Source: Mya arenaria
Taxonomy: Eukaryota; Mollusca; Bivalvia; Myida; Myidae
Direction: 5' to 3'
DNA length: 64,000 nt
NCBI RefSeq assembly: GCF_026914265.1
Contig: NC_069135.1
Location: forward strand, 1,319,001 to 1,383,000
The notes beneath the pieces were generated by a model that saw nothing but the letters and a program-made list of their open reading frames with translations, made no database searches and had not been told where the DNA came from. Positions 1 through 64,000 of this stretch are shown piece by piece (the stretch's first letter is position 1; every line of letters starts with the position of its first letter). Made by a program: the position numbers and the translations under genes.

Positions 1-501
1 AGAAAACTTCCTGATACAGAAACATTGATTTTTCTTTATACTTCATGTATGTATACACCAAGTCAGTGGTCAAAATTAGCACTTGCCCTAATGCCCTGCA
101 CTGGTTAAATGCTTGCCTGCCTTGCTCAAATGCTGTGTTTTATAAAGGGAGTGTATGAGTACGGGCATGTTCATCTAAAAGTCTAATTTCGATGACTGCC
201 ATGTTCACATTTTCATCAATTCATTTCATTTCTATTTACCTTAAACTCAAATCTCTATAATCTGTATTCAAACTGAATAAAAGCATATATTTTACACATT
301 ACTATGTATAATGACTCATTAGCGAGTAACTCTGTAGTATTAATAACCATGCTTGAGAACATGATGTACATGTCAATCATAAACATTACCTACTTTAGTC
401 ATGTTATTTTTTCTTTTTTTGGTTATTAATATCATTTTTCATCACCGAGTACCAACCTCAAGAAAAATGTGCCGACTGGGAAATCAGTTTAGTGAATTTA
501 C
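1..501. other. BAP1 intron, cut by window edge
   Basis: No coding similarity was seen on either strand. It lies 3' (leftward) of the last visible BAP1 exon, which ends in a clean GT donor at 501-500, so it is read as the start of the next BAP1 intron. Confidence 0.6.
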
Positions 502-3500
502 CTGTTGTAAGGCCTCAAGTACTATCTGTCTGTTTGTCTTCAGGGTGCTCAGTTTGTGTTCATAGAGGCTGACCTTGTCTGGGACAACTGCCATCAAGTT
601 GAACCGAATATCGTGGTACGGCTCACTGCAATGGCATGATGGCTAGAGTGAAGGTAACTTTCTTCTATGAAACACAGTTTCAGAGATAGGCAAGACATTG
701 TTTAAATGAATGATCAGTAAATAAGCCAATGTAACTAAGTATCTGCAAAAACAGGGGACACAACCTACCCTCCAGTGGCCATGCCAAGGCGCTCTGAGAT
801 CACTCGTCTGAACTTTTCTGTCCAGTCTTCATTCTTGTCCCATGGACCTGGAAATTTGGCACATTTACTATATAGAACTAGGTATATATATATTGTACCC
901 TATCAAGCAAAAAGCACAAGAGCAAAAAAAGTTATTATGAGAGATGCCTATGACAGATTTGCTTTAAATATATACATTCCCCTAGTCTATTGTACAGAAA
1001 AAACTTCATGTTCACATTGCATGAAGCGAAAGGGACCATGACGTCATTGCTTATAAAGAGTAACTCATTTAACCAATAGTATATGAAGTAACAATTATTG
1101 GCTATGTTTTTATTCAAGCATGCATTGCCAATAACCATACGTACCATGGTCTATGGGGTAGGGCTTCAGACCATCTAGTTCAAAGAGCCGCCCATGTATT
1201 GGCACGTAGCTAACGAAGTGGAAGGCCTCCATCGTACGCACAGTCATACCCTGCTGCTTCTCCGGCAACTGGCAAGACTCTCGTCTGAAAATCAACAACT
1301 ACATCTTGGATTTACCCCTACCTACTCCGGTTTTAAACAAAAAATAAAACTGCACTTTCTCTTTTATTTGCTTTGCTTGCTAGAAAATAATCGGCCTGTC
1401 AGTTAAATAAAGTATTTGAATGCTGTGGCCTAAGTTTAAACAATTTGCTTGATAACATTCAACATTTTTGCAATGTATTATTTGACTAGTGTAGAACATG
1501 CAAATTTATAATAATATAACATAATTTTAAAGACTTTGGCTTCTGGCTTGCCTATTAAAAAGAGACAACAAACAATTATAACGAAAAGTTAATGGCTAGA
1601 AGTATATCACAAAGTCTGTATAACAAATGTTATTCACAAATGACCAAACCTTGCATGGTTATTGTGGGCTCTGGCCAATTCTGGTATATTTCCTATGGCA
1701 TAACCTTTGTTCTGAAAAAAGATGCACAGTGTATTGGGAAAAATGTGAAATAAAGTTCACAGCATCATATACTGGAGAATCCAAGCATCTTTAATTTATT
1801 ATAAAAAAAATATCAATACAAGCACTATTCTATAATGTGTTACATTTTACAGTTAACTATTGTAGTTTACCTCTGGGTTCATATTTGTGCTGTCTGCCTT
1901 CAGGTTGGCGAGCGTTTCCCCAAGACTCACTTTCTCACAGTTCAGTAGCACACTAAGCAGGGCGTGTGTCGCACATGAGTTCGGGATCATCTATAACAGC
2001 AACAAGATTATCTATATTGTGATCATGCAATCTTGCGAAACATTTATACCCCCCCCCCCCCATACAAATCATATTGTGGATAATCAGTCTTTGCCTTTAT
2101 TTCTTTTCAGCACTTGTCCTTTCGGGCAAGCAGTTGAAGAAAACCACTTGCCCAAAAACAGTTTTACTTGCCCAAAATAACTATATTTCAATATAATAAT
2201 AACGTTCAATCAGGATTTGTGAATAGTTGCTGAAGAAATTATAAAAACAGAGGGATCGAAATATCAGGAAAATGCATTTGCCCGTTCAGGCAACCACCTG
2301 GGAATTTAGACTTGCCCGAAACAGTATTTACTTGTCCCGGGCTTCGGCAACCCAGTTACAACGAAGACTGGATAATGTGGAGTACAAGTCTTTAAACCTG
2401 ATCAAACAAGAGCTGTCAGTAGACAGCGCGCTCGACTATTCTCAGTGATTGACAATATAAAAAAATATCCATCCTGGAGGATATTGTTAAAGTGTAGTTA
2501 ATAACAGGACTTTGTAAATAGAAAAGAGTGTAAATAAAAAAGGCTTGTTGAATGGTCAATAGTAAGAACATTAATAATAAGATAATAGAAATTAAGGCAT
2601 ATTGTATCATTAGAAAAACATGTACAAGCATACATAAAACAGTAGCATAACAGGGCTTCGTTGGAAAAAACACCTGTGATAAAAAAATGTAAATAAAAAC
2701 AAGAATTAGTATTTATAGATAAATGGGGTTATGTTAAGACTTTTTCGGGTGTAAACTATCCAACACCTGGAAAATGCATAAGAAGTTTGAAACTGTGAGT
2801 CTTTAACAATCAATCTGAACATGCTAACAATGAGTTAAAAAGTTGTAGTAAGTCTGTATCATGATGGTGAACAAGTGTGCAAAGTTTCAAAGCCATATGT
2901 CAATGGACTATGAAATTATCTGAGGTGGTACGCAAACTTTAATGTAAATTCTAAGTCGAAAGAGGGGCATAATTCTGTCAAAATGCTTGATACAGTGACC
3001 TCCTCCTGTGAACAGGTTGGGGACATGATGGTGAACAAGCGTGCGAAGTTTCAAAGCCTTATGTCAATGGACTTTGAAAATATTTGAGCTGGTACGCAAA
3101 CTTTTACGTAAATTCTAAGTCGAAAAAGGGGCATAATTATGTCAAAATGCTTGATATAGTGACCTCCTCCTGTGTACAGGTTGGGGGCATGATGGTGAAA
3201 AAGCGAGCAAAGTTTCAAAGCCAGATGTCAATGGACTTTGAAAATATTTTAGGTGGTACGCAAACTTTAACGTACATTCTAAGTAGAAATGCTTGATAGA
3301 GTTACCTCCTTCTGTGTACAGGTTGGGGGCATGATGTGAACAAGTGTGCAAAGTTTCAAAGCCATATGTCAATGGACTTTCAAATATGAAAATATTTGAG
3401 GTGGTACGCAAACTTTAACATAAGTGGTTACGCCGACGCCGACGATCGGGTGACTAGGATAGAATTGTAATGTACATGTTCCAATGTTATACATTTAATT

Positions 3501-5905
3501 TTATCCATTATTCCATCTATAATCACTATGGATAGCAACTGTTACCAAAAAAATACCATTAATACCTGGTTAATCCAAATAAAACATTAAATGAAGATAA
3601 AATGTTGGGTTTTTTCAAAGCTCACTTTGATAAAAACAATTTGTTTTCTACCAACCTGCTGGGCAAAGAAGATATTGTTGACGATATCGCTGTCTGTGAC
3701 AAAACTCTCCTCATCCGTGGTTGTCTTCCTGCGCGAGCGCCTTTCCTCGATCCATCGAAACAGAAATATAAAACCATAGGTTGTCCTACAAAACAATACA
3801 ACTTTGTTAGTCCTATATTTATATAACTCATCTAATTTAATAAACTATTACACTATAAAATTACAATACATGTTTTGTTGTTGTTTTCAAGTCAAAAAAG
3901 AGACTAAACTAGACAACTGTTAAAGTCAGAGTTATGGGCCTTGTTATACATTTCGTATTGTCTCCGGCCACCTGTGTACCAGTTGAGTATCTTGAAAGTT
4001 GATATTGCACTTAAACAACCTTTTTTCTTTGAAAATCAGATGAGCTTAAACATGCTTCTTACTGCCCATACAGTTAAATGCAAATTGTACTGCAACTTGA
4101 TCTCTTACTGTAACAAAACCTTTCCTTTACAGGTACTCAATATTAATCTGGGCTATACAATAAAAAAAAGAGAATAGTTATTAAAATAGCATAAGAGTTT
4201 TGGGCACACTATGATTATGTGTTTAAGTTCATTACCCCTCAAATGATTTCTGTAAGTCGTAAATCTCTTCAACTTGGACTCCCTTCACACCTGGAGATAA
4301 AAGAATAAACAGTCATTCAATGTGAATTCACACTATGTTATAAAGGTTGAAAGAATGTGAACATATATAGAGTAAACAAATAGTAGTCTTTAAAATGTAG
4401 ATTCTTAGAATGTGCAAAGACACATATTACAACATCATCACCAAACATTTGAAGATTATGTTGCAATCAAATACAAATCTCAAATAATTTTCAATATGTC
4501 TTCTTCAGGAATGAAAGATGAAGAATTTATTTTTTTGAAGTTGCATGCATTTCTGTTCTCAACGTTTTCACTAATGCAGGTGATCACTACGACTGTGGCA
4601 TATAGCATTGGCAGAGTTTTGGGCTTGTTGATCAAATGTCAAATGTTGATGACTGTTCAAGTGAAAAAGAACTTTTTTATACATACCAAAATCTTGCAAC
4701 AGCAATGTAAACAACCCTGCAAAGGAAAACAGATTACATTACAATACACCTGAATACATGGGTTTTCCTCAAGAAAAGGCGGATATCTTTGAAGGCATCT
4801 TAGCCTGCTTTGAAAGAATCAACAGGGAATAGTCTGACTATAACTCATTAAGATACAACTATCAATGTATACCGTAATGCAAATGTTAGGTGATACTAAC
4901 TAAACAAGCTATAGTTTCACAAAAAAGTATTAATCTTATCTCTACTATGAAAGTATTGATGCATACTGAATTGTAACATTTGTTTAAAACACAATAGAAA
5001 TTATTAACATCTCATTTTTCTACAAAAAAATACATGTAGTTAACACATAATAAGTGCTTGAAGACTGTCATAGCCACAGAATTTTTGGTTCAAGTAAATT
5101 ATTTTCCCCTGACTTTTCTTAAATTATGTTTTCCAGTGACCAATTTAAGAAAAATCTCTGATCTTGAAAAACGAACAAATTTCTATTTCCTTCCCAATGA
5201 GCACAGGACCCAACCTTTATGACCCCCCCCCCCACACTCCCAAAAAAAATTGTTATTAAAAAAAATTGATTTTTTTATTTTTTTATTATTATACATATTA
5301 CAGGTTGACATGTTTAGGCCCTCATACTATGGTGTTTTTGTAAAGCTAGTTACTAACATATTTATCAACAAATCGTCTCCAAATAAATTGCATTTGCCTC
5401 AGAATATAATAAAGTTTGAGAAAATGTCCAACTTAAATACATTTCTATCAACAAAATGGACATTTCCAGCCAAAACTTTGAGAAAGCCAGGGTGGCCAAT
5501 TCAAAATCACCATCGTAATCTGTGTTTTCAACAAAACTTTATTTGTATCATCAAATAAAACAAACAGCAAGGCATGGAACTTGACCCAAAAGTAATATAT
5601 AACATGTTTGATAAAGTTCTTAAGCAGCTACCTTTCAAGTCCTTTGATAGTTAGTATTAGAATATGATAATGGGAATATTTTTTTCATAGAATGTTTGGT
5701 TGATACTTAAGTTTTTGTGAGAACTGACCATGTTTAAATGATCTTATTTTTAGGGGTGCGTGACAAAAGTGTGGGGCGTCCTGTAAACGTAACTGCTGCC
5801 TGTTGATTAATTGGTACGAAGACAAATGGGTACGAATGAAAAATTGTGTTTTTCAACAGTATTTGTACCTGGATCGCTTTCTAGTTCGAGCCAGCCTTTG
5901 TTCAT
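502..5905 (-). CDS. BAP1: Ubiquitin carboxyl-terminal hydrolase BAP1/calypso, N-terminal part (nine exons)
   Basis: This is the nuclear deubiquitinase that, with ASXL partners, removes monoubiquitin from histone H2A. Exons on the minus strand are 5905-5869, 4716-4687, 4290-4236, 3785-3656, 1990-1871, 1711-1650, 1284-1145, 847-769 and 625-502. All have AG/GT borders and joining phases, giving 259 codons. The protein starts [13 protein letters not shown], as in vertebrate BAP1. The UCH domain fills residues 1 to about 240. The triad is C90 (in [16 protein letters not shown]), H167 (in [11 protein letters not shown]) and D182 (in RLFELDG), each one or two residues earlier than in human. Residues 41-84 include [18 protein letters not shown] and [11 protein letters not shown], and the visible end is [16 protein letters not shown] followed by VLEALQQ. 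The C-terminal HCF-binding, ULD and nuclear-signal region lies beyond the left edge. It differs from UCHL5 in lacking that protein's sequence after RFNLMAVV. No damage was seen. Confidence 0.96.
2100..2345. repeat. Low-copy repeat with recurring ACTTGCCC motif
   Basis: ACTTGCCC or CTTGCCCGAAA recurs several times here, and a further diverged stretch with ACTTGCCCTAATGCC lies near 80-130. It is probably a fragment of a dispersed family, placed in the BAP1 introns. No function is visible. Confidence 0.35.
2406..3462. repeat. Dispersed ACAAGAGCTGTC-type repeat with ~163-bp internal tandem units
   Basis: The element begins ACAAGAGCTGTC followed by AGACAGCGCGCTCGAC and ends near GCCGACGCCGACG and GACTAGGATAG. 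Its right half has about 3.5 tandem units of 142-165 bp, each with AAGTTTCAAAGCC, GTCAATGGACT and GGTGGTACGCAAACTTTAA. I recall both ends as very common in bivalve genomes. It lies in BAP1 intron 4. It has no credible reading frame and no mobilising enzyme. Confidence 0.7.
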
Positions 5906-7298
5906 TTTCAGTGATGACTCTGTTTCTTGCAGACCGCCTGAAAATTAGAGTTATATCACGTTCATTTTACTATTGTTTATATTTTGCTAAAATGTTATAA
6001 ATTGTCCTCCATTGTGAAGAGCATCAAACGAACCACCGTAACGTACCAAAGAAATCACAGTTTGTTGGTGAATGTCGTTATTTTGTTTGCAAATTAGAAG
6101 CGAGCACGGTTCTGTCGAACTTGCTCAAAGTGTGATCTCTCACCAATAACCGAATATGTTTTGATTTTTTTTTTAAATCATGAATTACTGTTTCCTTCTC
6201 TTTTGCATATTGCAATTTATTTTGTGTTTATAAAAAATATCAACTAGTTAATTTTATACCAATCTAGGAGCAGTGGTTCCGGTATCAGTTTATACCAATT
6301 TTAAACGAATCCATGACCAGGGTATGCTCGATTAAAACCCAGTGCTATAATTGGTGGTTATTTCAACCAACCAGGATGAAACTTGGTGAGACCTTGAGAC
6401 CTTAACAACCGCAAACGACCATTTCAAACAAAGCCACTCGATCGTGTTTTCTGATGTCTGGTATATGTGAACACGACTCAATACTCATGGAGCTTGATAT
6501 TCGAATAATATAAGTCATCAACATTTTGCGGAAAATACAATTCTAAAGGAAGTCTCGGTGAGATAGCAAACCATTTAAAAACGATACTGTAAAAGCTGTC
6601 TTTTGGAGTCATTTGCTGACAATGAATTTTAAGTATCAATAGAAAAAAGAGCATACCACTCAAACTATCCATGAATAAAGACTATTGCCTTTTGATCTCT
6701 CATGATATAAAAAAGAAAAGAGACAGGCAATACAAATAGAGGAAAACTAATCTTAAAAAGACGAAGCATATCTCGAAAGTCAAAGGACTTTTTGTACGCT
6801 TGCATGATACGGGAAACCCAAGACAGGCCAGTGATCCTATATGTAATATTTAAAGGTGGGTGACAATATAAGAGTTAGATTTATTACTTCGATAGAATGT
6901 GGCTTATATGCATTTTTAACTCTGTCTCAGTTTGGTTGTTGCTTAGCTTTGATATATCATTAGCATTATAATTGTTCATTACCTTGCAAGTTTTCGCATC
7001 AGGGTATAAACAGAAAAACACGTTGGGGTGGAAATGTTGCAGACATTCGTACGAGAATCATTCGCTGTTATATATGCTTGTTATATATGCTTGTTTGTTT
7101 ATCATTTGAGTTTATCAAGGTCTGCCCGCGCCCATTGCCTGCATTATGGCTTGACCCAGCCGTGACGCCATCACGACTTAAATTGTGTTTAGATGCCATA
7201 AGTGACATGAGATCGAAGTGACAGAAATTCGTATACATTAAGAATGTATGGCAGATAGGTTTAAAGAAGCTTCTTGTAAGTTTTCCATTACCCAATTA
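5906..7298. other. Intergenic region upstream of BAP1
   Basis: This lies upstream of the BAP1 start codon and probably holds its 5' UTR and promoter. No TATA box or other site could be fixed by eye. From about 7115 to 7245 it holds a copy of a dispersed repeat (CTGCCCGCGCCC, ATGGCTTGAC, GTGACGCCATCA) that recurs near 37117-37220 and 54388-54425. Confidence 0.5.
7115..7245. repeat. Dispersed CCCGCGCC/ATGGCTTGAC repeat, copy 1
   Basis: It shares CCCGCGCC, ATAATGGCTTGAC-like, GCCGTGACG/ATGTCATCA and AAGTGACGTGAGAT-like blocks with the copies at 37117-37220 and 54388-54425. It is non-coding and probably an old element fragment. Confidence 0.5.
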
Positions 7299-7760
7299 CA
7301 GTGCACGTATACCACGTGATAAATTCCGTCATAAATGCTACGTCGGAAGGCAATATTTTAATTGAAAAACACTTTAAACAAAGAAAACTTCAATATTTCT
7401 TCACCATTTTAAATGAAACAAAGCGCAGTCTACGTAGCTAACGTAGCCCTGCCTTCGGTCTTTTACCAAAGTTTGATTGATAGTTCAGTTTCGACAAACC
7501 TTTTCACAATACGGCCGTCTGACGGAGCACTGTCAAAACATGATTTTGGAAAAGTGTTTGATGAAACTAATGACTTTATCAATTTTCAGTAATAATACAA
7601 ATGCGGTGCTCTTTAAGCGGCATAGACTGCCCTTTGTTTCATTTAAAATGGTGTTGTAAAAGAAAAGTTTTGATACAAGTCTTCATTTTAAGCAAAATGT
7701 TGCCTTCCGACGTAGCATATATGACGTAATTTATCACGTGGTATACATGTACACACACTG
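7299..7760. mobile_element. Non-autonomous TIR element (MITE-like)
   Basis: The left end CAGTGCACGTATACCACGTG and the right end, inverted (CAGTGTGTGTACATGTATAC), match. The match continues inward through ATAAATT, CGTCATA and GCTACGTCGGAAGGCAA, then on through AAACAAAGnGCAGTCTA-type sequence, so roughly 140 bp at each end pair as inverted arms. The centre is about 170 bp with no coding. A target-site duplication could not be fixed. Terminal CAGTG resembles hAT-type ends, but that is only a suggestion. Confidence 0.65.
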
Positions 7761-7980
7761 AACTACACGGTTGATAAAACATAATCACAAATGCGAACGT
7801 GTCCTACTAACATCTATGTATAATAATTATTTTACTCATCGATACCGAAATTTTCGAAAAAGACATACAATGTACAATTGCAGTATAAAAAACGAGTAGT
7901 AGTAGTGGCGAGCGAGCCTACGCCGGTACAATAAAGAAAAAAAGAAACCTAGAAGCCCGATACCTTATCCATTCGCCCAC

Positions 7981-8396
7981 ATGGACTCATACCACGAACC
8001 TATACAATCAATACGTCCATGCTCATACCACGGACCTATACGTCCATGCTCATACCACGAACCTATTCAATCAATACGTCCATGCTCATACCACGAACCT
8101 ATACAATCAATACGTCCATGCTCATACCACGGACCTATACAATCAATACGTCCATGCTCATACCACGGACCTATACGTCCATGCTCATACCACGAACCTA
8201 TACAATCAATACGTCCATGCTCATACCACGAACCTATACAATCAATACGTCCATGCTCATACCACGGACCTATACGTCCATGCTCATACCACGAACCTAT
8301 ACAATCAATACGTCCATGCTCATACCACGAACCTATACAATCAATACGTCCATGCTCATACCACGGACCTATACGTCCATGCTCATACTAAGCTGA
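7981..8396 (+). repeat. Minisatellite of alternating 27- and 36-bp units
   Basis: Units begin CCATGCTCATACCACG(A/G)ACC and differ by a 9-bp insertion (CAATCAATA-type). About 13 units alternate in a partly regular order. Both unit lengths are multiples of nine, so two frames stay open across the array. There is no start context, conserved domain or flanking exon signal, so it is read as non-coding. Confidence 0.85.
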
Positions 8397-8584
8397 CTTT
8401 AGTTGTATTGAAAATAGTTTTAGCATCACATTAATATAACGTCAATCAACAGATCACGCCAAGTGCTGTACAGCCCTTTCAACGGTGGAATCGCCTTAGT
8501 AACGCATTTCAAAATTGTGGACTTCAATGATAATATTTGAGCGTACATGTATCTCAACATTTGTTGGATATGGTTCTCAGCCAT

Positions 8585-8695
8585 CCGTATCTTAGTTTTA
8601 ACACTATTGGTGACCTGCAACATTTTATTTCGTAACTTTAAAAAAAAAACGTATTAAGAGCATTTTACAAACCATGAACGAGTCCTTTTAAGAAT
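8585..8695 (+). repeat. Short dispersed repeat ending ATGAACGAGTCCTTT
   Basis: It shares TATCTTAGTTTTAACACT at one end and AACCATGAACGAGTCC at the other with copies at about 23368-23470. Related ends with ATGAGCGAGTCCCTTT occur at 28120-28190 and 45745-45800, and an inverted one starts near 45357. It is a small SINE-like or MITE-like family, not classified. Confidence 0.5.
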
Positions 8696-9381
8696 GGCTG
8701 ACAGCTTTCATCTTAATTCTATGTAAATTCTAAAATACACATTATAATTACAGTTTATAAAATAATAAGATATAAAGGTAACTTTGAACACGTTTTTCAT
8801 TTAAATAAAATAAGCAAATTTAATGTATTTTATTGAAGTATAATCCACATTTCTGCTATGTACAGAGCCTTTTTTAACTACCACACGATTTTTCTTCCAC
8901 ACAATTTAGACATTTTCTTACATACAAATGTTAAAAAATCTTATGAAATAAGAACATATAACAGCATTGTTCAGAATTTGTGTCCTGATCAGATTTGTAC
9001 CGTCAACCAGTATACATTCTCGGTCACCAGAGTCGGATGATACTACTGGTACAGTACATATATTTGATTTATCATTATCAAACCTTTGATGAATGAGAAT
9101 GCCAGTATACAGTACTGTATGTAAAGAGATCAAACAACAGTCAAATCCTTTTTTACTGCGGTATTTCAAACATTTACTTGGTTTTGAGTTTTGTATAAAT
9201 AAATTGATCTCGAAGGCGACATTTAACATGGCCTTTTATATTGATAAGTATATGTTGGTACATTTGTTGTTTCGAGGTGTTCGGCTGTCGGAGCAGCTTT
9301 TTCCGCTTTTTTCAAGCTTCTACTGGACCTTGACAATATATTGTGTGCGCATATCTCTTTGCTTGAATTAAAGATCTAAAC

Positions 9382-12099
9382 ATGTCAGGAAGAGACGGTA
9401 CTGTGCTTCAATTTATTGTAGTTGATTATAAACTTATGTGGAAGTATATATGTTTTCATTTTCGAAAAAGAGAAATCTCCTCTTAGTTGTGTTCGATACA
9501 TGCGTAAATGATTGTGAAATAGCTAAAAGTGACTGGAATTCAAACGATGATAAGTTTTAAATTTTTAGTGACACGACTGTTTGATTTTGTTAATTCGAAC
9601 AGTTTTGACAGTTTTTTTATTAATGTTTTTGTTAAAAGTTTTTGTTGTATTAACTTTAAACATTGCATGAACCATGTTTCATAATGTTTGGTGTAAATCT
9701 GTCATACTACATATTGGGTGCAGGACGAAGTATTATTTATGGCCAAAAAATCTTCATTTTAAACACAGTAAATCACCTTGGTGGTATGGAGTATGAATTT
9801 CCCGATCGCTTTTATAATAATTTTTTATCCAAAAAGTAATATCTCAATAACGATACTGGTGTGCTGTGAAGAGGAATCAACTCAATCAAATCAGCTTTTG
9901 AAATTGTAACAGTTGTGTCCCTTACTTCGAAAAAATCATATTCCCTACCACTGGCAATGATTACTATAAAAAAATAAGGAGCAATACTTGTAATTAACCT
10001 AAACATGTCAAAAACCAGATTACTTATGCGTCTACATGTATAACAGTTGAATATATTTATTTAAAGCATTGAAAATGTGCATTTGGTCTGTGACGTCATT
10101 CCCCCGCATGCTTCATGTTTACATTAAAGCTGCATGGGATTTTCAAGGATAATACAGATCTAAAATTGATGACACTTCATAGTTGTTGCAATGGCAAGCA
10201 TTTGTATCTGTCTAGATCATCAAACTATCGAGAGGTAAACAAATGCATGTTTAAACAGGTGATGGGTATTCAAATACTGCTCAGGTTATACAGCTCAACC
10301 AGTATATGTTTTGGGCTATTACTAAAACACAGGTCGCCGTACCTGTACAGGACTTTAATTCTTGTTCAAAAAAGTATTTGTAGTAGAATTTGATAACAAT
10401 CTTTTTGAGAAGGCTACACTATACCATTACCTGTCAATAATGTAGAATCTTCTAAATGATATCTGAAATGTTACACATGCTTTTGTTATTGCGAGTCCTA
10501 TTCTAGGGTTTGCAAGTAGCCACAGTGAAAACTGGTTATTCCTCCAGGAAGCTTAGGGAGCTTGGACTATGAGGATTTCTATTTGTTCTGTAATTTAACA
10601 GGGTCAATGTTAAGAAGTGGCTATATTTGCCTACTGTACTTTATCTGACTATGAAAAAACAAATTATATGCTCTGATAACTATTTCGTCCAAATCTGCAC
10701 AAAACATCTGAATGGTAGCTACATCATTATCAGCTTCCTTGAAGTCTAATTCAGCAACTTTGCGCACATACTGTTATTAAAGAAACTTAATCAATTTTAA
10801 TACATTTTCAGGTGGAAAGAAGAAGCCTTTGAAAGCTCCAAAGAAGCAAAAGGATGATATGGATGAGGTATTTTTTATATAATAGGAATTTGAAGACAAT
10901 TTGAATTGTTTTGTTTCTTGATTTCATGTATTTAAATATTGCACTGCTATCAGCCTTCTGTTTCAATTATATCAAGTTTTATATGGGTACTGTACTTACT
11001 CAATCATGGCGGACATCATGAAAACCTTCTGTCCAATTGTCGACTGGTAACTTTCCTATCTGTCGGAGACAAATGGTAACTGTTTCTGTCCATTTGGTGA
11101 CATAAAATGTCAAACTTTAAATAAATTTGTTTCAGATTGTTTGTAGCGATAACTAGAAATGTGCATGCACAATTGTATTAGCGTTGTTGTTAAGAACAAT
11201 TTTACAGGAACTCATGAGCTTTAGCATTTATCTTTTGCAAAGCAGCATGGATCTGAAATCGATAAGTTATAGAGGTTTATTTGTCACACAGTCATAATGC
11301 TTTCTAGACTGACAAAAGATGCTGTCAGTCCAATTGACTGACTCTTTTCCTGAACGTTCACAATTTCTCTCATGGTATGAAAAAAATGATGACATTAATT
11401 TATTCTATCTTTGAAAGAACTTTTACTGGGAAAAAATTAGATTGTTATAAGTAATATGAGATAAATCATTAAAGAGTATGTACAATTACTTTCACAGGAG
11501 GACGTTGCCTTCAAGCAGAAGCAGAGGGAAGCACAAAAAGCTCTCCAGGCAGCGAAAGAAGCTGCTGGTGGCAAGAAAGGACCGTTACGTAAGGAGATAC
11601 ATATTTCTTCTATATGCATTATTAATCTGCAAGCAATTTATATCGCAAAATATATTTATTAACAGCGATTTTTTTTGGAATTATTATTACAGCCTGTGCC
11701 TTGCAAATTGGGAAAAAAAGTTGACTGGGAAAAATACAAATTTAGGCCAAAATAGCTAATATTAAGCATACATTATGCTGTGAAAGAGTAAATATTGTCA
11801 AGATATTGTTTATTTATATTTATTTTTTAATATTGGGCTTTATATAAGAATGGCATTTTCATCATTGGAGAATGGTGTTAAAGTAATTAAGGTTTTAAAC
11901 TACATATTGAAAAGCAATTCCATTTTTTTTTTTCAAACGGCTATAAAAATGGTAGAGTCCGAACCTTTTTCGTAGTTTGGGTCAGGTAACCCGAACTAAA
12001 TGTATTTTTTAGGCCCATATGTGATATGAAACATGTTTAGCCTATTTTCTTTGGCTTATTTCAGTCGGCGGTGGTATCAAGAAGTCGGGAAAGAAGTGA
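9382..12099 (+). CDS. TMA7: Translation machinery-associated protein 7 (TMA7/CCDC72), complete, four exons
   Basis: This is a small, very basic protein that associates with ribosomes in yeast and is conserved across eukaryotes. Exons are 9382-9397, 10812-10867, 11498-11588 and 12065-12099, all with GT-AG introns and consistent phases. They encode 65 residues plus a TGA stop (the human protein has 64). The N-terminus reads MSGRDGGKKKPLKAPKKQ, the middle EEDVAFKQKQREAQKAL, and the C-terminus GGGIKKSGKK, the family's signature end. The start is chosen because MSGR-GGKKKPLK is the conserved N-terminus. Three possible AATAAA signals follow at 12430, 12451 and 12474. It lies head to head with BAP1. 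The gene looks intact. Confidence 0.95.
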
Positions 12100-12429
12100 C
12101 ACAGTGGAGAAAACTCCATATTATTTTTATAATTTAACTCATGGACTATGTGTTCCTTAAGAAGAAATGGTTCTTTTGTTTGAATTATTTTATGATGCAA
12201 ACCTGATTTTTTGCAACCTTATCATTTGTCATAAAAAGAATTTTTGCTTCAGCATTTCCATGGATATACATGTATTAAAATGGTACATTAATGATCTTCT
12301 GTCGTATTTCTTGAGTTTAAATAGTGTTGTCAAGATCTGTGCAATTGGTTTGGTCTTGAGGGGACATATGCCTGTTGGTTTGAAATAATCAAATGGGTAT
12401 TGAATTATCTCCTTTGCTTTTACATTTTT

Positions 12430-12479
12430 AATAAATTGTTTGTGCATCTTAATAAAAATCATGCAAAATTTAAAATAAA
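12430..12479 (+). terminator. Candidate TMA7 polyadenylation signals
   Basis: AATAAA occurs at 12430-12435, 12451-12456 and 12474-12479, about 330-380 bp after the TMA7 stop codon. Which one is used cannot be told from sequence. Confidence 0.5.
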
Positions 12480-12756
12480 AGTTGAATTTTGTTAACATAT
12501 TTGATGTTTTTTATGAACCACACTGTCTGTCCTTCCACATCTTAATGCCCCCTGAAAGCAGAGCATTTAGTTGCCGCTTTGTCAGTCTGTCCTTCTGTCC
12601 GTCAAACTTTTGTCCTAAGAATAACTTCAAAACTTCTGAACGGATTGAAATAAAATTTGGTATAAATATATATATAGGGATGACAATAACAAGAAGTGCT
12701 ATGCACAAGAATAATCCCTTTCTGCATATTTAATAGGTTATTTCTCTTTAATCATT

Positions 12757-15022
12757 TTTTAGCTCCACTGGCCGAAGGCCATGGAGCTTATGTCGTCACA
12801 GATTGTCCGTCGTGAGTGCGTGCGTGCGTAAACTTTTACTTTAAACGACATCTCCTCTGAAACTGATAAGCGGATTTTGACAAAACTTCACAGGAATGTT
12901 CCTTTGGTGGTCCTTTACCAAAATTGCTCAAATGGTTCCGGTCCATTGCACAATATGGCCGCCAGAGCTAAAAATAGCAAAATCTTTAAATGACATCTCC
13001 TCTGAAACGGTTCGGCAGATTTTGATGAAACTTGACAGTAATGTTCCTTGGGTGGTCCTTTATTAAAATTGCTCAAATGGTTATGGTCCATTGCACAATA
13101 TGGCCGCCACAGCTAAAAATAGCAAAATCTTTAAACGACATCTCCTCTGAAACGGATAGGCAGATTTTGATGAAACTTGACAGAATTGTTCCTTGGGTGG
13201 TCCTTAACCAAAATTGCTCAAATGGTTCCGGTCCGCTGCACAACATGGCTGCCAGGGCAAAAAAATAGAAAAACCTTTAAAGAACATCTCAGAAACCGAT
13301 GATCAGATTTTGATGAAACTTAACAGAAATGTTCCTTAGATGGTCCTTTATCAAATTTGCTTCAATGGTTTCGGTCCACTGCACAAGATGGCCCCCAGAG
13401 GTAAAAATAGAAAAACCTTTAAACGACTTCTCCTCAGAAACCGATGATCGTATTGCAATGAAACTTGACAGAAATGTTACTTGGGTAGTCCTTAACCAAA
13501 ATAGCCCAAACAGTTCTGGTCTGCTGCACAACATGGGCACCAGAGCTAAGAATAGAAAAAAACGTTAAACTACATCTTCTCAGAAACCGATTATCAGATT
13601 TTGATGAAACTTTACATAAATGTTCATCGGGATGCCCTTTAACCAAAATTGCCCAAATGGTTCCGGTCCGCTGCACAACATGGCTGCGAGAGTTAAAAAT
13701 AGAAAAACCTTTAAGGACTTCTCGTCCGCAGTCTTCACGAAAAACATTTTAACCTACTAGCCAGTTGGACTAGCATAATGGCATATTTTACTAGTCCGAA
13801 TGACAATCTAGTAGTCCGACTATTTTGCCACATTATAAAACTGTATGCTTGAGGTAAATACCTATTTCAATTGAGCAGCTTGCAGTTTGAGTAAACATTT
13901 CTTTATTATGATGCTCATACAGTGATAGGGAGTGACATCCTTCTGTTGGGAATAGTGCTCCTTGTTTTTCAGAACCTATGGGTACTATGTAAAAACAAAA
14001 GGCATCTTGCTTGAATAGACTGTAATAATATCAACATGGTTAGAAAAGAAATGCCATGCTTTAATAGCTTTGATTACATTTTACTACTGAATTACCTCCC
14101 TTTAATAGAAAAAAAAATGTCTTAATTTTTCACGTATAGCATCTTTAAATAATTTTTAAACATTAATAAACCAAAGCCATCTTTCCTGCTAGGTATCACA
14201 TGACATGTGCTGTGTGGGTACACCTGACAACCAGTCTGAAACTGATTTACCACAATTATGATTATATAGCAGTTCTGATAAATCAAGTGATAACAAAAAA
14301 GAACAATTCCAAGGTTTATTTCTTTGCTTGTTTTGCGATCTTCTGATCCTTTGTACAAAGCAAACGACGTCTCCATTTCCATTTGGAAAACAATGGTTTG
14401 TAATTTTTAGCTCGCCTGTCATATGACAAGACAAGATTACATGTTAGTCAATCGTCAGTCCACAAATTGCCTGCGTCACAATTTTGACATAATCTTTATG
14501 AGACTTAATAACAAGGGTCATCTCAACAAAATCTTTGACAAAATGGCCCAAATGGTTCCGTTCCGCTGCACAACATGGCAGCCAGAGCTAAAAATAGGAA
14601 AAACCTTTACACCACTTCTCCTCAGAAACCGATGATCAGATTTTGATGAAACTTGACAGAAATGTTCCTTGGGTGGTCATTAACCAAAATTTGTTAAATG
14701 GTTCCAGTCCACTGCACACCATGGCTGCCAGAGCTAAAAAATAAAAAAAACTTTATACGACTTGTCGTCGAAACCGATGACCTTTTTTCGATAAAACTTG
14801 ACAGAAATGTTTGTTTGGTGCTCCTTTACTCAAATTGCCCAAATCATTTCGGTCCACTGCACAACATGGCAGCCAGAGCTATTAAAGTAAAAAAAAAATT
14901 AAATAACTTCTCCTCAAAAATTGATGATTGTATTTCTATGAAACTTGACGAAAATGTTCGTTAGGTGGTCTTTGCTTGAACCTTTTGGCCAGTGGAGCAC
15001 AGGCACTGATGTGCCTCTTGTT
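12757..15022. repeat. Dispersed element with ~145-bp tandem core, TTTTAGCTC to CTCTTGTT ends, interrupted
   Basis: It starts TTTTAGCTCCACTGGCCGAA and ends GGCCAGTGGAGC followed by GTGCCTCTTGTT. The core is a tandem array with a period near 145 bp. Each monomer holds AAACGACNTCTCCTC, GATTTTGATGAAACTTGACA, GGTGGTCCTT and TGCACAACATGGC. About 13735-14410 is unrelated sequence that interrupts the core, starting near CTACTAGCCAGTTGGACTAG. The architecture recalls the bivalve 'pearl' and BIV160-type tandem-core elements, but I cannot assign it to them. No transposase is visible. Confidence 0.7.
13735..14410. other. Unrelated sequence interrupting the tandem-core element
   Basis: It lies between two blocks of the ~145-bp monomers. 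It has GGACTAGCATAATGG, ACTAGTCCGAATG and a TTTTTAGCTCGCCTG at its right border, which may be the start of a second nested element. No coding exon was seen. Confidence 0.45.
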
Positions 15023-15173
15023 TCATAATTAGTGCTTGCACACTCTTGTCCAGAGAATAACAGAACTACTGATGAGATTGAAATAAAACTAGGTACCGGT
15101 ATATATCGATAGATTGCAATGAGAGGAAGTGCAAAATCCTATCTAGCATATTTATGGAGATCTTCCCTAAACC

Positions 15174-15960
15174 TTTTTTAGCTCACCAGAGCAGTAAGTG
15201 CTCATGGTGAGCTATTGTGGTCGGTCTTTGTCCGTCAGTCTGTCCGTCCGTCAACAAAGGCTTAAAAACATCTCTGAAACTACCTGGCCAAATTTAATTT
15301 CCTTTAAAAAGCATCTTCTCTGAAACTACCTGGCCAAATTTAATTTCCTTTAAAAAGCATCTTCTCTAAAACTTCCAGTCCAAATTTAATGAAACTGTAC
15401 AGGAAGCTTCATTGGATGACCCTCTACGAAAATACGACAAGGGGTCACGATTGATCAACAGCAACAACAACAAAATGGCTGACTTCCTGTTTTGCTTTTA
15501 AAAACATCTCTGAAACTACCTCTCGAAATTGAATGAAACTTAGGAGGAAGCTTCCTTGGGTGGCCCTCTACAAAAATACAACAAGGGGTCACGATTGATC
15601 AACAACAACATCAACAAATCGGCCAACTTCCTGTTTAAACTACCAGTCCAAATTCACTTAAACTTTACAGGAAGCTTCCTTGGGTGACCCTCTACAAAAA
15701 TACAACAAGGTGTCACGATTGATCAACAACAACAAAATGACCTACTTCCTGTTTTGCTTTAAAAACATCACTGAAACTACCAGTCCAAATTCAATGAAAT
15801 TTTACAGGAAGCTTCATTGCATGTCCCTTTACAAAAATAAAACAAGGCATCGTCATCAGTAAAGATATGTTTAAACTGCAACATTTTTATTGATGCTTTA
15901 TCACAGAGTTGTGGCCCTTCGCTTAGGTAATCGTTTTAGGGCCACCATGGCCCTCTTGTT
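15174..15960. repeat. Second tandem-core element, TTTTAGCTCACC to CCTCTTGTT
   Basis: It begins TTTTAGCTCACCAGAGCAGTAAGTG and ends GGCCACCATGGCCCTCTTGTT in outline, so it shares only the terminal TTTTAGCTC and CTCTTGTT with its left neighbour. The core holds five units of about 125-143 bp, each with CCAAATT(C/T)AATGAAACT, ACAGGAAGCTTC and ACAACAAGGGGTCACGATTG. A related flanking module (TTGAAATAAAACTNGGTA-like) precedes or follows the elements at about 12640, 15085 and 16010. Confidence 0.7.
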
Positions 15961-16116
15961 CATGATTTGTGCTAGTCTGGGCCATATCTTGGAAAATACG
16001 TAAGAGATTAAAATGAAACTTTAAATAAAGCTAGAAGGCAGAGAAATTTTAATACACAAGGACAATAATCCTACCTTGTATCTCCCCTCGACCTAATATA
16101 TCTCAAAGGTCCCTTT

Positions 16117-19100
16117 TCCTAGTGTCGCACTTAACACATTCCTCGGTCATAGCGGTAATCGAGCTCCCTATACCCCGTGTAGCACATGTAAATTCTCCTC
16201 GTTCATGGCGGTGACAGAGCTCCCTATACCCAGTGTCGCACAATAACACATTCCTCGGTCATGACGGTGACAGAGCTCCCTATACCCAGTGTCGCACGTA
16301 TACACATTCCTCGGTCATGACGTTGACCGAGCTCCATAAACCCAGTGTCGCACATATACGCATTCCTCGTTCATGACAGTAATCGAGCTCCCTATACGAG
16401 CTCCCATTACCCAGTGTCGCACAGATGCACGTTTCTCGGTCATGGCGGTAACCGAGCTCCCTATACCCAGTGTAGCACATTAACATTACTCGTTCATGGC
16501 GGTAATGGAGCTCCCTATACCTAGTGGCGCACAATAACACATTCCTCGGTCATGACAGTAATCGAGCTCCCTATACGAGCTCCCATTACCCAGTGTCGCA
16601 CAGATGCACGTTTCTCAGTCATGACGGTAGCCGACCTCCCTATACCCAGTGTAGCACATATACACATTCTTCGGTCATGACGATGACAGAGCTCCCTATA
16701 CCCTGTGTCGCACATATACACACTCCACGGCCATGACGGTAACGGAGCTCGATATACCCAGTGTCGCACAATAACACATTACTCGGTCATGACGGTAACC
16801 GAAAGCCCTATACTCAGTGTCGCACATAAACAAACTCCTCGGTCATGACGGTAACCAAACTCCCTATACCCAGTGTCGCACGTATACACATTCCTCGGTC
16901 ACGACGTTGACCGAGCTCCATAAACCCAGTGTCGCACATATACACATTCCTCATTCATGACAGTAATCGAGCTCCCTATAAGAGCTCCCTATACCCAGTG
17001 TCGCACAGATGTACGTTTCTCCCCTTCGACGGTAACCGAGGTCCCTTTACCCAGTGTCGCACATATATACATTCCTCGGTCATGACGTTAACCGAGCTCC
17101 CTTTACCCAGTGTCGCACATTTACACATTCCTTGGTCATGATAGTGACAAAGCTCGCTATAGCCTGTGTGGCTCATATACATATTCCTCGGTCTTTACGG
17201 TAACCGAGCTCCCTGTACCAAGCGTTGCACATAACGACGGTAACCGAGTAATCTATACACAGTGTCGCACCTATACGCAGTCCTCGGTTATAGCGGTGAC
17301 AGAGCGGTAGCTGACCTCCCTATACCCAATGTCGCACATATATACATTCTTCGGTTATGACGGTAACCGAGCTCCATATACCCAGTGTCTCAAGTATAAA
17401 CATTCCTCGGTCACGACGGTAACGGAGCTCCCTATACCCAGCGTCGCACATATACACATTTCTCGGTCATGACAGTAATCGAGCTGCCTATACGAGTTCC
17501 CTATTCCCAGTATCGCACAGATGCACATTTCTCGGTCACGATGATAACCGATGTCCCTTTACCCAATATCTCAGATATACCAATTCCTCGGCCATGATTG
17601 TGACAGAGGTCTCTATACCCAGTGTGACACATATACACATTCCTTGGTCATGACGGTAACGGAGCTCCCTATACCCAGCGTCCCACATATACAAATTCCT
17701 CGGTCATGACGGTAACGGAGCTCCCTATACCCAGCGTCCCACATATACACATTACTTGGTCATGACGGTAACGGAGCTCCCTATACCCAGCGTCCCACAT
17801 ATACAAATTCCTCGGTCATGACGGTAACGGAGCTCCCTATACCCAGCGTCCCACATATACACATTCCTTGGTCATGACGGTAACGGAGCTCCCTATACCC
17901 AGCGTCCCACATATACACAATCCTCGGTCATGACAGTAATCGAGCTGCCTATACGAGTTCCCTATTCCCAGTATCGCACAGATACACCTTTCTCGGTCAC
18001 GATGAAAACCGATGTCCCTTTACCCACTATCGCAGATATACCAATTCCTCGGTCATGATGGTGACAGAGGTCTCTATACCCAGTGTGACACATATAAACA
18101 TTCCTCGGTCATTATGGTGACGGAGCTCTCTTTACCCAGTGTCTCACATATATCCATTCCTCGGTCATGACGGTAATCGAGCTCCATATACCCGGTGTCG
18201 CACATGTACACATTCCTCGGTCATTATGGTGACGGAGCTCTCTTTACCCAGTGTCTCACATATATCCATTCCTCGGTCATGACGGTAATCGAGCTCCATA
18301 TACCCGGTGTCGCACATTTACACATTCCTCGGTCATGATGGTGACAGAGCTCTCTATACCCTATGTCACACATATACACATTCCTCGGCCATGACGGTGA
18401 CCGAACTCCCTATATCCGGTGTGGCACATATACACATTCCTCGGTCATGACGGTAACCGATATCCCTATACCCAGTGTCACACATATACACATTCCTCGG
18501 TCATGATGCTGACGGAGCTCTCTATACCCAGTGTCAAACATAAACAAATTCTTCGGTCATGACGGTAACTTAGCTCCTTATACCCAGTGTCACACATATA
18601 CACACTCCTCGGCCATGGTGGTAACCGAGCGCCCTATACCCAGTGTTGCACATATGCGCATTTCTCGGTCATGGTGGTAACCGAGGGCCTTATACCCAAT
18701 GTCGCACATATACACATTCCTCCGTCATGACAGTAACCGATCTCCCTATACCCAGTGTAGAAAATATACACATTCCTCGGTCATGGCGGTTACCGAGCTC
18801 CCTATACCAAGAATCGTACTTTTACCCATTCCTCGGTTATGACAGTAACCGAGCTCCCTATACCCAGTGTCACACATATATACATTCTCAAGGCAGTAAC
18901 CGAGCTCTCTATACACAGTGTCGCACATATGCAAACCCCATGGCCATGACGGTGGTCGAGCTCCCTATACCCATTGTGGCAAATATACACATTCCTCGGT
19001 CACGACAGTAACCGTTATCCCAACACCCAGTTTCGCACATATACACATTCCTCGGTCATAATGGTAACCGAGCGCCCTATACTCAGTGTAGCACATATAC

Positions 19101-20880
19101 GCATTCCTCTGATATGGCGTTAACCGAGCGCCATATACCAAGTGTTACTCATATACAAATTATTCGGTCATGGCGGTAACTAAACTCCTTATACGCAGTT
19201 TCGCTCATATACACATTTCCCGGTCATGAAGAGTACAGAGCTCCCTATACACAGTGTCACACATATACCCATTCCTTGGTCATGACGGTAACCGAGCTCC
19301 CTATACCCTGTGTCGCACATGTACACATTCCTCGGTCATGATGGTGCCAGAGCTCTCAATACCCATTGTCACACATATACACATTCCTCGGTCATGACAG
19401 TAACCGAACGCCCTATACCCAGTGTCGCACATATGCGCATTCCTCGGTCATGGTGGTAACCAAGCGCCGTATACCCAGTGTTTCACATATACACATTCTT
19501 CGGTCATGACGGTGACCGAGCTCCCTATACCCAGTGTCACACATATACACATTCCTCGGTCATGACGGTTACCGAGCTCCCTATACCCAGTGTCGCACAT
19601 ATACACATTCCTCGGTCATGACGGTAACCGAGCTCCCTATACCCAGTGTCGCACATATACACATTCCTCGGTCATGACGGTGACCGAGCTCCCTATAACC
19701 AGTGTCACACATATACACATTCCTCGGTCATGACGGTAACCGAGCTCCCTATACCTAGTGTCGCACATATACACATTCCTCGGTCATGGCGGTATTCGAG
19801 CTCCCTTTACCCAGTGTCACACATATACACATTCTTCGGTCATGACGGTGACCGAGCTCCCTATACCCAGTGTCACACATATACACATTCCTCGGTCATG
19901 ACGGGCACCGAGCTGTTTATACACTGTGTCGCACATATACACATTCCTCGGTCATGACTGTTACGAAGCTCCCTATACCCAGTGTCGCACCTATACACAC
20001 ATCCCTCGGTCATGACGGTGAACTATTTCCCTATACCCAGTGTCGCACAGTTACATATTCCTCGGTCATGGCGGGCACCGAGCTCTGTATACCCAGTGTC
20101 GCACATACACACATTCCTCGGTCATGACGGTAACCGAGCTCCCTATACCCAGTGTCGCACTTATACACATTCTTCGGTCATGACGGTGAACGATTTACCT
20201 ATACCCAGTGTCACACATATTCACATTCCTCGGTCATGACGGGCACCGAGCTCTTTATACCCAGTGTCGCACATACACACATTCCTCGGTCATGACGGTA
20301 ACCAAGCTCCCTATACCCAGTGTCGCACATACACACATTCCTCGGTCATGACGGGCACCGAGCTCTTTATACCCAGTGTCGCACATACACACATTCCTCG
20401 GTCATGACGGGCACCGAGCTCTTTATACCCAGTGTCGCACATACACACATTCCTTGGTCATGACGTAACCAAGCTCCCTATACCCATTGTCGCATTTATA
20501 CACATTCCTCGGTCATGACGGTAACCGAGCTCCCTATACCCAGTGTCACATATATTCACATTACTCGGTCATGACGGGCACCGAGCTGTTTATACCCAGT
20601 GTCGCACATATACACATTCCTCGGTCATGACGGTGACCAAGCTCCCTATACCCATTGTTGCACTTATACACATTCCTCGGTCATGACGGTAACCGAGCTC
20701 CCTATACCCAGTGCCACACATATTCACATTACTCGGTCATGACGGGCACCGAGCTGTTTATACCCAGTGTCGCACATGTACACATTCCTCGGTCATGACT
20801 GTAAATGAGCTACCTATACCCAGTTTCGTACATATGCAAATTCCCCCTTATGGTTACCGAGCTCCCTCTTCCCAATGTCC
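16117..20880 (+). repeat. 56-bp satellite array 1
   Basis: About 85 copies of a 56-bp unit with consensus blocks CGGTCATGACGGTAACCGAG, CTCCCTATACCCAGTGTCGC and ACATATACACATTCCT. The unit contains the palindromes TCATGA and GAGCTC and the near-palindrome CGGTAACCG. Divergence is greatest toward the left end and lowest near 19500-20700. Local higher-order duplications are visible: a 112-bp pair around 18110-18310, and a variant with GAGCTGCCTATACGAGTTCC at both 17480 and 17940. The array lies just 3' of paralog gene A. Frames open across it, on both strands, are artefacts of the repeat. Confidence 0.95.
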
Positions 20881-20917
20881 TTCATTACGTTTTTATTTTT
20901 TATTTATGGTTTACTCA

Positions 20918-21225
20918 TTTAAAGCTGCACTCTCACAGATACACTATTTTTACAACCTTTATATTTTTTGTCTTGGAAAAAGCAAATTTTTGCGTAATGA
21001 TAAAAGATTGCTGACAAAAAGTCAGATCGCAGATTTTCATATTTATGTTAAAAAAAATGTTTTATGGCTTAAACCATACTAACGGTTTAAGAAAAATGTA
21101 TAAACATCAATTTTTGAACTTAAATATTAATATCTGCGATCGAAATTTTGTCAGCAAAAATTGGCTCGTTTCAAGACAAAAAAAAGGTTGTCAAATCGTT
21201 CAATCTGTGAGAGTACAGCTTTAAA
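20918..21225. mobile_element. Foldback MITE with TTTAAAGCTG ends
   Basis: The left end TTTAAAGCTGCACTCTCAC pairs with the right end, inverted (TTTAAAGCTGTACTCTCAC). Internal arms also pair: TTGCTGACAAAAAGTCAGATC against GATCGAAATTTTGTCAGCAA in outline. It is about 308 bp with no coding. I recall AAAGCTGCACTCTCACAGA as a very common motif in bivalve genomes. It separates satellite array 1 from the 3' end of gene A. Confidence 0.75.
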
Positions 21226-21338
21226 CCGCTAAAGTTTCATTCATGCCAAAACACAAATTGGATATATATTTAATGTTAGATATTAAATTAAAATGCATGT
21301 AAGTACAATCAAACAAGAACACGTGACACATTCTGAAA

Positions 21339-21344
21339 ATTATT
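21339..21344 (-). terminator. Candidate poly(A) signal of gene A (AATAAT)
   Basis: On the minus strand the block ATTATGTGCAATAATTTT lies 280 bp after the stop codon. The same block carries AATAAA in genes B (42957-42952) and C (61698-61693). That conservation across the three paralogs supports it as the 3' end signal. Confidence 0.5.
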
Positions 21345-21620
21345 GCACATAATTTGTCATCAACAGACTTTGCATTGTATAGTTATAGTTATATATATTA
21401 TGCAAATAATCTCACCACAGTCTACCTAATAGTATCAGTGACTCCCTAAGGATTTCATGTCAATCGTATCCAATTGTATATTATATGTGTTTGAATTGTT
21501 TAAAACGAAATAACTTTTGTTCTGTTCTGTTCTATTCTGTAAATCGTATCCAGTTTTATGTGGATAAATACATAATTTAATGTTTTGTACGGTTGAATCA
21601 CATCAGTATTGCCGCTTTAA

Positions 21621-24600
21621 TCATCTTTTTTCCAGCACAAAATAGTCATGTGGGTCACCGATATCATTATCACGAAGACCAATTTCCGTACTGCCCATTG
21701 CACCGTTCTTTTCAAGCACAAAATATTGGTGAGATCCGCTGGGATCAGTGTGCTCCTGGCTCCGTAAATCACCGTCATCCCTAACAGCGGGTATCTGATT
21801 GTATCCCGCATTCTGGCTTCTGTCCGCGTTCAGTGGCTGGTAGGCGCTATCTGCGACTGTCGAAATGCTCGTGCCCGGTATGACGTCATTGGCGAACTTA
21901 TTGTATCCGTATGTCGGTGAAGTCACTGGAGCAAGTGACGAGTTGTTGTTGGCGTGATTGTAGCCGGGTGCATTATATGTGTTTGTGCTACCGACCGATA
22001 GATCCATCGACTCGCTGTAAATATGCTGGGAGTCAGGTCGGACACAGTTGGCATTTTGCGCTGTTGTGGGTGTTGACCGGATGTCAGCAGGCAGAGTAGC
22101 GAGCGGCGCAGACGGCATGGGTCGGGATTTTTGCGCTGTGGCATTCTATAAAAATAAATACGAAACATTAAATGAAAAATTATAATTTCAAGATAACCAT
22201 CAAAGTAATATCTAGGAAAATTGTTTGACACTGACTCCCTACCCATTTGGTGGATTGTTTCGACCATTTCCTGGCCTTTGACTTTTCTTTACTTGAGGTT
22301 GAGGTTTAACCCGCGTGTGTACACTCTTGCGCATGTACGTGCAATAAAAGCAATTTCGAAAATAAATACAGTTTTTAGTATCTATCTTCCGGGCAAATAT
22401 ACCGCATGTAATCGCAATGTATGCTCACCACGATTTCTCCATCTTCCATATTCGCGCGGCCTGTTTCCTTCGTGCCTGACCTAACGGCGTATGCCTTACT
22501 GGAAAACAAAAAGTATGTAAAAACTGTTAGCAGTTAAGTTCCAGCATTGTAATTATTCCATATACATCCGAGGTTGTTTTCGATGAAAAATGGTCGAGGT
22601 GTTCCGAATGTTTTCACACTATGTTATTCTCATGCCATTGGACGAATTGAATGAAAAACAAATGGAACAGACGCCATTCAATATAAAACTATACATTGAG
22701 GCTATGGCTATTAAATGAAAAAAAAAAATAATACGGGAATGGGAAAATGCACATCGGCTACGTGAAACAATAATGTCTGATTAACTCACGCATATACGGA
22801 GGGACAGCAGACGCAAAGAGCCGCGGTTGCCATGGCCCCCACCATCAACCCGATCAAAAGGAGCCCCACGGCCGCCCCGACACTCACACCCGATCCTTCG
22901 TGGAGGGCCGCACAGTCCTGAGGCGGACAGTCCTGGTGTGGATAACCCTTAGCATTCTTCTGCTCTGACTGAGAACCTGCGTAATGATGTTAGTGCCTAT
23001 TTATTCAACATATTGAAATAACATCGAAGTTTATAATTCGAGATGCAACATCAAAACAATGCGAAATATGTAGGTTATTATTTATTTGGAGGTTTTTATG
23101 GAAATTAAGCGTTCAAGCGTAGCACAGCTAGGGGTGCAATTGAATGATAAAATAATAGTTGAAATCAATTGTATATACTGACAGGAACGCCTGTTTTGAA
23201 TGATATTTTTTGCCCCCTACCTCTGAAATATGAACACATAAATGTATGTTCTTTTCCAGCATGTTATTTTCAGTTTTGTCTAGTTAATTACCTATAATTA
23301 CCTATACAAATACTTCAAAGACAAAATCTGAGCATATATCAGCATTTATTGAAGGGTTCCAGTCGACAGTATCTTAGTTTTAACACTCTTAGTGATTTGT
23401 CGCACTAAACTTCGAAATAAAAAAATCCGTAAACAGTGCATTTAGCAAACCATGAACCATTGAAACTGTGTAAAATAGTTCCTTGTGAAGCTATGTCGAG
23501 TCTGGTTGTTGAAGCTTGTTATTAACTCAAGTAGGAAAAGGCTTCCTTAAATCAGGAACTACTCGATTAAAATACAATAGCGGTACAATAAATCTCATCT
23601 GTATAAATAACAGAACAGCCACAGATCCCTGTCACCTTTTGTAATGTATTAGCCAATTACCATCATCAGCTCGAGTTGTCGTAGTTGTGGTGTCCGCTGG
23701 CTGGGATTTTGCAGATCTTTCTTTATCGTATGTTGTGCAGTCTCTCGCAAAACATTGGTTTCCGTGCTACAATCACATTACACGAGTATAGACGGTCGAA
23801 AGTGTTAAAGTTGTCTAAAGGCATATATATATAAGTTGCTCTTGAATGATATAAAAATGCTAAAGAAAGAACACCGACAGAGAGAATCCGTTTTGTTGCT
23901 TTAAATTCGTACACTTCTTTTACGTTACACGAATTTATCATAGTAAATGGGACAATACATGCTACCATTCTTGTGAATCACAATTAATAGCACTGAACTA
24001 CTTAAGTACTAACAGAAATCGTACACACCTTCATACAGTATTTCTGACAGATGTCGTTGTTGGTGTTTCTGTCCGGTGTAAGGCACGGTAATTGGGCTGA
24101 AAGTACTATCATGGTTTAAATTCATAGTATCGTGATATTAAGTAATGTACAGAAATATGAAATATTGTGGAAATTAGTGTTCAATAATAACGATCTATTC
24201 GTACCTCGTTGAATTATAAAATGAGTCTTCTTTCGACCGCTAAGACGCTTCCGCCGAGCGAAGCGAGCGATCCCTTCTTAGCAACTACGATTTCATAAAA
24301 TAGCATTAGAACTGTACAATGTTTGGTTGTTATGGCTTGCATCTGAAATTTAATTTATAACAGACGTTGATGTCGTTTGATACTTTCTTCAAGGCGAACT
24401 TACATCTTCCGTATGTGTTTTGTGTTTCGAAGCATATCGTGGTACAGGCTTTCCTGCAAAATGAAGCACAGTTTGCATTGGTATTTGACTGAACTGAGCA
24501 TTCAACAGTGTACAAACAGTAATGTACATGTACTGTAATAGGGAGCCGTGTTTACTATTCATGCCCCATCACACGTTCCCACTACGTCCTCAAAAATCTG

Positions 24601-27600
24601 GCAGGACGCAGTCAAAACTTGGTCAACGTAGAAGGGACGCAGTAGACACCGATAAGGACGTGATATGGTCTTTATGGACGTGAAGGGCGTGAGCGGACTT
24701 TAAACATGTTCAAAATAAACGTATAAGGAACTTAATAAGAACGTAGTAAAGACGACATGGAGATAGTGACGGCGTGTCTAAAACATTGAAGGCACTTGAT
24801 TGACGTAGTGCAAGTGTGGTACTGGACGGGAAATATTGAACAGCGTTCTCATAGCGTTACCTCTAGGTTGTCATTGCGTTCTGACAACGTAAATGGAGTT
24901 CTCACCACAACCTCTCAACGCTCTTGGTACGTTAATACGTTTCTTCGGTGCTTAACACGTTTTAGACACGTTTGTGACAAGTTCTTACCACGTCCTGTCA
25001 TGTTTTGAACAGGGATCATGTATAAATACGGGATTCAACTCCTCTATAGCTTCAATTTTTACCAACACTAGATATGAATGAAAAATAGACCAGTTATTAA
25101 AAGAACACGGTAATTCCATCTTGATCATATTAACAAATAAATTCAAGTCATAAGAACGTAATGAGGACGTGATAAGTAAGCACTTCGTAAGCGCGTGGTG
25201 AATCTTCCTGGTCGTGGTAAGAACGTGGAAAGAACGCATTGGATGTGGTGCGCGCGTATTAAGAACGCATTAGACGTGGTGCAAGTCTTCGTCTAGTGTG
25301 ATGGGGGTATAACGCCGGGCTCAGAAATGCGAATTCTTAAAAATGACAGAATAATAAACAGGAATAAAATACCAGTATATATAGCTCTTGTAATAGCAAA
25401 TAATAGCAATTTACAATGCAGTTAAACTTTGCTGTTTAGAGTGTCGAGTCTCAAACATAGATTCACTTCTTAAGTGGTATGAACCTCGAAGAATAGCAAG
25501 ATAAACGTTAAAGCTAAGTGTACGTCCTTTTTTTGGCACAAAAAACGGGATGAATTAAATAGTACCATGGCAATACCAACATGTTTTTAGCATGAAGAAG
25601 TAGATGTAACCTTTGAACTTTGACAAGGTGGCGAGGTGATAGAATAAGCCCAATAATTTGGCAAAGTAACGAGAAGATAAGACTTGTGCCATAACTTCAG
25701 TAACATAACCAGATAACAGCATCCGTACCATAACATTGACAACGTAACCGGATGACAGCATCCGTACCATAACATTGACAACGTAACCGGATGACAGCAT
25801 CCGTACCATAACATTGGCAACGTAACCGGATGACAGCATCCGTACCATAACATTGACATCGTACCCGGATGACAGCATCCGTACCATAACATTGACAACG
25901 TAATCGGATGACAGCATCCGTACCATAACATTGACAACGTAATCGGATGACAGCATCCGTACCATAACATTGACAACGTAACCGGATGACAGCATCCGTA
26001 CCATAACATTGACAACGTAACCGGATGACAGCATCCGTACCATAACATTGACAACGTAACCGGATGACAGCATCCGTACCATAACATTGACAACGTAACC
26101 GGATGACAGCATCCGTACCATAACATTGACAACGTAACCGGATGACAGCATCCGTACCATAACATTGACAACGTAACCGGATGACAGCATCCGTACCATA
26201 ACATTGACAACGTAACCAGATGACAGCATCCGTACCAGATGGCAGTATCTGTACCATAACAATATACTTAAGGAATTAATCCGAAGGACTCCATGCGTAC
26301 CAGCCCAATTGCGTTCATATCCCCGATAATGACATCAACCCCTCAATTCATTTCTTATATATAATAGTTTATTATTTTATTTAAATATGTTTTAAAAATA
26401 ATTCATTTTATTTAGGAAAACCTTTCAGTAATTCTCCTTTACCCATTCTGTGAATAGAGCGACCCGACTGTAACCGTAAACATTTTTTTTCAAATGCCGT
26501 CACAATAACGCGGGAAAAGATCAATGACTTGAAATCACCTTTTGACTTACAATTGAAACTTTTTTGGCAACAAAACGTTTAGAATACAATAATTAAACAC
26601 TTTCTAAAAAGTTGATTTATATTTTACGGGACCTGCTGACACAATACAAACAATAACAAGATCAATAGTTTTCATGTATATTGTTATGCGATGAATTGCG
26701 ATCCGAACATATCCGAAGATGTTGCGTTCGTCAATTGATAAACGCAATTGCCGAAAGTCAGTATCTGTACCATAACATTGACAACGCAACCAGATGACAG
26801 CGTCTGTACCATAACATTGACAACGCAACCAGATGACAGCGTCTGTACCATAACATTGACAGCGCATCCAGATGACAGCGTCTGTGCCATAACATTGACA
26901 ACGCAACCAGATGACAGCATCCGTAACATAACATTAACAACGTATCCAGTTGACAGCATCTGTACCATAACTTTGAAAACGTAACCAGATAACAGCATCT
27001 GTACCATAACATTGACAACGCAACTAGATGACAGCGTCTGACATCAAGGCTACGCCAACAATGTCGCATATTCCCTTAGTAATGGCCCTTCTGCAAGTAT
27101 GCAGAAGCAGACGATAATAATACAGAAGCCTTACATGATAATCAGATGGAAATAGCATGGAACATGGTGATACGTAGCAAAAATGCAAGTACATTTAAAG
27201 CATTTATTTAGTTCATTATTATTAATTGAATGCAATGTTTGATTTAGACACAAATAACTTGAAGTCTAAAATTTAAAATAATTTATTTCTAGATAACATC
27301 TGTATTGTGTAACAGTAGAAAGGCAGTCTCTATTTTAAAAGTCAAATTTATGGAAACAAAACGTGTATAAATTTCCTACAATGATGATTTAAGAAAATTA
27401 TAATGAAGTTAAAGTCGAGGCCTCTACTGGCTTCATGTCGGAAGCTTATCAAGCTAAGTTTCTTGTGATATACCATACACCCGACTTTAAATAAAGATTT
27501 TTGTATCTTTTACTGGTCAAACAAGTGATTTTGCTTAACGGGCTTCAACACAGTATTCAAAATGAACTGTACGTCATTTATGTGTTAACATACGAGACAG

Positions 27601-27642
27601 AGACTTACCTATCGTCCGCATCGTCGCTTTCAGGTTGGGCTG

Positions 27643-27684
<42 letters not shown>

Positions 27685-29217
27685 GTATGCATGTTTCAAT
27701 GAGATATCACTTATCATGTTTCCGAACAGGAAAGAGAAATATGTATTGAATACATTGGCATGCTAATAACTTTGAATGAACAATATATAGTAAGAGCAGT
27801 ATTCTTATGAAAAGAGACTTGCTCATGTTCTGTAAAATGCACTTCTTTTTGTGACGAAATAAAGATTCATTAAGATTCTGACCGCTAGAACACTTTAGGA
27901 AATTTTATACTCGTTCAAATATCGTCCTGTAAGACCACAGTTTTCAAAAGCGTTACTAACGGAATTCAGCGATTCGTTGTAGCGTGATTTGCTCATCATC
28001 ACGTGATAAATGTTATTCTTAAAATGCCAAAATATCTACCTTCTGTTGTAAAAGTCCATGCGCCGTAATTGTTTAAAGGTTTAATTGTTTTCTGAAATTT
28101 CGGTTTCATAGAGTAAAATGGTGCTTTCAGATGCATTACCAAGAAAACTAATATCTGATCCAAAAACATGAGCGAGTCCCTTTAAAACTATACAGCAAGT
28201 CTAATAACTTCGGGGGTTATTCGTTAAACTGATATTGTCACAGTTTGAAACAGCGCAATATCATGTTGTTGTTTTTTCACTAATAGATCTCTTAACTATC
28301 GGACAGCATATAAATGTATTTAGACTGGTGTAAACTGCCACGTTATACATGGAATTGATCAAAATGGCAAATGCAATGCAAATCGTCCCAGGTTATAGGA
28401 TTTACACACAGAGAAGATGATAACAGTGATAAGAAATGGGAATAATTGTCACAAAAGGTAAACGGCATTGACCGGAACAAGTAATGACTTGTATAGTTCA
28501 GTATTTTAAAGTGATGTACAATCCGTAAATACAATACTATGACAATAATATGAAACCTAAATATTTGAAGTTCACGTAGCGTTTCCATACACTTCCTGTC
28601 CCTTGGTTGAAACAAGCGCGCGAGGATTTCTGATCTTATCAAGCAACATTCGGAACTCCTCGGCCATTTTTATCGAAAACAACCTCGGATGTATTTGGAC
28701 GGTTTACATACTCAAAAAGAGGTACGTTTAAGTCCGCTGCAAGTAGATCGCGTAGTAATTTTATTTAGCAGTTAAACTTTATGACTTTACTCTTGGAAAT
28801 CTCAATTATGTTCGCAATAATATACTTCACTGACAATCAATTTAAACTTAGATCAATAAATACAATTCTAAAACACTTCATTTCATAAATGATATAATTC
28901 AAAAATTTACGAACTACTTCAACTGATGTACCGGCATACATCCGAGGTTGTTTTCGATAACAATGGCCGAGGAGCTCCGAATGATCAAGCAATTGTAAAT
29001 CCATATGATCCATTATTTAAATAATATCATAGTTTAAACTTGAAATATAACGGCTCGTATTATGTGTATATTCATTGAAATACATTAACGATACTCTTCG
29101 TAACGAACATGCATCAAAGTTATAACCGTAACAAAAAAGCGTATATAAATACATACCTTTTGAAATTAACAAACAAATGCCCATTAGAATGGCCATGGTG
29201 TACATTTTAAAACTCAT
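21621..29217 (-). CDS. Paralog A: single-pass receptor-like protein with tyrosine-rich, twin-YFVLEK tail
   Basis: Eight exons: 29217-29157, 27639-27609, 24453-24404, 24096-24029, 23766-23661, 22976-22790, 22498-22429 and 22145-21621. All borders are AG/GT and phases join, giving 365 residues. Residues 1-20 are a signal peptide (MSFKMYTMAILMGICLLISK). The ectodomain holds seven cysteines (KACTTIC, LPC, DICQKYC, QCFARDC), then a TTTTTT linker and HQDCPPQDC. The membrane span is about 135-159, followed by CVCC, a plausible palmitoylation site. The tail (about 165-365) has nine tyrosines (234, 248, 253, 270, 272, 293, 306, 332, 359), including AYQPL and two YFVLEK motifs 27 residues apart (Y332, Y359). 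I do not recognise the family. The design suggests a type I signalling or endocytic receptor at the cell surface. The start is the first ATG before a hydrophobic stretch and matches paralog B. Confidence 0.87.
22561..22606 (+). repeat. Solo arm of CATCCGAGGTTG MITE
   Basis: ACATCCGAGGTTGTTTTCGA and the following GGTCGAGGTGTTCCGAATG match one arm of the element at 28645-28985. It lies in gene A intron 7-6. Confidence 0.55.
23362..23475 (+). repeat. Short dispersed repeat, copy in gene A intron
   Basis: It matches 8585-8695 (TATCTTAGTTTTAACACT and GCAAACCATGAAC). Gene B carries related inverted and direct pieces in the corresponding intron (45357-45800), so an ancestral copy may predate the gene duplication. 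Confidence 0.5.
24563..25307. repeat. ACGT-rich element with CCCCATCACAC terminal inverted repeat
   Basis: CCCCATCACAC at 24564-24574 is matched by GTGTGATGGGG at 25296-25306. The interior is full of short diverged GGACGTGA-, AAGAACGTGG- and TTACCACGTCC-like motifs that change orientation across the middle, so it has a weak foldback character. No coding is seen. It lies in gene A intron 2. The family is not recognised. Confidence 0.5.
25620..26260 (-). repeat. 39-bp minisatellite in gene A intron 2
   Basis: About 14 good copies (25711-26245) and diverged copies to the left. The unit reads CGTACCATAACATTGACAAC then GTAACCGGATGACAGCATC. The 39-bp length is a multiple of three, so three minus-strand frames stay open for up to 235 codons; these are not genes. 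Related copies lie at 26755-27045, and a related array lies in the same intron of gene B. Confidence 0.92.
26755..27045 (-). repeat. Second block of the 39-bp minisatellite
   Basis: About seven units of GTACCATAACATTGACAACG then CAACCAGATGACAGCGTCT. It is the same family as the block at 25620-26260 with its own fixed differences (CAACCAGAT, GCGTCT), so each block has homogenised separately. Confidence 0.9.
27645..27681. repeat. (AT)n microsatellite abutting a 3' splice site
   Basis: A near-pure AT run of about 37 bp begins five bases from the acceptor of gene A exon 2 (minus strand), so it sits where the polypyrimidine tract should be. Gene B has no such expansion at the matching acceptor. 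Confidence 0.9.
28645..28985. mobile_element. MITE with CATTCGGA/CATCCGAGG inverted arms
   Basis: The left arm (28645-28693) carries ATTCGGAACTCCTCGGCCA, ATCGAAAACAACCTCGGATG. The right arm (28936-28985) is its inverse with few differences. The interior of about 240 bp is A+T-rich and non-coding. It lies in gene A intron 1. A solo arm occurs at 22561. Confidence 0.6.
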
Positions 29218-29860
29218 CTAGAAAATTCTTATTTAAAATGAACACTTAAATCCCAATATTGTCCAGTATTATCATCAAAACATGTATTCTTACACTTTGT
29301 TTGTTTTTGTTCATTAGTCAACTTTAGTGCGTTCACCGAGGCTAACACTACACTGTGTCCGTATTGCACACACACTATGACTTCAAGCAATTAGTCAGAG
29401 ATGAGTTTGACGTTAGTCCATGCTCTAATAGTTTCCGTACACAAATATTGGTGGATAAATGACCCTTATTACCATGTCAAGTGTCCTGTGATGTTCATTC
29501 GCGCTCAAGCTTCGCTTTAATGTTTGAATATGTTTACATGACTTGTAACGTATACGCTCAAAGTTTGTTTAGATGAACATGTATACCTTACTTATTAATC
29601 TAATTTCATTAATTTGTAACATTTACGCTATAAAACTTAGAGTATACTGTATTAAATAAGGATGGTAATTGGCATGAGCTTTTTATATCAGTTGTATTAT
29701 ATTTGTCATGTCAATTAGTCTCATTCACTTACGTATATGCCTCGGGGTTGACAAATGGACGTTACGTGTATGTTAGGCCTGACTCAAACAGTGGTGGAAA
29801 AGTAACTTAAAGTGGTGACTATAATCACGAAATGCATGAATAAGTAATTACTGCAACAGC
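29218..29860 (-). promoter_or_regulatory. Upstream region of gene A, conserved with B and an orphan copy
   Basis: This holds the 5' flank of gene A. It shares blocks such as AACACTTAAATCC, GACTTCAAG(C/A)AATTAG, GCTCTAATAGTTTCCGTACA, ACCATGTCAAGTG and CAGTGGTGGAA with the gene B flank (50916-51473) and with 30985-31402. The retained similarity over about 500 bp suggests shared promoter DNA, but no TATA box or start site could be fixed. Confidence 0.5.
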
Positions 29861-30040
29861 TTAAGATATTTTCATGAGATTGAATATAAAACTTCGACTT
29901 TTAATAAGTCGGAGTGCAACATTTAAGTAATTCAAACTTAACCACGCACACTCATCAACATATATGTTTATGTATTGTCATTGTAATGACATACTATCAA
30001 GGTACATCCCAATGAAAGCTATATTCCGAAACCGTGTTTC

Positions 30041-30148
<108 letters not shown>

Positions 30149-30984
30149 GTAGCATCCACAATCCTAATTTTATGTACGCTAGATAACACTCCCGCGTAAC
30201 GCCGTGCCAAGGAGACTAATAAACGTATACATTGTAATATCTCGTTTCGCAATAGTAGTACAGTATGTCAGTTAAACTAAAAATATTATAAAGAATTGAA
30301 TACAGAATGTTAAAAATATGTACACTTAAACAATAACTTAATCCCAAAATTCTAACTATATACACAATCAAAGTATCAAACACGCACTTCGCACGAATGA
30401 AGTTCTGTTTTAATATATTGTCACCTTAGTGCAATAACTCAATAACTGCATGTAAATATAAAATCAGATATTGATTTCTTGCACTCAGTGATTATTTATT
30501 ATCATATACATATACCGTACAGTGAAGTGCAGGACTGGTCCTTAAGGTCACCGGAAGGCCTGCAATGGGACAGTGGCAAAACAGAACACATATAATCAAT
30601 GGTTGTGTAAATGGCTATTTATACAAAAAAGTATGAAATGATATGCTAATGGCTTTTAATATATTTATGTCGATGTATATGGATGATTTAATATCACTCA
30701 TACTCGCATTTGGCATATATCTATATACACGGTATATAAAACAAAAATATCCACTGGACCAGCTACAGAATAAAAATAATATCGTGATAACATGTCATTT
30801 TTCTGCTCCCTACGCTTTGTACACTTTTTCCAGTCTCCCTGGTAACCGGAAACATTGCTTCTGGATCGCGATAGCAATGATCCCCCACCAAGGCGGCCCC
30901 CGCATCCGAAAGGCGTGTGCAGGCGTCTGCATAACTCTGTAATTATCTGTAAACTTGCTATTAAATGCGTATGTGTATATACTG

Positions 30985-31402
30985 TATGACTCCAAGTCAG
31001 TGATGAGTTTGGCGTAAGGCCATAATATAATAGTGTCCGTGCATGTACAAATATTGCCAGACAAGTAACCCTAATTACCATGTCGGGTGCCATATAAATT
31101 TCATTTGCGCTCAAACATTGCGTGTATGTTATTTATTTTTTGCCCTATTTTTACATGAAAATTGAAGTGTATATAACATGTTTTTAACGAGAAAGCTTTA
31201 TTGATTTTTTATTGTGTTTCTTATTGTCAATTAGTGTCATTCACTTATTGAGACGTCTCGACGTTGACAATTGAATGTTACGTGAACAATGACGACGTTA
31301 CGTGTATGATAACTCTAACTCACTCAGTGGTGGAAGAGTTACCTAACGTGGTGACTATGGTCACGAAATGTTAAATGCATGAATTAGTAATTGCTGCAAC
31401 AG
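30985..31402 (-). promoter_or_regulatory. Orphan copy of the paralog upstream region
   Basis: It matches the gene B flank along most of its length: TAGTGTCCGTGCATGTACAA-like, CATGTCGGGTGCCATATAA, GAGACGTCTCGACGTTGACA, AATGACGACGTTAC, CTCACTCAGTGGTGGAAGAG. It is closer to B than to A, since A lacks the GACGTCTCGACG block. No signal-peptide exon follows it on the left, so the gene that belonged to it appears lost. Confidence 0.6.
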
Positions 31403-31792
31403 TTAAAGCCAGGGGCATGAATTTATCTATCCAATGTATTTATTGTTGATCAGAAATGGAAGTAAATGGAATTCAAAAGATAAAGATGTCGATCACACGT
31501 TTAATTACCGTGACCTTGTGACTTGTTGTTCCCCCATGCCTCCAATGATGAAAATCTATGTTTTAAAATTATTTAATGAATGATAATTTTATTTGAAAGT
31601 TTTGGATAGCCAAGTGTGCACGCTTTTGAAGAACTATATCTCTGCAGTGTATACCTCCCTAGTAACCTCCCTCTTATACAGTTATGTTTGAGCTTTGTTT
31701 GGGTTCATTTAAAAACTGTAAATGCATTTTATTTTTGGAGCAAATGGAAATGAAAAGTTCTACACAGTGCAAAACATTTTGAAAATATCATA
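31403..31792. other. Intergenic, nothing recognised
   Basis: A+T-rich sequence without coding potential or a repeat that I could match elsewhere in the window. Confidence 0.4.
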
Positions 31793-31911
31793 CTTTTAAA
31801 TACAATGTATTTTTATGATAACATCCCCTTATTTAGATATAATTATTGGTTTAACCAATAATTATATCTAAATAAGGGGATGTAATCATAAAAATACATT
31901 GTATTTAAAAG
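31793..31911. repeat. Near-perfect palindrome, 59-bp arms, 1-bp loop
   Basis: The left arm CTTTTAAATACAATG...ATTGGTT and right arm AACCAAT...CATTGTATTTAAAAG pair with a single mismatch seen (ATAACATCC against GATTACATCC inverted). The outer ends carry TTTAAATACAATGTATTT, which also forms the centre of the palindrome at 36206-36303. Confidence 0.9.
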
Positions 31912-33519
31912 TTTAACTTTTTTAAGTTGAAAATCAGCAAGTACCCCCCAAAAGCATCTAAGTCATTTGTTTTGGTTTGCATACCTAGTCACCCCTAATA
32001 ATTTCCGGGTTCACCAGCTTCCAATTCTGTTTGCACGAACACCACTATCGGCATGGGAGGTGACCGCTATCAGACTTTAGCTTCATCACCATATGTTAAT
32101 ATGGTACCATGGTAACAAATCATGCCTTTTTTCGGGCACAACAAAAACATATGTGGTGGGAGTCCGCTATCGCCTTATTTTTGGACTAGGGCACTTGTGG
32201 CCTAGTTCATAGCCATAACCGCGATGTCTGCATTTTCAAGCCGCATCTGGGGGTTCACTGACGTAATGTATTCATACGCTGTATTTTGATTGGATTGCCG
32301 TTAGCGAATTTGAATTATCAAAGTAGTACCGGAACTGATTACAATGAAAAAAATCCAATAAAAATAGTTCTCCTAACAATTTAAGCTAACCGTATGTTCT
32401 TTTAATGAAGCACAAGAAAGTCATACGTAGCGAGTGAGTTAATCGGGTTAACTACATGAACGTTCTTGCATACGGTCAGATTACATGCAATAAGAGTATG
32501 AACATATTGGAAAAGTACGCATCGAAATTTTCCCGTTCAATGCTCTGTATTGATAGACTGGTACCCTCTTTCTCTTTTATACGAAAAGAAACCAGTAGCA
32601 GATAACCGCGGTGCCCATCGCGCATTCGAAATGTCTTGTGAATTCATACGTAAAGCGACTAAAGTGTGCGGTCTAAGTAGAAAACAACCAGGAAAGTTTG
32701 TTTAAAAAGTATTGTTAATATCCTTTGTATAGAATGTTGGTATGTATTTATAAAAACGATATCCATTGTTAATAAAAAAAATCCGAAGTCGGTCCCTGTT
32801 CTTTTTTTGGACATAATTTGCATGTTTCCGTGATATTTTCTTTTCGATACAAAGTTTATTTTTTAACTAATCATTGCATGGCACTAAGCACTTTTTCAAA
32901 CAAAACATGATTTTTGGTATTTATTGTTCAAATATACTATTAATGTTAACTAAAACCCATATGCCGCGTACCTGTATAACTTTATATTTTTGAGGAAAAG
33001 TAAATCAGGGTACCAGTCTACTGTATTGACCTCATTTACTCTGATCAGAGCGGCCGAATGATTCAGACATGTATGTTATCACTACTTCCGGATGTTGATG
33101 ATGTGAATTTCATACGTGGTTTATTGAAGAAATTTATCAATAAAGCCGCCATTGAATGATTACCACCATCAAACGGATTTATTTTCATCTTACCGTGGGT
33201 AGCATTTTTAATTTGACACGTAAATTTTCAAGCAACACAAGTTCGTTTGATAAAATCAAGTGATTTCAATTTTGCAAAATGATGATAAAAAATATCAAAA
33301 ATGCGCATACTTATTTATGAAGTTTCATTCTAAATGAAGCCAAATGTATTAATATGTGCACAGCATCAGGCTTATGAATAAGATGATTGTTTACCTATGT
33401 GCATAGAAAAGTCTTGGAGCTACTCTCAGTGTAAGTACATTTTGTTCAATGACATTGTGATAAACCATCGCTGTAGGTAAAACAATCTTGCCTGCTCAAT
33501 TTTGATTTCCTCTCGTATA
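31912..33519. other. Intergenic with a possible 470-bp TIR element (32556-33021)
   Basis: TATTGATAGACTGGTACCCT at about 32556 is mirrored by AGGGTACCAGTCTACTGTAT ending near 33027, so a short-TIR element is possible. Otherwise no gene or recognised repeat was seen. Confidence 0.35.
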
Positions 33520-33936
33520 ATGCACCAGTCAATTGTTACCACGGCGCCTTGGGGATATACCGGGTGATGGGGAAGTGCTGTGTTTAAACCTTACAGGTGT
33601 CCTCGTAGCTAAAGAACTTCAGCGAATACATTATTTATTACCTTTTTGGACTTGTTCAATGTGTTGTAAACATAAAAAATAAATATCTACATTAAAGTTA
33701 TGGAAGCCTGATCTAGTGTCCTCGCAATGCCGGGAGATTGCGGTGGTTTTGTCTTCCCGCAAATTATATCAGGGAATTGCTCTTACCTTAGATCCCCGGG
33801 GTGCGGGGTTATTCACGGGATTTTACCACCAGTTCGTTCCCGCGGGGGCAGGGATTTTACCGGGGACTGGCTGGACAGAAGGTCAAAGTACCTGCAGTTC
33901 ACTGGGGGGGGGGGGGGTTACAATTGACTGATGCAT
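33520..33936. mobile_element. TIR element with GC-rich core, copy 1
   Basis: It starts ATGCACCAGTCAATTGTTACC and ends GGTTACAATTGACTGATGCAT, near-inverse ends of about 21 bp. The core has CCGGGG-type runs and a poly(G) tract next to the right end. A second copy with the same ends lies at 34403-34666. No transposase; the element looks non-autonomous. Confidence 0.7.
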
Positions 33937-34402
33937 ACTTTACAAGTTCTTTTTCTGCAAACGCTTTGTGCTCACTTTTTGTTTTCTAGCCAAGAATGAA
34001 AATCAATAATCAGTCAGAGATACAGTATGTTGATACATTGTTGTTGATATATCAATATAAATTTGTGAAATATTTGAGGGAAAGGTATTTGGTTATATAA
34101 TTTACAAGTGTAACTTTTGAGTTTTATTTAACTATGCCCTGCCGAATATTGTGGAGATAGAATTGAATTAATTTGTATTATTAAGTTGACTTGTGGCGTA
34201 TAGGGAACAAAATTAAAATCAAAATATTCAATAAAGTTCCATTATCACCCAATTATGTTGTGGAATAGTGAAGTAATGAAGATTTAACCTCACAACAGTC
34301 TTTCTCAAATACTGTCCAGGCTTTTTTATGCTTAAGAATAACTAACCTGGCAATGTTAGAACAGAAATCGTCTTGGCATGAGATTGGATCACAAGGATCA
34401 TT
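33937..34402. other. Spacer between two TIR elements
   Basis: A+T-rich sequence; nothing recognised. Confidence 0.4.
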
Positions 34403-34666
34403 ATGCACCAGTCAATTGAAACCACGGCTCCCACATCCGGGGGTTTACCGGGGATAGCCATGTTCTTACCTTTCAGTAGGCCTTGCAGTGCCGGGTCTTC
34501 CCGGAAAATACAGTGTGGATGGGGCTTAACCTATTAACCTAATGTCCCTTGGGTGCGGGTGCATTTGGTGGGGGCTTAACCACCAGATTATCTCCGCAGG
34601 GCCGGGAATTCCCCGCTATTCCCGGACCGGGGGGGGGGGGAGCATGGTTACAATTGACTGATGCAT
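34403..34666. mobile_element. TIR element with GC-rich core, copy 2
   Basis: It starts ATGCACCAGTCAATTG and ends TTACAATTGACTGATGCAT, with the same poly(G) position as copy 1 but a shorter and diverged core (TTTACCGGGGATAGCC, CCCGGACCGGGG). The paired poly(G) at one end suggests it belongs to the family and was not acquired separately. Confidence 0.7.
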
Positions 34667-35343
34667 TAGCTTGTGTATTCAGATTCAGGGTTTTGGTGCG
34701 CGGATGAAAAATTAACTAATTGTCTAATTACATATTAAAAGTTAAGAATATATATTTATTTATATAAGTTATACTTTATAATCCAAATCAAAGATACATT
34801 GTACTATCCAACGCAAGAAATGTTTGTTTATTAAAGTAAATAAAGCAATCCCCATACCAAAGAACTGCAGTATTGCTTAACCAGCTTAATCGACTTTATG
34901 AGTTCAAATTACTGCAATTAAAGGCACATCTAGTTTTCAGAATTATCAAACTCTGATTTAGCAACCTAAAAAAGTGGTGAAAGTATTTGCCAAATGTACT
35001 GCAACACCTGATACATGTTGCCTACGAATCCAACAAATTCTTTGCATTCCAAATGTCCAGTACTATTCAATTTGAAGTGCCTGAAAAGAAAACTTCTTGA
35101 TTCTACATTCAACATCTTCTTTCTGTATGACATATTGGGCCAGGGAATCATGAACCTACAACCTTTTGCAACTATTGAGATAGGGAGCTATCAGGACAGT
35201 GACAGAGGACAATATATGAATGGTCAACTCATGCATTTATTGAGTTATCTAATGCATACAAATTAAGACGGAGAAAATAATTCTCATTTTTCCAAACTAC
35301 TTCCTTAGCATCTTGTATGTAGTCTGACATGTAGTTGTCTTTT
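34667..35343. other. Intergenic; right end is half of a segmental duplication
   Basis: No gene seen. From about 35270 the sequence GAGAAAATAATTCTCATTTT, ACTACTTCCTTAGCAT, GCAGTCTGAC-like recurs at about 36455-36530. Confidence 0.4.
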
Positions 35344-35740
35344 ACAATGATTGTTCAAAGTTACAATGACCCTGTGGGTTAAAGATGCTCTGTCCATGGG
35401 GTGACAGGTTTTGTACATAATAGGGTTATAAGTACTGCATACAATGATTGTTCAAAGTTACAATGGCCCTGTGGGTTAAAGATGCTCTGTCCATGGGGTA
35501 ACAGGTTTTGTACATAATAGGGTTATAAGTACTGCATGCAAACAATGATTGTTCAAAGTTACAATGGCCCTGTGGGTTAAAGATGCTCTGTCCATGGGGT
35601 TACAGGTTTTGTACATAATAGGGTTATAAGTACTGCATGCAAACAATGATTGTTCAAAGTTACAATGGCCATGTGGGTTAAAGATGCTCGGTCCATGGGG
35701 TAACAGGTTTTGTACATAATAGGTTTATAAGTACTGTGTT
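35344..35740 (+). repeat. Four tandem copies of a 97-101-bp unit
   Basis: Each unit reads ACAATGATTGTTCAAAGTTA, GTGGGTTAAAGATGCTC, CCATGGGGTAACAGG, GTACATAATAGGGTTATAAG. Unit starts are at 35344, 35441, 35542 and 35643, and the copies are nearly identical, so the expansion is recent. A single diverged copy lies at about 36550-36625. Confidence 0.9.
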
Positions 35741-36205
35741 TTCATCCAGGAGGTTGTATTCGACTCAAGTAGATTTTTGCAGATTCGGTTTTCACAAGGC
35801 ACAGCCGAGTAAAATCAAAATCTACAAAAAAACTACCAGAATCGAATATGACATTCCGCCATATCCGGATCAAAACGCAGTACTAATAATCCTTTTATTA
35901 TATACATTATTGATTAGATCACTTATTAGCCACATCTTTGCATAATAAATTGCATTTTAAGGATGCACTCATTGGTCAATTTAATATTGCGCATTATACT
36001 TGTTATGACGTGACGTCACAAGAGTGGTATATGGCCGTAATGCACTGGAGCGGAATATGGGTTAAAGTATTTTGTGATACGTATTGCATGTGGATTGATG
36101 ATGGGTATATAATAAAGAATATGATTATGATTGGTATTCCATTCTTACAAGCAGTGTGATGAACTGCTGACACCATGTTATGAAATTTGATGGTCAATGT
36201 ATATA

Positions 36206-36303
36206 ATGAATATCGTTTATCAAGTATGAAATATTGAAATGTCTTTTAAATACATTGTATTTAAAAGACATTTCAATAGTTCATACTTGATAAACGATAT
36301 TCA
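36206..36303. repeat. Near-perfect palindrome, ~47-bp arms, 3-bp loop
   Basis: ATGAATATCGTTTATCAAGT opens the left arm and ACTTGATAAACGATATTCAT closes the right arm; one mismatch is seen within the arms. The centre is TTTAAATACATTGTATTTAA. Confidence 0.9.
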
Positions 36304-37432
36304 TCTCATCTTAGTCTACTCAACTTGCTTTGTACAAAAGTCTGCAGCAGTAATAAGAATAGCATGAGACAGAAGGCAGTGCATAATAATTATCAACAGC
36401 ACTAAGTTATCATGGTAACATTTTATATTAATTGAAAACAAAGCACTAATTAAGAGTGAGAAAATAATTCTTCACTTTTCAAATAAAAACTACTTCCTAA
36501 TAGCATTGTGCATGCAGTCTGACGTACGTGTACAATGTAGATGTCTTTTACAAAGAGTGTTCAAAGTATGGCCCTGTGGTTTAAAGCTCCCCTGAAAAAG
36601 AGGTGACAGGTTTTCTATATAGTATATAATTACATCATTGAAAATCTTCTCTGAAACTGCAAATAACAGACCTTTGTTATAAAAGAATTGACCAAGTTAA
36701 AAAGTATGTGTACTTTGATTAACATACGCCAAACACGTAAATTAATTTGTACAAGTCTGATTTAACGACTTTAAGAAATTTAAAAGAACTATGACTTTAT
36801 CTGATTTAACGCTTAAGCCCCCCCCCCCCCCCCCTCACTAAACACACACTTAATGAGATTTTTCAAATTTCCTTTGCAGCTTGCAAGCAATTTAAGTCAA
36901 AAGTTTAAGTTAGCCCATTAAACAGTGACCCCTTGTGACGTGAGCCGATTTTTTTAAATGCTTATAACATGGTTGTCAACATTCCCCTAAATGAGGCCCT
37001 AGTCTATCAGTGCTTTCAGCACTTTGATTATTCTAGTTACGTACCGTGAGCCGCGCTGTGTTTGACATTAGTATATAAATATGAACTTTGTTAATTATTC
37101 CAAAATTATAATATGAAAGCCCGCGCCAAAATGGCTGCATAATGGCTTGACGGCGCCGTGATGTCATCAAGATTTAAAAGTGTGTTTAAGTGACGTGAGA
37201 TTATAAGTGTCTTCCATGGCCGAGAGTGTAAGCTAGGTTCATCCCAGCCCGAGCGTAGTGTGTTTTGCGGAAATGAGGTTTAAGTAAAGAATATGTTGGT
37301 GTTATGAATAAATAGCAGGCCTCTTGAACGTTTTATATTATATAAATACATACGAGCAAAAACTGACCACACAAATGGTTACTTTGTTCTGAACTGTTCC
37401 ACCACCAATACATTTATAATTAACATAAACAA
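36304..37432. other. Intergenic with poly(C) tract and a dispersed repeat
   Basis: It holds a single diverged copy of the 97-101-bp unit (about 36550-36625), a poly(C) run at 36817-36834 and, at 37117-37220, copy 2 of the CGCGCC/ATGGCTTGAC repeat. No coding exon seen. Confidence 0.5.
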
Positions 37433-37448
37433 GTACACATTATGTACG

Positions 37449-37602
37449 TGAAGTTAGCGGCCTAGCGGCCTAGCGGCGTGAAGTTAGCGGCCTAGCGGCC
37501 TAGTGGCGTGAAGTTAGTGGCCTAGCGGCGTGAAGTTAGCGGCCTGGCGGCCTAGCGGCGTGAAGTTGGCGGCCTAGCGGCCTTGCGGCCTGGCGGCCTA
37601 AT
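37449..37602 (+). repeat. GCGGCCTA/GCGGCGTGAAGTTA subterminal repeats, left arm
   Basis: Short units GCGGCCTA alternate with GCGGCGTGAAGTTA. The same block, inverted, forms the right end at 42385-42567, with additional copies around 41435-41510, 41775-41830, 41920-41975 and 42110-42160. Confidence 0.9.
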
Positions 37603-37741
37603 TATTTTTTCTATTTCCAAGCAATTGTTAATGCGTTTTTTTTTTAAACAATGATAAATCAAGGTTTTTTATTCATATAGTTACATAGCGGCCTTAAATT
37701 GTTATCTATTCAGAAAGCTGTGTGAAGTTAGCTAAACATAC

Positions 37742-39250
37742 GACATTGGACATTGGACATTCAAAATCGAATGTTGTGCTGGCATGACATTGGACATTGG
37801 ACATTCAAAATCGAATGTTGTGCTGGCACGACATTGGACATTGGACATTCAAAAGTGAAAGTCGTGCTAGCACGACATTGGACATTGGATATTCAAAATC
37901 GAATGTTGTGCGGGCACGACATTGGACATTGGACATTCAAAAGTGAAAGTCGTGCTAGCACGACATTGGACATTGGACATTCAAAATCGAATGTTGTGCT
38001 GGCACGACATTGGACATTGGACATTCAAAAGTGAAAGTCGTGCTAGCACGACATTGGACATTGGACATTCAAAATCGAATGTTGTGCTGGCACGACATTG
38101 GACATTGGACATTCAAAATCGAATGTTGTGCTGGCACGACATTGGACATTGGACATTCAAAAGTGAAAGTCGTGCTGGCACGACATTGGACATTGGACAT
38201 TCAAAATCGAATGTTGTGCTGGCTCGACATTGGACATTGGACATTCAAAAGTGAAAGTCGTGCTAGCACGACATTGGACATTGGACATTCAAAATCGAAT
38301 GTTGTGCTGGCACGACATTGGACATTGGACATTCAAAAGTGAAAGTCGTGCTAGCACGACATTGGACATTGGACATTCAAAATCGAATGTTGTGCTGGCA
38401 CGACATTGGACATTGGACATTCAAAAATGATTGTCGTGCCGGCACGACATTGTACATTGGACATTCATAACCGAATGTTGTGCTGGCACGACATTGGACA
38501 TTGGACATTCAAAAGTGAAAGTCGTGCTAGCACGACATTGGACATTGGACATTCAAAAGTGAAAGTCGTGCTAGCACGACATTGGACATTGGACATTCAA
38601 AATCGAATGTTGTGCTGGCACGACATTGGACATTGGACATTCAAAAGTGAAAGTCGTGCTAGCACGACATTGGACATTGGACATTCAAAATCGAATGTTG
38701 TGCTGGCACGACATTGGACATTGGACATTCAAAAATGATTGTCGTGCCGGCACGACATTGTACATTGGACATTCATAACCGAATGTTGTGCTGGCACGAC
38801 ATTGGACATTGGACATTCAAAAGTGAAAGTCGTGCTAGCACGACATTGGACATTGGACATTCAAAAGTGAAAGTCGTGCTAGCACGACATTGGACATTGG
38901 ACATTCAAAAGTGAAAGTCGTGCTAGCACGACATTGGACATTGGACATTCAAAATCGAATGTTGTGCTGGCACGACATTGGACATTGGACATTCAAAATC
39001 GAATGTCGTGCTAGCACGACATTGGACATTGGACATTCAAAATCGAATGTTGTGCTGGCACGACATTGGACATTGGACATTCAAAATCGAATGTTGTGCT
39101 GGCACGACATTGGACATTGGACATTCAAAAGTGAAAGTCGTGCTAGCACGACAATGGACATTGGACATTCAAAATCGAATGTTGTGCTGGCACGACATTG
39201 GACATTGGACATTCAAAATCGAAATAGCACGACATTGGGCATTCAAAATA
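37742..39250 (+). repeat. 44-bp satellite array, left (forward)
   Basis: About 34 units of 44 bp built from CATTGGACATTCAAAA plus one of several variant halves: TCGAATGTTGTGCTGGCACG, or GTGAAAGTCGTGCTAGCACG, and rarer ATGATTGTCGTGCCGGCACG. The second variant contains the perfect palindrome GTCGTGCTAGCACGAC. A block of seven units is duplicated 308 bp apart (38406 and 38714). Frames across it are open in all three phases and are not genes. Confidence 0.95.
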
Positions 39251-39254
39251 ATAT

Positions 39255-39990
39255 GTCGTGCTGGCTAGTTGTCTTGGTAATAAATATAAATTTTGGACCC
39301 ATGATAGACAGAGACTTCAAATGGTCCTTTAAGATAGATTTGAGCAGTTCACGCGTCCATTAGCTGAATAATATGTGGCCAGTATTGTAGTTGAATTGAA
39401 CTGCTTGTTTTATATTTGAACATTTATTGAGTGCGACATTTATAAAATGTTGCAGATGTTAGCATAAATTGAAATCCAAATTGTACATATAGTCATTGTA
39501 TACATAAAGGCAGTAGATATATCACTAAATAATGATCCTTTACAATTGTAATTGTATAACCTCAATATGAATTATTGTTTGGTGGGACGCAATTTTGAAA
39601 TCGATTGTGTTTTCTTTTACTCATAAATTGTGTTTATTGCTTTAATTGTTGATATACAACATACGCCTTATTTCAATTTGGATATTTTTAATCCATCAAA
39701 GGCGGACACCCTGCTGAGAGCCGGAATATGTTCAGTAAAGGTGTTATATTTTTATTGCTCAATATAATCCGCAGAAACAATAGCGCTTTAACTAGCTCTT
39801 TCATTTCACATTTTATTACTTTTATAATCATCAAAGACTTTTGTTTAAAAAATAACTTATACAAGGTATGCATACTTTTGGTGACCAATCAAAAAACCTG
39901 ATATTAAAAAGGAATCGGCCATTTTGTGAACAGATCTAAGTAAACCTCAGAGAATGAATGAGTGTCCAGCGGATGATTTCAAACCGTTAT
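39255..39990. other. Unique centre of the foldback element
   Basis: About 735 bp between the two inverted satellite arrays. It is A+T-rich with no recognisable exon or transposase motif on either strand. Confidence 0.6.
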
Positions 39991-41105
39991 TAAGGTCCAA
40001 TGTCCAATATCGTGCTAGCACGACTTTCACTTTTGAATGTCCAATGTCCAATGTCGTGCCAGCACAACATTCGATTATGAATGTCCAATGTCCAATGTCA
40101 TGCTAGCACGACTTTCACTTTTGAATGTCCAATGTCCAATGTCGTGCCAGCACAACATTCGATTTTGAATGTCCAATGTCCAATGTCGTGCTAGCACGAC
40201 TTTCACTTTTGAATGTCCAATGTCGTGCCAGCACAACATTCGATTTTGAATGTCCAATGTCGTGCTAGCACGACTTTCACTTTTGAATGTCCAATGTCCA
40301 ATGTCGTGCCAGCACAACATTCGATTTTGAATGTCCAATGTCTAATGTCGTGCTAGCACGACTTTCACTTTTGAATGTCCAATGTCGTGCCAGTACAACA
40401 TTCGATTTTTATGTCCAATGTCCAATGTCGTGCTAGCACGACTTTCACTTTTGAATGCCCAATGTCTAATGTCGTGCCAGCACAACATTCGATTTTGAAT
40501 GTCAAATGTCCAATGTCGTGCTAGCACGACTTTCACTTTTGAATGTCCAATGTCCAATGTCGTGCCAGCACAACATTCGATTTTGAATGTCCAATGTCGT
40601 GCTAGCACGACTTTCACTTTTGAATGTCCAATGTCGTGCCAGCACGACTTTCACTTTTGAATGTCCAATGTCCAATGTCGTGCCAGCACAACATTCGATT
40701 TTGAATGTCCAATGTCCAGCTAGCACGACTTTCACTTTTGAATGTCCAATGTCCAATGTCGTGCCAGCACAACATTCGATTTTGAATGTCCAATGTCCAA
40801 TGTCGTGCTAGCACGACTTTCACTTTTGAATGTCCAATGTCCAATGTCGTGCCAGCACAACATTCGATTTTGAATGTCCAATGTCCAATGTCGTGCTAGC
40901 ACGACTTTCACTTTTGAATGTCCAATGTCCAATGTCGTGCCAGCACAACATTCGATTTTGAATGTCCAATGTCGTGCTAGCACAACATTCGATTTTGAAT
41001 GTCCAATGTCCAATGTCGTGCCAGCACAACATTCGATTTTGAATGTCCAATGTCCAATGTCGTGCCAGCACAACATTCGATTTTGAATGTCCAATGTCCA
41101 ATGTC
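39991..41105 (-). repeat. 44-bp satellite array, right (inverted)
   Basis: About 25 units of the same 44-bp family as 37742-39250, in inverse orientation; several units have lost one ATTGGACATTGG half. Together with the left array it can form a hairpin over 1 kb long. Confidence 0.95.
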
Positions 41106-41137
41106 GTATGTTTAGCTAACTTCACACAGCTTATTCA

Positions 41138-42280
41138 GAATATTTTTCTTTACCTTTTATTCTAAAACAATTTTAAATTAACTGTTTTATGCACAAATTA
41201 TCACTCTGAAGCGTTTTTCAACTTCTAAAACAATGACATTTTAACTGTTTTTATGCACAAATTGAAGCGATTATCAACAGTTTTTTTTTTCCAAAAACGT
41301 CGATAAAGCAGTCAGCTAATTCAAAGCATTAAACATGCCTGATCTTCTAAAACAATGATATATTTACTGTTTTATGCACAAATTATCACTCTAAAGCGTT
41401 TTTTATTTTTTTTCAAAAAAGTCGATCGAGCACTTCAGCGGCCTAGCAGCCTAGCGGCGTGAAGTTAGCGGCCTGGCGGCCCAGCGGCCTAGCGGCCTAG
41501 CGGCCTAAAATGGTTTCCTATTTTAATCCATGTATACATGCATTTTCTTCTAAAACAATGACATATTAACTGTTTCTATGCACAAATTAACACTTTGAAG
41601 CTATAAGCGATTATCAACAGTTTTTTTTAAAAGCGTCGATAAAGCAGTTAGCTATTTCAAAGCATTAAACATGCCTGATCTTCTAAAACAATGATATATT
41701 TACTGTTTTGTGCACAAATTATCGCTCTAAAGCGTTTTTTATTTTTTTTTCAAAAAAGTTGATCGTGCACTTCAGCGGCCTAGCGGCGTGAAGTTAGCGG
41801 CCTGGCGGCCTAGCGGCCTAGCGGCCTAAAATGGTTTCCTATTTCAAACCATACAAACAGTTAATATGTCATTATTTTAGAAAAAATGCATATTTACATG
41901 GTTTGAAATAGGAAACCATTTTAGGCCGCTAGGCCGCTAGGCCGCTAGGCCGCCAGGCCGCTAACTTCACGCCGCTTTCACGACTGCTTTATCGACGTTT
42001 TTGGAAAAAAAACTGTTGATAATCGCTTCAATGTGTTAATTTGTGCATAAAAACAGTTAAAATGTCATTGTTTTAGAAGTAAATGCATGCTTTGAAATAG
42101 GATTTAATTTAGGCCGCTAGGCCGCTAATTTCACGCCGCTATGCCGCTAGGTCGCTGAAGTGCTTGATTGACTTATTTGAAAAAAAGTTGAAAAACGCTT
42201 CAGAATGATAATTTGTGCATAAAACAGTTAATTTAAAATTGTTTTAGAATAAAAGGTAAAGAAAAATATTCTGAATAGAT
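41138..42280. repeat. Nested inverted repeat inside the right arm
   Basis: ATTCAGAATATTTTTCTTTA at the left is mirrored by TAAAGAAAAATATTCTGAAT at the right. Blocks of AACAATGACATNTTAACTG, TGCACAAATTATCACTCT and GCGGCCTA repeats are arranged symmetrically about a centre near 41868 (CCTATTTCAAACC / GGTTTGAAATAGG). The left outer arm of the host element has no counterpart, so this is an added palindrome. Confidence 0.8.
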
Positions 42281-42582
42281 AACAATTTAAAGCCGCTATG
42301 TAACTATATGAATAAAAAACCTTGATTTAACATTGTTTTTAAAAAAACCGAATTAACAATTGCTTGGAAATAGAAAAAATAATTAGGTCGCCAGGCCGCT
42401 AGGCCGCTAGGCCGCTAGGCCGCCAACTTCACGCCGCTAGGCCGCTAGGCCGCCAGGCCGCTAACTTCACGCCGCTAGGCTGCTATGCCGCTAGGGCACG
42501 CCGCTAGGCCGCTATGCCGCTAGGCCGCTAACTTCACGCCGCTAGGCCGCTAGGCCGCTAACTTCACGTACATGTACACATT

Positions 42583-42951
42583 TTGTTTAATATATGCTCC
42601 TTCGGCACAAAGTGCAGACGAAGAATACCTGCGTTCCTATCCTGCTGCCGACGGCAACATTTTATTTTGTATTTTCTATTTCCATGTCGCCTGTGTAGAA
42701 CGAAAAGATTAAATGGGTTCCTAGCGGCATCCCGTACAGGACATGACGGTTACAATGTTATGCTTGATGTACTGTTGCAATACCCATCGTGACGGTATCT
42801 ATATTTGTGCACTAAAGCATCTAAAATTAAAGATCACGCATATTTATTATGCCAGAAAATTAATTTAAATGTAAGTTAAATCAATCAAGATCACTTTACT
42901 TAAAGTTCGACGACCAGTGTTATTTTTAAACTAAAAATATTAAAACTTAAG
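42583..42951. other. Downstream flank of gene B
   Basis: No gene seen. It includes a short ACATGACGGTTACAATG stretch that faintly resembles the 56-bp satellite found 3' of genes A and C. Confidence 0.35.
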
Positions 42952-42957
42952 TTTATT
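42952..42957 (-). terminator. Candidate poly(A) signal of gene B (AATAAA)
   Basis: It lies 207 bp beyond the stop codon in the block ATTATGCGCAATAAACTT, conserved in genes A and C. Confidence 0.6.
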
Positions 42958-43164
42958 GCGCATAATTTGTCATCAACGGAATATACTGTACATAATATAC
43001 ATAATGCAAATCTCTCAGCATAATCGTCCTCACACTTTCTTATTAACTCCTTAAGGATTTCATTTCAACCGCTAAAATTGAACTTGCCAACATTGTTATG
43101 ATAATACCACAACATAGCAGTTGTTGCACATTTGCAGGCACTGACTCCCACCAGTATTCCCGCT

Positions 43165-46100
43165 TCACTTTTTCTCCAGCACAAAATAGTCATGTGGAAC
43201 ACCGATATCATTATCACGAAGACCAGTTTCCGTACTGCCCATTGCAGCTTCCTTTTCCAGCACAAAATACTGGTGAGCTCCACTGGGATCAGTGTGCTCC
43301 TGACTCCGTAAATCACCGTCATTCCTAACTCCGGGGATCTGACTGTATTCCGCACTCTGGCTTCTGTTGGCGTTCAGTGGCTGGTAGGCGCTTTCTGCGA
43401 CTTTCGAAGAGCTGGTGCCCGGTATGACGTCATTGGCGAGCCTATTGTATCCGTATGTCGGTGACTTCACCTGGTCATTTCGGAGTTGTGACGAGTTGGT
43501 GTTGGTGTGGTCGTAGCCGTACGCATCATATGAGTTTGTGTTGCCGACTGATGGATCCATCGACTCGCTGTAAATATGCTGGGAGTCAGGTCGGCCACTG
43601 TTGGCATTTTGTACTGTTGTGGCTGTTAACCGGATGTCAGCAGGCTGTAAAGGAAGCGGCGCCGACGGCATGGGTCGGGATTTCTGCTCACTGGCATTCT
43701 AAATAGGAAAAATGTTACATGAAACATGTTTACATGTACTGACACCATTGATTTATATTTACAAGTAAAGTATATACATGTGTCATATGGAGGAGTGCCG
43801 TTCAAGAAGTCTTCATTTTATAACTTTTAAATTTTTCGACTTATTTTGATAAATTTTAGACAGAATAAACACCGTCATGTTCTTTATTGCCTAGATTAAG
43901 CAAAACCGGACTGATTCTTTGTAAGATGTTATAAAACATACATGTACAAAAGTTGTCTCCTTAAACCTAGGTGGTATACTAGTATAATCACCGAAGGATA
44001 TTATATACCGAATGATAATCTTCAAAGAATCAGTGGTAGAAGGGTCAGTCATAAAGTTCCCGGACTGTCCTAATAAAATTCGCTTTTTTTTGTTCCATCG
44101 TATTTTCAGTGACGTGCGAAACAGGAGTTACTTGGAAAATAGACCGATTTGGTCACCGTGCTTTTCATATAATGATATTGTGTAGGTTTCAATTAAACAA
44201 TGACATTTTTATTACAAAAATTAAGAACATTAACAAGTGTAATGTTAAAGATTTAAAAAGTTGTTTCGCGTCATCACCATGCACCATATAACTGGACCCC
44301 CTATTACTGAAACACGTTTTAATAATTCCATGGAAGGTCGATCCACCAAATTGAAATCTTGTGTATGGAGAGGAGAATCCTTGACAAGTGTCATAATATC
44401 AGTATTTTGTTTAAATACACAAACTAAAACGGCTATGGAAAAGATCTAGGCGTTCTCGAACTGCCTTCAAATAGTGCAATGCAACATAATGGTTGTGCAA
44501 ACAGGATCGCTTTGAATTCTGACTGTTATTTTATATCCATGGAGGGATAATGTCATAATTTTGTATCTAATCAGGGATAACGTCCCTTTAATACGTTAGC
44601 ATCAAATGCATGTTCTGGATTTATGTATATATAGGTAGCTCATTTCACTACACACCATGATATGTTAATATCATGTTTCCATAAATGTACAAACGCCAAA
44701 GACTTCTAATCGAAACCAAAGCAACATATTTTCACAATGAATACATACCGAGATTATCTCATCTTTCAGATTGCCGCGACCGGGTTTTAGTTTGTCTAAG
44801 ATAGAAGACGCCTTCCTGAGAAAAAGGCAATATAATTCTATAATTATTTTACAGCAGTTCTCAATTTATAACTGGTGAAACCACACGAAAAGTTTATAAT
44901 CTGTGTATATCTCCGAGTGCATAATTCATGCTGTTGAAGAACTTTTAACAAATTAATAAGAAATTTAGTTTAACAGTAAATATTAAACCATGATACATAA
45001 AGAGTACCCTTTAACTGATGAACTCAAAAAAACTTTTCAGTTTTGTGGCTAAAATGTCAAGACCAACTTACGCGTAGATGGGGGGACAACAAACGCAGAT
45101 GACGGTGGTTACCATGGCTCCCAGGAACAGCCCGAGCATGAGGAGGCCTACTGCCGCCCCGACACTCACACCTGAACTGCTGCTGTGTGCCGTACAGTCC
45201 TGGGGTGGACAGTCCTTCGGTTTTTTCTGCTCTGCCTGGGATCCTGTTGATATACACAAGCGTCGTTTACTAGGTGATACACAAAATATGCAGCCATTTT
45301 GATTCAATACATTATTTGAATACAACTCTAGTACACGTATAATAGCTGACTGATGTAAAGGGACTCGCCTTTATTCTTGTAAAATGCATGTTTGTTTTGG
45401 TTTGATAAAACAACAATCATAAGGAGTGTTCAAACTAAAATACTGACGGCTGGAACCCTTCAACAAATGATGATATATGCTTAGATACTGTCTTTAAAAC
45501 ATAGGATTTCGAATAGCGTTAGTAAAGCGATTCGACAAAAGGCTTAAAGGTTAATTTATCCTGATGTTTGTGTATGATTCCTTGTGCGCGTTAGGTGATG
45601 TGGTGTAGGTGAAGTTTTGATTGACTACCGGCAAGGGTTCGCACCCCAATAAAACCAGAACAGTTTTGTTATACTTTAAGTGTATTTATTTTTGCACCTT
45701 CGGTATCAAAGAGTTAACTTATTATAACATAAGTGTATTCAGATGCATTATCGGGGAAAGAAAATTGGTACCAAAACATGAGCGAGTCCCTTTAAATAAA
45801 TAAACTTTTCAGAATGAGAGAGAGTTATGAAAAGTCAGGAATTGCCTATCATAGCATCTTGTTTGAAACCAAGAAAGGTACATAATTTTATCCATTTATT
45901 TCGAACGTTCATTACCTTCATAACTTGGAGTTGTGGATTTCTCTGGCTGGGGGGTATTTTCTCCAGCATTATTCTCTGTATTGTTGCACTTTACGACATA
46001 ACATTTCTCTGTGAACTACAATCATATTTACCATACATTTTGCATCAAATAAACCAAAATATTGAAAAAGTCTGAGAGAGTCCTTGAATGATTGAGATTG

Positions 46101-49100
46101 GTTGAGAAAAATAGGCAATTATTTCAAGTTGCTGTTTAATGTTTTTAAAGTTTGCCAAAACGTCTAATTAAGACTCAGAAACAAGAAAACAATGTATGAT
46201 GTTACGTTTTGGGTTTCCATAGTAGTAAGCGATGCCATGTTTGCTTACATGCTTTAGGTTTGCATTGCGAAACCATTGATATAAAACTGTAATTGAAAGG
46301 TAGAGGACTCCTACCTTTTGGCAGAACATTTGAAAATTATCGTCGTCGCAGTTCTGTCGTTCAAAGAACGCTAAAAAGAAGTATGTATTTCATTAATTAT
46401 TTAATTAAATAAAAAACAACAACACACAATGGCATTTGGTAAGTAATTGATCACATTCAGCAAAAACGGTCAAGGTCGTGCCTAAATTGAAATAAAGTAT
46501 TTCAATATGCACACCACATCGTTTTTCACATGTGTAGATACAGTACTGAAATCATTGAGATGGGTATCACTTTTTTCACTTAACAAAGAAATATGGAGGT
46601 ATCCAATTGCCTTTTTATTGTATATTTCGTCTTTCATGTTTGACTCAATGTTTTGCGAGATCAATTAACTCTAAATCATATGTATGCCTTTATGTTTTTT
46701 ACTTTCCAATAAGGAATACTTACAGCTACATAAACCTTCGCAGAATGTTTCTGTTATAGTCTCATGCACGTTTATTTCTAAGCATTTTGGGACTTCGTTG
46801 TTCCTGCGAATACACGTTTTGAAAGTTTGCATAGTTTGCATTTCTATGTAAAAGAACAAAATGTACTCAAATAAATAGTACTGTATATACGATTATACTG
46901 GCATAAGTCGAACAGTGATCAGGATGAAAATAAAAGCAAGCAATGATGCGGGAGTACCAATAGTACCATGGAACGTTGCAAGGAAAGTGGATGAAAACAC
47001 AGTACTATGGAACTTGGCACGGGAAAAGGATGACAGCAATAATGCCATGGAACTTGACAAGGAAACAGAATGAAAACAATGTACCATGGAACTGGATGAA
47101 TGCAATAGTACTATCATGGAACTTAGCAAAAAAACGGGATGAAGGCAATAGTACCATGAAACTTGGCAAGGAAACGGGATGAAGGCAATAGTACTATCAT
47201 GGAACTTAGCAAAAAAAACGGGATGAAGGCAATAGTACCATGAAACTGGGCAAGGAAACCGGATGAAGGCAATAGTACTATCATGGAACTTAGCAAAAAA
47301 AAACGGGATGAAGGCAATAGTACCATGAAACTTGGCAAGGAAGCGGGATGAAAACAATAAAAGCATGGAGCTTGGCAATAAAACGGGATGAAAACAATAA
47401 AAGCATGAAACTTGGCAATGAAACGGGATGACAGCAGTTATACCATGGATCTTGTCAATGAAACGGGATGACAGCAATAGTACCATGGAACTTAACAAGA
47501 AAACGATATTAAAGCAATAGCACCATGACATTTGGCATGGAAACTAAATGAAAGAATTAGTACCATGGAACTTGACAAGGAAAACGGGATGAAAACAATA
47601 GTATATGGAACGTGGCAAGGAAATTGAATACACACAATACCATGGAACTTGGCAGGGAACCGGGATCAAAGCAACCATGGAACTTGGCAAGGAAACGGGA
47701 TGAAAACAAGAGTACCATCCATTTTTGCAAGGAAACGAGATTAAAGCAATAGTGCCATGGAATCTGGCAAGGAAACGGGGCGCAAGCAACAGTACCATGG
47801 AGCTTGGCAAGTAAACGAGTTAAAACAATAGTACCATGGAACCTGGCAAGGAAACGAGTTAAAAACAATAGTACCATGGAACTTGGCAAGGAAACGAGGA
47901 GGGGGCAAAAGTGCCATGGCGGGATCAAAGAACTATAAACATGGTATTAGCATTATGCCTTTGGTAAGGAAACCAAATTAAAACAGCATGCCAAAAACAC
48001 CAGGAGGTGTAATATTGTTGTACGTTTTGGAATTCTTTTATTTGGTATATACGGGCATACTTCTCTTATCTTGGAGCAGAGTAAAATTGAAGTTTCTGTA
48101 AAAGTTTCACCAGTGCTAAAACATTTATATTAATTCTGTAAGAATAACATTTCAACGTTTTGTAGGAACTATTCTGAAAGTGTTGCTGGATAGTAACAGT
48201 GTTTATGTAGTGTGTTAAATATTTCATTTTGACTTAATTCCGTAAATGTACCAGGATTAGTGACGACTTTGAACATTATTCTTTATTGTGAGTATTATTT
48301 GAAGTTTATTTTGTTAAATTTTATGTAAGTAATTGTTGTTGTTGTTGTTGTTGTTGGTAGTGGTGATGGTGGTTTCAAAGAGTTATGTTGTTTGAAAATC
48401 GCTAGTTTCTCTTTCTCTGTTGCTTTTGTTGGTCGCAAAAACACAGCTAAAACATCTGAAAGATAATTACATGTGCAACTCAAACAATAACATACACGTA
48501 GTGCTAATAGAATGTGTTGATAAAAAAAGGTTTTCTCAATATTTCAAAATAAACTAACTCTAGAGCAAAAAATATACTCTCAAATTCATTTTTGGCTGAA
48601 GATTATCTTTCTTTTGGAATTTTGACCAAAAGCCTTAATCAACACATTTTATGATATAATACGCTTATAATAGATGTAAAAACATATAGGATTTTAACAT
48701 TTGAAGTTAAGTGGTAAAATGAGTTGAGACTGAGATTGAGATTTGACTTAAGTTTTTGTGATATTGGGGCCAGGTATCTGTGAAGTAACGAAACGATAGC
48801 ATCAGTACCATAACTCTTGTCAACGTAGATGACAACATCAAAACCAAAACTTTGGCAATGTAATGATATGACGGAACACCCACCAAAACTCGTATCAGAT
48901 GGGTTGTGTTATTCAGCAAGAATAGATTTAACACAGGGTAAAATTACTTGCAGTTTCAAGTGATTATTTTAAGAATCGTGAGTAATCAAAGTGATAATTT
49001 GAGAAATAATGAAATGTTAAATCTGAGATCGCAACTGGTAAAACAACTGATATTGCAAAACGGGCTCCAACACACAGTTTTTAACAGAAATGTAAATGGG

Positions 49101-50915
49101 TTGTTTATGGGGATTTAAAGGCGAGACAGATACATACCCATCCTTGGCTTCGCCTTTAGATTCGGCTGAAATATAAAATAGTTTTAATGATATACCACTT
49201 TGTTGTGTTTCCAAAAAAGAAAGAAAAAAAACATATTTTGTTTACATTGACATGATAATGATAATAAATAATCAGTAATCTACACTTATAATCTTAAAAC
49301 TATAAAGCAAATATTGGACGAAGTGTACTAATTTAATAGTTTATATTACATTTAATTTGACGATGGCATTAGAAAATACCTTGGAAACACATAGATGACA
49401 GTTCCTAAAGAAGCAGAGCATACTTAGCATAAATTATGACCCTGTTAATATAAACACGGATTCATGTTTCAATGGTAGGCATTATTTTCAGTACTTACAT
49501 TGTGTTATAGATATACAGAGAACATTTCGGGGTGAGAGTGGTCTAGTGGTAAAAAAATAAATATTAGCTTATAGGTGTCCTATGAGTACTTTCTCATGGT
49601 CTCTCAAAAAATGACACAGTACTGGTTTCTGCCAAGGAACGGACTCGAGAGTGATTCTATTAGCTGTCAGCTTTCGTCACAATCGAGATCAAATAAATAA
49701 GTATATACTAAAAGCATATAAAATCTGACAAATAACAGTATTTTGTGGATATTTCATTTAGATTTACCGGCCTAAAACAGACTGTCATATGAGAGAACAC
49801 ACACTGCTGTTAAGATAATATGTTTTCTAATTGTTGCCGTATTCATTTCCCTCTTCATTGTTGCTACTGTTCCTCTTTGCTAGGTCGTTTACACGAGATT
49901 GGAGAAACATGACACATCAAAATTACACAACATTGATAATGAGGTCGTTCATAACTTCCTTTTTCGTCTATTGTCTTGTGTATTAGGAATGGTGGAAAAT
50001 AAACATGTACTTAAATATGTTGATGTATAATATCATGTCAAATGCTATGAAATATAGCCAGTATAGAACTTGCCTGTGACGTGAAGTTTAGAGGATTTTA
50101 ATACATGCAGTGAATAAATTAAAAGTAATAAGGACATAAATGGGAATGTTTGTTACAAAAGGTAAAAGGCAATGATCGGACCAAGTCATTGCTCACGTAC
50201 GATGTTAAAATGTTTTCCTATGGCAATAACTCGAAGTGGACATTTAGAAGTCTACATAACGCTGCAATACTTGCTCAATTTGAAACCAGTGCACTAGGAT
50301 TTTCTCATCCTATCATATAATTGTAAACCCAAGCAACTCATTTATTTACTTTTGTCCGAGTTCAAACTTGAAATATAACTGCTCATATTCTATGTCCCAG
50401 TTATCTATTAATTTAAATATATTTACGATACAGTTTATTACGAACATGCATCACTCCTTTTCTGTTTTCTGCACTACACAATGTCTCCTTGTGTGTGTGT
50501 GCGTGCGTGCGTGCGTGCGTGCGTGCGTGTGTGTGTGATAATTATGATAATTATTGTGAATCATGCATCAAACATGTCCACATGACAATTCTGTTACCAC
50601 ATATAAATTCTTTTAAACAGAAGAGAGACTTAGAGAAAGCATTTATGCTTACTTCTCAATTCAGTAAAGATTTCTTTAATTGCTTTTTTGATATTTTATA
50701 CTTTAATTCTTATAAACACTATCATGATTACTTTGTATCTGTCAACTTGCTCAACGTGTGTTGAGAATTTATTTTATTATCAAAATAAAAGGTTAAACCA
50801 ACATACATCAATGCTATAACAATATCAAAATGAAGCATATATGTAAATACAAACCATTTGAAATCGACAAACAGATGCCCACTAGGATGGTGCTGATGCA
50901 CAGTTTGAAACTCAT
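43165..50915 (-). CDS. Paralog B: single-pass receptor-like protein with tyrosine-rich, twin-YFVLEK tail
   Basis: Eight exons: 50915-50855, 49165-49138, 46803-46724, 46370-46315, 46015-45916, 45243-45072, 44815-44749 and 43698-43165, all GT-AG with joining phases, giving 365 residues. The signal peptide is MSFKLCISTILVGICLSISN. The ectodomain has seven cysteines (PKC, TFCEGLC, QNC, MFCQK, KCYVVKC), an NNT glycosylation site and a CPPQDC stalk. The span GVSVGAAVGLLMLGLFLGAM lies at about 133-157, followed by CVCC. The tail begins KASSILDKLKPGR and continues with ten tyrosines, including AYQPL and Y332/Y359 in two YFVLEK motifs at the same positions as in A. By eye the last exon is about three quarters identical to A while the ectodomain keeps little beyond the cysteines. 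It has the same unknown function, and reading frames are intact. Confidence 0.87.
45350..45805. repeat. Two pieces of the GAGCGAGTCCCTTT dispersed repeat, facing each other
   Basis: AAAGGGACTCGCCTTTATTC at about 45357 and ACATGAGCGAGTCCCTTTAA at about 45778 are inverse ends, so this intron holds either one element with inverted ends or two opposed copies. Gene A carries a member in the corresponding intron (23362-23475). Confidence 0.5.
46940..47935 (-). repeat. ~39/40-bp minisatellite in gene B intron 2
   Basis: About 25 units of GTACCATGGAACTTGGCAAG then GAAACGGGATGAAAACAATA. Aligning it with the gene A unit (GTACCATAACATTGACAACG, TAACCGGATGACAGCATC) gives many identical positions, and both arrays lie between exons 2 and 3. 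A diverged remnant of the A type (GTACCATAACTCTTGTCAAC) is at 48795-48875. Open minus-strand frames here are artefacts. Confidence 0.9.
48332..48356. repeat. (GTT)n microsatellite
   Basis: About eight GTT triplets in gene B intron 2. Confidence 0.9.
48780..48880 (-). repeat. Diverged remnant of the 39-bp minisatellite, gene B intron 2
   Basis: It contains CGATAGCATCAGTACCATAA and GACAACATCAAAACC, closer to the gene A unit than to the main gene B array. It parallels the second block in gene A (26755-27045). Confidence 0.55.
50490..50537. repeat. (GT)n/(GTGC)n microsatellite
   Basis: A GT run passing into GCGT repeats and back, in gene B intron 1. Confidence 0.95.
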
Positions 50916-51473
50916 CTCGATAATCAAATTTCTTAACTAGAATAAACACTTAAATCCAAACATTGCCCTGCATTACCATCAAACCAAATACTCTCAAACT
51001 TTATTTGTTCCTGTTTATAAGGAAAGTCATGTATGTTAACCGACCATGTCCGTGCATACAGTGTGACTTCAAGAAATTAGTTTGGGATGAGTTCAACAAG
51101 GCACCATGCTCTAATAGTTTCCGTACACAAATATTACCGGACATAAAACACTTATGACCATGTCAAGTGCCATATAATGTTCATGCGCACTCAGATTTCG
51201 ATTAAATATTTGAATATTTTTAAATGAAAATTGGATTGTATAGTACATGTTCTTAACGAGGAAGCTTTATTAATATTTTATTGTTTCTCAGTGTCAGTTA
51301 GTCTCATTAACTTATGTAGACGTCTCGACGTTGACAATTGAGGGTTACGTTAACAATGACGACGTTACATGTATGATAACCCTGACTCACTCAGTGGTGG
51401 AAGAGTAATGTTTAGTGGTGACTTATAATGGTCACGAAATATTAAATGCATGCATAAGTAACTACTGCAACAG
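50916..51473 (-). promoter_or_regulatory. Upstream region of gene B, conserved with A and the orphan copy
   Basis: It shares CATGCTCTAATAGTTTCCGT, ACCATGTCAAGTGCCATATA, AGACGTCTCGACGTTGACAA, AATGACGACGTTACATG and CTCACTCAGTGGTGGAAGAG with 30985-31402. The GACGT-rich core (GACGTCTCGACGTTGAC) could bind bZIP-type factors, but that is conjecture. Confidence 0.5.
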
Positions 51474-51958
51474 TAAAAAAAACATGCCTAAGCTATTTAA
51501 TGATAGGGAAAATAAAAAGATATGAACTTTAAAAAGACTTTGTGTTTCATTTTTTGTTTATGCCAATGAAAATCGAGGATTTTTCAAATTTTCTGTTCAT
51601 TATTTTTACGTAGATCGAATCTGACGAATTCACCACTTATTACGTTAATATATTTATATTTTAGTCAGTCTTTTTTCCATTAAGAATTTCTTGTTAAACT
51701 TGTATCGCCAAAATTGAACTCTTAAATAAACTCGATGCGACATTTGAAAAATTCAAACTTAACCGTGCATGTAATTTTTAATTATATTTGTAATGTCATA
51801 TGGCCATAACATCAGTGTACATCCCAATGAAAGCCATCCCCAAAAGTGTATGCTTCTTTACGCATGAGAAATAAAGCGTACCAAAGAAATACTATATACA
51901 TAATAAAACCCGTCTCTAAGAAGCAAACTCTGGTGGCATATAATTGCCGTAAGATAAC
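51474..51958. other. Intergenic, nothing recognised
   Basis: A+T-rich sequence without exons. Confidence 0.4.
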
Positions 51959-52965
51959 CTGTATCCTATATAACCAGAGATTCTATATAACCAGAGATTC
52001 TATATAACAGAGATTCTATATAACCAGAGATCCTATATATTCAGAGATCCTATATAACCAGAGATCCTATATTACTAGAGATTCTATATAACCAGATATG
52101 TTATATAACCAGAGATACCACACAATCAGAGATAATATATAAACTGAGATTCCCTATATACGGGATTATACATTATCGTATATACTATATTACCAGAGAT
52201 ACAATATTACCAGAAAATTTAAATTAACCAGAGATTTTGTATAACCAAAGATACCATATAACCAGATATCCTTTATAACCAGAAACCCTTTTAATGAGAT
52301 TTAAAATTACCTTATATTTTATTTAACCAGAGATTTTATATACCCAGAGGTCCTATATAACCGGAGATACTTCATGAAAATAACCAGAGATACTATATAA
52401 CTAGAGAGTGCATAAAGACTGAGATTCTATATTACCAGAGATCTCAAATAACCAAAGATCTTATGTAACCACAAATCCTATATAACTAGGAATCCTATAT
52501 AACCAGAGATTCTATATAACCAGAGATCTCAAATAACCAAAGATCTTATGTAACCACAAATCCTATATAACTAGGAATCCTATATAACCAGAGATTCTAT
52601 ATAACAAGAGATCCCATATAACCAGAGATACTATATAATAAGATATACTATTTAAGCAGAGATCGTACATAACCACATATCGTATATAACTACATATACG
52701 AACTATCGTATATAACCACATATCGTATATAACTACATATACGAACTATCGTATATAACCACATATCGCATATAGCTACATATACGAACTATCGTATATA
52801 ACCACATATCGCATATAACTACATATACGAACTATCGTATATAACCACATATCGCATATAACTACATATACGAACTATCGTATATAACCACATATCGCAT
52901 ATAACTACATATACGAACTATCGTATATAACCACATATCGTATATAACAAGATATCCTAAATAGC
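51959..52965. repeat. Degenerate TATATAACCAGAGAT repeats leading into a 43-bp array
   Basis: From 51959 to about 52660 a unit near 18-20 bp (CCAGAGATTCTATATAA) recurs with many changes. From about 52674 to 52950 there are about six copies of a 43-bp unit (ACCACATATCGCATATAACT, ACATATACGAACTATCG, TATATA). The two share the TATATAACCA core, so the second may derive from the first. Confidence 0.9.
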
Positions 52966-53958
52966 CACTTTTAAGCAACCACTTACTACCATAGAAAACT
53001 ATGAATTCCATAGCAAACATTTACTTCCTTAGCAACCACTTACTTTCTAAGCAACTAATGACCTCCTCAATATCCGTTGACCTTTTTATTGACAACTTAA
53101 TTACTTCCTGTAATTGTCTCATGGTTTTGCAGTGTATTTAAAAGATCACATAGTTGTGACAAAGGAAATAAAATACATTTCAAAACATTTGAATACACTC
53201 ATGCTACAATTGTTTATAATATGAATTAAACACAAATCGATTTTCGAATAAGGCCCCGAACACGTGCGATATTGACCTCACTTAATGTCTGAGTGAAAAA
53301 AGCTCCTTCAATATTTGGCCTTATCAAAACTATTTCTTATACTGATTTTAATAATTTAAAAGATGGTTTCCACACAAATGCCGGTGTGATAAGAAAAATA
53401 GTGATACACTCAAATGCCAAATGGTTATAATGAAGCAACAACAGACCATTTTAGATTTAGTATTTACATCATAGAATCTTCTTCTCTGAATTCGCAAGGC
53501 CAAGTCGCTTGATATTTGGCATGTACGAAGCCTCATGTAGAAGTTACTTACTACCTACATCCATAGCCATCAATGACTTCCTTAGCAACAAACGACTTTC
53601 TTAGCAGCCAAGGAATTATTTATCAACCAACTTACTCACTATCCAACCAATGACTTCCTTAGCAACCACATCTTTCTTAAGCAACCAATGACATCCTTAG
53701 CATCCAATGACTTCCTTAGCAACCATTTATTTCCTTTGCAACCAATGACCTCCTTGACAACCACTGACTTGCTTAGCGACCACTTAATTCTTTAGCAACC
53801 TATGATACAAATATTAGTAATACTTGAATTCAATATAGATGGTTTCCACACAAATGTCAATGTGATGAAAACAATAAGTGATACGTTCAAATGATTATAT
53901 TGATGAAGCAGCAACAGCCTATATGCCTATGCTAGATTTAGTATTTACTTCTGTGCGC
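52966..53958. repeat. CTTCCTTAGCAACC repeats within a ~480-bp duplicated segment
   Basis: AATGACTTCCTTAGCAACCA-type units occur at 52966-53060 and 53560-53800. GATGGTTTCCACACAAATG through TTTAGTATTTAC occurs at 53362-53467 and again at 53840-53952. The whole is a two-step tandem duplication of unique sequence plus short repeats. Confidence 0.75.
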
Positions 53959-54892
53959 TCGGCTTCATTTACATTATCGAATAATCGGTCAAGCACACCG
54001 ACTGATTAATGGGAGTAATCGATAATTATCAGAACATTTTAGGGGGTATATTTTGTGTCCTTTCGATTGTTAGTGTACGTTCTGGTCAATAAAATCGCAC
54101 TTTCAAAATCAACAAGCATTATATAAGCTTTGTGTGAGCTTATTAATGTTAACAAAACTGAATAGGTAATGCATCATGATGACTCAAAGTAATTCCCTGA
54201 CTTTAATCATAAAATGCATTTACATTCTCATCGATAATGACTAGTAGTTTAAAGTGCTAGTATTATGCCATACTTTTGTTAAACAATGGTTTTGTTAATT
54301 GAAACCAGTTTCATAATTTCAGTGTCTGTCTATATACAAATTATTTGTTAGATGTTGTTGTTGTTGAGTTTATAAAGGTCTGCCCGCGCCCTATAATGGC
54401 TTGACCCCGTCACATCCCCAAGTATGACTAAAACAGAATTTTGAAGCCAAAGGGGGAGTTTTACCCCCATCGGTTGATGGGATATTCGCCAAAGGAGTCA
54501 TTTTGCATCCAAAGTGCCGCGAAACCGGCGATGAATGACATCTAGAGTGGTTCCACAGCTGTTAGATGTTTTTCCATCTGTTATTTGAAATATGCAACTG
54601 TGTTTGTAACAGGTTACCAAACGCCAACGAATTAGGATGTTGCTAATAACCAAACAAAGGAAGTGTCAGTCGAAGCCATATTGACTTAAGCTATAGTTTC
54701 TTTCCATCTATTTTAGCACCCTGAGATATGTTTTGATAGATAATTATTTGAAATCAAAAGTAATTACTTTGAACTGAATTGTCAGTCTTTTTGAAGTATT
54801 TTCTGTTTCTTTTGGTTAAATTTATGTTATGCACGACCGGGCCGCACATTATAAGGGAACAGATTTTAAATAGCTTAGGTGTTGTTTTTTTG
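53959..54892. other. Intergenic with a dispersed-repeat fragment
   Basis: CTGCCCGCGCCCTATAATGG at about 54382 is copy 3 of the repeat seen at 7115 and 37117. No exons seen. Confidence 0.45.
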
Positions 54893-55195
54893 CGTCCGCC
54901 CGCTTAGCTCAATCGGTAGAGCGTTGGACTCTGAATTGGACAACCCGGGTTCGATTCCCGGGCGAAACAGGTCACCTCTGTTGTGATTGGTTATGAAATC
55001 CTTTCTACGACCATTCGCACTGTACCACTGCCCCTGGCATGTACAGAAGTTGTCGGTTCCTTGCAGAGGTGAAGGCACCTAGTACTGGTTCTGCCCGGGA
55101 TAGGTGTGTGGGGTTGAACTGTCACTCTGGGACCCTTCAATGTGCTCACGCCGGGACCCGGAGTATAAACTACTAACACCACTAAAGTTTAGGTT
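54893..55195 (+). mobile_element. tRNA-derived SINE (V-SINE/RUDI-like)
   Basis: The head has a pol III A box (TAGCTCAATCGG at 54905-54916) and a B box (GGTTCGATTCC at 54948-54958). The anticodon and acceptor stems do not pair, so it is not a working tRNA. A body of about 230 bp follows, with TGCCCCTGGCATGTACAGAA, CTTGCAGAGGTGAAGGCACC and GGTGTGTGGGGTTGAACTG. A conserved body of this kind is known from molluscan SINEs; the family name is a suggestion. The target-site duplication was not resolved. Confidence 0.75.
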
Positions 55196-55969
55196 TGCTC
55201 GCCGAATTGGTAAATAAGCTAAAAAAACAACAAACTTTAGGATGTGATAGAAAACAAACACTTGGAATTTGTTTGAGCTCGAAGGTAGTTTTACCACAGT
55301 CCAGCACCCGTTAGCGTTGTCGCTGTTTTACAATATAATTGATTCTTTTTTTTGGACTGTGATAATACATCAAGTATTTGTTAAGGAAAGAACAACAAAA
55401 TAAAATCGTGAAAAGAACTTGGTTTCGTGAAACGGATTTTGTTTTGAACTTTTAAAGTTAATTCCCCAATGGAGCCAAGTAACGGTTTATAGTATAAAAA
55501 ACGCACGGCACAATACTAGAAAATAAAACAAAATCTTGAGAAAATATTTGGGAAATAAAATTATCACACGTCAGACAATATCACAGACAAATAATATATT
55601 CTCTAGTCAATTAGACTATATTTCATTTTCTTATTAATTGATACCCCCTCTTTAACTGGGCAAACGATATTTGAGTGAAAACAGCATCAATTCTTAGCTT
55701 TGATACTCGCAAGACGTCGTTGGCTTTTAGCTTTTTTATTTACGGCACATTGTAAACCATTATAATCAAATTCTACAAAGGATTTAATTTCATTGCATGA
55801 TACTCTACAGGGCAAACATATGTTCTACAAGAACCATAACGTTGTGACCAGTTGTTATCAAATTTCATACCGTGATATGAACAAAATGTTTTAGCAATCT
55901 TTATTGATATAAAATAAACGTTGACCTATTGCTTTATAGCATAAGACTTATAGCCGAATGATGACCTCA
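55196..55969. other. Intergenic, nothing recognised
   Basis: A+T-rich sequence up to the start of satellite array 2; no exon seen. Confidence 0.4.
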
Positions 55970-58900
55970 TACCCAGTGTCGCACATATACACATTCCTCG
56001 GGCATGACGGTAACCGAGCACCCTATACCCAGTGTCGCACATATACACATTCCTTGGTCATGGCGGTAACAGAGCTCACTATACGCAGTGTCGCACATAT
56101 ACTTTTTCCTCGGTCATGACGGTAACCGAGCTCCCTATACCTAGTGTCGCACATATACAATTTCCTCGGTCATGACGGAAACCGAGCTCCCTATACATGG
56201 TCGCACATTTACACTTTCCTCGGTCATGACGGCAACCGAGGTCCCTATACCCAGTGTCGCACATGTACACATTCCTCGGTCATGACGGTAACCAAGCTCC
56301 CTATACCCAGTGTCACAAATATACACATTCCTCGGTCATGACGGTAACCGAGCTCCCTATACCCAGTGTCACACATATACACATTCCTCGGTCATGACGG
56401 TAACCGAGCTCCCTATACCCAGTGTCACACATATACACATTCCTCGGTCATGACGGTAACCGAGCTTCCTATACCTAGTGTCGCACATGTACACATTCCT
56501 CGGCCATGGCAGTAACCGAGCTCCCTATACGCAGTGTCGCACATATACCTTTTCCTCGGTCATGACGGTAACCGAGCTCCCTATACCTAGTGTCGCACAT
56601 ATACACTTTCCCCTGTCATGACGGTAACCGAGCTCCCTATACCCAGTGTCGCACATATACACATTCCTCGGTCATGGCGGTAACAGGGCTCCCAATACCC
56701 AGTGTCGCACATGTACACATTCCTCGGTCATGACGGTAACCGAGCTCCCTATACCCAGGGTCGCACATATACACATTCCTCGGCCATGACGGTAACCGAG
56801 CTCCCTATACATGGTCGCACATTTACACTTTCCTCGGTCATGACGGAAACCGAGGTCCCTATAACCAGTGTCGAACATGTACACTTTCATCGGTCATGAT
56901 GGTAACAGAGCTCCCTATACCCACTGTCACACATATACACATTCCTCGGTCATGACGGTAACCGAGCTTCCTATACCCAGTGTCTCACATATACACTTTC
57001 CTCGGTCATGACGGTAACCGAGCTCCCTATACCCAGTGTCGCACATCTACATATACCTTGGTTATGACGGTAACCGAGCTCCCTATACCCAGTGTCGCAC
57101 ATGTACACATTCCTCGGTCATGACGGTAACCGAGCTCCCTATACCCAGTGTCGCACAGATACACATTCCTCTGTCATGACGGTCACCGAGCTCCTTATAC
57201 TCTGTGTCGCACATATACTCATTCCTCGGTTATGACGGTAACCGAGCTCCCTATACCCAGTGTCGCACATTTACACATTCCTCGCTCATGTCTGTAACCG
57301 AGCTCCCTATACCAAGTGTCGCACATATACACATTCCTCGGTCGTGGCGGTAACCGAGCTCCCTATACCCAGTGTCGCACATATACTTTTTCCTCGATCA
57401 TGACGGAAACCGGGCTCCCTATACCCAGTGTCGCACATATACACATTCCTTGGTCATGGCGGTAACAGAGCTCCCTATACCCAGTGTCGCACATATACAT
57501 ATTCCTCGTTCATGTCGGTAACCGAGCTCCCTATACCCAGTGTCGTAAATATACACTTTCCTCGGTCATGACGGAAACCGAGCTCCCTATACATGGTCGC
57601 TCATTTACACGTTCCTCGGTCATCACCGCAACCGAGCTCCCTATACCAAGTGTCGCACATCTACACATTCCTCGGTCATGACGGTAACCGAGCTTCCTAT
57701 ACCCAGTGTCGCACATGTACACATTCCTCGGTCATGACGGTAACCGAGTTCCCTATACGCAGTGTCACACATATACATTCATCGGTTATGACGGTAACCG
57801 AGCTCCATATACCAAGTGTCGCACATATACACATTTCTCGGTCATGGCGGTAACCGAGCTCCCTATACGCAGTGTCGCACATATATACATTCCTCGGTCA
57901 TGGCGGTAACCGAGCTCCCTATTCCCAGTGTCGCACATGTACACTTTCCTCGGTTATGACGGTAACCGAGCTCCCTATACCCAGTGTCGCACATATACAC
58001 ATTCCTCGTTCATGACGGTAACCGAGCACCCTATACCCAGTGTCGCACATATACACATTCCTTGGTCATGGCGGTAATCGAGCTCACTATACGCAGTGTC
58101 GCACATATACTTTTTCCTCGGGCATGACGGTAATCAAGCTCCCTATACCTAGTGTCGCACATATACACTTTCCTCGGTCATGACGGAAACCGAGCTCCCT
58201 AAACATGGTCGCACATTTACACTTTCATCGGTCATGACGGCAACCCAGGTCCCTATACCCAGTGTCGCACATGTACACATTCCTCGGTCATGATGGTAAC
58301 CGAGCTCCCTATACCCAGTGTCACATATATACACATTCCTCGGTCATGTCGGTAACCGAGCTTCCTATACCAAGTGTCGGACATATACACATTCCTCGGT
58401 CATGGCGGTAACCGAGCTCCCTATATATGGTCGCACATTTACACTTTCCTCGGTCATGACGGCAACCGAGCTCCCTATACCCAGTGTCGCACATATACAC
58501 ATTCCTCGGTCATGGCGGTAACAGAGCTCCCTATACCAAGTGTCGCACATATACATATTCCTCGGTCATGTCGGTAACCGAGCTCCCTATACCCGGTGTC
58601 GTAAATATACACTTTCCTCGGTCATGACGGTAACCGAGCTCCCTATACAGTGTCGCACATGTACACTTTCCTCGGTCATGACGGAAACCGAGATCCCTAT
58701 ACATGGTCGCACATTTACACTTTCCTCGGTCATGACGGCAACCGAACTCCCTATACCAAGTGTCGCACATGTACACATTCCTCGGTCATGACGGTAACCG
58801 AGCTTCCTATACCCAGTGTCGCACATGTACACATTCCTCGGTCACGACGGTAACCGAGCTCCCTATACCCAGGGTCGCACATATACACATTCCTCGGCCA

Positions 58901-60236
58901 TGACGGTAACCGAGCTCCCCATGCGCAGTGTCGCACATATACACATTCCTCGGTTATGACGGTAACCGAGCTCCATATACCAAGTGTCGCACATATACAC
59001 ATTTCTCGGTCATGGCGGTAACCGAGCTCCCTATACCCAATGTCGCACATATACACATTCCTCGGTCATGGCGGTAACTGAGTTCCCTATTCCCAGTGTC
59101 GCACATCTACACTTTCCACGGTCATGACGGTAACCGAGCTCCCTATACCCAGTGTCGCACATATACACTTTCCTCGGTCATGACGGTAACCGAGCTCCCT
59201 ATATTCAGTGTCATACATCTACAAATACCTCGGTCATGACGGTAACCGACGTCCCTTTACCCAGTGTCGCACATGTACACATTCCTCGGTCATGACGGTA
59301 ACCGAGCTCCCTATACCCAGGGTCGCACATATTCACATTCCTCGGTCATAACGGTAACCGAGCTCCCCATGCGCAAAGTCGCACTTATACACATTCCTCG
59401 GTTATGACGGTAACCGAGCTCCATATACCAAGTGTCGCACATATACACATTTCTCGGTCATGGCGGCAACCGAGCTCCCTATACCCAGTGTCGCACATAT
59501 ACATATTCCTCGGTCATGGCGGTAACCGAGCTCCCTATTCCCAGTGTCGCACATCTACACTTTCCTCGGTCATGACGGTAACCGAGCTCCCTATACCCAG
59601 TGTAGCACATATACACTTTCCTTGGTCATGACGGTAACCGAGCTCCCTTTATCCAGTTTCGCACATCTACAAATACCTCGGTCATGACGGTAACCGAGGT
59701 CCCTATACCCAGTGTCGCACATTACACATTCCTCGGTCATGACGGCAACCGAGCTCCCTATACCCAGTGTCGCACATATGCACACTCCTCGGTCTTGACG
59801 GTTACCGAGCTCCCTATACCCAGTGTGGTACATATACACACTCCTCGGTCATGACGGTAACAGAGCTCCCTATACCCAATGTAGCACATATACACATTCC
59901 TCGGTCATGACGGTTACCGATTCCCCTTCATCCAGTGTCGAGCATATACAAATTTCTCAGTTGTGGCGGTAACCGAGCTCCCTATACCCAGTGTCGAAAA
60001 AATACACATTTGTCGGTCATGGTGGTAGCCGAGCTCCCTTTAGCCAGTGTCGCACATATACACATTCCTCGGTCATGACGGTAACCGAGCTCTCTATACC
60101 CAGTGTCGCATATATACACATTCCTCGGTTATGGCGGTAACCGAGCTCCATTTACCAAGTGTCGCACATATACACATTCCTCGATCATGGCGGTAACGGA
60201 GCTCCCTAAACCCACTGTAGCACGTATACACATTCC
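55970..60236 (+). repeat. 56-bp satellite array 2, main block
   Basis: About 76 copies of the same 56-bp unit and orientation as array 1. It includes a variant with a small deletion (CTATACATGGTCGCACATTT). A run with the same order of variants is found about 2008 bp apart (around 56101 and 58109; around 56192 and 58199), so about 36 units form a higher-order repeat. Confidence 0.95.
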
Positions 60237-60237
60237 T

Positions 60238-60800
60238 GACTTCATTTTTGAGTTCATTTGCTACAACCATTTGCGGTTTCTTTTCTGGGGACTGTTTACG
60301 GTAAAGAACACCATCAACTAAGGACAGATTTTACCAGATAATATCATAGTGCCTTGCTGCCGGGCTCTTAAACGCAATCTCTTTTTTATTTGGTTGCCGC
60401 GCCTCTAGCATCCCAGTGTAAACCAGTTTAAGATCACTGTCGCGGGATTGCATGTTGGCGATATCTGCAGCTTGGTAATCATCTAACCAATTGCAAACAG
60501 CTGTGGGTTTTGATGGTTCGGTGGATGATGTTGACGGCTTTTCAGCATCGACCGCTCTGACCACCAATACAGCGTCTTGGTCACCAACATCTGGGTGTTC
60601 AACAGTTTGGGCCTTTCCGGAAACGAATGATTTCTGGACATTGATCTCTTCACCTCTGACTGGAAATGGCGGCTCTAAACGCATAATTTCCACCGTCGTT
60701 GGCACTTTGAGCATGGACCGCATTTAAGTGGCTCGTCGGTGTCAACTGCGTCGCACGTGCAGTCGCTGGGAACGGGACATCTTGACAACGCGTCACAATG
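60238..60800 (-). mobile_element. Decayed fragment of a Ty3/gypsy-like LTR retrotransposon (pol)
   Basis: Minus-strand sequence resembles the linker between RNase H and integrase of Ty3/gypsy pol (HCDALSRCPVPSDC-like start, SRDSDLKLVYTGMLEARQP, SLVDGVLYRK). It is a broken fossil fragment only, without LTRs or the rest of pol, and interrupts satellite array 2. It is an old insertion or a captured piece. Confidence 0.7.
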
Positions 60801-60881
60801 ACCTTGAAGATGTAAATAACACTAACAATTTAACTTTAAATCAATGTATTTTGTGTCCAAAGATCTGGGCACAACAATACC

Positions 60882-61395
60882 AAGTGTCGCAATATACACA
60901 TTCCTCGGTCATGGCGGTAACGGAGCTCCCTAAACCCAGTGTAGCACGTATACACATTCTTCGGTTATGGTGGTAACCGAGCTCCCCATACCCACTGCCG
61001 CACATATACACATTCCTCGGTCATGGCGGTAACGGAGCTCCCTTAACCCAGTGTCGCACATACACGCATTCCTCGGTCATGGCGGTAACGGAGCTCCTTA
61101 ACCCAGTGTAGCACGTATACACATTCCTCGTTCTTGACGGTAACCGAGCTCCTTATACCCAGTGTCGCACATATTCACATTCCACGGTCATGACGATAAC
61201 CGAGCTCCCTATACCCAGTGTAGCATATATTCATATTCCTCGGTCATGACGGTAACCAAGCTCCCTATACCCAGTGTCGCACATAAACACACCCCTCGGT
61301 CATGACGGTTACCGAGCTCCCTATACACAGGGTCGCACATAAACACATCCCTCGGTCATGGCGGTAACCGAGCTCCCTATACCCAGTGTCGCAAA
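60882..61395 (+). repeat. 56-bp satellite array 2, right block
   Basis: About nine further 56-bp units, resumed after the retrotransposon fragment, ending about 300 bp from the gene C poly(A) signal. The units next to the fragment on both sides share GGTAACGGAGCTCCCTAAAC and TGTAGCACGTATACAC, so the array was split by the insertion. Confidence 0.9.
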
Positions 61396-61692
61396 TATGC
61401 TCGTTTTTCGATTTAGCCTTCTGTTATGAGTTGAAAGGATTGGTATTAAGTCGGCTGGTTTTGATTGTTACCTTGATGTATTGTTTCATTCCCCAACGGC
61501 ATTTATTGTTGCGCACCCAAGTCTCTTAAGTTTCCTTTACAAGGCAAGGTGGATTGCAAAGATCTCGCATAAATTATAATCATGACGTTAAATTTAACAT
61601 TTAAAATGCAAGTGGATAAAATCAAACAAAACACGTAACATAAAACATGACGGTCAACTCGTATTTTTGAACGAAAAAGAACAAAACTGAAA

Positions 61693-61698
61693 TTTATT
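61693..61698 (-). terminator. Candidate poly(A) signal of gene C (AATAAA)
   Basis: In the block ATTATGTGCAATAAATTTC, 234 bp beyond the stop codon and conserved with genes A and B. Confidence 0.6.
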
Positions 61699-61931
61699 GC
61701 ACATAATTTGACATAAAGAGACAATATGCGTTAGTATATACACTGTATGTCTATTTTAAAAAAAAATAATCGCTATCGTCCTTATAAACATTGTTGTGAA
61801 CTTCTTAAGGATTTTATTTCAACAGATTTATTCAACACGCACTGCATTTCTATAAGAAAAACATTTATTAAAAGAATAATTAAATAATTGTTGCAAGATT
61901 TGACAAATTGAATCATTGTAGTATTCGCGCA

Positions 61932-64000
61932 TCATTTTTTCTCCAGCACAAAATAATCATGTGGAACACTGGTGTCATTATCACGATGACAAGTTTCCGT
62001 ACTGTCCATTTCAGCGTCCTTCTTTTCCAGCACAAAATACTGGTGAGCTCCACCGGGATCGTTGTGCTCCTGGCTCCGTAAATCGCCGTCATCCTTTACA
62101 GCGGGTATCTGGTTGTATCCCGCATTCTGGCTTCTGTCGGCGTTCAGTGTCTGGTAGGCGCCACCTACGATTTTCGAAGAACTCGTGCTCGGTATGACGT
62201 CATTAGTGAGCTTGTTGTATCCGTATGTCGGTGATGTCACTGGAGCAAGTGACGAATTGGTGTTGGCATGATCGTAGCCGTACGCATTATACGTGTTTGT
62301 GCTGCCGACAGGTAGATCCATCGACTCGCTGTATATGTGTTGGGAGGCTGGTCGGCCACTGTTGGCATTTTGCGCTGTTGTAGCTGTTGCCCGGATGTCA
62401 GCAGGTAGGGAAGGGAGCGGCGCCAACGGAAGGGGTCGGGATTTCTGCTCGTTAGCATTCTAAATAAATTTAATAAAATTCCGTTAATAAAACCATAATT
62501 ACAAGATAAGCATCAAAGTTAATTCTGAGAAACCGGTTTGCCAGTGACTCCCTACAGGTCTATTTGTTGATTTGAGTACCAATCTACTACCAAAGGCTAC
62601 CCAACGTGTTTGTACCTGTATCAGTTCAAAGGAACATCCACTATGTATTTGTATTAAAAAATGCACATGCGATCACAATGTATGCTCACCGAGATTTCAT
62701 CATCTTCCAGATTTTCGTCGGAGCAGGTTTTCTTCTTGCCTGTCCTTACGGCTGATGCCTTTCTGAAAAAAAAAAACAATCCGAATGTATATTTAAAAAT
62801 AGATCTTCAGCAGTTCATTTCCTTCCTGATTACAGATAATATCGAAACCCTTTAAAACTGAGCACAGGACTCCAATTGAATAATGCGTATGCTATTGGGG
62901 GATTATATACAAGAACAAATTACAAACGAGCCATTAAATATAAACCATACATTGAAGCTATGGCCTATTATATGAAATATACAACAAACACAGATACTAC
63001 GGGAATAAGAAAATGTAGCCCATCAGATACTTAAAACAAAGATGTCGGATCAACTCACGCATGGACGGAGGGACAGCAGACGCAGAGAGCGGCGGTTGCC
63101 ACGGCTCCAAAGAACAGCCCGAGTACGAGGATCCCTAAGGCCGCCCCGACACTCACACCCGAGATTTCGCGTAGGGTCGTACAATCCTTTGGCGGACAGT
63201 CCAGTGCTGGACAGTCCTTAGGCTTCTTCTGTTCCGAAGGATTTCCTGCGTTAAAGTGTAATTTTATTGCAACATAACGAAAAAATATTAAAGTTTAAAA
63301 TTGAAGATACAATACAATGTCATTGTATAAGTTATTTTATTTTTGGAGGTCTTTATGGATATTAAACATACAGGCCTGGTGCGGCTTGGTTAAAGTTTAT
63401 TTTTCATAAAGACCTCTAGATAAAGGCTTAATTATAATGGTTGAAATCTTCTTTGTTTACTGACAAGGCACTCCCCTTTTAACACAAAATGTGTTCACCC
63501 CCTACCGTTGAACTATGTACCCGTAAGAGTCTGAGACAATATGAATACATTTATGTGTGCTTTGTTAATTCAACGTGTCTAGTTTTCCACATATTGTTTC
63601 CAGCATTGTTACATTGAAATAAGTTGCAATTGAAACTTATTTCAGATTAAAATTTACTACCGCATTTAAGATAGAGTTGTTGTTGTTGTTCGTTTTTTTT
63701 CTATATTTGAAAGTCGAATATTTAAAAAAAACACTGCCGTTCCATTAATTCAAAATATTTTAAACCATTAAAAGTGTGTAAATTAGCTCCCTTTGAAGCA
63801 AATTCGACCTTGGCTTTTAAAATTATTTTTACTCACATAAGAAAAGCCTGTGTCAAATCAGGGACAACCTAATTATAGATATCATAGATCACCTGATAGA
63901 GGTTAAAAACATCATTTTTATAAAGTCCGTGAAATGATATACAACACAACAGCCAAAGATCACCTATACGTTTAGAGCTTTACCTTCATCAGTTGGAGCT
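61932..64000 (-). CDS. Paralog C: receptor-like protein with twin-YFVLEK tail, 5' part beyond window
   Basis: Visible exons are 64000-63984 (partial; ends APTDEG-like), 63245-63059, 62762-62690 and 62459-61932, with the same phases as exons 5-8 of A and B. The stalk has an added copy of the cysteine motif (CPALDCPPKDC). The span reads GVSVGAALGILVLGLFFGAV, followed by CVCC. Exon 7 encodes KASAVRTGKKKTCSDENLED. The tail keeps HIYSESMDL, TYGYNKL, GAYQTLNADRSQ, GYNQIP and two YFVLEK motifs, and the last exon encodes 175 residues. The frame is intact. The signal peptide and cysteine-rich exons lie beyond the right edge. Role as for A and B. Confidence 0.85.

Follow-up and report, generated by a model that had tools for sequence, protein, structure and literature searches.

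Gene models and genomic organization

The window, a 64,000-nucleotide stretch of Mya arenaria DNA, carries three related genes on its minus strand: A (29217-21621), B (50915-43165), and C, which runs past base 64000 so that its exons 1-4 and the greater part of exon 5 fall outside the window (Table 1). Each gene has eight exons, encoding 365 aa in A and B and 363 aa in C, with the same exon start phases (0,1,2,1,0,1,2,0), fully open frames and intact splice sites. Despite equal exon number and phases, five of the seven introns are not alignable between A and B. A genome-wide search for the tail found only seven copies (A-G), all inside 128 kb of one chromosome, five of them open (A, B, C, E, and F; 350-365 aa) and two broken (D and G). 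Every open model starts with a hydrophobic N-terminus (1-19) and has a single hydrophobic span, placed within residues 138-162; the two enclose an ectodomain of about 110 residues with 9 cysteines in A, B, and C, 8 in E, and 5 in F. The cluster encodes small cell-surface receptor-like proteins, whose seemingly fast-changing outer parts and similar tyrosine-rich inner tails suggest a signaling, possibly immune, family.

Table 1. Exons of genes A, B, and C, with motif positions (window coordinates)
Gene	Exon	Position	Strand	Content	Remarks
A	1	29157..29217	-	signal peptide MSFKMYTMAILMGICLLISK	hydrophobic 1-19
A	2	27609..27639	-	ectodomain	ag/gt sites, start phase 1
A	3	24404..24453	-	Cys-rich ectodomain	start phase 2
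A	4	24029..24096	-	Cys-rich ectodomain	start phase 1
A	5	23661..23766	-	Cys pair and Thr-rich stalk	start phase 0
A	6	22790..22976	-	DCPPQDC stalk, membrane span, CVCC (22804-22815)	
A	7	22429..22498	-	juxtamembrane	
A	8	21621..22145	-	tyrosine tail	AYQPL 21831-21845, GYNQIP 21789-21806, YFVLEK 21708-21725 and 21627-21644
B	1	50855..50915	-	signal peptide	
B	2	49138..49165	-		
B	3	46724..46803	-	Cys-rich	
B	4	46315..46370	-	Cys-rich	
B	5	45916..46015	-		
B	6	45072..45243	-	stalk, membrane span, CVCC (45086-45097)	
B	7	44749..44815	-		
B	8	43165..43698	-	tail	AYQPL 43375-43389, EYSQIP 43333-43350, YFVLEK 43252-43269 and 43171-43188
C	1-4	71386-71446, 67400-67439, 64659-64711, 64410-64450	-		window numbering, outside the window; flanking DNA
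C	5	63984-64092 (whole); 63984..64000 (in-window part, 17 bases)	-		flanking DNA used
C	6	63059..63245	-	stalk, membrane span, CVCC (63073-63084)	
C	7	62690..62762	-		
C	8	61932..62459	-	tail	AYQTL 62145-62159, GYNQIP 62103-62120, YFVLEK 62022-62039 and 61938-61955

No known family claims these proteins in searches of Pfam, NCBIfam, and the PDB, and no Pfam domain scores above the cut-off shown. A profile built from the open models, five in all, had 0 PDB matches at E<=1; when the ectodomains of A and B were searched singly, 4 and 1 matches came up, respectively (E 0.18-1.6), which look like chance. These results uphold the preliminary description of this DNA, whose sequence features are present: it had reported three paralogs with a signal peptide and a single span, equal length and tyrosine positions (Y332/Y359) in A and B, the motifs AYQPL/AYQTL, GYNQIP/EYSQIP, CVCC, and two YFVLEK, all found here on the minus strand, and a tandem receptor-like family that it could assign to no described one. 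The confinement to one cluster, the fast ectodomain exons in part of the family, and the apparent exchange of exon 8 go beyond it.

Two further places in the genome gave weak matches. At C14:11131905 (L050), on the same chromosome, the span matches at E 0.119, the flanking exon phases agree by eye, and the 359-residue tail frame contains HDYFVL; because 35 of 200 shuffles of its tail reach its score against the tail of C, its status as a distant relative is a lead only. The second, L051 (E 0.57), was followed through a frame listing and one Pfam scan.

Tyrosine motifs of the tail

Exon 8, which makes up most of the tail, contains 9, 10, and 10 tyrosines in A, B, and C, respectively; counted over everything after the span, they number 11, 11, and 10. 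The tails of A, B, C, and F carry four or five YxxL/I motifs, and the observed Yxx[LI] count is reached by 0.05-0.8% of shuffles of these tails and by 4.2% of those of E. The twin YFVLEK motifs end the tail. Their tyrosines are 27 apart in A and B, with 23 residues between the motifs, as originally described, and 28 apart in C (Y329/Y357), so that the gap ranges over 23-24 in the family. An identical repeated hexamer is present in A, B, C, and F and is reached by 0.08-0.2% of shuffles of those tails, while copy E has lost both twin tyrosines and kept the ITAM-like pair upstream. A widespread use of the YFVLEK codon pattern was rejected, as its genome count shows no excess (586 vs. 604 in the reversed control); HDYFVL gave 73 vs. 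61. A literature search for YFVLE-type motifs found no paper naming one.

At a gap of 23-24, the two YFVLEK do not make an ITAM, as the preliminary description held, but the latter overlooked an ITAM-spaced pair directly upstream, YQPL-x9-YNQI (Y293/Y306 in A). The broad pattern YxxL/I-x(6-12)-YxxL/I, picked while looking at the data, occurs in all five open members, always as YQ[PT]L-x9-Y[NS]Q[IL], and in 0.3-3.7% of shuffled tails; the strict form, YxxL/I-x(6-8)-YxxL/I, occurs in 0 of the 5. ITAMs typically have an acidic residue shortly before the first tyrosine, and in the alignment, read by eye, D or E stands at -3 of the first ITAM-like tyrosine in A, B, E, and F, but not in C.

The same tyrosines could serve trafficking instead of kinase signaling. 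YxxPhi motifs are AP-2 sorting signals, usually recognized unphosphorylated, and the proteins would then be endocytic uptake receptors or endosomal adaptors, a reading that is possible though rather unlikely. A, B, C, and F have five such motifs apiece (YQPL/YQTL, YNQI/YSQI, YFVL twice, and YNKL/F), a count that 0.7-2.6% of shuffles of these four tails reach, and E has three. YxxPhi is, however, a weak motif, and AP-2 is not known to need two sites 27 apart.

Alternatively, the paired C-terminal tyrosines may dock a phosphatase of the SHP-2/Corkscrew type through its two SH2 domains, making the family inhibitory. The twin spacing of 27-28 resembles that of paired ITIM/ITSM receptors such as PECAM-1 and PD-1 (about 23-25), and SAYQPL fits the ITIM pattern [SILV]xYxx[LIV] in four of the five open members (A, B, E, and F). 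A candidate partner is also present: the genome has 81 SH2 matches (E<=0.01), and at C9:63174070-63188858 three SH2 exon matches, arranged as two domains and followed on one strand by a tyrosine phosphatase match, form what is, judged by these matches, the layout of a SHP-type gene. On the other hand, neither YFVLEK fits the ITIM pattern, because the -2 residue is His and not S, I, V, or L, and C lacks an ITIM at YQTL. An inhibitory family, a reading that overlaps with the explanation preferred below, is considered unlikely.

Divergence, constraint, and exchange

The outer parts of the proteins seem to change fast, in part of the family, while the tyrosine-rich inner tails stay alike, as far as comparison among the copies indicates. 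Across ten pairs, the tail gives a dN/dS of 0.34-0.56, and in four of the six pairs bootstrapped (400 replicates) the upper limit is below 1 (limits 0.21-0.61 for A-C and 0.20-0.51 for B-C). Ectodomain dN/dS is 0.43-0.74 in pairs with A; B-C, B-E, and B-F are saturated in dS and give no ratio, and bootstrapping returned an ectodomain ratio in only 314 (A-B) and 130 (B-C) replicates.

Within the triad of C, E, and F, the extracellular exons 2-4, a grouping chosen while looking at the data, are more divergent than introns 3-4: 33/131 vs. 79/500 differences for C-E (p 0.015), 39/128 vs. 62/462 for C-F (p 1.7e-5), and 47/134 vs. 101/625 for E-F (p 2e-6). For C-E, significance is lost (p 0.23) once all ectodomain exons (2-5) are set against introns 3-4. 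The pattern is absent from pairs with A and from C-D, which was compared for exons 3-5 (4/94 in exons 3-4, 16/106 in exon 5, and 54/446 in introns). A and B were omitted from these tests because their introns 4-6 are unalignable to each other or to C.

Likeness of the tails has more than one source. With exons 3-7, 0 of 500 bootstraps place A closest to B, and with exon 8, 456 of 500 do, so exon 8 appears to have been exchanged between A and B, and part of the tail likeness is due to exchange between copies and not to constraint. In another reading, the family is decaying, its tandem copies mostly relaxed and its tails alike through exchange and not function. With two broken copies (D and G), reduced cysteine counts in E and F, and no twin tyrosines in E, some of the divergence signal could be decay; likewise, conservation at tyrosine columns does not significantly exceed that of the remaining tail (8/10 vs. 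67/123, p 0.19, in A, B, C, F, and G, with E and D left out). Nevertheless, the tail dN/dS limits of A-C and B-C, the open frames and intact splice sites of A, B, and C, and exons diverging faster than introns, which relaxation alone does not explain, make general decay improbable.

Proposed mode of action

The best reading, in which we place roughly even confidence, is a tandem family encoding type I cell-surface receptors, single-pass and signaling through SH2 proteins. The gene models, topology, number of copies found, motifs, and pattern of divergence are observed here; from expression and surface location to ligand binding, palmitoylation, phosphorylation, partners, and an immune role, the rest is inferred. 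The SH2 matches and the SHP-type layout at C9 speak for this reading as well, and the tails of Draper and MEGF10 offer a published parallel. The Cys-rich ectodomain of about 110 residues would bind variable ligands, and CVCC, at the end of the single helix, is probably palmitoylated. Clustering by ligand may lead a Src-type kinase to phosphorylate the tail, whereupon a tandem-SH2 protein would be recruited by the ITAM-like pair; the twin YFVLEK at the C-terminus could offer a second two-site dock, perhaps for a SHP-type phosphatase, and/or YxxPhi endocytic signals. The ectodomains would diversify while constraint and exon 8 exchange keep the tail alike.

No adaptive receptor system is known from bivalves, yet parasites as well as contagious cancer cells threaten soft-shell clams. 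With its seven copies, its ectodomains that change fast in part of the family, and its shared phosphotyrosine-type tail, the compact cluster is a candidate recognition locus. Carried further, it could be a bivalve non-self recognition locus, in which diversifying mini Cys-rich ectodomains share one ITAM-plus-twin-YFVL tail that exon 8 exchange keeps uniform, and which would recognize parasites, pathogens or grafts, possibly also the transmissible cancer cells spreading in Mya arenaria; this is a speculative proposal that we regard as quite improbable. Should the proteins be plain uptake receptors, they would still form a family unnamed in the libraries searched here (Pfam, NCBIfam, and PDB).

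Comparison with known systems

Like the paired ITIM/ITSM receptors PECAM-1 and PD-1, the clam proteins carry a pair of YxxL-type tyrosines separated by some 25 residues; unlike them, they have no Ig domain among their Pfam matches, and His precedes the twin motifs at -2.

With CYYR1 (PF10873) the clam proteins share the general plan of signal peptide, Cys-rich part, one span, and Tyr-rich tail, and they might on that view be divergent membrane adaptors of the CYYR1/Shisa type, which bind WW-domain ubiquitin ligases. Two of the five open members match CYYR1 at E<=5, with a weak likeness of the membrane segment in C as the best (24.1 bits). This score is under the gathering cut-off of 31 bits, and the matched residues of C are stalk, span, and CVCC. 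Moreover, a genome-wide CYYR1 search (E<=1) missed this cluster and matched eight places elsewhere, of which one exceeds the cut-off and has PPPTY in its frame. CYYR1 is defined, in the available excerpt of the source, by three successive PPxY motifs (PMC11399591); these were not found in the clam proteins, as four of the five open members have no PPxY and B has one, PPIY, adjoining the membrane. Filing under CYYR1/Shisa was therefore rejected on the sub-threshold score, the position of the genome-wide matches, and the rarity of PPxY, and this identity is very improbable.

Draper, MEGF10, and CED-1 are likewise single-pass receptors, and Draper and MEGF10 have an ITAM-type tail; as described in published work, these tails act with Src-type kinases and Shark/Syk, and that of Draper also with Corkscrew (PMC8092387). 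In contrast, the clam ectodomain is short, no member of the five has a Pfam match to EMI or EGF-like repeats at E<=5, and NPxY is present in the tail of 0 of the 5, so a Draper/MEGF10 filing is ruled out on domains and NPxY.

Within molluscs, the snail PTC2 genes are described as divergent genes of 166-530 codons with no known domain besides the span, and the excerpt available reports no homology outside gastropods (PMC7494358). The GRC/PTC1/PTC2 regions of snails have hyperdivergent haplotypes tied to infection outcome; the clam locus is represented by one assembly, and its family differs in sharing a tyrosine-rich tail. Compared by description, and within what that excerpt covers, the two are alike as mollusc gene clusters whose members are short, single-pass, and free of known domains.

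Gene structure and genomic organization

The assembly searched comprises 1,216,080,610 bases in 18 contigs, with the window at C14:1319001-1383000. Genes were reconstructed exon by exon, guided by conserved blocks and splice sites, and the rebuilt genes A and B agree with the preliminary description, which had given both eight exons, 365 residues, and tyrosines at 332 and 359. The third paralog, gene C, is a minus-strand gene of eight exons, of which exons 6-8 and a small part of exon 5 fall inside the window. All motif positions reported are on the minus strand.

Features in the window (window coordinates)
Feature	Position	Strand	Details
Gene A	29217-21621	minus	8 exons, 365 residues, Tyr332 and Tyr359
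56-base minisatellite array, 3' of gene A	16110-20844		
44-base minisatellite arrays (two), between A and B	37740-39223; 39995-41107		opposite orientation
Gene B	50915-43165	minus	8 exons, 365 residues, Tyr332 and Tyr359
tRNA-Gln (ctg)	54896-54991	plus	ARAGORN call
56-base minisatellite array, 3' of gene C	55969-61398		
Gene C	exons 6-8 and a small part of exon 5 inside	minus	8 exons, 363 residues, twin Tyr 329 and 357

In the A, B, and C models, each internal acceptor ends in ag, each donor starts with gt, and all three share the start phases 0,1,2,1,0,1,2,0. All five open copies (A, 365; B, 365; C, 363; E, 350; and F, 357 residues) have a hydrophobic start and a single hydrophobic span ending in CVC. 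The ectodomain is 109-113 residues long in A, B, and C, each with nine cysteines whose places do not all match; E has eight cysteines and F has five. Two observations make a good indirect case, from sequence, that the predicted models are real genes: phases are conserved between A and B although their introns 3-7 resist alignment, and tail dN/dS is 0.34-0.56 in the ten pairs among the five members. Bootstrap intervals for tail dN/dS were 0.21-0.61 (A-C), 0.20-0.51 (B-C), 0.25-0.77 (C-E), and 0.30-0.85 (E-F), with upper limits of 1.01 for A-B and 1.07 for C-F.

The tail exon search found seven copies in the genome, all within C14:1340624-1468283, with no further match anywhere at E<=10; the span exon search returned the same seven and two weak places, also on C14. 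Copy D has a stop inside the tail, and no leader was found for it. Copy G lies on the plus strand and loses its reading frame where exon 8 begins; a scan of the 7 kb preceding its span exon gave ten candidate exons, none of them a recognised family exon. Bases immediately upstream of exon 1 appear alike by eye among A, B, C, E, and F, and A and B share 72.7% across 450 columns spanning exon 1 and its 5' flank. The large 56-base arrays 3' of A and C have counterparts 3' of D, E, and F (none 3' of B), so the array seems to belong to the duplicated unit.

Two more leader-exon copies, at C14:1489877 (plus) and 1497344 (minus), face each other, the first with an exon 2; neither has a tail of its own in the genome search. 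Paired matches at C14:1485423 (plus) and 1501854 (minus) point to an inverted repeat about 16 kb long. Elsewhere on C14 lies a possible distant relative (L050, C14:11131905-11132075 and downstream; L052). Its span exon resembles that of the family and has matching phases on either side, and HDYFVL occurs in a frame of 359 residues that bears tyrosines. Taken as a whole, its tail shows no likeness beyond that of shuffles. The tRNA-Gln call, overlapped by an Rfam tRNA match (36.3 bits, window 54901-54965), may be either a gene or a tRNA-derived element.

Tyrosine motifs of the tail

The gap between the twin C-terminal YFVLEK motifs is 23-24 residues, which places them outside ITAM spacing, as had been proposed. 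A broad ITAM form, YQ[PT]L-x9-Y[NS]Q[IL], lies directly before the twin motifs in all five open members, and when the tails are shuffled 0.3-3.7% of the shuffles match it; none of the five has the strict x6-8 form. Copy E keeps this upstream pair, but at its twin sites (HHDFVLKKK, HDSFVLEKK) both tyrosines are gone. When A, B, C, F, and G are aligned, invariant runs include SQHIYSESMD, SPTYGYN, DGDLRSQEH, HQYFVLEK, and YFVLEK, and tyrosine columns are not significantly more invariant than others (8/10 vs. 67/123, p 0.19). Genome-wide, the YFVLEK codon pattern shows no excess (586 vs. 604 for a reversed control).

Probable exchange of exon 8 and divergence of the ectodomain

Across exons 3-7, none of 500 bootstraps placed A nearest to B (A-B 0.37, A-C 0.28), nor did any of 500 across exons 6-7. 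For exon 8, A was nearest to B in 456 of 500 (A-B 0.12, A-C 0.146), and the likeness stops within 3 bases of the exon border on the side of the unalignable intron 7. The simplest account is that gene conversion or recombination moved the tail exon between copies; tail likeness would therefore be owed only partly to selection.

Exon and intron differences among C, E, and F
Comparison	C-E	C-F	E-F
Exons 2-4 vs. introns 3-4	33/131 vs. 79/500, p 0.015	39/128 vs. 62/462, p 1.7e-5	47/134 vs. 101/625, p 2e-6
Exon 5 added, introns 3-4	p 0.23	p 6e-4	p 3e-4
Exon 5 added, introns 3-5	p 1.4e-4	p 3.6e-4	p 4.6e-4
Exons 6-8 vs. introns 5-7	97/755 vs. 107/1193, exons higher	71/764 vs. 134/906, exons lower	95/731 vs. 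143/893, no difference
Ectodomain dN/dS	1.27 (0.60-2.95)	1.89 (1.02-4.11)	1.18 (0.72-2.11)

Exons 2-4, a grouping chosen once the numbers had been seen, differ more than introns 3-4 in all three pairs. Ectodomain dN/dS is 0.43-0.74 in the four pairs involving A, and C against the broken copy D departs from the trend (only 4/94 in exons 3-4, and 16/106 in exon 5, vs. 54/446 in introns 3-4). These data suggest, short of proof, that some members of the family are under diversifying selection.

Candidate signaling components

In Draper, Src42a is reported to phosphorylate the tail, the tandem-SH2 kinase Shark to read it, and Corkscrew to reset it (PMC8092387). By analogy, we propose that the clam tail works by phosphotyrosine signaling, and we infer expression, phosphorylation, a ligand, and an immune role for the family. 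The genome has 81 SH2 matches at E<=0.01. At C9:63174070-63188858 (plus), a tyrosine phosphatase match follows three SH2 exon matches that group into two domains, an SHP-type layout.

Many SH2 matches on C2, C4, C8, C9, C13, and C15 occur in pairs with the same or almost the same score, separated by about 0.8-2 Mb within a contig (for instance, C13:11.08 and 12.11 Mb). Such pairs may reflect large duplications, or haplotypes that the assembly left unmerged. Among the 150 of 1858 candidates scored, at least dozens of tyrosine-phosphatase (PF00102) matches cluster on C3, C6, and C10, some with internal stops, suggesting a large expansion that includes broken copies.

Relation to known families

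The preliminary description recognised no described family, and the library searches bear this out. With the five members, a Pfam search at E<=5 yielded five families, all weak, each shown score falling under its cut-off; neither NCBIfam (a library built for prokaryote annotation) nor the PDB gave a match at E<=1. The best Pfam match, to CYYR1, lies on the span of C and scores 24.1 bits, where the cut-off is 31. Membership in CYYR1 was rejected on this score and because none of the eight genome-wide CYYR1 matches at E<=1 lies in the cluster; the single one above the cut-off carries PPPTY in its frame. The motif strings are absent from the literature searched, and such a bivalve family is undescribed in the titles and abstract openings searched (most subscription journals fell outside the scope of both).

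The family is best called a tandem cluster of tyrosine-motif, single-pass receptors with an ectodomain unrecognised by the libraries searched. Likened by description, the nearest in kind are the GRC and PTC clusters of the molluscan immune-receptor literature (PMC10875847; PMC7494358), which are reported as snail clusters of short single-pass genes tied to schistosome resistance (PMC7494358).
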